Of a DNA stretch of 55,247 nt, positions 1 to 55,247 are shown in pieces (the stretch's first letter is position 1; every line of letters starts with the position of its first letter). The notes under the pieces are model-generated. The model was not told the origin of the DNA. It made no database searches and saw nothing but the letters and a program-made list of their open reading frames with translations. The stretch comes from Candidatus Terraquivivens tikiterensis (lineage in GTDB: Archaea > Thermoproteota > Nitrososphaeria_A > Caldarchaeales > Wolframiiraptoraceae), in the NCBI GenBank assembly GCA_003056285.1, contig NDWU01000008.1, positions 1 through 55,247 of the forward strand. The letters run 5' to 3'. Both the position numbers and the translations under genes were made by a program.

Positions 1-567
1 GCGAGGGTAAACAGAGCCAAGACATCAAAAAATCTTAGGAAGCTGTACAGGATTAGGCAGAGGCGCTTCAGGCATGCAATAAACGCTATGATAAAAACCA
101 TAATTGAAGACGCATATGCGCTTAGCGTATCAGAGATAGTGCTTGGAAAGCTTAAGGGAATAAGAGAAAGTAACCATAGCAATAAAGCAAACGCCATGAT
201 AAACAACTTCTGGAGCTTCAAGTACATAATTAGAAGAATCAGGGAAAAGGCTGAAGAGTATGGGATAAAAGTCGCCGAAGTAAGCGAGCACAAAACATCA
301 AGCATATGCCCCAGATGCAGGTCGGGCAGGGTAATCAAGCGAGGCAGGCTATTCGAATGCTTAGACTGCGGGGTCGAAGCCAACAGAGATTCCGTAGGCG
401 TCCTGAATATAGGGCTCGCTTGGGGAGCCAAGCTCCCCGCGGGAGCCGTTAACGGGGCGATGGCACGCCCCTTGCTTCTAAGGTGGGATGGTATGAGGTG
501 GGAGCCTAGAAGGGCGATGAGCGACCAACCTATGAGAACCTTAGAAGCAAGAATCTCCCGGCTTTAG
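1..567 (+). CDS. tnpB: TnpB (IS200/IS605 OrfB) RNA-guided endonuclease family, 5'-truncated by window edge
   Basis: Frame is open from position 1; motif SEHKTSSICPRCRSGRVIKRGRLFECLDCGVEANRDSVGVLNIG is a Zn ribbon plus RuvC-III DRD/NRD-type end of TnpB. Confidence 0.9.
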   Translation, partial: ARVNRAKTSKNLRKLYRIRQRRFRHAINAMIKTIIEDAYALSVSEIVLGKLKGIRESNHSNKANAMINNFWSFKYIIRRIREKAEEYGIKVAEVSEHKTSSICPRCRSGRVIKRGRLFECLDCGVEANRDSVGVLNIGLAWGAKLPAGAVNGAMARPLLLRWDGMRWEPRRAMSDQPMRTLEARISRL

Positions 568-590
568 CCGTGGAGAGTGTCAATCTCGAA
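540..590 (+). mobile_element. Right end of IS605-type element (hairpin cggctttagccg) downstream of tnpB
   Basis: Sequence gaagcaagaatctcccggctttagccgtggagag resembles the ends following the other tnpB copies (20861-20896, 11741-11776). Confidence 0.6.
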
Positions 591-1490
591 AGAACGTTCC
601 GGCTTGTAATCTGCAACGGCTGCTGTGCTGAGGAATATATCCACGCCATCTTTAAGCTCTGCTGCGACCGCATTAAACATTTCATCAGTCGTTGGTGCTT
701 TTATGCAGCGGATGAAGGCCGGAGGTTGTGCCGTTCCGTGCCCCATCACCAGCTTAACGTCTGCCCCCCTGTAGTATGCAGATGTAGCTATTGCTATGCC
801 CATCTTGCCAGAGCTTAGGTTCGTAAAGACCCTTACCGGGTCAAGCCTTTCGACCGTGGCCCCTGCTGTCACGAACACTTTTAGGCCCTTCATGTCTGCC
901 TTTGGATGCAGAGCACGAATCACCCTCGCCAATATCTCGTCTACGCTTGCCATCTTTGCCTTCATCTCGGATACCGCTGGCTCCACTATTTCTACACCTA
1001 ATGTCCTTAGCTTACTCAAACATTCCCGAAACGTCGCAGATTCGTGCATGGAGTAGTGCATGGCCGGCGCGACGATCATCGGCATGCCTGAGCCCATGGC
1101 CGCCATAGCCAAGGCCGTTACGGGTGTGTCCGCTATTCCGTGAGCTAGCTTGCATACCGTGTTTGCCGTGGCTGGTGCTATCAGGACGAGCGCCGTCCTT
1201 GATTTTCCGCCCGTAAGGGCAACGTGCTCCAACCCTCCCGTCAACTTACAAATCGCCGGGTTGCCTGTTGCCCAGTACATCAATTCAGGGCTTATCAGCT
1301 TCTGGGCATCCTCAGACATTACGGGGATAACTTCTGCTCCGTGCCTCATCAGGCAACGGGCGATTTCTGGAGCGGGGTATGCGGCAACGCTACCGGTTAT
1401 GCAGTGAACGATCAGCTTGCCCTCGAGGATTTTGCTGTCCGTGCACTTTATGTCCTTCGACGGATGGTAAGCGTCCGGCGACGGGATCAT
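564..1490 (-). pseudogene. coaBC: CoaBC (phosphopantothenoylcysteine decarboxylase/phosphopantothenate-cysteine ligase), C-terminally truncated by IS605-type element
   Basis: KLIVHCITGSVAAYPAPEIARCL, APAMHYSMHES, VFVTAGATVERLDPVRVFTNLSSGKMG, FLSTAAVADYKPE; ORF stops at 308 aa within the IS right-end hairpin. Confidence 0.85.
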
Positions 1491-1565
1491 CCCAATAATA
1501 TATAAACAACAGTTTATAAAACATAACTTAAAATATTACCTAAATTTTATCCAAACCTAAAGTGA

Positions 1566-1886
<321 letters not shown>

Positions 1887-1973
1887 CCTCCAGGCAATCT
1901 AAAGCCCAATTTTTTGTAATATCTTTTTTTACACCTGGACGTTTTTATCCTACCGAATAGAAAAGGAGCCGTT

Positions 1974-2867
1974 ATGCCTTCACGGTGCCCTGGCTTAGGG
2001 ATGACCAAGGGCGTATATTTAGCCGAGGCCTTGTGTGCAGGCGCACTATTCGGGACGGCCTCCGTATTCATAAGGTTCCTTCCCATGCTCGACGCTCCTA
2101 CTATAGGTTTCTACCGATTGGCGATTGCCGCTGCTTTTTTGGCGGCCGTCAACTACGTACTCTTCAAGCCTAGCCGCTCTGAGCTTTTATCTTATCTTAG
2201 GTACTCCGTACCTCTTGGCATACTCCTGGGCCTTCACTTCATCTTCTTCATATCGGCCGTAAAAAACACGACGGTGTTGAACGCAACGGTATTGGTGAAC
2301 ACGACGCCTGTATTCGCAACCGTAATAGGCTTAGCGCTATTCAGTATAAGACCAACCCTCGTGGCCCTGGCCGGATTGCCCATCAGCCTCGCAGGAACGT
2401 TTTTGATTGCCCTATCGACTGCTTCTTTAGCACCCGGGAACCTAAGCGGTGATTTGGAGGCTTTGGCGGCAGCCGTCCTTTGGGCGCTCTACTTGAACTT
2501 GGGAAGGCCCCTGAGGGAAAAGGTTCCGCTTCCTGTACTCATGCCGTTCATTTACATGGTCGCCGCTGGGGTCATGCTCTTGGCGATCTACGCATCCGGC
2601 AACCATGTAAATGTTCCCGAGCTTTCCCAGTTTAAGTTCCTGGTGGCTCTAGCGCTCCTTCCTACGGCATTAGGTCACACGCTACACTTTTCCTCTCTGA
2701 AGGGCCTAACACCCTTTCAGGCAGCTGCGACTGCTCTACTCGAGCCCATAGTGGCCTCCTCCCTTGCAGCTTTGCTATTCTTGGAGGTGCCGCACCCGGT
2801 TTTTGTCGTGGGTGCAATCGCTGTCCTTATCGGAATATTTCTTATCTCGAAAGAGATAACTTCCTGA
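1974..2867 (+). CDS. EamA/DMT-family transporter
   Basis: About 10 hydrophobic helices in two repeats; LLEPIVASSLAALLFLEVP motif. Confidence 0.88.
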   Translation: MPSRCPGLGMTKGVYLAEALCAGALFGTASVFIRFLPMLDAPTIGFYRLAIAAAFLAAVNYVLFKPSRSELLSYLRYSVPLGILLGLHFIFFISAVKNTTVLNATVLVNTTPVFATVIGLALFSIRPTLVALAGLPISLAGTFLIALSTASLAPGNLSGDLEALAAAVLWALYLNLGRPLREKVPLPVLMPFIYMVAAGVMLLAIYASGNHVNVPELSQFKFLVALALLPTALGHTLHFSSLKGLTPFQAAATALLEPIVASSLAALLFLEVPHPVFVVGAIAVLIGIFLISKEITS

Positions 2868-2922
2868 GTATAACTGAAGCAGCGCGGCGTCTGAGCAGCC
2901 AAGCCGGCGCTCTTGAAGGCCG

Positions 2923-3466
2923 TTACCTTCCGCTCGTCCTTCCAGGTTTGATGCCAGCCATAACCCATTCCCAGTTTTGCACGTATCCTTTCGGCCGAGA
3001 ACTTTCCTTCGGTATCAGCACGTCATCAGCCCCTTCGAGTGACAAGGTCTTGTAATCGACGACCTTAAAGCGGATTATGGCCTCAGAATTAGCCCGTACC
3101 AGGCATACAGGACCCACTGCGTTTATGCGGCCCACCATTCCCAAAGCCGTGAGCGTCAATGCCAACATTGGCGCATCCTATCCCACCAAGTACTTCGTCG
3201 CGATACCACGGATAGCACAGGTCCTTATGGCGGTAAGGTGGCCTCATCGACGCCGCTAACGTCCCTTCAACCTCGAGTAGTTTTTTGACGTCGTTTTCGG
3301 TAACGTGTATCGCGGGTAACGCAAAGGTATATGTAGGTAAGCCTTCAGTAGGAGTCTGCGACGGGAAGGTGCGCATGCTTGGAGACAAAATACCTTGTGA
3401 AGGTCGAGCGGACGGAAAAATCCCTGAAACCTTCCAAGCAGAGCTTAGAGCTTTTAAAGGGGGCAA
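2923..3466 (-). pseudogene. Possible decayed gene of unknown function (frame change and in-frame TAG)
   Basis: Protein-like minus-strand segments ...NDVKKLLEVEGTLAAS / HLTAIRTCAIRGIATKYLVG*DAPMLALTLTALGMVGRINAVGPVCLVRANSEAIIRFKVVDYKTLSLEGADDVLIP in two frames. Confidence 0.35.
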
Positions 3467-3630
3467 TCAGTAAGAAGATGGTATCCAGTATGAAGAAGGA
3501 ACGGGTCAACTGTCCAGTCGCGGGCCGGTACGTTCCCTTCCTGGATTGCTTCGCGTGCATCTCGTTCATAAGGAGGGTTAGGGGCGAGGTTCACTGCGCT
3601 GGCATAGGATTCGGGCTCAGGTCCAAGTAG
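3379..3630 (+). CDS. Small Cys-containing conserved-looking protein, function unknown
   Basis: NCPVAGRYVPFLDCFACISFIRRVRGEVHCAG; compact charged/Cys composition; located between two convergent genes. Confidence 0.45.
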   Translation: METKYLVKVERTEKSLKPSKQSLELLKGAISKKMVSSMKKERVNCPVAGRYVPFLDCFACISFIRRVRGEVHCAGIGFGLRSK

Positions 3631-3636
3631 GAACGC

Positions 3637-5433
3637 TCACGTCCTGAACACTTTTATCTCCTTACCAGCCACGAGCGCGCTCATCAGGGCCTTACCGCTG
3701 CTGCTAGACTTTGATACCCTTACCCTACCCTTTTTACCTACGACGGCTGTAAGGAGGTGCTCGCCCTCTACGTAAATGTTTATGGTCTTGCCGATTATAT
3801 CCTCGTCAAAAAGCACGTCTACAGTCTTTCCAGACTCTACGACCTTGAATCGCACTTCTTCACCCATCGTCGGGGCGAGCAGCTCAACGTCCAACCTTAT
3901 TCCGAGCTCTTCCTCTAGCCTTCTGATGGTCTCGCCCTTCCTTCCTATAAGCCTCGGTATGCTCTCCTTGCTTACCCTCACTATAGCTTTATCCGTCGAT
4001 ACTACCTCTACTCGGGCATTCGGGTCAAAGCGGCTCACGGCCGCCAACACCCTATCCTTTATCCCGCTCAGCTTTTGCTTGACGTCGGATACGGGAACTA
4101 TGACGTTCTCGTCACCGAACGTGTAGATCTCGTACTCCAACCTTCCGGTCTCGAAGTCCCTTACCTCTACGACAGGCCTTGCCAGGTCAGCCTCAACCAT
4201 CCCCGTCGGGACCTTGACGATGAGGCTCAGCTCGTAGACCTGCTTAACCTCGCCGTCCTTCAAGAATATCACCGTATCGATTATGTGCGGTATCATACCC
4301 AACTCAACCCTTCCTATGAAGCGCTGTATGGCATCGACTGGGTTGCTTGCATGGACGACGCCTATCATGCCTACGCCCGCAAGCCTCATGTCGGCGAACA
4401 CTTGGAAGTCCTTTCCCTTTCTAATCTCGTCAAAGACAGTATAATCTGGCCTGACGAGCAGCAGTATCTCCGCCGTCTTCTCGAAGTCGCCCTCTAGGGG
4501 CCCGTACTGGGTAACCTCCGGGCCCACCTGCAGGTCCCTCGGGGATTCAAGCGTCTTCACTATTTTCCCCTGCCTTGCATAGAACTCCGCAAGGCTCGAG
4601 GCGAACGTCGTCTTCCCGCTACCGGGCTGGCCGGCTATGAGTATGCCCTCAGCCCTACTCCTCAACCTTTCTATAAGCTTCTGGGAAAGGTGGTAGTCCT
4701 CGAGCGTGAGCTTTACGATGGGGCGGACTATGGTTAGCTCGAGGCCGTCCGAGAAGGGCGGTCTTGCTATGGCTATCCTGTAAGGACCTAGCTGTATGAC
4801 GAGGGCGCCGCTTCTAACTATTTCTATGCTACTGTCTCCCCTCGACCTGGCAGCCTCGATTATTTCGTTTATCATCTCGGATATTTCCTGCTGGGTGCAT
4901 GGCTCATCCCTAAGCCTAGTCAGCGTCAAGTTTCCTGGCTTTCCCACCTTCGCCATAGGCGGTGCGCCCTCCTTAAGGTGGAGGCTTAGCATCTCGTGCG
5001 TAAAGTATCTTTCGAAGGAAAGCTCAAACCTCTTCGGCTCTACGGGTATGTATCGTACGGAGATCCCCTCGGCCTCGGCCACCAGGGCCTGCACGTAGTC
5101 CGACGTGTAAAGCGTGGCACCCTCGGCCTTGGCGACGTCCCTTATCAGGGCATCTATCCTGCCGCTCCTTGCCAGCTTTATATCCTCCAGCGAGGGCCTC
5201 TCGCCCGAGAACCTTATAGGGATGTTCTTCTCTGCGCAGATGTCCCTTATCCTTTTAAGCTCGTTCAACCCTATGAAGCCTGGCTCCCGTTTTTTCGAGG
5301 CCTGAGCTTGGAGCTCGTCGACGACAGCAACCGGTATTATTACCTCGCATCCCTTCGACTCTTCCGACTGAAGGTACTCCGTAAGCTTACCGTTTATCAC
5401 AACGCTGGTATCTGGAACTATCTTCGTATGCAT
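3637..5433 (-). CDS. PIN domain / PilT-VirB11-like ATPase / KH domain protein (PINA-type)
   Basis: PIN N-terminus MHTKIVPDTSVVINGKL; Walker A ILIAGQPGSGKTTFASSLAEF; KH motif IPRLIGRKGETIRRLEEELGIRLDVE. Start chosen at internal Met inside ORF 3637..5661. Confidence 0.92.
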   Translation of the reverse strand: MHTKIVPDTSVVINGKLTEYLQSEESKGCEVIIPVAVVDELQAQASKKREPGFIGLNELKRIRDICAEKNIPIRFSGERPSLEDIKLARSGRIDALIRDVAKAEGATLYTSDYVQALVAEAEGISVRYIPVEPKRFELSFERYFTHEMLSLHLKEGAPPMAKVGKPGNLTLTRLRDEPCTQQEISEMINEIIEAARSRGDSSIEIVRSGALVIQLGPYRIAIARPPFSDGLELTIVRPIVKLTLEDYHLSQKLIERLRSRAEGILIAGQPGSGKTTFASSLAEFYARQGKIVKTLESPRDLQVGPEVTQYGPLEGDFEKTAEILLLVRPDYTVFDEIRKGKDFQVFADMRLAGVGMIGVVHASNPVDAIQRFIGRVELGMIPHIIDTVIFLKDGEVKQVYELSLIVKVPTGMVEADLARPVVEVRDFETGRLEYEIYTFGDENVIVPVSDVKQKLSGIKDRVLAAVSRFDPNARVEVVSTDKAIVRVSKESIPRLIGRKGETIRRLEEELGIRLDVELLAPTMGEEVRFKVVESGKTVDVLFDEDIIGKTINIYVEGEHLLTAVVGKKGRVRVSKSSSSGKALMSALVAGKEIKVFRT

Positions 5434-5506
5434 GCTTCTCTCCACATCCGAAAACCCTTGCGGTAATATATATTTGAGCTTGCAATACTTTGGACGGCCA
5501 CTTGAC

Positions 5507-5944
5507 ATGGGTGGCAGGGTAACGATATACACAATAGGCCACGGTAGCAGGAGCAAGGAGGCTTTCCTGAACCTTCTCAGGAACCACGGTATCAAGGTTT
5601 TGGCAGATGTCAGGCGCTGGCCGACTTCCAAGACGGAGCACTTTAAGCGCGAGCGCCTCAAAGAATGGTTGAGCGAGGCCGGTATAGAGTACGTATGGCT
5701 TGGCGATAGCCTTGGTGGGTATAGGGCTGGAGGCTACGAGGCTTACACGCAGACTGAGAGGTTCAAAGAAGGCCTAATGGCTTTGGTGGAGCTTACAAAA
5801 AGGGGCAGGGTTTGTATCATGTGCCTCGAGGTTGGGCCGTCGGGCTGTCACCGCCGATTCATAGCTGAAAAGCTGGTCAGCATGGGTTGCGACGTCGTCC
5901 ACATAATATCCGAGAAGAAGTGGATAAGGGTCGGGCAACCTTGA
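5507..5944 (+). CDS. DUF488 family protein
   Basis: IYTIGHGSRSKEAFLNLLRNHGIKVLADVRRWPTSK ... CLEVGPSGCHRRFIAEKL. Confidence 0.9.
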   Translation: MGGRVTIYTIGHGSRSKEAFLNLLRNHGIKVLADVRRWPTSKTEHFKRERLKEWLSEAGIEYVWLGDSLGGYRAGGYEAYTQTERFKEGLMALVELTKRGRVCIMCLEVGPSGCHRRFIAEKLVSMGCDVVHIISEKKWIRVGQP

Positions 5945-5963
5945 CTGTGCAGAAGCTTAAGCA

Positions 5964-6644
5964 TTACCCTCGTATGATGCTTAGGAGATCGGATAGGGAT
6001 CCGATGATGAAGTCCGGCCCCTTCTCTGCCAGCACGCCCTCCGGGTGAGCCCCTCCCAAGACCGCTACGGACTTCACGTTCATGCTCTTCGCCGCCTCCA
6101 CGTCGTAAGCGCTATCACCTACGTAAACAGCTTCCTCGGATGATACACCGAGCAGGCTTAAAGCTTTCTTCAACAAATCGTTTGCCGGCTTTATCCTTTC
6201 AACATCGTCCCTTGTTACGAGAAGGTCAACGTACGCCGCCATGCCGCATTTCTGGAGCGCCAGCAGCACCGCCTCCCTACAGCTGTTCGTCGCCACGGCA
6301 ACCATTATGCCCATGGATTTTAAACTCATGAGGACGTTTAACGCATCCTTCCTCGGCGATGGTGCAGATGCTGCCTCAAGCTCGAACTTCTCCATAACCT
6401 TAAAAACCTCGCACCTTACAAGATCGTTAAGCTCCTTACGTACGGCCGTCGCCTTCGAGATTAAAGTTTGTATGGAGTCCTCGGGCGATAGGTCTCCGGG
6501 GTCGAGTCCCAACTCCCTTAGCCTTGAGATTATTTCCAGCTTCGCATCCCTGACCCTCAGCTTGAACTCGACGAGCGTACCGTCTAGGTCGAAAATTGCC
6601 GCTTTTACTCTAAACGATTTTTCCCCAACGTCCACGGAGCGCAC
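5964..6644 (-). CDS. HAD-superfamily hydrolase (phosphoglycolate phosphatase-like)
   Basis: AAIFDLDGTLVEFK, VAVATNSC, KPANDLLKKAL, VYVGDSAYDVEAAK. Confidence 0.92.
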   Translation of the reverse strand: MRSVDVGEKSFRVKAAIFDLDGTLVEFKLRVRDAKLEIISRLRELGLDPGDLSPEDSIQTLISKATAVRKELNDLVRCEVFKVMEKFELEAASAPSPRKDALNVLMSLKSMGIMVAVATNSCREAVLLALQKCGMAAYVDLLVTRDDVERIKPANDLLKKALSLLGVSSEEAVYVGDSAYDVEAAKSMNVKSVAVLGGAHPEGVLAEKGPDFIIGSLSDLLSIIRG

Positions 6645-6690
6645 CCAAGGGAGTCGCGTAGCGTTTCAAGAAACCTACGGCCGCTCTACT

Positions 6691-7905
6691 TTAGCCTCTC
6701 CTAGTGGTCGAGACTATCGTCAGAACGTCCCTATCCTTAAGTTGATAGTCAGCTGGTAGCCTCAAACCAGTCCTCGCGTCTATCGCATAGAGGAGCCCCT
6801 TCGCCAGCTCGGTATGTATCTCTTTAGCTAGGTCCATTACGGTGGAGCCGCTCGGAAGCAGATAGGCATCCGGTAGGACGTTCCCGTGCCTGTCGGTTAG
6901 CTTCGTTATGTCGTATACTGGATAGACCGTGTTCATCCTTAGCAGCTTAAAGACCGCCACGTTTATCGCAAACTGTACGCCCGTCCTCATGTAGTCTTTC
7001 AAGACCCTCTCTTTAACGAAATCTAAAGCCCAACGTTGCTTGTCGGTTAGCAAGCTTTCCTGAACTATCTCGAAAGTTTCTTCGCCTGGCAAGTACCTTA
7101 TGTAACCTTTCTGCTCAGCCCTTCTCAGCAACAACTCCGCTTCCGCACTGCAAGGCACGACTATCCTATCGGAAAACTGATCCCTCAGCAGCTCGAAGTT
7201 TTTTGACGCCGTCTCTATATCTATCTTGTTGGCAACTATTATGGTAGGCTTCGAGACCTCCCTCAATTTCTCTGCAAACTTCTTGTCGTCCATCTTAGTC
7301 CAGTTCTCAAAATCCTTCTTCTCCAGGCCGCTCTGCTTCAGGGCAGTCCTTACGTGCTCAGCGGTTACCTTAGCACCCCTCAAAACTTCTGCCACGCTGT
7401 CCGGTAGGGTTTTCCCAGACTTTATGTCCTTAATTATCCTGCTCTCAGATTTTTCTATTAGCTTGAGAAACCACATAACAAGCTCCTCCTCGATGTCGTA
7501 AACATCCGCTATCGGGTTTCCCTGACCCGGCTCCGTTAACCTACCCTCTTCGTCAACGCTACCGGATGCGTCAACGACGTGGAGCAGGGCATCCGCCTCC
7601 GATGCGACAGCCAAGAACTGGTTTCCAAGCCCCTTGCCAACCCAAGCGCCCTTTATCAAGCCGGGTAGGTCTATCAGCTCCACGGGTATGTGCCTCCAAC
7701 CATCAACGCACTTTGAATTTTTGGGATTATCCTTCACGTTGAACTCTCTACAGACGCAGAGGGTTATGGCGTTCGTTATCCCGTAGTTCGGTTGCTTCGT
7801 CGTGAAAGGGTACGTGGAAACCTCTGCCGATTGAAGCGTGGCAGCGTTAAAAAACGTCGTCTTGCCCGTATTCGTTTTACCAATGAGCCCAATCTTTATG
7901 GGCAC
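6691..7905 (-). CDS. YchF/Obg-like GTP-binding protein with TGS domain
   Basis: KIGLIGKTNTGKTTFFNAATLQSAEVSTYPFTTKQPN; ELIDLPGLIKGAWVGKGLGNQFLA; C-terminal TGS. Confidence 0.93.
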   Translation of the reverse strand: MPIKIGLIGKTNTGKTTFFNAATLQSAEVSTYPFTTKQPNYGITNAITLCVCREFNVKDNPKNSKCVDGWRHIPVELIDLPGLIKGAWVGKGLGNQFLAVASEADALLHVVDASGSVDEEGRLTEPGQGNPIADVYDIEEELVMWFLKLIEKSESRIIKDIKSGKTLPDSVAEVLRGAKVTAEHVRTALKQSGLEKKDFENWTKMDDKKFAEKLREVSKPTIIVANKIDIETASKNFELLRDQFSDRIVVPCSAEAELLLRRAEQKGYIRYLPGEETFEIVQESLLTDKQRWALDFVKERVLKDYMRTGVQFAINVAVFKLLRMNTVYPVYDITKLTDRHGNVLPDAYLLPSGSTVMDLAKEIHTELAKGLLYAIDARTGLRLPADYQLKDRDVLTIVSTTRRG

Positions 7906-7940
7906 TTCCTACCACCTATATATTTCAAATGGGGAACGGT

Positions 7941-8062
7941 AAGCGAGCCACCCACGGCTTAAGCCAGTAGGCTTCCTGCTTCAACGAAGGGAGAGGAAAA
8001 TATAAACTTTGTTCGCTCTCATACCATGCATAAACGGTGTGGGATCTTCCGCCCACAGCGTT
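7941..8062 (-). mobile_element. Probable non-autonomous IS200/IS605-derived mini-element with left- and right-end-like sequences and no gene
   Basis: RC reads gctgtgggcggaagatcccacaccgtttatgcatggtatgagagcga ... gaagcaggaagcctactggcttaagccgtgggtggctcgc, matching both ends of the tnpB element at about 19.6-20.9 kb. Confidence 0.6.
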
Positions 8063-8127
8063 AAAAAAAGTTTGATGGACGTCAAAAAAGTATATAGAGC
8101 GATAAGTTCTCTTCTGCTGTAAATGCC

Positions 8128-9408
8128 ATGATAGACATCAAGATAATCAGGGACAACCCAGAGTTCATCAAGGAGATGTTGACGAAGAGGGGGCTGAGCT
8201 TACCGGTCGATGATCTACTGGAATGGGATAAAGAGAAGAGAAGGCTCATGGTGGAGGTACAGAACCTAAGGCATAGGAGGAACATCGTCTCGTTAGAGAT
8301 AGCCGCTATGAAAAAGGAGGGCAAAGACCCGACCGAGGTAGTGCAGGAGATGAGGGTCCTTACGGAGGAGGTAGCGCGGTTGGAGGAGAGGATAGCAGAG
8401 CTGGAAAGCAAGATAAATTACGTGATGATGAGGATACCGAACATACCCCATGAATCGGTTCCACCCGGTACCAGCGAAGAGGATAACGTCGAGGTCAGGA
8501 GGTGGGGAAAAATACCCGAGTTTAGCTTCGAGGTGAAAAACCATGACGAGATCGCCACGAATCTAGGACTGCTGGAAATAGAGAGGGCAGGTAAGGTTGC
8601 GGGGGCCAGGTTCTATTACCTCAAGAACGAGCTCGTCAAGCTCAACCTGGCCCTAATAAGGTTCGCCTTAGACTTACTCGTAAGCAAGGGCTTCGAGGTC
8701 TACCAGACGCCGTACATGCTTAGGAGGTGGGTTCTGGAGGGCGTTACCAGCCTGCAGGACTTCGAGGACATGATATACAAGATCGACTCGGAGGACCTTT
8801 ACCTGATAGCGACCTCGGAGCATGCGCTCGCCGGTCTCCACGCCGACGAGATCCTCGATGGAAGGTACCTGCCGTTGAGGTACGCTGGGATAAGCCCCTG
8901 CTTTAGGAAGGAGGCCGGTGCGCACGGGAAGGACACGAAAGGGATATTCAGGGTTCATCAGTTCGAGAAGGTCGAGCAATTCGTATTCTGCAAGCCGGAG
9001 CAATCTTGGGAGGAGCACGAGTTCTTGCTTTCGAACGCCGAGGAGATCTATCAAAAGCTAGGGTTACCCTACAGGGTGGTCAACATATGCTTGGGCGAGT
9101 TGGGTATGGTTGCAGCAAAGAAGTACGACATAGAAGTATGGATGCCTGCGCAAAGGAGGTACAGGGAGATAGTTTCCTGTAGCAACTGCACGGATTACCA
9201 AGCAAGGAGGCTCAACATCAGATACAGGGAGATGCCCCACGAGGAGAGGACAAGATACGTTCACACGTTGAACAGCACGGCAATAGCCACGGAGAGGACG
9301 ATCGCCGCTATACTCGAAAACTACCAGCAAGAGGATGGCTCCGTGGTCATACCTGAGGCTTTGCGGCCATACATGGACGGCATAGATGTCTTAAGGCCTA
9401 AGAAGTGA
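8128..9408 (+). CDS. serS: Seryl-tRNA synthetase (class II)
   Basis: MIDIKIIRDNPEFIKEML; coiled-coil arm; FRKEAGAHGKDTKGIFRVHQFEKVEQFVF; LNSTAIATERTIAAILENYQQEDGSVVIPEALRPYM. Confidence 0.97.
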   Translation: MIDIKIIRDNPEFIKEMLTKRGLSLPVDDLLEWDKEKRRLMVEVQNLRHRRNIVSLEIAAMKKEGKDPTEVVQEMRVLTEEVARLEERIAELESKINYVMMRIPNIPHESVPPGTSEEDNVEVRRWGKIPEFSFEVKNHDEIATNLGLLEIERAGKVAGARFYYLKNELVKLNLALIRFALDLLVSKGFEVYQTPYMLRRWVLEGVTSLQDFEDMIYKIDSEDLYLIATSEHALAGLHADEILDGRYLPLRYAGISPCFRKEAGAHGKDTKGIFRVHQFEKVEQFVFCKPEQSWEEHEFLLSNAEEIYQKLGLPYRVVNICLGELGMVAAKKYDIEVWMPAQRRYREIVSCSNCTDYQARRLNIRYREMPHEERTRYVHTLNSTAIATERTIAAILENYQQEDGSVVIPEALRPYMDGIDVLRPKK

Positions 9409-9412
9409 TTGG

Positions 9413-10801
9413 CTACCTTATTTGCACATAAGCGTACGCCTCTGTCTTAGAAGAAAAGCAGTAGTGAACCTTATTGAAAGGCCTCTTAAGTTCCGAAACC
9501 TCTTGCGCAACCTTCGATGGGTCCTCACCCCTCACTATCACCTTGGTTATGAGCTCGGCTATCCATTCCATCTCGCTCTCCCCCATTCCAAGTCTTGTGA
9601 CCTCTTGTGTTCCGAGCCTTATCCCACTCGGAGCTCTATAGTCAGTCTTAAGCCTATAATCCTTCGGGATGAGGTTTCTGTTGATTATTATCCTAGCCCG
9701 CTCCAGCCTCTCCTCGGCCTGCCTGCCGTTCATGTACTTGCTAACGTCGGCCACTATCGTGTGAGACTCCGTGAAGCCCTTATGCTCGTAGAGAACCTCT
9801 ATACCCCTCTCATAAAGCGCTTGGGCGAGGGCCTTGGAGTTTCTCACTATCTGCCTAGCGTAGTCCTTGTAGAACGCTATAGCTTCTGCAAGGCAGATCG
9901 CCAAGCCTGCTACGGCATGAAGGTGGTGGTTGCTCAGCATGCCCGGAAAGGCGGCCTTCTTAAGAGCCTCCTCGTACTTGGACCATGAGCACAGCATACC
10001 GTGCTGGGGGCCTGCTAGGGTCTTATGCGTGCTCATCGTCATCACGTCAGCCCCCTCCCTCAAAGGGTCTTGAAACATTCCGCCAGCGATAAGGCCCGCG
10101 ACATGAGCGGCGTCGTAGATCACGCGGGCATCGAACTCCTTTGCAATCTCCGCTACCTCTTTTACTGGATGCGGAAAGAGGAAGACGCTTGCTCCAAGCA
10201 TGAAAAGCCTTGGCTTCTTCCCCTCGGACGCCAAGGCCCTTAGCTTCTTACGGGTTGCATCCAAGTCTATCTCGTAGTTGTATTCGTCAAACTCGTAGTG
10301 CTCAACGACTAATCCCCTGACGGCACCCGCAGTACCTCCCCAGCTCCGCTTGCTATGGCTGATGTGGCCGCCGTGGGGTACCGCCAAAGAAAACATGACG
10401 TCGCCGGGTTCTGCGAACGCCGTGTAAGCTATCAGATTCGCGACGACGCCCGATATCGGCCTGACGTCAACGAACTCCGCGTTGAATAGCCTCTTGCTGA
10501 GCTCTATCGCCAGAAGCTCAACCTCGTCTATGTACTTACAGCCTGCGTATATCCTCTCACCAGGCCATCCTTCCGCATACCTGTTGCCAAAGTCTGATGC
10601 CAAGGCCTCCCTTACGGCTGGGCTTGGTACGTTTTCGCTGGCTATCAACGGTATAGAATCCCTAATGAAGCGGTGGTGCTCTTCTAGAAGGCTGAGCGTC
10701 TGCTCGTACGCCGCCTTCGCATACGCAAAGCTATCCTTCTCGGACGACATTTGTCTTCCTGACAAGTTAGAGCTTAAATAAATATTTAACATCTTGAGCA
10801 A
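9413..10801 (-). CDS. glyA: Serine hydroxymethyltransferase
   Basis: IPLIASENVPSPAVREALASDFGNRYAEGWPGERIYAGCKYIDEVE; DVMTMSTHKTLAGPQHGM; SGIRLGTQEVTRLGM. Start may be at the internal MSSEKD. Confidence 0.96.
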   Translation of the reverse strand: MLKMLNIYLSSNLSGRQMSSEKDSFAYAKAAYEQTLSLLEEHHRFIRDSIPLIASENVPSPAVREALASDFGNRYAEGWPGERIYAGCKYIDEVELLAIELSKRLFNAEFVDVRPISGVVANLIAYTAFAEPGDVMFSLAVPHGGHISHSKRSWGGTAGAVRGLVVEHYEFDEYNYEIDLDATRKKLRALASEGKKPRLFMLGASVFLFPHPVKEVAEIAKEFDARVIYDAAHVAGLIAGGMFQDPLREGADVMTMSTHKTLAGPQHGMLCSWSKYEEALKKAAFPGMLSNHHLHAVAGLAICLAEAIAFYKDYARQIVRNSKALAQALYERGIEVLYEHKGFTESHTIVADVSKYMNGRQAEERLERARIIINRNLIPKDYRLKTDYRAPSGIRLGTQEVTRLGMGESEMEWIAELITKVIVRGEDPSKVAQEVSELKRPFNKVHYCFSSKTEAYAYVQIR

Positions 10802-10839
10802 AAATCCCGCACCCTTTCTTTTATATACTGCTTATATTC

Positions 10840-11103
10840 TTGTCGCGGAAGGGCGCACGAGCGCTCAGGCCCGGAAGGAAGCTAAGGAGGCTCAAGGCCC
10901 TTAGGACCATGCTTGTCGAGAAACTCAAGCTGAACTACAGGCTCTATCCGAAAACAGAGCATGAGGGAAGGTTACTCGAAACTTTGGGGTTGTACAGGCA
11001 AACCTACAATTACTTCTTTGCCCAGTGGAATGGGAAGGAAAGGGTTCCAAGTAGACTTAAACTTCAAGCTCAGCTACCAAAGCTAAAACAAGAAAAGCCT
11101 TAA
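10840..11103 (+). pseudogene. tnpB: TnpB N-terminal fragment
   Basis: LKLNYRLYPKTEHEGRLLETLGLYRQTYNYFFAQWNGKERVPSRLKLQAQLPKLKQEKP matches the N-terminus of ORF 19753..20892 and then stops. Confidence 0.85.
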
Positions 11104-11123
11104 ACATTTCTAACTACTAACTG

Positions 11124-11240
11124 ATCACAATAACAAAGTGTAATCATTGTGGTTATGAATGGGAATGTAAAGGAAGGCACCCTTATTGGGCTACATGCCC
11201 GAAGTGTTTGGAAAAAGTGAAAGTTGGATATCTCCCTAAA
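11124..11240 (+). pseudogene. Zinc-ribbon fragment (CxxCG...CPxC)
   Basis: Translation ITITKCNHCGYEWECKGRHPYWATCPKCLEKVKSWISP*; no ATG start. Confidence 0.5.
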
Positions 11241-11261
11241 AAGACTTCCATCCCTTAACTA

Positions 11262-11559
11262 CTATTGCTTATATTGCTGGTTTCTTTGATGGAGGGGGAA
11301 CTATCAACATCTTTAAAATTAGATGTGTAACAAAAAACGTAAAAATTATAAAACGCAGTACGTTTGGCTAGCAAATTCAAGAGAGGCATTAACGGTACTT
11401 AAAAAATATTGCCTTTTTAGGGTTAAAAAGAGACAAGCGGAACTTGCTATTGAATTTCAGAAAAATATTAAACGTGAGAAGAAAAGTCTCTCAGAAGAAG
11501 AGCTCCAACGACGAGAGAAGATAAGAGAGCAAATTATAGAGTTAAATAAAAATGGCTGA
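11262..11559 (+). pseudogene. Degenerate LAGLIDADG homing endonuclease
   Basis: Frame 1: TIAYIAGFFDGGGTINIFKIRC; then shifted frame: WLANSREALTVLKKYCLFRVKKRQAELAIEFQKNIKREKKSLSEEELQRREKIREQIIELNKNG. Confidence 0.65.
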
Positions 11560-11776
11560 AATAGCCGGTGTTCGGGTAGTGAGGGTAAACCCGATGGGCA
11601 CGTCAGAAGGGCTAAGATACGAAAATCCTTATAGGGATTGGATCTCAGCATGTAGTGTAATGATAAGAGGATGGGGCAGGTCTGATAAGCCTGCCGAGGA
11701 GGGGTCTCTGCTGGTAGGGATAAAGGCAAGATCCGTCCTTGGAGCAGGAAGCCCGCTGGCTTAAGTCTTGGGTAGC
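11552..11776 (+). pseudogene. tnpB: TnpB C-terminal fragment and right end
   Basis: GTSEGLRYENPYRDWISACSVMIRGWGRSDKPAEE parallels GTSEGLGYEDPYRDWISACRIKMRGWGSPDPPAE of 19753..20892; followed by gcaggaagcccgctggcttaag. Confidence 0.85.
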
Positions 11777-11808
11777 TCACTGAGTTTCCATACCATGCGC
11801 TTAAACAG

Positions 11809-11883
11809 GCCCCGGTAGCTCAGCCCGGTCGGAGCGGCCGCCTCGTAAGCGGCATGTCGCGGGTTCGAATCCCGCCCGGGGCT
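11809..11883 (+). tRNA. tRNA-Thr (anticodon CGU)
   Basis: Cloverleaf: acceptor GCCCCGG/CCGGGGC, D-stem GCTC/GAGC, anticodon stem GCCGC-CTCGTAA-GCGGC, T-arm GCGGG-TTCGAAT-CCCGC. Confidence 0.95.
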
Positions 11884-11886
11884 TTA
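11872..11886 (+). repeat. att direct repeat copy 1 (CCGCCCGGGGCTTTA) at tRNA-Thr 3' end
   Basis: 15-bp perfect match to 15579-15593. Confidence 0.85.
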
Positions 11887-12077
11887 TCTAAAAACTTTAA
11901 ACCCCCACTCCTTATCATAGACCACATCGAGTATAGGCTTCTTCCAACCTTTAATATATATTACTTGATTCTCTTAAATGGAATCTAGTGACGCTAAGTA
12001 CTCCTAATGCGCTTAATAGGGCATGTAACCAATTGGGGTACAAGTTATCATAGTGTAGGGACAAATCGCTAGGTGGA

Positions 12078-12563
12078 TTGGAGATCAACATTCGCAACCC
12101 TAATAAGCATGTCACAATCGTACTTTATCTCACTGATGAATTGCCTGTTAGAAGGGGTCTGACTGATGCAGAGTGTATAAGGGTATTGTCGCATAAATTA
12201 TTGAAAACAGGTCTTCATAAAAGCGATCGAAAGGCTGTTCAAGAGCTTCTAGACGTATGGTTACATGGGCTAGCGACTAGCCTTTTTGTGAAAAAACTTA
12301 ACCCTATGTTGAGCTGGCAAGATATCTGCAAAATCTTTAGGCTAAGCTTACAATATGGTATAAATGTAAATTTCCCTTACTGTCTTGCTGAGGAGACTAA
12401 AGAGAATTCGTATACAAAAGGGATACCTTGGGTTCTTTCACCGGAACTTCAGCTCTTGGCTCTTGATGCATTTGGCTTTATTGAGAATCTCAGACAATAT
12501 AAGGAAGGATTCAAGCACTTGTTAATAGATGCATTAAAACCATCTGTGAAGCTCATTCCTTGA
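12078..12563 (+). CDS. Hypothetical protein (integrated-element cargo)
   Basis: 161-aa ORF with ordinary protein composition; no family recognised. Confidence 0.6.
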   Translation: MEINIRNPNKHVTIVLYLTDELPVRRGLTDAECIRVLSHKLLKTGLHKSDRKAVQELLDVWLHGLATSLFVKKLNPMLSWQDICKIFRLSLQYGINVNFPYCLAEETKENSYTKGIPWVLSPELQLLALDAFGFIENLRQYKEGFKHLLIDALKPSVKLIP

Positions 12564-13442
12564 GATATGATATATGAAGCCTGCAAAAAATTATCCAAAA
12601 GAATTCGATATAGAACATTTAAAGAAAAAGATTAAAGAGATATAGTTTATGAATGGGAGCGTGAACTCCTGAATGCTCTGAAAGATACGCTATCAATTTT
12701 CTGTGCCTCTATTCCTGAATTACAACCGTTAATCTTTTTATTAATCTTCACTAACTGATAGAAGAATCTTTACGGATGCTCTATTGACGATCAGTACACG
12801 TGACTAGATTTCTGCAAAATCGTGATGACATTAGCAATCCAATGAGGAAACGCTTTGACTACCTGTCCAGCAAGATCAAAGGCTGGATAGAGAGAAACTC
12901 TGTCCTTAAGACTTAAACGTTCAAACCGTTTATTGAACGGGCCAACGATCCAGCATCTCTTTGAAAGACTATTCAATCCCATAGCTATGAGATTGAAAAC
13001 CTACATACAACTCCCAACTTTTCAACAAATTTCGTTGGCCCGCGAAAATCTTTTCAAAATGGCCTTTTTCAGCCCCGCCTCCCCCGCTTTTCTATTCTCC
13101 GTTTTTGTCAGTTATCTTGTTTCTCGGGTTTCTCTAAGCGGCCGATTTCTTGGAGGAACGCTTTCATTGTCTTCTTTTTATTCCTGCTTCTGTTAGACCG
13201 CTTTCCCTTCAATGTCTTCGCGTAGGTCTATTGATTAAAATTAAATATTGGACTGTTTTCTTTTCATGAGCGTGTTGAAGATGATTCGGGCTTTAAGCGT
13301 TTCAAGACTCTGAAGGTCTTATTAATGTGGCTGCGATAACGCTTGCTGACTCTTTCAAGGATGTAGGTTTGCTCTAGGCTCTTTTCTAGTGAGAATTTAT
13401 TCTTAGGGCTCATGAGTAGGGATGTTATGGATCTCACCCATC

Positions 13443-13718
13443 TTAATTTTCGTAGATTGATTTTCTCCTTCCTATGTGCGTGATATAAATTGTCTTATCC
13501 TCTTTGTCGACTAGGAAGATTATCCTGTATTCTCCAACGCGTATTCTGTAAGCTCTTTTCAAGCCTTCAAGCTTCTCCACATCGAGCCTTCTTAGAGCGA
13601 TTGGATAGTTCTGAAGCTCCGCGAGGGCTTCCTTTAACCTAGCTTTCAACCTCTCATCTTGAAGATTCTTGAGAAATTTTATGACTCTTCTATGGGCTAA
13701 TACCTTGTATTCAAGCAT
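13443..13718 (-). CDS. RelE/ParE-family toxin
   Basis: MLEYKVLAHRRVIKFLKNLQDERLKARLKEALAELQNYPIALRRLDVEKLEGLKRAYRIRVGEYRIIFLVDKEDKTIYITHIGRRKSIYEN. Confidence 0.92.
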   Translation of the reverse strand: MLEYKVLAHRRVIKFLKNLQDERLKARLKEALAELQNYPIALRRLDVEKLEGLKRAYRIRVGEYRIIFLVDKEDKTIYITHIGRRKSIYEN

Positions 13719-13920
13719 TAAGCAGCTCCTCTAGGGTGGCGTATTCTCCTTTCCGGATCTCTTCTACGGACTTCTTGATCTCATCTATCTCCTTCTCCGA
13801 GAGCTTAACCCTCGGGAGCTCCCTCAGAATGATCTCCTCTATAAGCTCCTCTAGCACATCCATCCTCCTATTCAATCTCCTTAACTCCTCGTAGATAACA
13901 TCCAAGGTAACTTTGGTCAT
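13711..13920 (-). CDS. Antitoxin partner of the RelE-type toxin
   Basis: Small 69-aa charged helical ORF overlapping the toxin start by 8 bp. Confidence 0.8.
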   Translation of the reverse strand: MTKVTLDVIYEELRRLNRRMDVLEELIEEIILRELPRVKLSEKEIDEIKKSVEEIRKGEYATLEELLNA

Positions 13921-14096
13921 CTTCGGATAGGAGCTGGAATAAGACCGTATTTAAGGCTTCTCCGCTCACCTCCTGATATAGAAGGTCTTATAATTTTTGC
14001 TACATCTTCCAACCATCTCAAAGTCTCGTTGATGGCAAATACTCTACTCGACAGGTATTAGGGAGTTAATTAAAGAAGACTGTTCTTATCTTCCGG

Positions 14097-15505
14097 CTAT
14101 CTGTTGCGGAGTGGTTCTAAGACGATTCTATCGCCGACCATATATGCCTTATAGAGATACAACCTTCCATCCGAGTTCAATATTTCCTCTCTACTCTCTA
14201 TGCTGATCTTCTCGCCGTCTTTTATCACCACCAGGTCTGGAACATGGTTTTTCTTCTCTAGGATTTTGGCGAGAGCCCCCGGGGTAATCTTTGAAATATC
14301 TTCGTCCAGATCCAAGATCATTCTGACGTCCTTCTCTTTAAGGGAGGGCTTAACGATGCAGTCTAACAATATATCGAGCTTATGTTGCAGCTCTTGGACG
14401 GCTTCCTCGAACTCCTTAACGTGAACTGCCGTTCTAACCACCTTGCTTTGATCCACCGGCGCCCCACATCTAGAGCAGTACTTAACCCCATGATGAACTG
14501 GTTGACCGCATTTCCAGCATCTTAGAGCCTGCTCATGCTGGATCTGCTCTCCGGTGTAATACGAGAATATTTTCGGCTTGACATCTCGGCCGGCTAGGTG
14601 AGCATACCTCGTGGGCATAGATGACCTACTGCTCCAGCGGAAGTACTGGCACATCTCCCTATCAGTTAGGAACTTGGCCTTCTCCGTCGCAGCGGTATGC
14701 CTGAAGAGATGGAGCCGTATCTGCCGCTTAAGCCCAGCCTTTCTCGCCAGCTTCTTCAACCTTGAATTAAGGGCGCTGTGAGTTAGCGGCCTGAACTCTC
14801 CACCTCTCCAGATAAACCATAGCGGGGCTTCGGGATCATCCTTCATCGGATGGTGGGCTAAGTGGTTTACTAGATCGCCGTAAGATCTTACGACCAATAG
14901 CGCTTCCTGCCCAGTCTTACTGCTGACCAGAATCTCCGCGTAATTCTCGTGAAGCCTAACGTCCCCGATCTTACAGGTCAGTAGCTCCCCAGCCCTAGGC
15001 CCGCACTCATAGGCTATGGAGATTATCGCTCTGAGCTGGATATCCTCCGCCGCCTCATACAGCTTACGGAACTCCTCCTCGCTCAAGGGCTCGATCCGAG
15101 GCTCGGTCTCCTTAATCTTAACATCTTCCAAGAACTCGAGAATCTTACTCCATGTATTCCGCTTGGCCTTAAACTTCTCCGATACAAGGAACTCGAAGAA
15201 CTTCTTCAGAGATATCTTGTAGATCTTTTTCGTATCATCATCCAAATGCTCGTCCTCGAGGAGCTTGGAAAACGCGGACTTAAACTCTCCAAAGCTCATG
15301 TCCTCAATCTTCTTGCCGCCGAATAGCCTCCGCTCAAGCCTGCAGACATTCTCCACGTGCTTAAGCCTCCTAGCGGATCCAAGCCTCTGCCTGCGAAGAT
15401 ATTCAGCGAACTCTCTGAAAATTGGCCAGCCCCCTCTAATAATCGTTCAAGCTTCCGCTCGAAGCCATACAGCTCCTCAGCATCCCTCGGCGGCCGGATC
15501 ATCGT
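14097..15505 (-). pseudogene. Archaeal tyrosine recombinase/integrase with C-terminal zinc ribbon; N-terminal part in a different frame
   Basis: YECGPRAGELLTCKIGDVRL; LHLFRHTAATEKAKFLT; MPTRYAHLAG; zinc ribbon CWKCGQPVHHGVKYCSRCGAPVD. N-terminal MIRPPRDAEELYGFERKLERLLEG in frame 2 joins WPIFREFAEYLRRQRLGSARRLKHVENVC by adding one base to a G5 run. Confidence 0.85.
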
Positions 15506-15578
15506 CAAGCCGCCTGCATTAAATTTTAAATATTTTCCAGCAAGTTTGGCCGCAGGCTCTGAACTTTCTTTAGCATTT

Positions 15579-15593
15579 CCGCCCGGGGCTTTA
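15579..15593 (+). repeat. att direct repeat copy 2 (CCGCCCGGGGCTTTA)
   Basis: Perfect 15-bp repeat of the tRNA-Thr 3' end, also followed by an aaaaact tract. Confidence 0.85.
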
Positions 15594-15729
15594 CAAAAAC
15601 TCCAAATTTTAGTACCGCACCGTACTTAGCGTTTTCGTGCCAATAAAGTGGCACAATACGTCCCCATCCGAATGCGGTAAGAGCTTTTTAGGCACGCGCA
15701 ACCTTAGTTTTAAAACACAAACCCGTCTT

Positions 15730-17388
15730 CTACGAGCTTAGAATTTTCTTCAGTTTGCTCTTTGGGATGCCCGTAACCTCCGAGACCTTCTCCAGGTCTT
15801 TTAATTTCATTTCATTGACAGCATACTCTACTGCTTGTCTCTCCATAAGCGACTTGAACTTCTTCACCACATTGCGCGGGATGAATATCCCTCTAACCTC
15901 GATTAGGTCTCTTATTCCATCGAAGAAGGTTATTCCGATGTAGGATTTCATGATCGAGTGTTGCTCGATTATCCTATCCGCTATCGCGTCCCAATCGAGC
16001 GGCTCCTTCCTTCCACGTATTATAAGCTCAGCGTCCATTAGATCCCGAAGCCTCTCGGTTAACAGCTTTAACAGCACGGAGTCCTCGTCCGAGGCCAGTA
16101 CAAGGATGAGGTTGCCGTATTCCCTTCTTTCCCCGACCATTAGCATGGACCCTGTAATGGTAACCTTTCCGGATATCTTGCCAAGATATACCTCAACCTT
16201 AGGGCGCTCCCCGTTCGAGTAAATCCTTGGAACACCCCTTTCCAAGGAACCTTCGTCCGGGTCTCCAACCAGCTTATAACCCATCAACCTTAAGGCCTTA
16301 TCTAAGCAGACCAAATATTCGTGACTCCTCACGGCTAGATCTACATCTACTGTCGCAGCCTTGTAGCCTCGAAGCATCATGGCAGCTCCCCCGAACAGGT
16401 ACGCCTCGACCCTATTCTCTAACGCACCTCCAAGTTTCCAGAAGAAATCCTCTGAAATGGGTGCGGGCTCAAGTTGTCTAATGTTGATGCCGTAAGTTTC
16501 AGCGTACCCGAGTAGCTCTCTCCTAGGTATAAAGAGCTCGGGCCTATCCAATGACAGCCCTCTAACGTATCGATCCATATCGTAGACGATTTTCCTCAGC
16601 TCACCGGATGGGTCGAGCTTGTTTGCGAGAGCTATCAGCTTACTCCCTTCTGTCTTACCCTCGAGCAGGAGCTTAGCATACAGTAGCGCAGCTTTGGCCC
16701 TATCGTCCGCGTTCTTAGAAACTTTTAGGGCATGCAACAAAACCTCCTCTGGCGAGAGCCTCCTCGGAGGAACCACGTAGTAGTATTCTCTCCCGCCAGC
16801 CAGCCCTATGCCGTATCTTCCAAATGCCGTAAAAGCTGTCGGCTCGCCCTCTTCCGCGCTAAGCGGCTTAACAGTCCTGACCAGCGAGTGCGCGTTTAAC
16901 CGCACGATCTCCTCAAATTCAAAGCCGACCTTCCTCGCGACCTTTGCGAACTGGATGATAATGTATCTCAAAACCGGGTCTCCTATGAGCTGGTATCCAC
17001 GCTCGCTTCTCTGGATTATTTGTGGGAGCCTTCTGATGACCCTATAGACCGTCTCCCTCTCAACTCCGATCTTTTTCGCAACTTCTGCGACTGTCATAGG
17101 CTCCATCATGGCCTCCAGTACTACAGGGGTTATTCCAGAGAGGATTTTTCTGAGCGGGTATTTTTCCAACAGCGTCGAGATTGCAGAGGAGGTGATGATA
17201 TCCATACAGTATTTTCCATGCTCGTCGAGGTTTGCCAGGCCGAGCCTCCTAACCTCCTCCAACAGCGTCCTCGCCTCCGACACCGACACCCTGAGCTCCT
17301 TTGATACCTCAAGCGGAGAGCCCATGTTCTTAGCTACAAGAATCAAAGTGTCTACGACTTTCTTTCTGAGCCCTATTTTAATAGACAT
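15730..17388 (-). CDS. Winged-HTH protein fused to a nucleotidyltransferase-like domain
   Basis: HTH-like N-terminus (MTVAEVAKKIGVERETVYRVIRRLP); AYLFGGAAMMLRGYKAATVDVDLAVRSHEYLV resembles NTase GG...D.D motif. Confidence 0.7.
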   Translation of the reverse strand: MSIKIGLRKKVVDTLILVAKNMGSPLEVSKELRVSVSEARTLLEEVRRLGLANLDEHGKYCMDIITSSAISTLLEKYPLRKILSGITPVVLEAMMEPMTVAEVAKKIGVERETVYRVIRRLPQIIQRSERGYQLIGDPVLRYIIIQFAKVARKVGFEFEEIVRLNAHSLVRTVKPLSAEEGEPTAFTAFGRYGIGLAGGREYYYVVPPRRLSPEEVLLHALKVSKNADDRAKAALLYAKLLLEGKTEGSKLIALANKLDPSGELRKIVYDMDRYVRGLSLDRPELFIPRRELLGYAETYGINIRQLEPAPISEDFFWKLGGALENRVEAYLFGGAAMMLRGYKAATVDVDLAVRSHEYLVCLDKALRLMGYKLVGDPDEGSLERGVPRIYSNGERPKVEVYLGKISGKVTITGSMLMVGERREYGNLILVLASDEDSVLLKLLTERLRDLMDAELIIRGRKEPLDWDAIADRIIEQHSIMKSYIGITFFDGIRDLIEVRGIFIPRNVVKKFKSLMERQAVEYAVNEMKLKDLEKVSEVTGIPKSKLKKILSS

Positions 17389-17697
17389 TTGTATTGTTTA
17401 CATACAAATATTATTTAAATATTTTTGTAAAAACTAATATAGTAGTGAATAAAATATAGACTTCAAGTCTACTAATAGCTTATAGTTTGGACAGTATTCT
17501 AATCTCTATACCTACCATGCACCGCACTCCATGAACCTCTAACGGTAGAGGTGAGGGGGAAGGGATGAAAGTCTATGAATCCCACAACGGTGACGCTCTA
17601 CAGTAGAGGAAGGTTAGGCCAGGTGGTTCGGGTTCCCTTATTAAAAGATGTTGGGGAATTCTAAGACCTCCAGGTATGCGGAGAAACGAGAACCTGA

Positions 17698-17910
17698 AAC
17701 GGTTGGGTCTTCGAATGTAGAAAATACGAAATAGAAGAAAATTCCCATCCAATAGCCTGCATAAACATCTTATTAAAGAAAACCTCGGATGGGGCGAGCA
17801 GGATGCCTTTCTCGCAGAAAGCCCTAGTACCCTTATCCCATAAGCGGCTCGTAGCCGCGGTGAAGGGGATGAAGGATGTGGGGGAAACCTCCATAAACAA
17901 ATGGCTATAA
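17698..17910 (+). pseudogene. Open frame without start codon, resembling the C-terminus of a conserved protein
   Basis: NGWVFECRKYEIEENSHPIACINILLKKTSDGASRMPFSQKALVPLSHKRLVAAVKGMKDVGETSINKWL*. Confidence 0.3.
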
Positions 17911-17916
17911 ACATCT

Positions 17917-18690
17917 ATGGAGGTTAGAGCGTTGAGCGGTAGCGTAGAGATTATAGGCATAAGGGGCATGCCGATAATCAGGCCTGGCGACGACTTGGCA
18001 AGCATGATAGTCGAGGGCGCAAAAAAGATGGGCGTCGGAATAAAGGATGGGGACGTGATCGTCGTCACGCACGTCGCGGTAGCCAGGGCCGAGGGGAAGA
18101 TAATACAGCTCAAGGACATCGAGCCATCCGACCTTGCAAAGCGGATAGCGGAAGAGGCCGGAAAGGACCCTAGGCATGTAGAGGTCGTGCTGAGGGAATC
18201 GAGGAGCATAGTAAGGATGCAAAACGGGATAATAATATCCAAGACGAAGCACGGGATCGTTTGCGCTAACGCTGGCGTGGACGCCTCCAACGCCTCCGAG
18301 GACGAGAGCGTCGTCACGCTGCCGGATGACCCGGACCTTTCGGCTAAGAAGATAAGGGAAGGAATAGAGAGGCTTACTGGGTCGCGGGTTGCCGTTATAA
18401 TATCGGACACGCAGGGCAGGCCTTTCCGTAGGGGCGTAGTAAACGTGGCGATAGGCTGTAGCGGCATACAACCGCTGTGGGATAGGAGGGGTGAGCTGGA
18501 CCTTTTCGGGAGAGCCCTCCGCTCAAAGATTACGTGCGTCGCGGACGAGCTGTGCAGCGCCGCCGAGCTCGTAATAGGGCAGGCGGCTGAGGGGATACCG
18601 GTTGCCATAATCAGGGGTTACAGATACTTGAGGGGCGAAGTACCAGCTTCCGTCATCTTGAGGGATAGGAATGAGGACCTATTCGTCTAA
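17917..18690 (+). CDS. cofE: Coenzyme F420-0:L-glutamate ligase
   Basis: RPGDDLASMIVEGAKKMGVGIKDGDVIVVTHVAVARAEGK; GIVCANAGVDASNAS; VAVIISDTQGRPFRRGVVNVAIGCSGI. Confidence 0.95.
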   Translation: MEVRALSGSVEIIGIRGMPIIRPGDDLASMIVEGAKKMGVGIKDGDVIVVTHVAVARAEGKIIQLKDIEPSDLAKRIAEEAGKDPRHVEVVLRESRSIVRMQNGIIISKTKHGIVCANAGVDASNASEDESVVTLPDDPDLSAKKIREGIERLTGSRVAVIISDTQGRPFRRGVVNVAIGCSGIQPLWDRRGELDLFGRALRSKITCVADELCSAAELVIGQAAEGIPVAIIRGYRYLRGEVPASVILRDRNEDLFV

Positions 18691-19432
18691 TCTCAACATA
18701 AGGCCGGAAATAGTTACGAGGGTTGCTGAAAACTTGCTTAAGCTCACGTCGCATGGAAGTAGGACAACGGTTGACGCATTGGCCGAGCACAGCATGGTCT
18801 CAAGGGACGTTGCGTTAGAGGTCGTCTCGAGGCTGCTCGGCGAGGGGTTCGACGTAGACTGTATCGAGGTTGCCGGCGACGTCAGGCTATCCATCGTTCT
18901 AGAGTGCCTTAAGGATGGTGCTCCTGCCGAAACCCTTGCTAGGCACGTATCGTGGAAGGATTTTGAGGCGCTCTCAGCAAAGATTCTTGGTGAGTACGGG
19001 TTTAGCGTGCTGACCAACGTGAGGCTACGTCTCTTGGAGAAGAGGTTCGAGGTGGACGTGATGGCCGGAAAGGATTCCACCCTCTTGGTTTTTGACTGTA
19101 AAAGGTGGAGCAGTGTTTTGAGCGGAAAGAGGCTGTCCTCTATATTAGAGGGCCAGGTGGCGAGGTGCCGAATGTTAGCTGAATACATTTTAAGCGTTCT
19201 CGGAAGCGGAGGAGTGGCCGTCGAGATAATACCTGTCGTATTGACGCTCTACGGCTCGAGTAAGCAGGTCGAGAGCGGTGTGGCGATAGTGCCCATAAAC
19301 CTTCTTGGGAGCTTTGTCGAAAGGCTACCGGAGATAAAGTACGACCTAGGGCGCATAAACGTCAGGCTCGGCTCCGCGCTTGACGTGCTGTTCGAGCGGA
19401 TGAGCGGAGTACGCCGACGAACCAACGACTGA
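18671..19432 (+). CDS. HTH plus PD-(D/E)XK (Mrr-like) endonuclease domain protein
   Basis: KDFEALSAKILGEYGFSVLTNVRLRLLEKRFEVDVMAGKDSTLLVFDCKRW (D...DxK). Confidence 0.75.
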   Translation: MRTYSSNLNIRPEIVTRVAENLLKLTSHGSRTTVDALAEHSMVSRDVALEVVSRLLGEGFDVDCIEVAGDVRLSIVLECLKDGAPAETLARHVSWKDFEALSAKILGEYGFSVLTNVRLRLLEKRFEVDVMAGKDSTLLVFDCKRWSSVLSGKRLSSILEGQVARCRMLAEYILSVLGSGGVAVEIIPVVLTLYGSSKQVESGVAIVPINLLGSFVERLPEIKYDLGRINVRLGSALDVLFERMSGVRRRTND

Positions 19433-19657
19433 GGCTTGCAGTATTCCTTAACCATTTTTCATCCACATCGTTTTTAATCTAATGGCTCTGCTAATGTAAA
19501 GATAGTGATTCAACGCGGTCCTTGTACCGGATTTGTGGGAAATTTTTAAAGGTATAATGAATTGAACGTTGTTGTCGCACGGATCAACGGTAGGGGAAGG
19601 CCTTTAACAATGTGAGCGGGAAATCCCACACCATTCATGGGTGGGATGAAAGCGAGC

Positions 19658-19752
19658 ATTTGTATATCGTCTTCTCATACTTCATCTCGATTTATGGACA
19701 TGTTTCGGATGAAACGATACAGAAATACATAGAAGAACAGAAGGGGAAGTGA
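19658..19752 (+). pseudogene. tnpA: TnpA (IS200 Y1 transposase) C-terminal remnant
   Basis: HLYIVFSYFISIYGHVSDETIQKYIEEQKGK* resembles the conserved TnpA C-terminal tail. Confidence 0.65.
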
Positions 19753-20892
19753 ATGCAAAAAGTCCAATTGACCTACAAGTTCAGGCTTTACCCGAAGAAG
19801 GGTCAAGATGAACGGCTACTAGAGACCTTAGAGCTGTGCAGGCAGACCTACAACTACTTTCTAGCACAGTGGAACGGGAAGCAAAGAATTCCGAGCAGGC
19901 TTGAGCTCCAAGCTCAGCTGCCTAAGCTGAAGGCTGAAAGGCCTGAGCTCAGCAAGGTTTACTCAAAGGTTCTTCAGATGGTCCTCCACCAGCTATACTC
20001 CAACTTGAAGGCTTTGTCAAGGCTGAAGAGGAACGGTAAGCATGTTGGAAGGCTCCGCTTCAAGGGAAAAGGGTGGTATAAATCCTTTGTTTACAACCAG
20101 AGCGGGTTCAAGTTAATAAAGACTGGTAAGAGGCTTGACCTATTACACCTCTCGAAGATAGGCGATATCCCGATAAGAGTCCATAGAGAAGTCGAAGGAG
20201 AGATAAAGCAAATCATAATCAAGAGGCATAACTCTGGCAAGTGGTTCGCTTGCCTATGCGTTGAAAGAGAAATAGCAGTCAAAAAAGCAGAGCATAAGAG
20301 AGCCGTAGGAATAGACGTTGGGATAAAACATTTCCTAACTGACAGCGATGGTAGGCAGATAGAGAACCCAAGGTTCTACCAGAAAACGCTTGATAGGATA
20401 AAGATTCTTCAGCATTGGCTTTCAAGAAAAAAGAAAGGCTCAAGGAATAGGGAGAAGATGAAAGTAAAGCTTGCAAAAGTCTACGAGAGGCTCGTGAACC
20501 AGAGAAACGACTTCCTACACAAGTTATCAAGGTTCTACGTAAACAACTACGACGTAATCTGCGTGGAAAAATTAAACATTAGGAATATGGTCAGAAACCA
20601 CAACTTAGCCCAAAGAATACTTGATGCCTCTTGGGGAAAGTTCATCCGTTTACTGCACGAGAAGGCTGAAAGAGCTGCTTGTGTGGTGGTGGATGTTCCC
20701 CCAAGGGGTACCTCGGAAGGGCTAGGCTACGAAGACCCTTATAGGGACTGGATTTCTGCATGTAGAATAAAGATGAGGGGATGGGGCAGCCCTGATCCGC
20801 CTGCTGAGGTGGAGCCCCTACGGGAACTAATCCAGGTTCCCGCAAGCTTCATCTTTGAAGCAGGAAGCCCGCTGGCTTTCAGCCGTGGGTAG
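19753..20892 (+). CDS. tnpB: TnpB family protein lacking a recognisable zinc ribbon
   Basis: YKFRLYPKKGQDERLLETLELCRQTYNYFLAQWN; AVGIDVGIKHFLTDSDG; VICVEKLNIRNM; GTSEGLGYEDPYRDWISACRIKMRG. Confidence 0.93.
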   Translation: MQKVQLTYKFRLYPKKGQDERLLETLELCRQTYNYFLAQWNGKQRIPSRLELQAQLPKLKAERPELSKVYSKVLQMVLHQLYSNLKALSRLKRNGKHVGRLRFKGKGWYKSFVYNQSGFKLIKTGKRLDLLHLSKIGDIPIRVHREVEGEIKQIIIKRHNSGKWFACLCVEREIAVKKAEHKRAVGIDVGIKHFLTDSDGRQIENPRFYQKTLDRIKILQHWLSRKKKGSRNREKMKVKLAKVYERLVNQRNDFLHKLSRFYVNNYDVICVEKLNIRNMVRNHNLAQRILDASWGKFIRLLHEKAERAACVVVDVPPRGTSEGLGYEDPYRDWISACRIKMRGWGSPDPPAEVEPLRELIQVPASFIFEAGSPLAFSRG

Positions 20893-21042
20893 CTCACGGC
20901 CGAGGGATAACCAACCATCCGGCGACGGCATCGGATCCGAACGCTTATATGTAGGGCTGTGTATCTAAGCCTTGCCCCGATGAAGAACCCAAAGCTCACA
21001 CGGACCTTATGAAGAACCATAGGGTCGCTGAGGGGTTCTGAG

Positions 21043-22302
21043 TTAAGTAGAGATACATAGCCTTTTGTTACTTTTATCTCTACCCAACCCTTCCCTCTCG
21101 ATCATCTCATCGAGGGCCTTCGGGGCGAACCCGTGTCCCCACATCCTGAGCATGTTCACGCAGGCTACGAAGTGCCTATCCGCCTCGTAGCCGCAGTGCA
21201 CACACCTGAAGGCCTGCCCATCTGCCTTGGACAAACGCCCGCATCTGGGGCAGGTCTTGCTAGTGTTCCTTGCTGAGACGTAGTGGGTTCTGTAGCCCAG
21301 CCACGCCATCTTATACTCTATGAAGTTCTGGACCTTTCTGTACGGTAGCGACGCGACCTTGCGGTTCTTTTGCTTTGCATATCTATTCCTCGTAGCGTTA
21401 TAGCTCAAGCCTTTAAGATTTTCAAATATGGGAGCAAGCCCTTCCTGGGATAGCTCTTTAACTATGCTCGTGGTTACCTTATGGAGCATGTCGTTCACCC
21501 TTCTCCTCTCGCGCCTGGAGTACTTCTGCATGAGCCTCTTTGATGTTATCGGGTTATATTTCGAGAAGCTTTGGATCTTCCTGCGCTTCTCAAAGTAATG
21601 TACTCTGATCCCATACAGCTTCTTTAAGTCGACCTTCCGATATTCTGCTAAGCCTCCTTTTACCTTAAGGAAGTCTATACTCATCAGGTTTACGTCTATC
21701 GAGGCATAACCCTTTGGGGTCTTCTCTTCGATTGTTTTCTTGAAAGCTATGACGGCTCTATCCTCCAGAAGCGTTACCTCGCCTAAACTCAGCTCCCCAT
21801 TCCTCCATGCATCGATGAATCTTTTCTGATATGAGCCTACTATTAGCGGAACCTCAACATGATGATACGGCCTTGTCGTAATTACTATCCTATCTCCTTT
21901 GAATCGCATGAGCTCCTTCTGAAGCCTCATGGATAAAGCATCGAGGGTCGGAGGGTCGCTCGGATCAGCCCTTCCTTTCTTGACGAGCCTCTTCCATGAA
22001 CGGATTACCCCACAGGCGACCCTCGATGCTGAGATGCAATAATGGGTTGCCAGTCCGTATCTTCGCTTGAACTCGTCGTATAGGGCCCTCTCGACCTTCA
22101 TAGGTGAGCTTACGTTGTGGTCTAGAGCATACCGTATGCATTCTTTCACCATATCGTTGAACGTTTGGAGCAAAGGCTTAACGTTAACGTTGTGCTTGAA
22201 GGCTACCGCCTTAACGGCTTCCATTTCTTCCTCACCCACTCCTACCTTCATACCGCCTAAGGTAATTATATAAACCTTACGGTAAAAGGGTAAATACCAC
22301 AA
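21043..22302 (-). CDS. tnpB: TnpB (OrfB), second family, with zinc ribbon
   Basis: ASIDVNLMSIDFLK; IFENLKGLSYNATRNRYAKQKNRKVASLPYRKVQNFIEYKMAWLG; NTSKTCPRCGRLSKADGQAFRCVHCGYEADRHFVACVNML. Confidence 0.93.
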   Translation of the reverse strand: MWYLPFYRKVYIITLGGMKVGVGEEEMEAVKAVAFKHNVNVKPLLQTFNDMVKECIRYALDHNVSSPMKVERALYDEFKRRYGLATHYCISASRVACGVIRSWKRLVKKGRADPSDPPTLDALSMRLQKELMRFKGDRIVITTRPYHHVEVPLIVGSYQKRFIDAWRNGELSLGEVTLLEDRAVIAFKKTIEEKTPKGYASIDVNLMSIDFLKVKGGLAEYRKVDLKKLYGIRVHYFEKRRKIQSFSKYNPITSKRLMQKYSRRERRRVNDMLHKVTTSIVKELSQEGLAPIFENLKGLSYNATRNRYAKQKNRKVASLPYRKVQNFIEYKMAWLGYRTHYVSARNTSKTCPRCGRLSKADGQAFRCVHCGYEADRHFVACVNMLRMWGHGFAPKALDEMIEREGLGRDKSNKRLCIST

Positions 22303-22322
22303 AAGTTACAAAGGTAATAGAG

Positions 22323-22505
22323 ATGACCACTCAAGCTAAGAAGAAGACCTCCATAGCGGTGGACCCAAAAATCTGGCAAGAATGGGTTAAATTCGTAGTA
22401 GACAAGACAGGATCCAGCAGAAGGGTTAGTGAGGAGCTCGAAAAAGCCATAAAAGAATACATGCAGAGACATGAAGCGAGGAGGGGCGATCATGGCCGAG
22501 CTTGA
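22323..22505 (+). CDS. Small protein, possible antitoxin/DNA-binding type
   Basis: 60 aa; SIAVDPKIWQEWVKFVVDKTGSSRRVSEELEKAIKEYM resembles short CopG/ribbon-helix-helix-like antitoxins. Confidence 0.5.
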   Translation: MTTQAKKKTSIAVDPKIWQEWVKFVVDKTGSSRRVSEELEKAIKEYMQRHEARRGDHGRA

Positions 22506-22800
22506 ATTAACTAAGCCTCTCTAAAACATGGCTCAAACCGACGGGTTGAGCGCTCATATTCTCATCATCTTAATGCATAAAATCTTGTGTGGATGAAGTT
22601 TGCTGAGCCTACAGCCACAAGGCTGGATGGTGAGGTCTTGAAAAAGGTTTAAGAAGTTAGTCATAGCCAACTATGGAAATCTTAGGGCCCACTTGGAAGG
22701 GGCGCTCACAGATGTTATGTAAATTTGGATAAAGGGTGAAAGTTATGGGTGTTAGTTTTGTTGTGGGTGTGGAAAAGGTTGCTGAAGAGATTAAGAAGCG

Positions 22801-23233
22801 GTGGAGCGGACAATCTACGTAGATGTTAACGTGTTCGTATACTGGCTGGGCGGTCATCCAGAATTCGGGACCGTAGCCTATAGATGGGTAAAGGAGATCG
22901 AGAAGGCCAGTCATGGAAGGTTCCTAACTTCCTGTCTGACACTCTATGAGTTGCCGGTTATCCTAGCTGGCCTTACCGGCAGGAGCTTGAAAGATAAGGA
23001 ATTTGTTGAGGCTTTAGTTAATCCCGTTATAAGCCTCCTAGGCCTCTCGATAACTCTCACGACTGCCGATGTGGTGACCGCTGTAGAACTAGTGGAGGAG
23101 CTTAGACTATGAAGATGCGCTGCACTTAGCCGTGGCTCTGAGAGAAGGGGCAGAGAAAATAGTATCAGACGAAGAAGGTTTCGACAAAACACCTCTAAAA
23201 AGAGTACTCGACGTTCGGTCTTTTCCAGTATAA
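22801..23233 (+). pseudogene. VapC-type PIN toxin, frameshifted near its C-terminus
   Basis: IYVDVNVFVYWLGGHPEFG ... LVEELRL* then in another frame YEDALHLAVALREGAEKIVSDEEGFDKTPLKRVLDVRSFPV*. Confidence 0.8.
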
Positions 23234-23379
23234 AAACGTAAGCTTCTACCAGGGCTTAGACGGTTTGGGATAGGACATCCCCATCCTGGCGCTATCTAAC
23301 ATTTAAATGAGGAACTTAATAGTTTTCTTGCGGCGATGTATATACGCTTAATAACCGAGGCTTATAATTTTGGGAAGGG

Positions 23380-23730
23380 TTGGGCGAGACTAGGGTAAGG
23401 GCTAGAGTTTACGGACCTATCGATAGCGTTGAGTTAGAGATGCTGGTTGATACGGGAGCTACCTTTACGAAGATACCCGAGTCATTAGCTTCTAGGATCG
23501 GTCTAAAGGTCGAAGAAATTATTGAAGTCAAGCTTAGCGATGGAAGCTTTAGGAAGCGTGGATTGACTGAGGCCAAGCTGGAGATTAACGGAGTTAAGCG
23601 AACCGTGCCGATAGCAATAGGGCCTGAATGTGAAGAACCAATACTGGGGTACACAGCATTAGAAATCCTACGATTTAAGGTGAACCCAATAACCAAGACG
23701 TTAGAAAGGACGGTGCCAATAGAGTACTAG
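23380..23730 (+). CDS. Retropepsin-like (clan AA) aspartic protease domain protein
   Basis: VELEMLVDTGATFTKIPESLASRIGL ... EEPILGYTALEILRFKVNP. Confidence 0.88.
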   Translation: MGETRVRARVYGPIDSVELEMLVDTGATFTKIPESLASRIGLKVEEIIEVKLSDGSFRKRGLTEAKLEINGVKRTVPIAIGPECEEPILGYTALEILRFKVNPITKTLERTVPIEY

Positions 23731-23737
23731 TTTCGCC

Positions 23738-23930
23738 CATGAGCCAAACGCGGCTACAAGCCGGTGGGCTTCTTGCTTTGACAGTAAGCTTGCTGATACT
23801 TTCTAACAATGCTTCATCTCGGCTGGCGACTTAGAGCTACACCAGCCCCGCCAGCTCACAGGCCATTGTGAGGCCCAACATCGGCTGGTGTAAAAGGCAA
23901 GGGAGAAGTGCTATTCCATTTTAATCATCT
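23738..23930 (-). mobile_element. Candidate IS605-derived relic (right-end-like sequence and structured upstream DNA)
   Basis: RC contains caaagcaagaagcccaccggcttgtagccgcg, similar to gaagcaggaagcccgctggctttcagccgtg. Confidence 0.4.
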
Positions 23931-24204
23931 CCGTCCCAACTTGGCCCTCACGGAAATAGACTATTCAGGATGCACAGCACGCGTCATTTTCTTAATTAAC
24001 ATGAATAAAATGAACTCCTGGAATGAATTGAAGTGTATAAAGAGCAGACACGTTAAAGAAATTTTCTGTAGCGTTAGATCGCCGGGAAGGAGGGTTGTCG
24101 AATTCGTCGTCAGGCTGAGAAACGTGCCTGGTGCCATAGCTAAAGTTTCTAAGGCTTTGGCCTTGAGGGGCTCAATGATCACACTTCCTAACCTTTTTCG
24201 ATAG
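23908..24204 (+). pseudogene. ACT-domain protein fragment truncated at the 3' end
   Basis: RRVVEFVVRLRNVPGAIAKVSKALALRG then an unrelated sequence that overlaps the end of ORF 24172..26475. Confidence 0.55.
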
Positions 24205-26475
24205 CCTGCTCGCCGTCAGGATGGCCCCAGCGATTACGGCAGCCGCCATCATGGGCAATGCCATCGTGCAAAGGTCGTCCATACCCAATGCAACCCCTCC
24301 CAGCTCAGCTACTACCGGAAGCTTTACCCTGACGTCGCCCGAGCCTGGTACCGAGATCTGCTGCTCTACGCCCTTGGAGCCCCTGTAGGCCTTCAACGTG
24401 TACCTTCCTTCCGGTAGGTTATGGAACTCCGCGAGGCTCCCATACTTCTTGTCTACGAGCAAGAATCCCCTGCTCAGCTCAACATCGGCATCCAAAGGAG
24501 AGCCGAGCTCGTTTAGGACGGTTACCCTGAGAGAGTATAAGGGGACTGCTAAGTACATGTCCTTATCCATGACGGCTACTTCCCTCTCGACTAACGTGAA
24601 CCCTCTGTACGTTGCCCTCAGCTGATGCCTTCCGGATGGTACCTGGCCAAGCATGGCGACGCCTGTCTTATCCGTAACAGCCCTCGTTTTGCCGAGCGTT
24701 ACCTCCACGGCCTCGACAGGCTTACCGTACTGGTCGGCCACTCTGACCCTGACGTCGTACGCATCTACGGTTATATCGTACTCGCCCTGCCTGACGTAGA
24801 CCTTCGCGGAGAACACTTTCCTATCCCAAAGCGTAACCGTCAGGTTGTACGGCGCCTCGGGCATGTCCTGAAAACTTGCGACACCGCCATCGACGTTAGA
24901 CCGAGCACCGTATTCGAAACCATCGCCCGAGACGACGACAGTACCGGATGAGAGCGGTGAGCCGTCCATAGTCTTCAGCCTGAATGCCACGTCGTAAACT
25001 TTCAGCCTGACCTCCGCCACCCTGCGTTCCTTCGTCAGCGCTACGGCACCATCGAACACTCCTATGCCCATCCAGTACGCCTCGATACGGTATTCCCCTT
25101 CTGTCGCGTCAGGAAGCTCAAGGATGCCTTTGGTCACCTTCCATTCCTTACCTTCTATGTACGCCTTCTTTATGTCCATAGCATCTCCTGAATAGTCCTT
25201 GAACACGATCATCCCGTCGAATACAGATAGGTTGAGAAGGTTCTCGCCATGGTTCTCAGGTATCCTCACCCTGTAATGGCCGACCGTGACGTTCTTTCCC
25301 AGATATCGGTTATACGCGTAAACGCTTACGTCGTATTCGCCCTTTGGTAAGGCATAGAAGCACAACCTCTCCCTCCCTAGCTTCTCCTCATGGATTCCCA
25401 TACCGGAGATCCTGGCGGAAAACTCCATCAGGGTTCTCCTACCATCCGCATCCCTTAGGTCCAGGATTATGTCGCCAACAGCGGCAGTCGCGTTGATATA
25501 CGCTCCGACCATAAGCGGCGGGACAGGAGATGTAACCGTTACGTTCCCACGGAATACCTCGACGCCCCTGTGCTCTATCGATACGTTGTACCTCCCGTAG
25601 GGCACGTTCCTGAACACCGCGAAACCGTTATCCAGACGCTGCTCGACGTTTCCCAGATAGGCAGTAGCGTTCAAGGGCCTTCCAGAAATATCCCTCGCCT
25701 TAAGCTGCACGTCGAATACCTTTGTCTTTATCATACCAGAAGATGCCAACTCGTAGAGGGAGTACGGAGCCGGGCTGTGTACGTTAACCAACCTGCCGTC
25801 GTACGGGGACCTGTACCACACGGTTACCTCATAGTAGTCGTCGTGCAGCCTATCAACGTTCACTACGCCGCTTTCGGACGAATACGTATAAGTCATTCCC
25901 GTCGAATAGCTCTTCATCGTAACCGTCGTGTAGGGTACAGCGCTCCCTCCCGTATAGTCCCTAACTTCAAGCTTAAAGCTCCTGTAAGGCAGGGATTGTA
26001 TGCAGCACACATCATGAACCGTTACAGTGAACACGTTGGGCTCATCCCCGATGGACGTGCGTACGTGCGCGTATGCCCTTACGTTACCCGTTGGAGCCAT
26101 AGGCGGAAGGCTAACTGGAACCCATAGACCACTTTTGGTCTCGTTCACGCCCAACCTGACCGGTCTATCCAGGCTTAGGGACCCGACGTACCCCGTAGCC
26201 TCGACGAACAGCTCTATCCCGTACACGTATACATCCCGTCCGTACACGTTCGTTAAAGCCAGGTCCACCTCACCATTACCACCCGGATGTATGTCCCCGG
26301 ACTGCCTGTATATCGAGCCCTCGAATACCTCCTTAACAATCTGAGGGAAGGCTGGCACGTTCAGGGTTGCAAAGGCGAAGATGGCCAGAAGGAACAGCCA
26401 CATCGTCCCGGCGTTCAACCCTTTTCTAACCCAATGCATCGTTCTCCACGCCCCTACGATGTCTCCCCATCCCAC
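24172..26475 (-). CDS. Membrane-anchored surface protein with serial carboxypeptidase-regulatory/beta-sandwich-like repeats
   Basis: N-terminal hydrophobic segment, repeats such as VRVADQYGKPVEAVEVTLGKTRAVTDKTGVAMLGQVPSGRHQLRATYRG, C-terminal TM ALPMMAAAVIAGAILTA plus basic tail. Confidence 0.8.
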   Translation of the reverse strand: MGWGDIVGAWRTMHWVRKGLNAGTMWLFLLAIFAFATLNVPAFPQIVKEVFEGSIYRQSGDIHPGGNGEVDLALTNVYGRDVYVYGIELFVEATGYVGSLSLDRPVRLGVNETKSGLWVPVSLPPMAPTGNVRAYAHVRTSIGDEPNVFTVTVHDVCCIQSLPYRSFKLEVRDYTGGSAVPYTTVTMKSYSTGMTYTYSSESGVVNVDRLHDDYYEVTVWYRSPYDGRLVNVHSPAPYSLYELASSGMIKTKVFDVQLKARDISGRPLNATAYLGNVEQRLDNGFAVFRNVPYGRYNVSIEHRGVEVFRGNVTVTSPVPPLMVGAYINATAAVGDIILDLRDADGRRTLMEFSARISGMGIHEEKLGRERLCFYALPKGEYDVSVYAYNRYLGKNVTVGHYRVRIPENHGENLLNLSVFDGMIVFKDYSGDAMDIKKAYIEGKEWKVTKGILELPDATEGEYRIEAYWMGIGVFDGAVALTKERRVAEVRLKVYDVAFRLKTMDGSPLSSGTVVVSGDGFEYGARSNVDGGVASFQDMPEAPYNLTVTLWDRKVFSAKVYVRQGEYDITVDAYDVRVRVADQYGKPVEAVEVTLGKTRAVTDKTGVAMLGQVPSGRHQLRATYRGFTLVEREVAVMDKDMYLAVPLYSLRVTVLNELGSPLDADVELSRGFLLVDKKYGSLAEFHNLPEGRYTLKAYRGSKGVEQQISVPGSGDVRVKLPVVAELGGVALGMDDLCTMALPMMAAAVIAGAILTASRLSKKVRKCDH

Positions 26476-28613
26476 TCTCCCGGAGCTTGCATAGAACCTC
26501 TCCTGCCCTTCAAAAACCTCTTGACAGCAAAGTACGCCAGGAGCGTAGCCCCTAAGAGCGTTGCAGCTTGGATGGCAAGCACAATGGGTAGAGCCTGCTG
26601 CCCGCCTTCATGCCGGGGCCTCTTCACGATGAGCGTTACCTCAGCCTCTGCTCCGTCGGCCCTTATCCTAATCCTAGCCTCTCCTTCTGGAGCGTCATCC
26701 GAGGCTGTCGCTAAGATGCTTGAATCGACTGGGCACATGGGCTTAAGCGCTATGCTTGGCGTCCTGAGGGCAATGTACTCACCCATACCAATCTTCTCTA
26801 CGCTTACATCTGGCTTCCCCGAGAAGCCGTTGAGGGGGGCTAGCGTGAACGGTACGACGGTCGAGGAGCCTGCGTAGACCTCAAAAAACCTATTCTGGAG
26901 CTCGATCCTGAGCGATGGCTGAGGATAATGCTCTTCCTTGACCCTGTATAGAGCCTTCCTCGTCATCACGAGGGCCTCATCCTTACCGGTCCAGGCTATG
27001 CCCTTGACCTCCTCTCCTACGCTTACGGGCAGAGCCCATGCCGCGTATCCGTCAAACAGGATCAAAGAGCCGTCGGCCGTTCCTATCAGGGCGTACGAGC
27101 CGTCAGGCCTCATCGATATCGTTCTCAGCCTGTGCTTGCCAAGGCTGAGTGCCGCTACGGACCCGTCCCTGAGCACGATTACCTTCCCCGACTCCGCTAT
27201 TGCTATCCCTGAACACTCTGTCTCGGCTACCCCTACGAGCCTATCGTCGACTTCAGCCACCACGACCTGTGGAGCGATCCTGACGGCGACCCTTTCACCC
27301 ACGGCATAGCTCGACGAGGCGGCCAGTAGGTCCCTGCCCGTAGCGTTGATGGGCACCACATCGCCCTCTAGCGATGCCTTGACGAGCCTGCCTCCCCTTC
27401 CTGCGAGGACGAGCCACCCGTCTCCGGACGGAGAGATAGCGTTGAAATCGCCCGCCGAAACCCTTAGGCTTAAGCTGCTGAGGTAGCCAGGGCCTACGAG
27501 CCATATGGACCTCTTGCCGAGGATTACAGCCCTCCCTCCTGGAATGGCAGAGACAGCCCTAGGCTCGTCGCCAACCTCTCCTACCGCCCTGAAGAAGCCA
27601 CCGCTGTACTCTAAGACCTCTCCCCTGGATCCGATTACGAAGGCTCCGTTCCCCGTTCCGGCTATGGCTGCGTACTCAGAGGCCTGGAGCGTTAAGAGCT
27701 TAAGGCCTTTTTCGTCCAGCACGCCTACCTCTCCCCTCTCACCTACCAGGATCGTGCCCAGCCTGCCGTAGGCCGCATCGGCCACTTTGAACCAGACCGT
27801 CGAGAGCAGGCTAGTCCTGTTCTCGGCTACGTCGTATAACACAACCCTGTCACGGCCTACGAGCACGAAGCCCCTAGGGTGCTTCCTAGCGAGCGCGTAC
27901 GCTCCGTCTACTACCTTTCTCGGAGCACCCCCATCGAGCCTGTAGATGCCGTCATCGGCATGAACCCATAGGCCGCCGAGGTGAAGGTGCATGCTCCTAG
28001 CCTTGGCCTTACCGAGCTGCAGCTCATTTTGAGGGGGGATAGGCTCTCCGTCCTTCAGGCTGATCGAGAGGGTGGAGCTGGATCCTAAAACCGTGACCCT
28101 ATCGTCCCCGGACCACTCCAAATCGACGACGTCGATGGGAACGTCAAGGATGGACTCTACGGCTCCGGCTTTGTACACGAGTAACCTCCTGCCCGATGCC
28201 ATCGCCGCCCTTTCCCCGCTTACCTTAACTACGCTCAGCCTATCGTTCTCGCCAAGAACCCTCCTAGGTTCAAAGCTCATCCCGTCCGGCCTTATAACGA
28301 CGAGCACTCCCCCGGCTCCGACGGCAACGCAGAACCCTTCGCCGCAGTCTACGTCCACGAGGTCGCTACCGACGACCTTCTCAGAATGGAGCCTAGAGTC
28401 CTTGTAGATTATGACAGCTCCGGCCTTTCCTACGGCTACGAAGCCATCCCCATAAGGGCTTATGGCGGTGATGCCTGCGTCGAGCGTAAGCCTCTCGTAA
28501 GAGAACCTGAAGGATGGCTCTTGGGCACATGCCGGCACGATGGCTGTTAATAGAAAGAGGAGGGGTGTCGAGATGGACAGCACGCTGAGCGTAAGAACAA
28601 TCGGAGGCCTCAA
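26454..28613 (-). CDS. Beta-propeller-like surface protein, signal peptide and C-terminal TM
   Basis: Signal LTLSVLSISTPLLFLLTAIVPACA; repeated G.(V/I)VxxDG units (about 40 aa); C-terminal LPIVLAIQAATLLGATLLAYFAVKRFLKGRR. Confidence 0.75.
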   Translation of the reverse strand: MRPPIVLTLSVLSISTPLLFLLTAIVPACAQEPSFRFSYERLTLDAGITAISPYGDGFVAVGKAGAVIIYKDSRLHSEKVVGSDLVDVDCGEGFCVAVGAGGVLVVIRPDGMSFEPRRVLGENDRLSVVKVSGERAAMASGRRLLVYKAGAVESILDVPIDVVDLEWSGDDRVTVLGSSSTLSISLKDGEPIPPQNELQLGKAKARSMHLHLGGLWVHADDGIYRLDGGAPRKVVDGAYALARKHPRGFVLVGRDRVVLYDVAENRTSLLSTVWFKVADAAYGRLGTILVGERGEVGVLDEKGLKLLTLQASEYAAIAGTGNGAFVIGSRGEVLEYSGGFFRAVGEVGDEPRAVSAIPGGRAVILGKRSIWLVGPGYLSSLSLRVSAGDFNAISPSGDGWLVLAGRGGRLVKASLEGDVVPINATGRDLLAASSSYAVGERVAVRIAPQVVVAEVDDRLVGVAETECSGIAIAESGKVIVLRDGSVAALSLGKHRLRTISMRPDGSYALIGTADGSLILFDGYAAWALPVSVGEEVKGIAWTGKDEALVMTRKALYRVKEEHYPQPSLRIELQNRFFEVYAGSSTVVPFTLAPLNGFSGKPDVSVEKIGMGEYIALRTPSIALKPMCPVDSSILATASDDAPEGEARIRIRADGAEAEVTLIVKRPRHEGGQQALPIVLAIQAATLLGATLLAYFAVKRFLKGRRGSMQAPGEWDGETS

Positions 28614-28620
28614 TACCAGC

Positions 28621-31600
28621 TCACCTTACGAGGCCCAAGTCCTTTAGCATCCCTCCATACCCCTCGAGCTCCATCTCCTTTAGCCATGCGTCGTCCAGCG
28701 TGCCTCCTCTGTCCAAAACCGCCTGGACCGCCTCTGCCAAAGCCTCCAGCTCTTCTGGATCCATGAAGCCGGATAGCAGGGCTTTAACGGCCATCCTTCC
28801 GGCACCCTTCCTGTCAACCTCCATGCACCTCTTAAGCTCCGCAGCTAGGCCGGCTTCCAGCTGCTGGAGCAGGCCGAGGGCCATTGCTGCCTTGGGTGCT
28901 ATTCCGCCTGTCTGCTTGAGAGCCTCAGCGCCGCGGGCGGCATCCACGAGGAACCTCCTAACCCTTCTCATCTTCCCGAGCACCCTCAGGTCGCTTAGGT
29001 AAGCCATGTATGCCTTTTCCACGATCAGCACGACGGCCTTGGAAAGGTCTAGGGCACCGGTGTTCAGGAGCTTACAGAGCTTGGATACGTACGCTCTACC
29101 TAACTTCGCATCGCTCCTCTTGTCCGTTATCTGGCTAGGGTACGTCGGCCTCGAGAGCGGTACGACGACTGTCCTGCCCTCTTCCTGGCTTGCTTTCACG
29201 TGCTTCACGAGAGATTCCAGGCGCTCGCCCTCGAGGGATACGACCTCCATCCTTTCGGTTAGCTTGATGGGCTTTACTATCAGGCCGGGCGGTACCAACC
29301 AGCCTATGCCCTCGAAGATTATCAGGTCTCCGGGTACGGCCTCGATCTTGCCGGTTATTGGTCGGGGAGGCTCTTCATCCTTGGCGACTTCCGCCGAAAG
29401 CTTCTTATATTCTTCGCGGATCCCACCATGCTCCAAGGAAGGCTTCCCGTTTTCCCCTACATTCGAGAGAAGCTTAGTTGCAGACTCAAGCTTATCGACG
29501 ACCGTTAGCATGGCCGCGACGATCGTGTCCTCGTCTAGCCTGGCGTTCCTAAGAAGGTTATGAGCGGCCCTGTAGCACTCAACCCTATCGCCCGCCTTGC
29601 CGGACTCTGCTATGCTCTTTGCTACCCTGATAAAATCTTCCCTGCTTATGCCCAGCTCGTCCAGCTCCCTGAAGAGCTCCTCCGGAAGCTCCCCTAAGAT
29701 CCCTGCAGCCGGCCCTGCCTCCTCTGGCCTAAAGGCCTCGGCAGGCTTCCCCTCGGGAGCCTCCATTTCCTTCTGTTTTGTTAGCCTTGCTCCGCATGCC
29801 ATGCAGTACCTATCGGATTCCCTGACGTAGGAGCCGCAGTACGGACACTCGTACTTCTCCGGGCGCTCTTCCTGCCCAACACCTTCTCTCCGTACCCCCT
29901 TAAGCTCGGCTCCGCAACTTAAGCAGAATCTGTATGAAGGTTTTAGGACTGCCTCGCAGTATGGGCACCTTCTTGTACCATCCTCAGGTATAGCGCCGGC
30001 TTCCTCTAGAGGCCGTGTTTGCTGTGTTGAGGGCTTTTCCACATCCTTGAATGGCGGCCTCTCACCGTATACCCGCACGTAAACTTCCTCGAGCGCCTCC
30101 CTCAGCGGGGCAGGAGGTTCCAGGAACCTATCCATGAGGCCGCTCTCCATGAGGGCGGCGGAAAGCTTGGAGACGTCCCTTTCTTGAAGCCTCCTCAGCA
30201 CATCATCCTCCCTGAGCAACCTTACGTAACGTACGGCATCCTCCTCAGTTTTCGCACCGTGTACGCGCTCGATCCATCTTTCGAATACCTTCCTGCTCGA
30301 AGGTACCAGGTAGAGCCATGCTAGGTATGCTCCTATTGACCCTGCTATGCAACGAAGGTGCTCGGGATTTAGATACGTTCTGTACATCTCCCTGCATTCC
30401 CTTAATATGGCGTTTAGCAACCTTCCTTTTGCTCCCCTCGTCCTGAGGGCGAGCTCAGAAAGGGTAAGCCTGCACCCATCCGTCAGCAACTGCCTAAGCC
30501 CGTCGACTTCCATCCCAGGCGCCATGCCTTCTCCAGGATAGAACGCGAAGATGCCATTCACCGGCTCACCCGCGGCCTCCCTCAGGCCCTCCAGCTTCCT
30601 CTCTACCTGAGAGGCCCGACGCCTTCGCACCTCTTCAAGCCTTCTCTTGAAATACGGTACCGTCAAAGTGCTCCCTACCAAAGACGTGCCCAAGAGCCCC
30701 CAACCTAGCAGCATCCATAGCTGCTCGTAGGTCATGATCCTTGCATCTCCCAACACCACGTAAGGGCACGGGTCCATCTGCCTGAACTCCGCCGTTATGA
30801 AAGCGTAACCATCCTTTGCCACGAAGCTTCCGAGCTCTGAGCTGCCTAGGCTCCTTACGGCATGCTCCTCTCCAGTCCAGCCCAGAAATTCGTAGCAGCC
30901 CAGGGGATATGCCTCTACGTATACGGTCGTACCCGGCTCTACCCACAGCTCCATCTTCCCCTTCAGGCCGAGCCCCCTCTGCGTGATTGGCACCGTCGAT
31001 ACCCTAACCTTTCCAGCATCGGGAGGGCTTGCCTCGACCCTTACCATCGAGAACCCCATGCCGTACGTCCTGTAAGCCTCCTGCTCCGGTAGCAAAGCGT
31101 TAAGCGGCCTGAGGATTGCCTTGAGCGTCATGTTCTTCTCAGCCGTCACCCATAGGGGGTTTGGGAGGGCCGTCGGCGCGTCGGTAAGCCACCCCTCCAC
31201 CATGCAGCCGATCTTAGGTATGGCCTCTAACCTGAGAGGCTCGCCGTCAACCCAAGGCCCTGCCTTGTAGATGCCCTCGGCGACCCTCTGAACGTCTATG
31301 CTTACCTCCTTGCCCTCACGCCAAGTGCTGGCCTTGATGCCATCCAGGCATGCCTCTCCGTTAACGGCTACGGATGCATACACTTTCATGGGCCTCTTGT
31401 ACGTTATGTGCACCTCTACAAGGTTATCCCCTGCCCTCAGCCATGTCGATGCCGAGGATGCTCCCTCGATTGTATAGTTCTCGTACGCCATGACCTTCAG
31501 CCACCCAGCGTAGCACCTAGTTCCTGGGACAACGTCCACAGCTAACCTCACCTGAGCATACTCCCTGAAGGGCCCGGCCTTCCACGTGTACCCGTCTAAC

Positions 31601-31785
31601 CTTGTAGGCTTCGCGTCCTCGTAGTCTACCTCGAGCCTTATGCCACCGACGCATTGGGGCTCGTCGACCTTTATCGTAAGCCATGCTTGACCTATTCCGT
31701 CATCGGAGCGCGCCGGATGCGTTAGCGTAAGCATCAGCGCCATGAGGGCTATCGAGAACACCGCTACGATCCTCTTCGGCACCAT
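28621..31785 (-). CDS. Very large membrane protein: InlB-type beta repeats outside, TM, cytoplasmic part with two zinc ribbons
   Basis: KVRVSTVPITQ...WVEPGTTVYVEAYPLGCYEFLGWTG; RRCPYCEAVLKPSYRFCLSCGAEL and YECPYCGSYVRESDRYCMACGARL. Start set at internal MVPKRIVAVF, which overlaps the upstream stop as ATGA. Confidence 0.8.
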   Translation of the reverse strand: MVPKRIVAVFSIALMALMLTLTHPARSDDGIGQAWLTIKVDEPQCVGGIRLEVDYEDAKPTRLDGYTWKAGPFREYAQVRLAVDVVPGTRCYAGWLKVMAYENYTIEGASSASTWLRAGDNLVEVHITYKRPMKVYASVAVNGEACLDGIKASTWREGKEVSIDVQRVAEGIYKAGPWVDGEPLRLEAIPKIGCMVEGWLTDAPTALPNPLWVTAEKNMTLKAILRPLNALLPEQEAYRTYGMGFSMVRVEASPPDAGKVRVSTVPITQRGLGLKGKMELWVEPGTTVYVEAYPLGCYEFLGWTGEEHAVRSLGSSELGSFVAKDGYAFITAEFRQMDPCPYVVLGDARIMTYEQLWMLLGWGLLGTSLVGSTLTVPYFKRRLEEVRRRRASQVERKLEGLREAAGEPVNGIFAFYPGEGMAPGMEVDGLRQLLTDGCRLTLSELALRTRGAKGRLLNAILRECREMYRTYLNPEHLRCIAGSIGAYLAWLYLVPSSRKVFERWIERVHGAKTEEDAVRYVRLLREDDVLRRLQERDVSKLSAALMESGLMDRFLEPPAPLREALEEVYVRVYGERPPFKDVEKPSTQQTRPLEEAGAIPEDGTRRCPYCEAVLKPSYRFCLSCGAELKGVRREGVGQEERPEKYECPYCGSYVRESDRYCMACGARLTKQKEMEAPEGKPAEAFRPEEAGPAAGILGELPEELFRELDELGISREDFIRVAKSIAESGKAGDRVECYRAAHNLLRNARLDEDTIVAAMLTVVDKLESATKLLSNVGENGKPSLEHGGIREEYKKLSAEVAKDEEPPRPITGKIEAVPGDLIIFEGIGWLVPPGLIVKPIKLTERMEVVSLEGERLESLVKHVKASQEEGRTVVVPLSRPTYPSQITDKRSDAKLGRAYVSKLCKLLNTGALDLSKAVVLIVEKAYMAYLSDLRVLGKMRRVRRFLVDAARGAEALKQTGGIAPKAAMALGLLQQLEAGLAAELKRCMEVDRKGAGRMAVKALLSGFMDPEELEALAEAVQAVLDRGGTLDDAWLKEMELEGYGGMLKDLGLVR

Positions 31786-34310
31786 CACCCCGATACCCTC
31801 AGGCTTGCTCCGCATCGTGGACAGAAGTTGGCCCCGTACTTCGTTACAGGTATGCCGCACCGCGGGCAGCTATCCCCTCCCACGACGGCTGATGCTTTCC
31901 AAGAATTACGGTCGGTAGCGACGCTCCCCTCGAGCCTTACGCCGAGCCTTCGCAGCTTTGCGAAGAATCGCGCCCACTCAGCCTCACCGTCCGCGGCGGG
32001 GCTCAGCTGCCTCATGGCGGTAACGAACTTGGCCTTTGCCTCCTCGTACGTAGGGCATGACCTCAGTATCTCAGCCATCACCGCCCTCTCCACGTGCGTC
32101 GGGAAGGTTGCCATCAGCTCAGACCTCCACAGGTCCTTCAGAGCTTCGTCGGATGGAACCTTCTCAACCAATCCGACGAAGGCCTCGAGCGTCGTTACCC
32201 CTCTCAGCATGGAAGCTATGTGGGCGGCCTCCTCAACGTCCTTCAGCCCTACCCTCCTCAGCAGCCCCTTCTCAGCCAGCATGGACGCAAGTATGCCTGC
32301 TAGCTCCTCCTCAGAAAGCTCCCTCAGGGGTACGCCGCCGTCTACCTCCACGTCCGAAAGGACGATTATCTTAATCCCGGCAAGGCTGGCCGCCGCTATA
32401 ATCTTAGAGTCAACGTCAACAGACTTCGTTATCAGAACGCCCGCTCCGGCCGCAACCCTTCGAAGTGCCCTGCCGTAATCTTCCAGCCTCCTAAGGCTCT
32501 TCGATGCAGCCTTAACAGCCCCCTCTAGGTCCTCGACGGTTTTATGGACCATCCTGGCAATGCTTGCGGCTGCCTCTGCAACCCTGCTCCTGGATGCCTC
32601 GTCCCCTCCATAAAGGTACGAAACAGGCCTGTCAGCTTCCATAAGGAGGCCAGCTAGGATGGAAGCCTCCCTCGAGTAGGCGTGTATCGTTGAATCCCGC
32701 CTAAACCTCAAGCCCTTGCATGCCCTAGCCTTCTCGAAGGTCTCCTCGTCCAGCCTGATCAGCTGCATTATGGAGGATGGGAACTCGCCTCCCCTACCCT
32801 CTTCTATGGCTTTCATAAAGCTCTCGACGTCCTCGGGCTTTAAGGTAGGTTCGTATAACACCGGCGTCTGGGGCGCCTCGGCAGCTGCCAGCCCATTGTC
32901 CCTGGACGTTGAAGGCATCAGCTGAGCAAGCTTGTCTGCCACGTAGCTTGGAGCCCTAAGCCGCAAGCGCCCGCCAGGCTTAGGGCTAGGCTCAGGGTGC
33001 ATAGGCCTTGCTGACGGCCTCCTGGAGGTCAGGGCTTCTATTACGCCAGCAATCGCCCCTCTTGGGACGAGCCTTGCCACGCTAACCCTTGAGGCCTTCC
33101 TGTACGCCAATACAGAGCCGGCAGCCACGGCTGCGAACAGGGAGAGGACTATGCCTACGGCCGCGGCGGGCGGTGCTTCCTTGGGGATGAACGAGTAGCC
33201 TAGCTCAGCAACCTTGTAAAGGCCGAAGCCTACGATGGGTATCCCTAGGAGCTCTGCATGTCTCTTCTCGGAGTAGGTTATCACCACAGCGTCGACCTGG
33301 TCTGCCCTGGCCTCGAGAAGGGCCTCCTCCCCGTGTTTGCTCCCCTGAATCGTTAAGCCATGGGATGAGGCGTAGATGTTCTCGAGCCTAACCCTGAGGT
33401 TCTCCGCAGGGGCGAGCACGCTCAGCCTATCGCCTTCCTTTACGAGCACCCTGTTCTCCCCGACCTCAAGCAGCTTCTCTGCGCCGTTTACGTAAACCGG
33501 CACGCCTTCCGGAGAGTAAAGGAATATCCTTAAGACCCTGTACGTCTCGTACACGGGCTCTATCAGGTTGAGCATAGGCCTGGGCACCTTGGCGCCAAGC
33601 GGAAGGGTTACGTTCGCTCCCTTCACGAGCAAACCGACGGGCTTGGCTACCCTGTCCTGGCCCAAAGAAACCTCTGCAACCCTTACTTCCGTGAAAACAT
33701 TCTCCGGAAAGTACTCCTCGATAAACTTTCTGAGCACGGCATAGTGGGCAACGAGCGTCATGGACCTCTCTACCGTTACGGATGCCGAGGGGCTGTTTAT
33801 CCTGAGGCCGTCTGGCCCCTCCCAGTAGAGGAATACGAGCTTGAGGTCTCCGTAGAATACCTCCTCCTGTACGGAGAAGAGTACGGTCTCGCCCCTCCTG
33901 ACGAATACAGTCTTAGGGAGCGTCAACGGGATGCTCTTGGAGACGTTGGATGCGAATGATACGTAGAGCCTCTCAATTACCTCTCCGCCTTCCTCCGTCG
34001 GCCTCTCGTACAGGTACTCGAATAAAGCCACGGCGTCTATGTCCGAGTAGGCATAGAGCGTGAAGACGTTGGATTGTATGTCCGGTATTCCGCCCTTGAC
34101 GAAGGTCCACTTAACGAACTTGCACCCAACTTTCGGAACGGCCCTTATCGTAACCTCCTCGCCCTTCGCGTAGGTTCCGGCTCCTTCGAGGGCCTCGGCA
34201 CAGCCCTCTGGGGAGGCCGAGAGCGTAACCCTGTACCTCTCCTCCGAGGCGGCGCTCAGGACGGCCGCCAGCATCAAGAGGGCTATGATCGCCGCAGCCC
34301 AGGCCCTCAT
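31785..34310 (-). CDS. Large membrane protein: InlB-type repeats, TM, cytoplasmic domain and C-terminal zinc ribbon
   Basis: SPEGCAEALEGAGTYAKGEEVTIRAVPKVGCKFVKWTF; TM AAVGIVLSLFAAVAAGSVLAY; DSCPRCGIPVTKYGANFCPRCGASL. Start MRAWAAAIIALLML overlaps the TadC-like stop as ATGA. Confidence 0.8.
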   Translation of the reverse strand: MRAWAAAIIALLMLAAVLSAASEERYRVTLSASPEGCAEALEGAGTYAKGEEVTIRAVPKVGCKFVKWTFVKGGIPDIQSNVFTLYAYSDIDAVALFEYLYERPTEEGGEVIERLYVSFASNVSKSIPLTLPKTVFVRRGETVLFSVQEEVFYGDLKLVFLYWEGPDGLRINSPSASVTVERSMTLVAHYAVLRKFIEEYFPENVFTEVRVAEVSLGQDRVAKPVGLLVKGANVTLPLGAKVPRPMLNLIEPVYETYRVLRIFLYSPEGVPVYVNGAEKLLEVGENRVLVKEGDRLSVLAPAENLRVRLENIYASSHGLTIQGSKHGEEALLEARADQVDAVVITYSEKRHAELLGIPIVGFGLYKVAELGYSFIPKEAPPAAAVGIVLSLFAAVAAGSVLAYRKASRVSVARLVPRGAIAGVIEALTSRRPSARPMHPEPSPKPGGRLRLRAPSYVADKLAQLMPSTSRDNGLAAAEAPQTPVLYEPTLKPEDVESFMKAIEEGRGGEFPSSIMQLIRLDEETFEKARACKGLRFRRDSTIHAYSREASILAGLLMEADRPVSYLYGGDEASRSRVAEAAASIARMVHKTVEDLEGAVKAASKSLRRLEDYGRALRRVAAGAGVLITKSVDVDSKIIAAASLAGIKIIVLSDVEVDGGVPLRELSEEELAGILASMLAEKGLLRRVGLKDVEEAAHIASMLRGVTTLEAFVGLVEKVPSDEALKDLWRSELMATFPTHVERAVMAEILRSCPTYEEAKAKFVTAMRQLSPAADGEAEWARFFAKLRRLGVRLEGSVATDRNSWKASAVVGGDSCPRCGIPVTKYGANFCPRCGASLRVSG

Positions 34311-36151
34311 CACCCACCGCCCGCTCCCGTGAAGCCTCCAAGAAGCCTGCCGACAAGGTCCGCTAACGGTCCAACGGCCGCATAAGCTCCAGCGACGCAT
34401 ACCATGGCGACGGCTACCCTCCATACGTTCCACGGGTGCATATCGGAGGCCCTGTTAACCATGAGCGTGTACGATAGCGTGGCGAACGCTATCATCAGCA
34501 TGCTCGTGTCCGTCATCGCGAGCATCTGCTCAGCGCTAACGCTAACACCTGGTAGTAAGCCGGATAAGCTCCCATGGGCCTCGGCTGGTAAGCCCATGCT
34601 CATGAACGAAGGTATAGGGATGATCATGGTGATCATGAAGGACGTTATGAATGGTATGGAGTATGCTAGGTACTTGAAAAGGGATAGCCTGGCCCTGGCC
34701 TTCTCCCTGGCGAGGCCGTAACCCCTGAGAAGCTCGATGAGCTTCTCCATGAGCTGGGGGGATCCGCCTCCGCTTACGTTTACGGCGTTGAGAACGTAGA
34801 CGGAGACCTTCGTCAGCCAGCTCTTGGCAGCCGCACCCGCCTCCCAGAGGCTTAGGCCCATCGCAACCCTGGATGCCATCGAGCTAAGGAAGCTTTGGAA
34901 CCCTTTACGGTACCTATGCCTCCTGGTCCTCACGACCGCATCGGTCGGCGTGTAACCTAACCTTCTGTACTCTGCCACATCCCTAAGCCACCTCCTAAGC
35001 TCTGCCTCTCCGTCCTCGACCTCTGAGATCCTTTTCCTGAGCATGAGGTACAGAACCGTGGATGCCAGGGCCGAGGAGGATGTGAAGACTACGGTCAAAG
35101 GCATGCTTAGGCTGAGGCATAGTAGGGCCGCTGCCGTAGCGGCTCCTGCCGCTAGCGAAAGGATAAGGTGCTTGGGCCTTACGTCGAACTCATCAGGCTT
35201 CCTCGGAGATTTCAGCCTAAGGAAGGCGTACATGCCGAAAGACATCCCTGGCAGGAGGGCCCACGTCGTGACCGTAAGCACGCCCGTAGCCTGCTCCGGG
35301 TTTACTATCGTAGCAAGGGCTATGCCCATTGGCAGGAGCAACAGGGCTATCAGAAAAACCTCCATCATCACCGCTACGTTCGCAGCGTACCTGTCGAACC
35401 TGTCTTCAAGGGACTTCAAGAGCTCGGCAGCCCTGTCCTCGAGCGTCATGGGCACGTTCCCGCCCATCCGCCATACGCTCGTCGTGGATAGGACTAGGCT
35501 CTGGTAGCCTTCGTGGGGGCTGTTCATGGCGCTCGCCTCGAGCGACTCGATGACGCCCTTTCCAGTAAGCTCTGCCATCCTCTCTACCTCCCTCGACTCG
35601 AGGCTCATCTGCTCGAACAGCCTGGAGCCAGTCCTGGCAAGCATCCTCATCGCGCCGTACAGCGTCATGCCGCAATGGCTCATCACCGTCGCGAAGACCG
35701 CGAAGAACGGGAGCTCAGAGTCTATGCGCTCCTTCCTCTCAACTATCCTGTTGCCGTAGCTGGCTAAAGACAGGGCCATGGGCGCTATAGGAAGGAGGCA
35801 AAAGAGCATCGGAAAAAGAGGCGGAACCATCCGGAACGTCATGGCAGTTACAATGACAGAAGTTATGTATGCTGCCGCGACCGCCGAGGCCATCGCCAAG
35901 TGGGTACCGAGCTCCTCGGCTACCTCCAAAGGCGTCTTCCTTAGGGCACCTTTCTCGACGAGCCTCGCCGAATAATCTGCAAGCCTATCCGAGAAGGGCC
36001 TCGCCAAGAGGTTGCCCAGGACGGCAGCGAAGAGCGTGGCCGGAGCCGGCGCCAGAAACATGACATCCCTGGGCCCTACGAGCTCGGCGTAGACGATCCA
36101 AGAGGCCGCCAGGGTTGCCGCGATGCCGTAGTATAACCAGCTCGTCCTCAT
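34310..36151 (-). CDS. TadC/FlaJ-type (T2SS F) integral membrane platform protein, two-module
   Basis: Multiple TM helices; two T2SSF-like blocks (PLFAVF...SHCGMTLYGAMRMLA; FQSFLSSMASRVAMGLSLWEAGAAAKSWL...VNVSGGGSPQLMEKLIELL). Confidence 0.88.
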   Translation of the reverse strand: MRTSWLYYGIAATLAASWIVYAELVGPRDVMFLAPAPATLFAAVLGNLLARPFSDRLADYSARLVEKGALRKTPLEVAEELGTHLAMASAVAAAYITSVIVTAMTFRMVPPLFPMLFCLLPIAPMALSLASYGNRIVERKERIDSELPFFAVFATVMSHCGMTLYGAMRMLARTGSRLFEQMSLESREVERMAELTGKGVIESLEASAMNSPHEGYQSLVLSTTSVWRMGGNVPMTLEDRAAELLKSLEDRFDRYAANVAVMMEVFLIALLLLPMGIALATIVNPEQATGVLTVTTWALLPGMSFGMYAFLRLKSPRKPDEFDVRPKHLILSLAAGAATAAALLCLSLSMPLTVVFTSSSALASTVLYLMLRKRISEVEDGEAELRRWLRDVAEYRRLGYTPTDAVVRTRRHRYRKGFQSFLSSMASRVAMGLSLWEAGAAAKSWLTKVSVYVLNAVNVSGGGSPQLMEKLIELLRGYGLAREKARARLSLFKYLAYSIPFITSFMITMIIPIPSFMSMGLPAEAHGSLSGLLPGVSVSAEQMLAMTDTSMLMIAFATLSYTLMVNRASDMHPWNVWRVAVAMVCVAGAYAAVGPLADLVGRLLGGFTGAGGG

Positions 36152-37986
36152 CTTGCTCCGACCTTCTTGTAAAGCCTCTCGGCCACGAGCCTATGGAACT
36201 CCCTCAGGCCCATGTCGCTCTTGGATGCTTCCTCTACGAGCCTGGCCCTCTCCTCGATCTGGCCTACGGCCCATTCCTTGCTAAACCCGGTCCTCTCGAG
36301 AAGCCATTTTATCTTAACGCTCCTCCCCACGGCCTCCTCTGCCGTCTCAGGGTGGAAAGAGTCGTCGGCCTTCCTGTAAGAGAACACCTCTACTACGTCC
36401 AGGCCAGTCTGGCTTTCGGGGTTGGGTATTATCTCCGCTACGCTGCTTACCCTCCTTACCCTTCCTTGGGCAGTATCCTGGAAGCTCGTCATAGCGCACC
36501 CCCAAAGGAACGTCAGCATGGCCTCGCTTAGGCCCGTCTTCCTAAGCATTATCGAGAGGCGCGAGTAGAACTCTTGCGGAGAGCCTGCATGGAACGTGAA
36601 GCCTCCGCCGTGGCCCGTGAAGGCGGACTTGAGCAGATAGTAAACGGACTCGTCCTTCCTTACCTCCCCTATCACCAAATAGTCTGGCCTCATCCTCATC
36701 GCTATGTCTATCAGCTCGCTCTCTGAGATATCCAGGTGCCCTATGGCCATCATGGCAGGCCTTCTCGTCGTCATCGGAAGCCAGTGTTCGTGGGGTATGT
36801 TTATCTCGAACACGTCCTCGACCGTGATTATCTTGCTGTTTGGATGCAGGCATGCAAGCAGGGCCGTGAAGAGGGAGGTCTTGCCGCTTCCGGTAGGTCC
36901 AGCCAACCCTATAAGGGCCTTGTTCTCCAAAGCGAACCATAGGTAGCCGGCCATGACGGGCGTAAGCATCTTCATGTTCACTAGCCTTGGAAGGCTCCAT
37001 GGGTCCTCCGGGAACTTCCTTATGGTGAAGGCCGGACCGTAGGCCGTCAGCTCCCTTCCGAGTATTCCCGCGAAACGGCTCCTATCGCTCATGGCAAAGT
37101 CTGCGTAAGGTTTGTAAACCGTCATTACGCTCCCGGCCCTGTGGGCATGCTTGTTCATGTAATCGTTGAGCGCCTCGTCGTCTGGAAAGATTATGTTGGT
37201 CTGTAGGTACAGATAGTGTGCATAGTCTCTGTGGACCACCCTTACGGGTATTCTGGGGCCGACGCACGAGATGTCCTCTACTTTGGGGTCCCTTGCCGGA
37301 ACGTCTACAGGACCCAGCCCGAATATCTCCCTGTTAAGGAAGTACCTTACCCTGGCTACGGACTCCTCGTCAGGGTTTACGCCTACCTTTTTGAAGGAAT
37401 CGCGCATGAACGAAGATATCATCTCATCTATCTTGCTTGCTACCCTGTCCTCCCCATCAACCCCGACCCTTCTTGGGCCCCTTAAGAGCTCGAGCTCAAG
37501 CCCCCGGACGTCGGCCTTCCTGTATATCGCGTCGACCGTAAGCGCGTAAACCAGCTTCTCAACACCACTCATCTCTGGCTCTGTAACCATGTAGAGCCCT
37601 GTGAGGCCGTCGTAGGCTATCCTGACGTTGGCGATGCCTACGGGGTACTCCTCGAGCGTATCGCCCCTACGGTCGTCCCTCAGAGGTACGGGTATGGACA
37701 CGTTGACCATCAGGTACTGCCTGAGCGCGTCCAGTACCTTTGATGCCCTCTCCTCCTCGCGGGTCTTGGGCTCGGCCTCACCTGCCCAAACCCTTCGCCT
37801 CCTCTTTTCCTTTACCTTCTTCCCCTCGGCCTCCTTCTCCTCCGCTTTCTTGAGCTTATCAGATTCCTTAGCCTCCTCTAAGAGCAGGCTTACCATCACG
37901 CCGCAGCCTGGGCAGTATTTCATTCCGTGCTCGAGTTTCATGCCGCATCTGGGGCAGTCGACAACACTCATCCGATGCCACCCCAT
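36148..37986 (-). CDS. Type II/IV secretion ATPase (TadA/FlaI/GspE superfamily) with N-terminal zinc ribbon
   Basis: MSVVDCPRCGMKLEHGMKYCPGCGVMV; Walker A LAGPTGSGKTSLFTALLACLHPNSKIITVEDVFEI; MRPDYLVIGEVRKDE...FTGHGGGFTFHAG. Confidence 0.95.
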   Translation of the reverse strand: MGWHRMSVVDCPRCGMKLEHGMKYCPGCGVMVSLLLEEAKESDKLKKAEEKEAEGKKVKEKRRRRVWAGEAEPKTREEERASKVLDALRQYLMVNVSIPVPLRDDRRGDTLEEYPVGIANVRIAYDGLTGLYMVTEPEMSGVEKLVYALTVDAIYRKADVRGLELELLRGPRRVGVDGEDRVASKIDEMISSFMRDSFKKVGVNPDEESVARVRYFLNREIFGLGPVDVPARDPKVEDISCVGPRIPVRVVHRDYAHYLYLQTNIIFPDDEALNDYMNKHAHRAGSVMTVYKPYADFAMSDRSRFAGILGRELTAYGPAFTIRKFPEDPWSLPRLVNMKMLTPVMAGYLWFALENKALIGLAGPTGSGKTSLFTALLACLHPNSKIITVEDVFEINIPHEHWLPMTTRRPAMMAIGHLDISESELIDIAMRMRPDYLVIGEVRKDESVYYLLKSAFTGHGGGFTFHAGSPQEFYSRLSIMLRKTGLSEAMLTFLWGCAMTSFQDTAQGRVRRVSSVAEIIPNPESQTGLDVVEVFSYRKADDSFHPETAEEAVGRSVKIKWLLERTGFSKEWAVGQIEERARLVEEASKSDMGLREFHRLVAERLYKKVGAR

Positions 37987-38519
37987 GAGGACATGAATAC
38001 CCCTGCCTGGACCGTGTGGAAGAGCAGGTATTCCACGTCCCTCTTGAAGCCGAAGTAATCGTCGTCGTAAACAGAAAGCGATGGGTCGAGGGTGCTCGGC
38101 TTTACGGTTATGTTCTCTGAAGGCCTTAGCCTAAAGAATATGGGCTTCTCAAGGGATATTCGGTGGCCTTTCTTGAATACCGCTAAGTAATCGAGGCTTA
38201 TGCTCGAGTAGTGCCTGTTGAGTATGCACACCCTGGACCTATAAACTACGGTCCCAGTGCTGTTATCTATAATGGGCCTTATCCTTATCTCGAGTATGTG
38301 CTTCCCCTCCCTCGACATCGCCGCAACGTCCCTCGAAGACTCGGAGACCGCATCGCCCAGCTGTACACCTACGTAAGATGCGAGGAGGATGAATGCTACG
38401 GAGATGGGCAGGAGCACGACTAACGATAGGGCTGCCATCTGTCCTTTTCTATTCTTTATGGGTAGGTGCATGGCTCGCACCCCGGGTTCGGCTCCCACCA
38501 TGCCCTTGCGTATACCCAT
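37968..38519 (-). CDS. Pilin-like protein
   Basis: KNRKGQMAALSLVVLLPISVAFILLASYVGVQLG: basic residues, G, then hydrophobic helix. Start may be MHLPIKN at 38471. Confidence 0.75.
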   Translation of the reverse strand: MGIRKGMVGAEPGVRAMHLPIKNRKGQMAALSLVVLLPISVAFILLASYVGVQLGDAVSESSRDVAAMSREGKHILEIRIRPIIDNSTGTVVYRSRVCILNRHYSSISLDYLAVFKKGHRISLEKPIFFRLRPSENITVKPSTLDPSLSVYDDDYFGFKRDVEYLLFHTVQAGVFMSSWGGIG

Positions 38520-39535
38520 GCCCTCATGACAATCTTAACGTCTGGCGGAAGCTCGTCCAAAGACTTCAGAGAGCCCAATACTATGAGGGCTACCATCGGT
38601 CTCCAGGGCACAAATCCTTCAGTACTGTTAAGTAGCCGGTAAAATGTATGACCGTACCAGAAGTGGTTGATAACGTTCAAATGCGCCAACACGATTCTTT
38701 CATCGAAACCATAGTACGGCGCCTCCGTAATATACCTCCAATTGAGTTTTTCGTGCACATTCGGATAATTCCTAATGAGGTAGTCTGCTAGATATTTTAA
38801 ATCATCAGTCGTTCCAAGTATTCTTACTGGTGTTCTGCCGCTTGTATAGTATTCGCCCTCGTAGAATACTGGTATTATTGCCAAATCGAACGTTACATTG
38901 AACTTCTTCTCATAGTACAATGCGCCCGTATGGTAGAAACCTAGATGTACAACGTCGGATGCGTTCAGCTTCTTTTCTACCTCGCTACGCGGAGCTCTCC
39001 AGAGAGGACATTTTGAGTAATCTGCAAAGACTATAATGGCACCATGAGCTTCAGGATTATCCTTTGTTATCTCTAATATAAGATTGGGTACTACTGTCCA
39101 GAATACTACTCTACATAACTTATCAGGCTCGTCGTAAGCTTTATCCCAAAAAAGAAAGTATGGTACAAATTTATTATAAAATACAACTTTTTTTAGTTCT
39201 GGAGAATCTACAGAAAATGGAGAAAGTTCCCACGTTCGATATTTAGTTAGATTAAGCCCACTAGGTACGGTTATTATAGCAAACGTATCAGTTACCGTAA
39301 CCGTTTTATTAACGATTACAGTTTCAGGAACCGTTACAGTAGTCGTCTTGGTGGTTGTTTTGGTTACAGTATTTTCAATTACTGATACTATAGTTGATGT
39401 TTCAGTCTCCTTCCACGTAACGGTCTTTGTAATAGGCTCAAAGAAGTATGGATAGCCGTATAACCCTATGAGCATCCCTATAACTAAAACAATCCCGAGC
39501 AGTACGCCCGTGAATTTGTTTATCCATGCTCCCAT
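38456..39535 (-). CDS. Membrane-anchored extracytoplasmic protein with Thr/Val-rich stalk
   Basis: N-terminal TM TGVLLGIVLVIGMLIGLYGY; TVTWKETETSTIVSVIENTVTKTTTKTTTVTVPETVIVNKTVTVTDT. Confidence 0.7.
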   Translation of the reverse strand: MGAWINKFTGVLLGIVLVIGMLIGLYGYPYFFEPITKTVTWKETETSTIVSVIENTVTKTTTKTTTVTVPETVIVNKTVTVTDTFAIITVPSGLNLTKYRTWELSPFSVDSPELKKVVFYNKFVPYFLFWDKAYDEPDKLCRVVFWTVVPNLILEITKDNPEAHGAIIVFADYSKCPLWRAPRSEVEKKLNASDVVHLGFYHTGALYYEKKFNVTFDLAIIPVFYEGEYYTSGRTPVRILGTTDDLKYLADYLIRNYPNVHEKLNWRYITEAPYYGFDERIVLAHLNVINHFWYGHTFYRLLNSTEGFVPWRPMVALIVLGSLKSLDELPPDVKIVMRAWVYARAWWEPNPGCEPCTYP

Positions 39536-39541
39536 CTCACA

Positions 39542-40708
39542 TCACCGCCTGCCACATATTGTGTACCCGTACTGATTGTCGCACACGTACTGAGCGCCAA
39601 TAATTTCACCGGAACCTCCAACACCAGAACTGCCCGTACTGGATTGAGATTGCTGTCCTACTGAAAATACATAGTCACTAACAGCCTTGGCAATATCCTG
39701 AAGGTCTATCGTCATATCCGTTTGACCGATAACTACTTCTCCACCGTATGTTTTGGCGACTATCAGAAGCTGACTACCCTCGCCTGGCTTTATAACGACC
39801 TCAAAGTGGCTATGAAACTGCTTATGTTTAAAAAGCTCTTTAGTTGCCCGGTTTATTTCCTCTGATACCCCAACATCGCCGCCCTTGTAAGCCGAGATAA
39901 ATTCCCCCTCCCTTAGCGTACCGCTTTTGGTAATATCGTACCCAAGCCATTTCTCAGCCTCAAGGTCGTAGTACACGTACGTCCTGATCCTACCTTCTGG
40001 AACGCCTCCTGCCGTATGCCCTTCTCCCGAATACTCCCAGCTCACGACCATGAAGGGAACGAGCCCTCCGCCTTCCAACGTGCTCCCTACTCCGGGCAGC
40101 CCCTCCCCAGGCTGACCGGGCGCGTTGAATACGCCTCCCGGTATCTCCAGGCTGGATGGTACTGCTATGAAGTCGTTCCCTATCGCAGTGTGGAACTGAA
40201 CGTACTGAATGGTGCTAGAGTATGTTTTCCAGTCGTCATAAACGGCAAGGGACGGGTCTATCGTGCTCGGCCTTAGGTGGACGTAGGACCTTGCACCCAC
40301 TTTTATGTCCGTTTCATTGTCGTACACGACGTTCCATCCTTTATCGAAGAACGTTACCCTTACTATCCTCGATACGCCATCCCAGTCCCCGTATATGCTG
40401 ATTATAGTGTACCTAGGAACCCTCCCGTAGACCGCCTCCATGACGCGATCGGCTATCCTTCCATGCTCGTCCACAGGGTAGTTGTATATCCTAAGCACCT
40501 CCTTCGCCACTAGGTCTGCCTGCCTTGCCATGTTGATGGCGTTCATGGATATACCAAGCGCGTTAAACAGGAGTAGCGTAGCGACGGCTGAGAACAGCAC
40601 CACGACTGCCACGGTGACCATGACGGCTATCGGAGCAGTTCCCGCCAACCCTCTGTCGCCCCTCTCAGCGGCCAGACGGCCTGCTGGAGGCTTCATGGCT
40701 CTGTACAT
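39542..40708 (-). CDS. Large pilin-like protein
   Basis: ERGDRGLAGTAPIAVMVTVAVVVLFSAVATLLLFNALG. Confidence 0.75.
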   Translation of the reverse strand: MYRAMKPPAGRLAAERGDRGLAGTAPIAVMVTVAVVVLFSAVATLLLFNALGISMNAINMARQADLVAKEVLRIYNYPVDEHGRIADRVMEAVYGRVPRYTIISIYGDWDGVSRIVRVTFFDKGWNVVYDNETDIKVGARSYVHLRPSTIDPSLAVYDDWKTYSSTIQYVQFHTAIGNDFIAVPSSLEIPGGVFNAPGQPGEGLPGVGSTLEGGGLVPFMVVSWEYSGEGHTAGGVPEGRIRTYVYYDLEAEKWLGYDITKSGTLREGEFISAYKGGDVGVSEEINRATKELFKHKQFHSHFEVVIKPGEGSQLLIVAKTYGGEVVIGQTDMTIDLQDIAKAVSDYVFSVGQQSQSSTGSSGVGGSGEIIGAQYVCDNQYGYTICGRR

Positions 40709-41226
40709 GAGTTGCCTTGTAGGTCCACCACCATGAATGGGTCTGGCGGCCTGAACTCGGATGAGTATACGCCACCGCTCCTAGTGTGGATTACGACCCT
40801 AAGCGGCAGCGGGTATAGCGAGTTTACTTTATGCTCAAGAAAATTTACCCTTACGGCATCTCCCGGCATCAGGCTCCTCTTGAACGGCCCCTCGTCGACG
40901 AGGTACTCGGAGTCCACTTTAGCCAATAGGGCGGCGTGGTCTGTTTTGACCTCTGTTCCGCCTGTGTTTACAACAAGCACTTTGAAGCTCCCTGTCGCTA
41001 CGTTCCTCCTGTAGCCGCTCATGTTGTACAATAGGTCGCATAGGTTTTGGTTGTAAACGTAAACCTCGAGCCTTTCAGGTACCCTTTGGCCGCTTATCCT
41101 GTAGGATCCCTTCTTTACGCTAAGCCCGGCCGCGCTCATCGAATAGGCAATCCCGTATATCAGAAGCACCGTCAAAGCCATGATGGCGAGCGCGCCGGCC
41201 ACGAGCGTAAGACCCCTGCCCCTCAT
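40693..41226 (-). CDS. Pilin-like protein
   Basis: MRGRGLTLVAGALAIMALTVLLIYGIAYSMSAAG. Confidence 0.7.
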   Translation of the reverse strand: MRGRGLTLVAGALAIMALTVLLIYGIAYSMSAAGLSVKKGSYRISGQRVPERLEVYVYNQNLCDLLYNMSGYRRNVATGSFKVLVVNTGGTEVKTDHAALLAKVDSEYLVDEGPFKRSLMPGDAVRVNFLEHKVNSLYPLPLRVVIHTRSGGVYSSEFRPPDPFMVVDLQGNSCTEP

Positions 41227-41648
41227 TTCCCACCCCTCAGGACTATTACGCTCCCGTCCGAAAGAACGACCGCTATGTCGTTCGCGTTCCCTACCTGTAA
41301 CGTGGTTTTATCGCCGGGGTCTAGCTTTACGTTTACATCGTGCTCCCCCCACTCCGTCATGACCTTCCTTATAGTTACGGATACGTCGCCGTCGTTCGAT
41401 ACCAGCGCCTTTCCGTTCGCCACATAGATTAACGTAAGCCTTATGTTCGTCTCCCTCTCTACCCTCTGGGCGTACGCGTTTATCGAAGAGCCCGGCAGCC
41501 TTACCTTTTGGAGCGTGAGGGCGATAACTATGCCAGAGATGGCGAGCGTAACGATGAGTGCTGCGACGAGGGCCGGTACGGTGCTTATGCCCTTCTTTCT
41601 ATTCCATTTAAACACCGTCATGCTAGGCTTACGTCCAAAGGACGTCAC
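41223..41648 (-). CDS. Pilin-like protein
   Basis: NRKKGISTVPALVAALIVTLAISGIVIALTLQKV. Confidence 0.8.
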   Translation of the reverse strand: MTSFGRKPSMTVFKWNRKKGISTVPALVAALIVTLAISGIVIALTLQKVRLPGSSINAYAQRVERETNIRLTLIYVANGKALVSNDGDVSVTIRKVMTEWGEHDVNVKLDPGDKTTLQVGNANDIAVVLSDGSVIVLRGGK

Positions 41649-41658
41649 AACGGCAACC

Positions 41659-42861
41659 TCACCTCGCCCTTACCAACTCCTCCATCTCCATACCTTCTGC
41701 TTCCACCGTTCTTACATCGACGATGTAGTACTCAACGCCCGTTGAGCTTAGCCATCCCTTCAGCTCATCGACGCTTAGGACGTTTAGGGTCATCGTCTCC
41801 ATGCCGTAACTTGGCTCCCAGAAGGGCTTCTTTTCGTACACGGGCTCGTGGTACTGGCAGTGGTAGAGGCCCTCCCCGTACGGGCACCACCCAGTGCTCC
41901 ATCTATAGCCTACCAGCACATCCCTCCAGACCTTCTCGACGCCGATTACCGTCTTGTAATGAACAGTTACCATGTAGAACTTTGTCCCAGGGTCGAGCAC
42001 CATAGCCTGAGTTATCGGGTAAAGCACTACGGCCTCAACTTCCTGCGTTACCGGCACCCTATAGAGTACCCGGTATTCGACGGAGTACACCCTGGATTCC
42101 ACGGTCTCTTTACAGTAAGAGTAGCAGGACCCTTCAACGCTGGATTCCGTGTAGTTGCTCGGCACTTCAGCCTTCTCTTTAACGATCTTCGACAGATCGC
42201 TCACGGAGCCCTCAACGTTGAAAGTCAATTCTCCGCTCTTGACGATGCTCGTCCATTCGGTATCCTCCAAAACACCATGGAGGATCCCTTTCCACGTATA
42301 CGTGACCGACCGCGATCCCTTCTCTACAACTCGATACTCTATTCTTACCTCGTCTTCCCCTGTAGCGAACTGCCTCTTCTGGACCTCCTTCCTTATTCCT
42401 GTCGTTATCTCGTAAGACTTTCCGGAGTACCCCTTCCTCAGCACCCAACCCTCCGACTCGTCCCATGCCCTTTCACCCTTTAGCACAAGCACGGCTCCTC
42501 TATCGGTTACCGCCGCCAGGTTGTCAGAAGGCTCTACGCTAACTATCCTTCTCTCCCCTGGCCTTAGGGTGATGTCGACGATGTACTCTCCGTTATCCGT
42601 AATCAGCTTCACTACCCTCAGCGTCTCCTCCCCATCGTTGCTTAACAGGACATGGCCACCCGATTGCCAAACTAGCGATACCCTCTCGCCTGCCCTACCC
42701 GAACCGGCCTGCAGCGCCATCTCCCCAGAGGTAAGGCCTATCCTGAGCTGGGGGCTTGCTACGGCGTACGCTACTGTCACCAATGCCAGGCCTACTGCTA
42801 TCAACACACCAGCGGCCACCAAGCCAGATATACCTCCTCTGCTCCAGCTGCCCTCGCTCAT
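41659..42861 (-). CDS. Large pilin-like protein
   Basis: WSRGGISGLVAAGVLIAVGLALVTVAYAVA. Confidence 0.78.
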   Translation of the reverse strand: MSEGSWSRGGISGLVAAGVLIAVGLALVTVAYAVASPQLRIGLTSGEMALQAGSGRAGERVSLVWQSGGHVLLSNDGEETLRVVKLITDNGEYIVDITLRPGERRIVSVEPSDNLAAVTDRGAVLVLKGERAWDESEGWVLRKGYSGKSYEITTGIRKEVQKRQFATGEDEVRIEYRVVEKGSRSVTYTWKGILHGVLEDTEWTSIVKSGELTFNVEGSVSDLSKIVKEKAEVPSNYTESSVEGSCYSYCKETVESRVYSVEYRVLYRVPVTQEVEAVVLYPITQAMVLDPGTKFYMVTVHYKTVIGVEKVWRDVLVGYRWSTGWCPYGEGLYHCQYHEPVYEKKPFWEPSYGMETMTLNVLSVDELKGWLSSTGVEYYIVDVRTVEAEGMEMEELVRAR

Positions 42862-42887
42862 TTTCCCATTACCAGCCTATCGCCAGC

Positions 42888-43334
42888 TCAACCCCTTAGG
42901 TAGAGCTTGGCGGGCTGTATTATGACCTGGTTATCGGGCGTAAGCGCCCTAGCTTCTAGGATGTATTCGCCCGGGCGTATCCCTGGAATCTTGAACGACT
43001 CGCTGAACGTCTCAGAGGGCTTAAGGTCGACGCCGATGCTCCTGCTCCACTCGCCGACTATCCTCAGCTCGCTAAGCCTCACGCGGTCGTTAGAAACGTT
43101 CGTGACGGAAACGCTCAGTATCGCTCCGTTCGCGAACGGCTCTATCCTTGCGTACACCGACAGCCCGTACGTCTTGGATTGAGGCGCTATCCTGGAACCC
43201 AACGCGACGCCGGCCACGATTGCCAGAAGGACCCCTATTGCGACCAGGACGGAAACTGCTGCCACCTCGCTTAGCCCCGAGCGCCTGCGTGGGCTGCATA
43301 AAAAAATTGGGAGGTTTTGGGCCACGGCCACCAC
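42888..43334 (-). CDS. Pilin-like protein
   Basis: RRRSGLSEVAAVSVLVAIGVLLAIVAGVALGSR. Confidence 0.8.
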   Translation of the reverse strand: MVAVAQNLPIFLCSPRRRSGLSEVAAVSVLVAIGVLLAIVAGVALGSRIAPQSKTYGLSVYARIEPFANGAILSVSVTNVSNDRVRLSELRIVGEWSRSIGVDLKPSETFSESFKIPGIRPGEYILEARALTPDNQVIIQPAKLYLRG

Positions 43335-43769
43335 CTATACGACCGGCACGCTCGTCGCATGCCTTACAGGACTGCTCGTGCCTGCTGCCATCCCCGTCGC
43401 CTCTACGACTATCATGTCGCCTCTTCCGACACCGCTCAAAGATACGAAGCCCGATACGGCTCCCTCTGCACCAACGCGTAACGTGCCTATGGTACCTACG
43501 GATGCCGTAGACGTCCCGAACATGGCAGAGACCGCAACGTTGTTGACGTCTACAGAGCCGTCGTTCTTAACCTTAGCCACAACGTATATTCCGTTAGGCT
43601 GGTAGTATGCTGAAGCTTCTATCACCTTTATGCTCTCCGACCTTGCGAAGGCTCCGACCTTTGCCTGCGTCAGCGTACCTACGAGCATTGCTATGGCAAC
43701 GGCTACGACTACGAGTATGATCGTCGCGACAGGGGCAGACAGCCCAAGGCGCTTGGCCTTCGTGGGCAT
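43335..43769 (-). CDS. Pilin-like protein (archaeal type IV pilin N-terminal type)
   Basis: KAKRLGLSAPVATIILVVVAVAIAMLVGTLTQA. Confidence 0.82.
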   Translation of the reverse strand: MPTKAKRLGLSAPVATIILVVVAVAIAMLVGTLTQAKVGAFARSESIKVIEASAYYQPNGIYVVAKVKNDGSVDVNNVAVSAMFGTSTASVGTIGTLRVGAEGAVSGFVSLSGVGRGDMIVVEATGMAAGTSSPVRHATSVPVV

Positions 43770-43779
43770 GCCGGTCGCC

Positions 43780-44412
43780 CTAGATGTGGCCTATGGCGCT
43801 CTTCTGGTCCTTCACGGTCGTTCCGCCAGGACCAGTCGCCGTCGCCGTCGCGATGTATGCCTGTCCGCTCTCAAAGCCGGATCCTGTTCCGGAGCACGTC
43901 GTGGTCTGCCCTGGGCTGAGTTCGGTCGTAGTGCATGTCAGGCTCACGGAACCAGCAGGACCGGTTACTTCTACTGTTAGGCCCGTGAGCTTGGCTCCTC
44001 CGCTGTTCCTTATGTCTGCGACGATGCTTGCAGCTCCCGTCACGGGGTTCACCAGGATGTCGACGCGCTCGACAGTAAGCTTGGAAGATGTTCCCCAGCC
44101 GAATAGAAAGCCGCCCGCTATCGACGCGACGACCACGGCCAATGCAACGCCAACGACGATGAGTATTAGGGCGACGATAGTCCCGCTTATTCCAAGCTTG
44201 GATCTACTCTTTCTATACACCGATCTTTTCTCGGTATTCATGTTAGTCATGTTAGTGATGAATTCAAAAATATATAAATTTTCCCCTGTCAATAAAGCTT
44301 TTTTATAAAATTTATAAGCAACATTTATAAAATTTTGACGTGAATAAAAACATACAAAAAGTTCTAATAACCCGTAGCTATCCATGAGGCCTAAAACGTA
44401 CTCAGATATCAT
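43780..44412 (-). CDS. Pilin-like protein (archaeal type IV pilin N-terminal type)
   Basis: RSKLGISGTIVALILIVVGVALAVVVASIAGG; likely start is the internal MNTEKRSVYRKSRSK. Confidence 0.82.
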   Translation of the reverse strand: MISEYVLGLMDSYGLLELFVCFYSRQNFINVAYKFYKKALLTGENLYIFEFITNMTNMNTEKRSVYRKSRSKLGISGTIVALILIVVGVALAVVVASIAGGFLFGWGTSSKLTVERVDILVNPVTGAASIVADIRNSGGAKLTGLTVEVTGPAGSVSLTCTTTELSPGQTTTCSGTGSGFESGQAYIATATATGPGGTTVKDQKSAIGHI

Positions 44413-44481
44413 CTATACTACAAACTTTCAAACGGCAAACTGATTGCAAAAATATAGACTACTCCCTGACGGAAGATATTT

Positions 44482-44818
44482 TGAGCGTCGAGGATTACCC
44501 GGGGCCAAACGGTAAGCACCTCACGGAGCCCGAGGAGCTTCTCGCTAAGCATCGGAGAAGCTTTTGGGGAGCCGCAGCCGAGGCCGTAAAGGCTACTGCA
44601 GCCGCAAAATGGGTTCTTTGGGAATGTATAGAAGCCTCTGGGAGTTTGTACATAAGCTAGATAAGGAGAGGCCCGGGATGAGCCTAATCGATGGTTCAGG
44701 GCTGCGGAGAACCTGCACACAAATCTCTACGGGGCCACCTCCCTGAAGGCGTCGTCGAGCTGACAGCAAAGCGGGTAAAAAGATTTCGTAGAAGGGTGAG
44801 GCAGCCAATGTGGTAATT
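44482..44818 (+). pseudogene. PaREP1-like protein remnant (multiple frame breaks)
   Basis: EDYPGPNGKHLTEPEELLAKHRRSFWGAAAEAVKATAAAKW; LWEFVHKLDKERPG; RWFRAAENLHTNLYGA; PEGVVELTAKRVKRFRRRV in different frames. Confidence 0.5.
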
Positions 44819-45582
44819 TATATTAACCATGCATCGTAGAAGTCTTTTACTGCATCGAAAAAGGCCGACCTTCCTGCTTCCCTTTTTTGGGCAGCCAGAT
44901 AGTCGCAAGCTATCAATGCGTCTAGCAACGCATATGATAATTTCTTGAGCCTCACGTATTGTGGATTTTGTACGAGTCTTTTAAACAACTTATCCTGCAC
45001 TACTTCCACGGCATTTCTCGTAAATTTGTTCGGCAATCTGTCCATGAATTTTGCCAGTATTCCACGATCATCCCTATCCAAGAATTCTGATAAGGTGCGT
45101 TTAAGTTCCTCCAGGTGGGTCGTATTTATCCCCGATTCTACAATCTTTGCTACACTGTTTATGGCCTTCTTCCTAGCTTCGAAGTTCATTGCATGATGAT
45201 GATACAACACAGCAAAAACGACGGAGGAGTAGGAGAAATCATAAGTCTGGCGTATCTTTTCATCGACGAAACACTCTGCGATTAAAGCAGAGAAGAATTC
45301 GTGCCCAGAAAAGCTAAGATACTCGACATTGTCCTCATGTCTAATATGTTTCTCAGACTGGAAGAAGGCCTTACCCGCATCGTGAAGTATGATGGAGTAC
45401 CTTAGCAACTGTCCAAAGTTACTTACTCCTAAATTCTTTAAAACAAAACGTCCTATTCTCTTATTCTCAATCCGCTCTACGTGGTTCAGAGCACCTTGTA
45501 TGTGGTCACGCAGAAGTTCCTTTTCCTCTTTTCCATCTTTGTAGCGTAAAAAATAGCTAAGAATCTCGCTCGTTATTGCCAT
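44818..45582 (-). CDS. cas3'': CRISPR-associated HD nuclease Cas3''
   Basis: LLRDHIQGALNHVERIE; LLRYSIILHDAGKAFF; HEFFSALIAECF; LYHHHAM; adjacent to Cas3 helicase. Confidence 0.92.
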   Translation of the reverse strand: MAITSEILSYFLRYKDGKEEKELLRDHIQGALNHVERIENKRIGRFVLKNLGVSNFGQLLRYSIILHDAGKAFFQSEKHIRHEDNVEYLSFSGHEFFSALIAECFVDEKIRQTYDFSYSSVVFAVLYHHHAMNFEARKKAINSVAKIVESGINTTHLEELKRTLSEFLDRDDRGILAKFMDRLPNKFTRNAVEVVQDKLFKRLVQNPQYVRLKKLSYALLDALIACDYLAAQKREAGRSAFFDAVKDFYDAWLI

Positions 45583-47261
45583 ATACCATCACTCAATAAG
45601 CCAAGCTCACGGTCGTACATACCTTCGATGATGAAGGCCTTCACGTTCCTTCTAAACATAAACTTTAGCAGAAAATGCGTGTCGTTTAGCTTTTCTTTGA
45701 TATCAGAAGCGATCTCTTCAACCTTCTTCCCATCATGGCATATAAAACCAGCGACCTTGTTCTGCCTGAGTAGCCTATTGAAAAGCGAATGGTCTATCGG
45801 TATGGGTTCTTCTTGTTGAGCGTCCACTTGAACAGGAATCGATATAGATTCTCTTATAAAACTCCCCTCCTCCTTAAACATGAGCTCAACGGCATGCGAG
45901 ATGTCGCCTAAGTTGACAAAGGTCAGCAGCATATCGTCAACCTTGTTCCTATCTACCGTTATGTCGCACGACTCATATACCGTGTCTATAAGCTTCTTGT
46001 ACCCTACCTCACCGTGTGGAATATGCATGTTTATTCTGCCTACATTATGTTCGATGTACTCTAAGGTTGAGGCACATAGTGAGGCATCGTAGACCTTGTA
46101 TTTGTCTTCGTTTTGTTTTTTAACCATTGGCTCTTCATACCATATATATGCCGTTCCATCTTTTTCACCATAGTACCGTAGAAACCTTCCGAATCTTTGA
46201 ATGAGTGAACTGGCTGGGGCGACCTCTGTTATGAGCAAGTCAGAAGATATATCTATTCCCGCCTCGATCGTCTGCGTCCCGACTATTATGTACCGTTCCT
46301 GATTTCTTAGACTGTTTAGTATTTTGTGTTTCTCTTCCTTCTCTTTTGTTGAAAATCTTGAGTGGAGAAGTAGCTTATTATCATCTTCTACTTGCTTGTA
46401 AAATTCAATAGCGTCTGCGACTGTATTGAAAATTACGAGGGCTCTATTAAGGTTGTTCTCCTTGCCCTCCTCAATCCAAGAGAGTATTTTAGCAAACTTG
46501 TTAGCTTGATTTAAACTCTCCAGCTTTATTTCATACCGTTTCTCCATCCTTTCTGAAATGAACTCGCCGTCTTTTTCGCCAAACTCTATCCATTCGATTT
46601 TATTTTTATATTTGAGTAGGTTTTTTGATATAGCGCCCTTCAACGTTTTAGATAATGTAGCTGACATTAGTACTGTTTTCTGATCATTTTTTATCATGTA
46701 TTCTATTAGCGTTGCAAGGTACGTTAGCGATTTTGTTGTATCGGTAAGTAAGTGGGCTTCGTCGAGGATTATGTCAGATAGTGCGACTGATGACCACGAG
46801 AATAGGTAATGTCCCATGCTCCCAGTTATCGTTCCCGTCCAATCATCCCATCTCCGTGCTACCTTGCTTAGATCCTCGGGAGCTATACCGAACATCGTCA
46901 TGGCCAAAGTATCGACTGTTGTAACTGTTATGGGTTTAATCAGGTAAGGCGAGTCATGCTCATGCATATACCTCTTACCGATAACCCTTTCATCGTCTAC
47001 TATCTTTCTTAGTTTGTTGAACTGGTCTTCGAGTAACGTTCGGAGCGGCAGGGCTATTATGAGCTTGCCGTCTTCCTTATACGTCTTTAAAGCAAGCGTT
47101 GCGGTTATTGTCGACTTTCCGTAACCCGTTGGGGCCTCGACTATGAAGAGGTACTTACTATCCCATTTCTCATCAAGAACGTCAATAACTTCGGATATGA
47201 AAGGCCTCCCCTTCCCATAACCATAAATGGACAATACCTCTCTATAATAATCTCGCAACAT
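45573..47261 (-). CDS. cas3': CRISPR-associated helicase Cas3'
   Basis: IVEAPTGYGKSTITATLAL; SDIILDEAHLL; MSATLSKTL; VGTQTIEAGIDISSDLLITEVAPASSLIQRFGRFLRY. Confidence 0.95.
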   Translation of the reverse strand: MLRDYYREVLSIYGYGKGRPFISEVIDVLDEKWDSKYLFIVEAPTGYGKSTITATLALKTYKEDGKLIIALPLRTLLEDQFNKLRKIVDDERVIGKRYMHEHDSPYLIKPITVTTVDTLAMTMFGIAPEDLSKVARRWDDWTGTITGSMGHYLFSWSSVALSDIILDEAHLLTDTTKSLTYLATLIEYMIKNDQKTVLMSATLSKTLKGAISKNLLKYKNKIEWIEFGEKDGEFISERMEKRYEIKLESLNQANKFAKILSWIEEGKENNLNRALVIFNTVADAIEFYKQVEDDNKLLLHSRFSTKEKEEKHKILNSLRNQERYIIVGTQTIEAGIDISSDLLITEVAPASSLIQRFGRFLRYYGEKDGTAYIWYEEPMVKKQNEDKYKVYDASLCASTLEYIEHNVGRINMHIPHGEVGYKKLIDTVYESCDITVDRNKVDDMLLTFVNLGDISHAVELMFKEEGSFIRESISIPVQVDAQQEEPIPIDHSLFNRLLRQNKVAGFICHDGKKVEEIASDIKEKLNDTHFLLKFMFRRNVKAFIIEGMYDRELGLLSDGIWQ

Positions 47262-48408
47262 GGCTCAAGTCTTTTAGCATCCTTTCGTACTGGTTTGCGT
47301 ATTTTTTTAATTTTTCATCAGCCTTAACCTTGGTATAAGCGTTGTGCAACTCCCTTATCATTGTTAGCATTCCTTGCTTATCACCGAGCACCACATACCT
47401 ATAAAGTCCTACGATTGCCAATATTAGATTATTATATTCAACGTTGTCCCTTTTTCTCAACCTTTCCAAGACGATGCTGTCAGAAGATAATATCTCGTCT
47501 AAAATTTTGTATGGTTCTAACTCGGTTCTCCTATATACGGTGAGAGGTATGTATTCGTATATCTTGTACGTCTGCCCCTCTTGGGCAAGTTTAACCAGCA
47601 GCATAGACATACCGCTTATATTATGCTTGTGCAGAAACTCCTGGATTCTTGCACTTATAACTATCTCTGTTATAAGAAGCTCTTCGCTGAATTGCTTGGC
47701 TATTAGCTCCTCAAACACATTTCTTATGTGATCCTTTATCAAAAATAGAATTCTGGCATCTTTATTTCCTGAAAGGATATCAATAATCTCTTCAGGCCCT
47801 AGGAAAAGGAAAAAATAATATGTCGATCGATTTTCAGATACTCTAGTTATGAAAGAGGAATATACTCCTAGGAGAGCTATTAGCATTGTATCTCTCGAAA
47901 AATATGTTGTAAGTTGTTTGGTTGAATAGTCGTATTCTGTAGATGTTATTCCTGTGTATCTTTCTGTTTTAAACAGCTGAAAAGATACACCGTTCCTCCT
48001 ATTATTAATATCTCCCACAAAAATGCATTTATCGCGTCTACTAATACTCAATCTAAGCGGTATTGATTCTACGTCGGATAATATGTTATCCGAATTTTCT
48101 CTTATTAGTATGAGTATATCACCATAATTTGTTATACGACCGTTGTGTTGCGTTATGCCCAATTGCTGAATAAAGCGCTGTACTACCTTTAAGTCATTTC
48201 CAACTATCTGGAGCCTTCTAATTTTTTTCAACCTTTCCTCTTCTAGGTTTCTGTAAACGTGTCTAACGTCATTCAAATCCACACGTATTGTGTTATTTAT
48301 TATTTCAGCATTAATATTATTAAGTAAATACGCTAGTCCCTCATATACTATCATATTGGTAAAAGAGCTGTCAACAGGTAGGTTCACGTCGATCTCTATT
48401 GTCGACAT
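47242..48408 (-). CDS. cas8a: Type I-A Cascade large subunit (Cas8a-like)
   Basis: Position between cas3' and cas5; N-terminus NMIVYEGLAYLLNNINAEI. Family assignment is positional. Confidence 0.7.
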   Translation of the reverse strand: MSTIEIDVNLPVDSSFTNMIVYEGLAYLLNNINAEIINNTIRVDLNDVRHVYRNLEEERLKKIRRLQIVGNDLKVVQRFIQQLGITQHNGRITNYGDILILIRENSDNILSDVESIPLRLSISRRDKCIFVGDINNRRNGVSFQLFKTERYTGITSTEYDYSTKQLTTYFSRDTMLIALLGVYSSFITRVSENRSTYYFFLFLGPEEIIDILSGNKDARILFLIKDHIRNVFEELIAKQFSEELLITEIVISARIQEFLHKHNISGMSMLLVKLAQEGQTYKIYEYIPLTVYRRTELEPYKILDEILSSDSIVLERLRKRDNVEYNNLILAIVGLYRYVVLGDKQGMLTMIRELHNAYTKVKADEKLKKYANQYERMLKDLSHVARLL

Positions 48409-49241
48409 ATCCCTACCACTCTCTCTCCGTCCTTTTCATAGAAGCACATATTGTTTAGAAGTTCTACAGCATAGCTAGGCAAGTTTTGTGTATCCTGCAT
48501 TATGGGGAGGAAGTATCGCACGGTCTTTTCTCCCGTTAGATAGTTTTTAACAGGATTATCATTCTCATCGTATGACTTTACGCTGAATGGATTTATAAGA
48601 GTCTCGCTGACCCACTTAGGCTGTATGTAGTCTAAAGGCTTTACACCATCAATCAAAGGGAATGAATATTGTGTTTCAGCTCTTCCACCACTCTTCTCTG
48701 GAGAGAATTCGTCAACATCCACCACGGATACTATACTTTCTTTCGTCCCGATCCTATGTATGTTCCATAGGACGTTGCTATCTAGCGTTATCTCTTTTCT
48801 TTCGTCTATTTTTATTTCTTTTGTGCTGAAAACTAAGAATATACGAAGAGTAGGTGGTTGTTTGTCCAACGTCGTCAACAGGGTCTTTCCAGTGGCTGGA
48901 GCGTCAAAAGAGCCGAATAAGTCCTTAACGTCTGGGTAAAGGACGCCCCCAGTAAGTTTTATAGCAATTAGCTTATTTATGTCAGAGAACCTTATCGGTA
49001 CACAGTTCAGCGGCCTTATCCCTAAAGCCAGGAGGCTCTGAGCAAGCCTCGGTATTATTTCCTTTCCCTTCTTCTCACCCATGCTGTTCTCTTTTGCCAG
49101 CGACTCCGCAACAGCTCCCAATATTGTCGTTGGCGGCGGATAATAGAATGAAGGCGAGGTCTTCGAGTACCCAGCAACCTTAGCCTGAAACCCCCATATA
49201 AACTCCACGTCGACCCTAAAACCAACCAACGGACTTTTCAT
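48396..49241 (-). CDS. cas5a: Cas5 (type I-A)
   Basis: MKSPLVGFRVDVEFIWGFQAKVAGYSKTSPSFYYPPPTTILGAVAESLA. Confidence 0.93.
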   Translation of the reverse strand: MKSPLVGFRVDVEFIWGFQAKVAGYSKTSPSFYYPPPTTILGAVAESLAKENSMGEKKGKEIIPRLAQSLLALGIRPLNCVPIRFSDINKLIAIKLTGGVLYPDVKDLFGSFDAPATGKTLLTTLDKQPPTLRIFLVFSTKEIKIDERKEITLDSNVLWNIHRIGTKESIVSVVDVDEFSPEKSGGRAETQYSFPLIDGVKPLDYIQPKWVSETLINPFSVKSYDENDNPVKNYLTGEKTVRYFLPIMQDTQNLPSYAVELLNNMCFYEKDGERVVGICRQ

Positions 49242-49242
49242 A

Positions 49243-50190
49243 CTATTTTATCCTCTTTTTGACGCTTTCGATTACATCGGCGACGAATTCCTCAAAGCTT
49301 TTTTCGCCATCCCGTTCGTAGACGTGTAGATCTGTATTGTTGCTTATCTTCGATAGCTTCTTTTTAGCTTTCTCTATGTAGTCTTTTGTGAACGGGCTTG
49401 GAACAGTCCATACCTTGTCTGATACGGCTACGACCATGCTTTCCCACTCAGAGAGCGGGAGGAACCTAGTTTTCTTTGCACCATACCCATTTTCAATTAG
49501 GAAAGACTGGGTGGCATCAAGCAGGACCTCTACGCGTTTTTGTTTAGCATCCCCTACAACAAGCTGCCCAGCCCTCTCAACGTCAAATGTCAACTTTCCT
49601 ATAAAACGGGTATCTATGTCGAGGCTAAACGTGTACGGTGAGGAGGAGACTTCAACGTAGTAAATCATTTGTCCTTCCTTTACAAACTTGGTACCTAATG
49701 CATACCTGCTGTGAAGCTGTGGTTCTATCACCACGTTCTTTAAACCCTCGTAGGTTGGTACCATGTATCCTGTGTAGAAGTTGGATGTTCTTTTTACGTT
49801 GGTTTCCTCTGCATAGAGAAAACCACCTATGTCCTCGACGACACAATTCTTTATAACGGTCTCCTCAACCTTATCCTCGTCGACGTTCTGACCGAAAGAT
49901 TCCTGGAAGATTTTTTTGTTGCTACTCTTCAAGAATATTCCCTTTCCGCATAGCTTGCATACCGGAAGGTTGTTCTCTTTGGCTTTTTCCGCAATTGCCA
50001 CCTGCAGTCCATGGGCTATGCTCTCTCCCGAGATTGCTGGCACAAAGTATACCGCATAGCTTCCATCTTCCTCTTTAAGCATCATTGGAACCCTTCTATG
50101 TTTTACGTAGTTTCCAACGGATTCTGTCATGTTAAGGGCTTCGGCGTTTAGCAACACCCTGCCTCTTATGCTTATGAACACATCCTTCAT
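49243..50190 (-). CDS. cas7: Cas7 (Csa2/DevR)
   Basis: VFISIRGRVLLNAEALNMTESVGNYVKHRRVPMM; VYFVPAISGESIAHGLQVAIAE. Confidence 0.94.
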   Translation of the reverse strand: MKDVFISIRGRVLLNAEALNMTESVGNYVKHRRVPMMLKEEDGSYAVYFVPAISGESIAHGLQVAIAEKAKENNLPVCKLCGKGIFLKSSNKKIFQESFGQNVDEDKVEETVIKNCVVEDIGGFLYAEETNVKRTSNFYTGYMVPTYEGLKNVVIEPQLHSRYALGTKFVKEGQMIYYVEVSSSPYTFSLDIDTRFIGKLTFDVERAGQLVVGDAKQKRVEVLLDATQSFLIENGYGAKKTRFLPLSEWESMVVAVSDKVWTVPSPFTKDYIEKAKKKLSKISNNTDLHVYERDGEKSFEEFVADVIESVKKRIK

Positions 50191-50540
50191 GTTTGCTCAC
50201 CTACGAACTTTGAGGATAAGGCAAGGGCCTTGGCGCATATTAGCGATACAGCCTCCCTTAGCTCCCTGGTCCCACTTATCTTTTCTATCTGCTCTATCTC
50301 CACGTCAAGATAGTGCGCATCTACTTGGCTTATCATATGCTTGATTTCCTCGGGCATGCTCTCAAGATCCTTAGGAGGCGACCTCTTAAGAGCATGGAAA
50401 TCCCTTAGCGCTTCTTTTAAATAATAAAGGACTAATGGCTTAGAGTGCGAATATCCTAGCCTGTCTATATGGTGATAGTCGCCGTTGTATGCCAAGACCG
50501 CCAGGACTTTAGGAATCTGTATATATCTTTCACTACTCAT
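50187..50540 (-). CDS. csa5: Csa5 (type I-A small subunit)
   Basis: Small ORF upstream of cas7 in I-A order; start chosen at MSSERYIQIPKVLAVLAY. Confidence 0.78.
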   Translation of the reverse strand: MSSERYIQIPKVLAVLAYNGDYHHIDRLGYSHSKPLVLYYLKEALRDFHALKRSPPKDLESMPEEIKHMISQVDAHYLDVEIEQIEKISGTRELREAVSLICAKALALSSKFVGEQT

Positions 50541-50653
50541 GTGCAATCTTAAATAACCTGTGGGTTTAAAAGCATTTCTTATAAATTCTAGCTCTACCTT
50601 GCAATTAATAGAAGTTGATAACGAATAATAACCTGGCCCTACCAACGGAGCGG

Positions 50654-51484
50654 ATGATGGAGAATCGGGCAGTTGTTAGGGTTTTCATTTCTTTTGGTGT
50701 TTCGAACGACGTTATCATCCCTCCCTTTTCCGCCAAGGTTAGTAAAGTTATCATGTATAGGCTTTCTGGGCTTTACCGAAGGTTAAGCGGTTTCCCCGGC
50801 CCTTTCAAGCCCGTTTCAGTCTCCCCTGTTTATGGCAGCGATGGTGTCGCTTTGCTCAAGTTTAAGCAAAACGGCAGAATGCTAGTACTCCGTGTTGGTG
50901 AGGTCTATAGTTTCTCCTGTAGCATGGTAGTCGGTGAAAGTTTTCCGTTCGACGAGCTACTATCCCTTGAAAACCACGTCATCGATAACGTCTTCGGAGC
51001 GTCAGCTTTTTTAAAGAACATCAGGGTTGAGGTCAGGCGCTTCGACTCTTTTGGTTTCAATAAACCGACGGGTATTAGGATTGACTTTAACTCCCCGACG
51101 CTCCTACAGCTCCCCAGCTTCAAGAGGTTCAGGCGGGGACGCTATATCTTCTTCCCTATACCATCGCTTATGATCGGTTCCCTCATTGATCACTGGAACG
51201 CTAATTGTGACAAAAACTTATTCATAAAAAGACCTTCTTACCTCGCCTTGTATTCAAACTACGTTCTGATGGAGGCCGATTACAGGATAAGGCCAGTTAC
51301 CGTTGTTTACGACGAGAAAAGATGCGTCAGGGGATTCATGGGATGGGTGTTATACGACCTTAGAAAGTGCAGGAATACCAAGTCGTTTAGGCGGATTATG
51401 GCGCTGCTGGATTATGCCCAGTACGTAGGGGTGGGTAAGTCGAGGGGTGCAGGGTTCGGGCAGGTCAGCGTGAGGCTCCTATAG
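50654..51484 (+). CDS. cas6: Cas6 crRNA endoribonuclease
   Basis: C-terminal GFMGWVLYDL...LLDYAQYVGVGKSRGAGFGQVSV (G-rich loop). Confidence 0.9.
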   Translation: MMENRAVVRVFISFGVSNDVIIPPFSAKVSKVIMYRLSGLYRRLSGFPGPFKPVSVSPVYGSDGVALLKFKQNGRMLVLRVGEVYSFSCSMVVGESFPFDELLSLENHVIDNVFGASAFLKNIRVEVRRFDSFGFNKPTGIRIDFNSPTLLQLPSFKRFRRGRYIFFPIPSLMIGSLIDHWNANCDKNLFIKRPSYLALYSNYVLMEADYRIRPVTVVYDEKRCVRGFMGWVLYDLRKCRNTKSFRRIMALLDYAQYVGVGKSRGAGFGQVSVRLL

Positions 51485-51516
51485 AGTTATCTTTTGCCAG
51501 TACCTTCTATGTTGGT

Positions 51517-52218
51517 TTGGCGATGGGTGGCAGGGCCGTCTTTATTAACGTGGGTTTCGACCCTACGGCCAGCTTGGATATAGTCTCAGCCATGACGCTC
51601 TCCTCCGGCGACCTATTGGTTGCCGTATATCCAAAAAGCGGAGATGAGGTTTCCAGGCTAAGGAGTGAGCACGCTAGATCACAGATCAACAACCATGTTA
51701 GCATGCTTAGAGCCTTGGGAAGGAATATCGAATACAGAGAGCTTGAGCTGGACCTCAAGGATATAGTAAAGTCTATCGATGTGTTTTTGGATTTCCTTAA
51801 AGGGGTTAAGAGAGAAGGCCGTACGGTTTATTTTGAGCTCACCGGCGGGGTTAGGACGATAACAGTTATCATGGTTCTCATATCCGTTTGGTTCCCCAAT
51901 TTTGTCGACGAGCTTACGTTCATAGTTGAGGTTACTAGGGAGAGGGTCAGCCTCCCAGTAATTTCTCCACTGGAGATCTCTAAAGGGCGTGTAAAAGATA
52001 TTCTTAAAATCATGTCTTCTTGCAGCTCCGTTAGACGGAAGGATTTATGCAACGAGCTGAGAGTTAGCGAGAGTAGCGTTAGCAGGGCCATCTCATTTTT
52101 GAAGAGGAGGAAAATAGTGGACGAGAAGCTTAGGGTTGTCTCCCTTAATGAAAAGTTCAGGGCATTATCTTCCATATTCAAACATTTTGGCGATTGTTTT
52201 CAGATACGTGAAAAATAG
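51517..52218 (+). CDS. csa3: Csa3 CARF-wHTH regulator
   Basis: FINVGFDPTASLDIV...GRTVYFELTGGVRTITVIMVL; wHTH VRRKDLCNELRVSESSVSRAISFLKRRKIV. Confidence 0.92.
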   Translation: MAMGGRAVFINVGFDPTASLDIVSAMTLSSGDLLVAVYPKSGDEVSRLRSEHARSQINNHVSMLRALGRNIEYRELELDLKDIVKSIDVFLDFLKGVKREGRTVYFELTGGVRTITVIMVLISVWFPNFVDELTFIVEVTRERVSLPVISPLEISKGRVKDILKIMSSCSSVRRKDLCNELRVSESSVSRAISFLKRRKIVDEKLRVVSLNEKFRALSSIFKHFGDCFQIREK

Positions 52219-52270
52219 TGTTTTTCTTGCACAGTAATGGTGATAGACCATACTTTTCATACTGTTTTCG

Positions 52271-53173
52271 ATGCCGTTCTATAGCTACGATGACGTGCTT
52301 CGCGTTTCTCAGCTTATTCAGGACATGCCATGCGAGGTTAGCGAGGAGCTTAGGGGATGGCATTGGAGAGAGCCCCCTCTCCTCCCCACGTATAACGTCA
52401 AGATAAACGCATCGGACCTCAGCTTTGGTTGTAAGACCGGACGACTGGCTTTTCTAAGGCACCACGTTAGAGCCGCGGAAGCTATCCCCGAGGGGCTTAG
52501 GTTCGGTAAGCTAGTCCATAGGGTTATTGCGGACGCCACGACTACCGCAAAGGCTATCCTCTACTGCTCAAAACCGACTAGCGGTATCGATTTTTATGAG
52601 AGGTTTATCGACTACCTTCCCATGGTTGTAAACGTTAACGGCTTATCTGATGATTATGTTAATGCCGTCAATGCGATCTGGAGACAGGCAGCTCTAGCCT
52701 ACTCATCTGCCCTTGATAAAGTCGTTACGCTATCAAAGTACCTTAGGCTTGACGGTATCGTTAGTAGGGTTGTTCCATGGATATGCGAGTTCCCGATCGA
52801 CGGCAGGCTGTTGGGCCTTAGCAGGGCCATCAGGCTCGATGCCCTGATCCCTCCGGCCCTGATAATAGAGTTCAAGACCCGCAGGCCATGCAGGGATTTT
52901 GAGATAACGCTGGCAGGCTATGTCCTGTGTTTCGAGTGCCAGTTTAAGATACCCGTAAACCATGCCGTTCTCCTTTACATGGAGTTTAGCAACGATAAGA
53001 GGTCGTTTAAGGTTTACGAGAACATTCTCAGGATTGATGACGCCCTCAGAATGGAGTTTGTCGAGAGGCGGGATTTGTATGCAAGCAAGGCCAGCTCCGG
53101 GGTGGACCCTGGTATTCCTGAAGATTGTGACCCATTCTGCCCTTATCTAGGGGTGTGTAGAAGTGGGGACTAA
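52271..53173 (+). CDS. csa1: Cas4a/Csa1 family
   Basis: WREPPLLPTYNVKINASDLSFGCKTGRLAFLRHHVRA; IIEFKTRRPCRDFEITLAGYVL; terminal Cys cluster DCDPFCPYLGVC. Confidence 0.9.
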   Translation: MPFYSYDDVLRVSQLIQDMPCEVSEELRGWHWREPPLLPTYNVKINASDLSFGCKTGRLAFLRHHVRAAEAIPEGLRFGKLVHRVIADATTTAKAILYCSKPTSGIDFYERFIDYLPMVVNVNGLSDDYVNAVNAIWRQAALAYSSALDKVVTLSKYLRLDGIVSRVVPWICEFPIDGRLLGLSRAIRLDALIPPALIIEFKTRRPCRDFEITLAGYVLCFECQFKIPVNHAVLLYMEFSNDKRSFKVYENILRIDDALRMEFVERRDLYASKASSGVDPGIPEDCDPFCPYLGVCRSGD

Positions 53174-54155
53174 GGTGGCTCTTGTCGACCAGTATGGAGC
53201 TTTCTTAGGGGTTAAGCAGGGAAGGTTTGTGCTTAAGGTTGGAAAGGACACTAAGTGGGAGCTCTCCCCGGTCGAGCTGGATAGCATAATCATCGTAACG
53301 GAGGGCGTCTCCCTGTCTGCTGCCGCCCTATCGTTGGCCAGCAGGTTCGGGGTCGACCTGGTGTTCATGCGAGGCGATAAACCCATCGCGCGCCTCATCC
53401 CATACAAATACGGGACGCTCATGCGTAACTGGGCCCTTCAGCTTAAGCTCCATGAGAGCGGCGGTTCTCTAAGCCTAGCAAGATGTTTTCTTGAGGGGAA
53501 GCTGCATAACCAAAGGATGGTTTTGCTCGAGTACTGCAGGAGGCTTAGAGGGAGTGGCAAAGATGTCGGCTTTCTGGAGCGCAAATTGGATGAGGTAACT
53601 TCAAGGCTTTCCGAGCTTGAGAGGGCTGATGGTGTGGAGGCCCTTCTATCGATAGAAGCCCACGCGGCAAAGTCTTACTGGGAGGCCGTGGCAAGGATAT
53701 TGCCAGAAGACCTTGGTTTCGATCACAGGTACACTAGAAGCAACCCTCCACCTGAAGGTGAGCCCGACCCGTTCAATCTAGCGTTAAACGTCGGATACGC
53801 ATTGCTTAGGAAGGAGGTGTGGAGGGCTGTTTTCCTAGCTGGGCTTAACCCGTACCTAGGTTTTCTTCATAAGCCAAGGGGGAGCAGGCCTGCACTGGTT
53901 TTGGACTTGATGGAGGAGTTTAGGCCCATTTCGGTCGATAGGCCGTTAATCGGACTGGCCAGAACGGATAAGAAAACCATTCTCGATCTTAAAAAGAGTA
54001 AGGATAATGCGTACAGGGTCGTATGGTCCCATGTTTTAAAGTACATGCGTGAAAGTAAGCCTTCCCATGTTGAGCTGATCAATTCGCAGGCTAGGAAGCT
54101 CGTCCTCCACCTGCAAGGAGTTCAGAGTTATACGCCGTATAGGTCAAGGTGGTAG
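53163..54155 (+). CDS. cas1: Cas1
   Basis: LDSIIIVTEGVSLSAAALSLASRFGVDLVFM; LSIEAHAAKSYWEAVARIL; LNVGYALLRKEVWRAVFLAGLNPYLGFLHKPRGSRPALVLDLMEEFRPI. Confidence 0.97.
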   Translation: MGTKVALVDQYGAFLGVKQGRFVLKVGKDTKWELSPVELDSIIIVTEGVSLSAAALSLASRFGVDLVFMRGDKPIARLIPYKYGTLMRNWALQLKLHESGGSLSLARCFLEGKLHNQRMVLLEYCRRLRGSGKDVGFLERKLDEVTSRLSELERADGVEALLSIEAHAAKSYWEAVARILPEDLGFDHRYTRSNPPPEGEPDPFNLALNVGYALLRKEVWRAVFLAGLNPYLGFLHKPRGSRPALVLDLMEEFRPISVDRPLIGLARTDKKTILDLKKSKDNAYRVVWSHVLKYMRESKPSHVELINSQARKLVLHLQGVQSYTPYRSRW

Positions 54156-54158
54156 GTC

Positions 54159-54434
54159 TTGCTAACCCTTATTATCTATGATATAACTGATGATGAGCTT
54201 AGAAGTAAGGTTGCAAGCTTCCTTAAGAGCAAGGGGCTTAAGAGGATCCAGAAGAGCGCATTCATCGGGGAGCTTAGTAGTAGCGAGAGAGTAAACGTCG
54301 AGGCTGGGCTTAAGCTTTTGGTTAAGAATAACGATAGAGTAAATATTCAGATATACCCGCTTACACCTGCTGTCTATAATCAGAGGAGCGTTATAGGTGT
54401 TGAGCTAAATTATGAGGAGGAGTATTTGGTATAA
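54159..54434 (+). CDS. cas2: Cas2
   Basis: LTLIIYDITDDELRSKVASFLKSKGLKRIQKSAFIGEL; TTG-type start likely; between cas1 and cas4. Confidence 0.95.
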   Translation: MLTLIIYDITDDELRSKVASFLKSKGLKRIQKSAFIGELSSSERVNVEAGLKLLVKNNDRVNIQIYPLTPAVYNQRSVIGVELNYEEEYLV

Positions 54435-55117
54435 TGAGCATCGATGAGGGCTATTTGACTGTTGTGGAGCTGAAGAGGTACGCTTACTGTCCGCGTATCG
54501 TTTTCATAACCCATGTTTTACATCACGAGGAGGTAAAAAGCGAGGCCATGGAGGTCGGGAGTGAGGAGCACGATGCCAGGAAGCTAGCACCCCTGATTAG
54601 CAAACTAAAGGCGGTTAATGTGCTTAAGAACGTAGAGCTTGTTAGCGAGGGGCTCGGGATAGTCGGTAAGCTGGATTACCTAATGTTGACCAGGTTGGGA
54701 GAGTACGTTCCAGTAGAGGTTAAGTGGGCCGAGTCGGAAAATAGTAAGATAAAGTGGGACCATAAGCTCCAGCTGGCAGCCTATGCCCTCCTCGTGGAAG
54801 AGAGGTTCAATACTATCGTGAAGCGCGGTTATGTGTATTATCTAAGGGAGCACAGGGTTGCAGAAACAATACTCTCAGAAGGCCTGAAGAAGCTTGTAAT
54901 TAAGGCTGTACGGGAAATATACGATATGATTGAAAACGAGAGAGATCCTGGAATAAAAGTCCCAACAACCAAGTGTTTCTCATGCGGGTACAAGGCCTAC
55001 TGCAGGCCGGGCCTATTTCCACCAGCAGGACCCCTATATAAAGAGAGCCGGCCCAGGATGGGGCCTGAGGCAATAAAACAGAAAATTTCTAAGAGAAACT
55101 ATAACGTTCGACGATAG
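54434..55117 (+). CDS. cas4: Cas4
   Basis: VVELKRYAYCPRIVFITHV; YVPVEVKWAE...HKLQLAAYALLVEE; CFSCGYKAYCRPG. Confidence 0.95.
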   Translation: MSIDEGYLTVVELKRYAYCPRIVFITHVLHHEEVKSEAMEVGSEEHDARKLAPLISKLKAVNVLKNVELVSEGLGIVGKLDYLMLTRLGEYVPVEVKWAESENSKIKWDHKLQLAAYALLVEERFNTIVKRGYVYYLREHRVAETILSEGLKKLVIKAVREIYDMIENERDPGIKVPTTKCFSCGYKAYCRPGLFPPAGPLYKESRPRMGPEAIKQKISKRNYNVRR

Positions 55118-55176
55118 ACGAAAAGGATGTGAAAGAACCTTAAAATACAACCCAAATTCTAATATAAATAGCTTCA

Positions 55177-55247
55177 CTTGAATCCAAAAAGGAATTGAAA
55201 GATTGCTACAATACCCCCTCCGCCCTCAAGCCCGACTACCTTGAATC
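55177..55247. CRISPR. Start of CRISPR array: one repeat, one 38-nt spacer, and the first 8 nt of a second repeat; truncated by window end
   Basis: CTTGAATCCAAAAAGGAATTGAAAG (55177-55201), spacer attgctacaataccccctccgccctcaagcccgactac, then CTTGAATC at 55240-55247; located next to cas4. Confidence 0.85.

Follow-up and report, generated by a model that had tools for sequence, protein, structure and literature searches.

A cluster of 15 genes on the minus strand (positions 24172–44412) is likely, judging from its sequence, to form a single operon for a type IV pilus (T4P), most probably an adhesive one, and to be the archaeon's sole T4P system. We favor this reading because of the core domains encoded by the cluster, eight prepilin signals, the presence of its assembly ATPase and T2SSF protein as the sole representatives in the genome, a gene order conserved in a relative from another family (G027), the phylogenetic trees, and the similarity of the first gene product, p1, to known pilins. 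The window (i.e. the whole stretch of 55,247 nucleotides that was analysed) is an entire contig, G000:C35, of a 1.54 Mb genome (G000) that is 97% complete. All features of the cluster described below lie on the minus strand.

The 15 adjoining genes reported in the initial annotation were borne out, with every ORF open and free of internal stops and neighboring genes overlapping or no more than 26 bases apart (+26 to -124 bases when the longest ORFs are used). Each of the reported overlaps (41226/41223, 37971/37968, 36151/36148, 34310/34310, 31785/31785) was confirmed; the final two require internal ATG starts. Internal starts at ATG 37971, 34310 and 31785 fit better than the longest ORFs, and in the 31785/34310 region the G027 orthologue of g12 begins at the internal ATG. 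A TATA-box-like sequence, aatttatata (44271–44280), was read directly from the sequence upstream of p1 and is probably the operon promoter, which would imply a leaderless start. The start of p1 is more likely ATG 44250 or 44241 than 44412, since the TATA-like box lies ∼25 bases upstream and the orthologue in G027 is 149 aa long. The operon is flanked by a CRISPR-Cas type I gene set (44818–55117; HD and Cas3 helicase, followed, as read by eye, by Cas8/7/5-like, Cas6-like, Csa3-like, Cas4, Cas1 and Cas2 genes), and directly to its left is a pair of IS605 OrfB/TnpB-type genes in opposite orientations (19753–22302).

The secretion ATPase and TadC/FlaJ-like protein named in the initial annotation were confirmed by profile search. 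The T4P assembly ATPase (36148–37971) matched T2SSE at 1.1e-24, over the cut-off, and carries an N-terminal zinc-ribbon motif that scored under its own cut-off; its best match among solved structures, obtained with a four-row profile, was 2oap (1e-88). The ArlJ/TadC-type membrane platform (34310–36151) contains two T2SSF modules (5e-16). These are the sole pilus-type T2SSE ATPase and the sole T2SSF protein in the genome; the other T2SSE match in G000, at 3637–5661, looks like a PINA-type ATPase with a PIN domain. Among curated models, the ATPase scored best with FlaI/ArlI, at 217 bits against a cut-off of 550, followed at a distance from their thresholds by BasE (186 of 1000 bits), TadA (141 of 373), VirB11 (86 of 250) and GspE (35 of 630). 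The platform reached 191 bits with the UpsF model (cut-off 400), a model whose cut-off was exceeded in all 14 of the Sulfolobaceae-like genomes, and the remaining bindosome models were likewise missed (BasF 134 of 1300 bits, BasC 19.5 of 260). Because the curated models for Ups, bindosome, archaellum and Tad all stayed under their cut-offs, the locus is filed only as a broad-sense archaeal T4P, a class of which four features were found here: a VirB11-family ATPase, an ArlJ/TadC platform, class III pilins and a prepilin peptidase encoded in the genome. The label "Tad-like" given initially holds for general ATPase/TadC homology but not for a Tad pilus, as the TadA cut-off was missed.

Class III signals (K/R...G/A, then a hydrophobic stretch without charges) were found in eight of the 15 proteins, p1–p7 and p9, upholding the earlier count of about eight pilin-like proteins. 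The search used a relaxed form of the prepilin pattern, the strict form having missed p1–p4; it matched none of the 43 other ORFs in the window and 10 of 719 shuffled proteins, and matched x8 and g15 weakly. Three PilA-like pilins head the operon, identified by their class III signals and by comparison with G027. The first, p1 (43780–44250), carries the signal RSKLG|ISGTIV, has an orthologue in G027 and is probably the major pilin; it matched the UpsA model at 5e-8 (33 bits, under the cut-off of 130), the solved archaeal pilin 8fj5 at E 2.9e-4 and the Aap pilus 8q30 at E 0.017. The second, p2 (43335–43769), matched UpsA at 6e-5 (23 bits, under the same cut-off), and p3 (42888–43334) matched Pilin_N at 0.016, under its cut-off. 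These are followed by the paralogues p4 (41659–42861), a long pilin-like protein with an extra ∼270 aa at the C-terminus, and p5 (41223–41648), both recognized from their class III signals and the G027 comparison. On the basis of the signal, pilin-like proteins are also encoded by p6 (40693–41226), a putative minor pilin for which no homologue was found in the comparison, and by the paralogues p7 (39542–40708; long) and p9 (37968–38519). As initially noted, no prepilin peptidase is encoded in the window; it lies elsewhere in the genome (G000:C15:36876–37202; PF01478, 38.6 bits, cut-off 26.5).

The abundance of minor pilins, together with large envelope-spanning proteins and an ATPase/platform architecture common to type II secretion, could also describe a secretion apparatus in which a pseudopilus piston exports a substrate and no long filament is made. 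We regard this as quite improbable, given that three pilins of normal PilA-like size head the operon, that p1 resembles subunits of solved filaments, that no secretin-like or substrate gene was seen in the operon, and that the GspE and VirB11 models fell far under their cut-offs.

Phylogenetic analysis favored a T4P distinct from the archaellum. In the ATPase tree (74 rows), the window, G027, G023 and G026 formed one long branch (100/98) inside a 20-row starred clade (96/94) that also holds the Ups and bindosome ATPases; the archaellum ATPases, among them sequences from the genus to which the window belongs, formed a separate clade (100/100). The same four loci grouped together in the platform tree. 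When G023 and G026 were left out, the nearest row to the window changed and the next starred set containing the window pair comprised 27 rows. As the branches are long, a position beside Ups/Bas is less certain than a separate branch that is not archaellum. The four-genome branch itself is well supported and falls within the archaeal T4P radiation. Sulfolobaceae loci in the tree were considered as Aap (AapE) and rejected, since their neighbors exceed the UpsF cut-off, making them Ups loci with UpsE.

An archaellum or divergent swimming motor might be suggested by FlaI being the best-scoring ATPase model and by the archaella of relatives in the same genus. It is nevertheless most improbable: the FlaI score is less than half of its cut-off, the archaellum ATPases of the order fall in their own clade, and no ArlH-type gene was recognized among the 15 proteins. 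Archaellum-type ATPase loci were observed in G004 and G005 (same genus), G024 (FlaI, 640 bits), G027 and G031, whereas a search of the window genome yielded none.

Another reading is a T4P specialized, like Ups, for cell-cell contact and DNA exchange rather than general adhesion. The ATPase falls in the Ups-holding clade of the full tree, UpsF is the best curated match of the platform, and p1 and p2 match UpsA weakly. All Ups cut-offs fail, however; there is no UpsX-like gene before the ATPase, the gene order is unlike that of Ups, and the operon contains no gene for DNA processing or DNA import. Such a specialized function thus seems unlikely, and an adhesive T4P remains the reading we prefer.

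Additional observations were made on ATPases of relatives. The T4P-type ATPases of G018:C32, G006:C23, G017:C3, G036:C3, G038:C68 and others appear to carry an in-frame insert of ∼400 aa near the conserved motif TGHGGG, with matches that extend to residue 447/448 and resume in several cases at 456/457, and with ORFs of 939–1124 aa; these inserts are possibly inteins. An apparent intein (CLPGDSFIMTVNGLKKVEEVKVGEQVYAYD...VVHN) was also seen in a 2-oxoacid:ferredoxin oxidoreductase beta-subunit-like gene of G026 (L036:4339–6363).

A matching operon was found in G027, which belongs to the same order but to another family. Its genes follow the order p1, p2, p3, p4/p5, x8-like, ATPase, TadC, g12, g13 with equally tight spacing, and it also holds longer pilin-like and surface genes. 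Identity between the window and G027 was 44% for the ATPase, about 31% for the platform and a low 25% for g13; the g12 orthologue is nearly full length. A minimal form is present in G023 and G026, comprising a pilin, the ATPase, the platform and only the N-terminal half of g12 (ectodomain and TM helix), such that relatives of g12 occur in four of the 44 genomes of the order. Across 400 sampled genomes of the phylum, a sample that takes in Sulfolobaceae as judged by bindosome and Ups scores, full-length g12 and g13 were found only in G000 and G027; all other matches covered just short stretches of repeat or zinc ribbon. Large genes located 3' of TadC in G198 and G148 were considered as g12 relatives and rejected, as they are DNA ligases. 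A contig search with the ATPase found only Thaumarchaeota archaeon UBA164 (L042), whose T4P locus is without g12. That locus encodes a 763-aa protein with a pilin signal and InlB repeats (i.e. a giant pilin), and an 811-aa VirB4-type ATPase-like gene lies several kb from the 763-aa pilin gene. In G027, a 914-aa gene inside the pilus operon (L033:19555–20000 and L034:1–2299) encodes a surface protein with a C-terminal TM helix and a metalloprotease-like motif, HEFGHAIGLGH. The G027 operon runs into a five-TM gene and then a tubulin/FtsZ-like GTPase (L033:8407–9417; PF00091, 2.2e-9); the latter is absent from the window operon.

The two large genes that follow the platform share a similar predicted layout. 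Profile search showed that g12 (31785–34310) begins with a signal peptide, followed by an ectodomain that contains an InlB B-repeat-like (Flg_new_2) domain, a TM helix and a cytosolic half that ends in a zinc-ribbon motif. The layout of g13 (28621–31785), found by the same means, is as in g12 with two cytosolic zinc ribbons; its weak TM helix was assigned by eye to residues ∼385–405 of the longest ORF. In both proteins about half or more of the length, including all zinc ribbons, lies on the predicted cytosolic side. A comparison of the two profiles revealed only an InlB-like stretch in common, and neither profile had a meaningful match in the PDB. AlphaFold2 modeling of the g12 cytosolic half, from a two-row alignment, gave an unusable model (pLDDT 43); a by-eye impression of a degenerate AAA+ domain in this half was rejected, being without Pfam support. 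The g12 of G027 has no zinc ribbon and its g13 has one that is weakly recognized; because their number is not conserved, the ribbons may modulate rather than define function. The initial annotation described four very large membrane or surface subunits; that these are large membrane proteins held, but not that all are surface subunits, as g12 and g13 appear to be bitopic with cytosolic zinc ribbons.

The next two genes and x8 encode anchored surface proteins. For g14 (26454–28613), with a signal peptide and a C-terminal TM helix, AlphaFold2 predicted two propellers at residues ∼35–560 (mostly pLDDT 65–87, with a dip near 270–315), and the best Foldseek matches were tandem propellers (E 1e-18), suggesting a membrane-anchored double beta-propeller. 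Beta-propellers are very common, so the fold gives no specific function. The TM-anchored surface protein g15 (24172–26475) carries CarboxypepD_reg repeats (PF13620, 4e-18). Upstream, x8 (38456–39535) combines an N-terminal TM helix, a Thr-rich stalk and an ectodomain, and corresponds by position to a 237-aa TM/Thr-stalk protein of G027. The GC content and GC3 of x8 are both 42%, versus 53% and 59–67%, respectively, for its neighbors p7 and p9, with most of the operon at 53–59% GC, and it is likely a recent, compositionally foreign replacement. This composition, along with the different surface genes that occupy the corresponding part of the G027 operon, suggests that surface modules have been exchanged.

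It is a fair question whether g14, g15 and perhaps x8 belong to the machine, or are unrelated surface proteins beside a simpler pilus operon, an arrangement that would be compatible with the T4P operon as a whole. In G027, g14 and g15 lie ∼8 kb upstream of the operon with their order swapped; full-length relatives of g15 occur as solitary genes in several members of the order that lack the pilus operon; and x8 is foreign in composition. Against this, g14 was found at full length only in G000 and G027 (among 300 genomes), the two genomes that have g13, and in the window it shares the operon's strand, with g15 overlapping it and g13 lying 7 bases away. Overall, we consider unrelated neighbors an appreciable possibility, though the less probable one. 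For g15 itself the association with the pilus is uncertain, and the protein is not confined to this machine.

With the T4P operon as the preferred reading, the gene products suggest how the machine may work. The separately encoded prepilin peptidase would cleave the pilins, and an ATPase ring beneath the platform would drive their insertion. The shaft would be built by p1 with p2 and p3, and p4–p7 and p9 would act as minor pilins that prime the filament or make its tip. Both g12 and g13 would span the membrane, with the InlB-repeat ectodomain outside and the zinc-ribbon half inside; from their topology and position, they probably serve as a scaffold tying the ATPase and platform to the cell envelope, or as a load sensor. 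Membrane-anchored surface accessories would be provided by g14, with its double beta-propeller, and x8, whereas g15 may be a surface protein that is encoded alongside without being a dedicated component. We offer more tentatively the possibility that the g12/g13 scaffold couples the ATPase, via zinc ribbons that the ATPase carries as well, to the outer face of the membrane as an analogue, not a homologue, of PilMNOP, with the minimal g12 (ectodomain and TM helix) being the signature of the branch and the cytosolic halves having been added later.

Archaeal pilus machines have been portrayed as very simple, consisting of an ATPase, a platform and pilins. In this branch, each of the four known members encodes an additional envelope-spanning protein beside the platform, and two of the genomes have a second large one. 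The g12/g13 set thus provides defined candidates for the anchor or sensor of an archaeal pilus, and the patchy presence of the branch in the order, together with the swapped surface modules, illustrates the modular evolution of pilus machines.

The proposal that the cluster fits no known set stood with respect to the archaellum, Ups, the bindosome and Tad, for which cut-offs fail and from which the ATPase and platform form a branch of their own. The archaellum has a homologous ATPase and platform, but its ATPases are in a separate clade and no ArlH was recognized among the window's 15 proteins. Ups of Sulfolobales (UpsX-E-F-A-B) is similar in that its ATPase falls in the same larger clade of the full tree, the window platform is closest to the UpsF model and the PilA-like pilins are related to the UpsA model; unlike Ups, the window cluster is without UpsX and has eight pilins rather than two, and g12–g14 have no counterpart in the Ups loci inspected. 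The Sulfolobales bindosome (Bas) also has an ATPase in the same larger clade and several pilins, but the BasE and BasF models scored far too low on the window proteins. Aap, which is described as consisting of AapA, B, E, F and X only and whose structure is 8q30, likewise has one ATPase and one platform, and p1 may be distantly similar to its solved pilus subunit; giant accessory proteins such as those of the window have not been reported for it (PMC11178815). Archaeal T4P clusters reportedly lack the bacterial PilMNOP alignment complex (PMC11178815). The claim of an apparently undescribed machine was, however, too strong, since the locus is inside the known archaeal T4P radiation and a 2016 census that distinguishes ten archaeal T4P variants includes similar loci, in which minor-pilin sets, adhesins and large S-layer-like proteins carrying C-terminal TM helices occur (PMC4858521). 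In bindosome loci the census records a membrane protein with a zinc ribbon and a secreted protein of ∼500 aa; it further lists proteins with double zinc ribbons from thaumarchaeal loci and genes of the FtsZ family from other archaeal T4P loci (PMC4858521). A further parallel, compared by description, is with the clade 4 crenarchaeal and thaumarchaeal loci (such as 4G and 4A), which are similarly complex and share minor pilins, S-layer-like proteins with C-terminal TM helices, adhesins and zinc-ribbon proteins. The kind of machine is therefore already known, and its novel parts, within the scope of the open-licence literature, appear to be g12 and g13.
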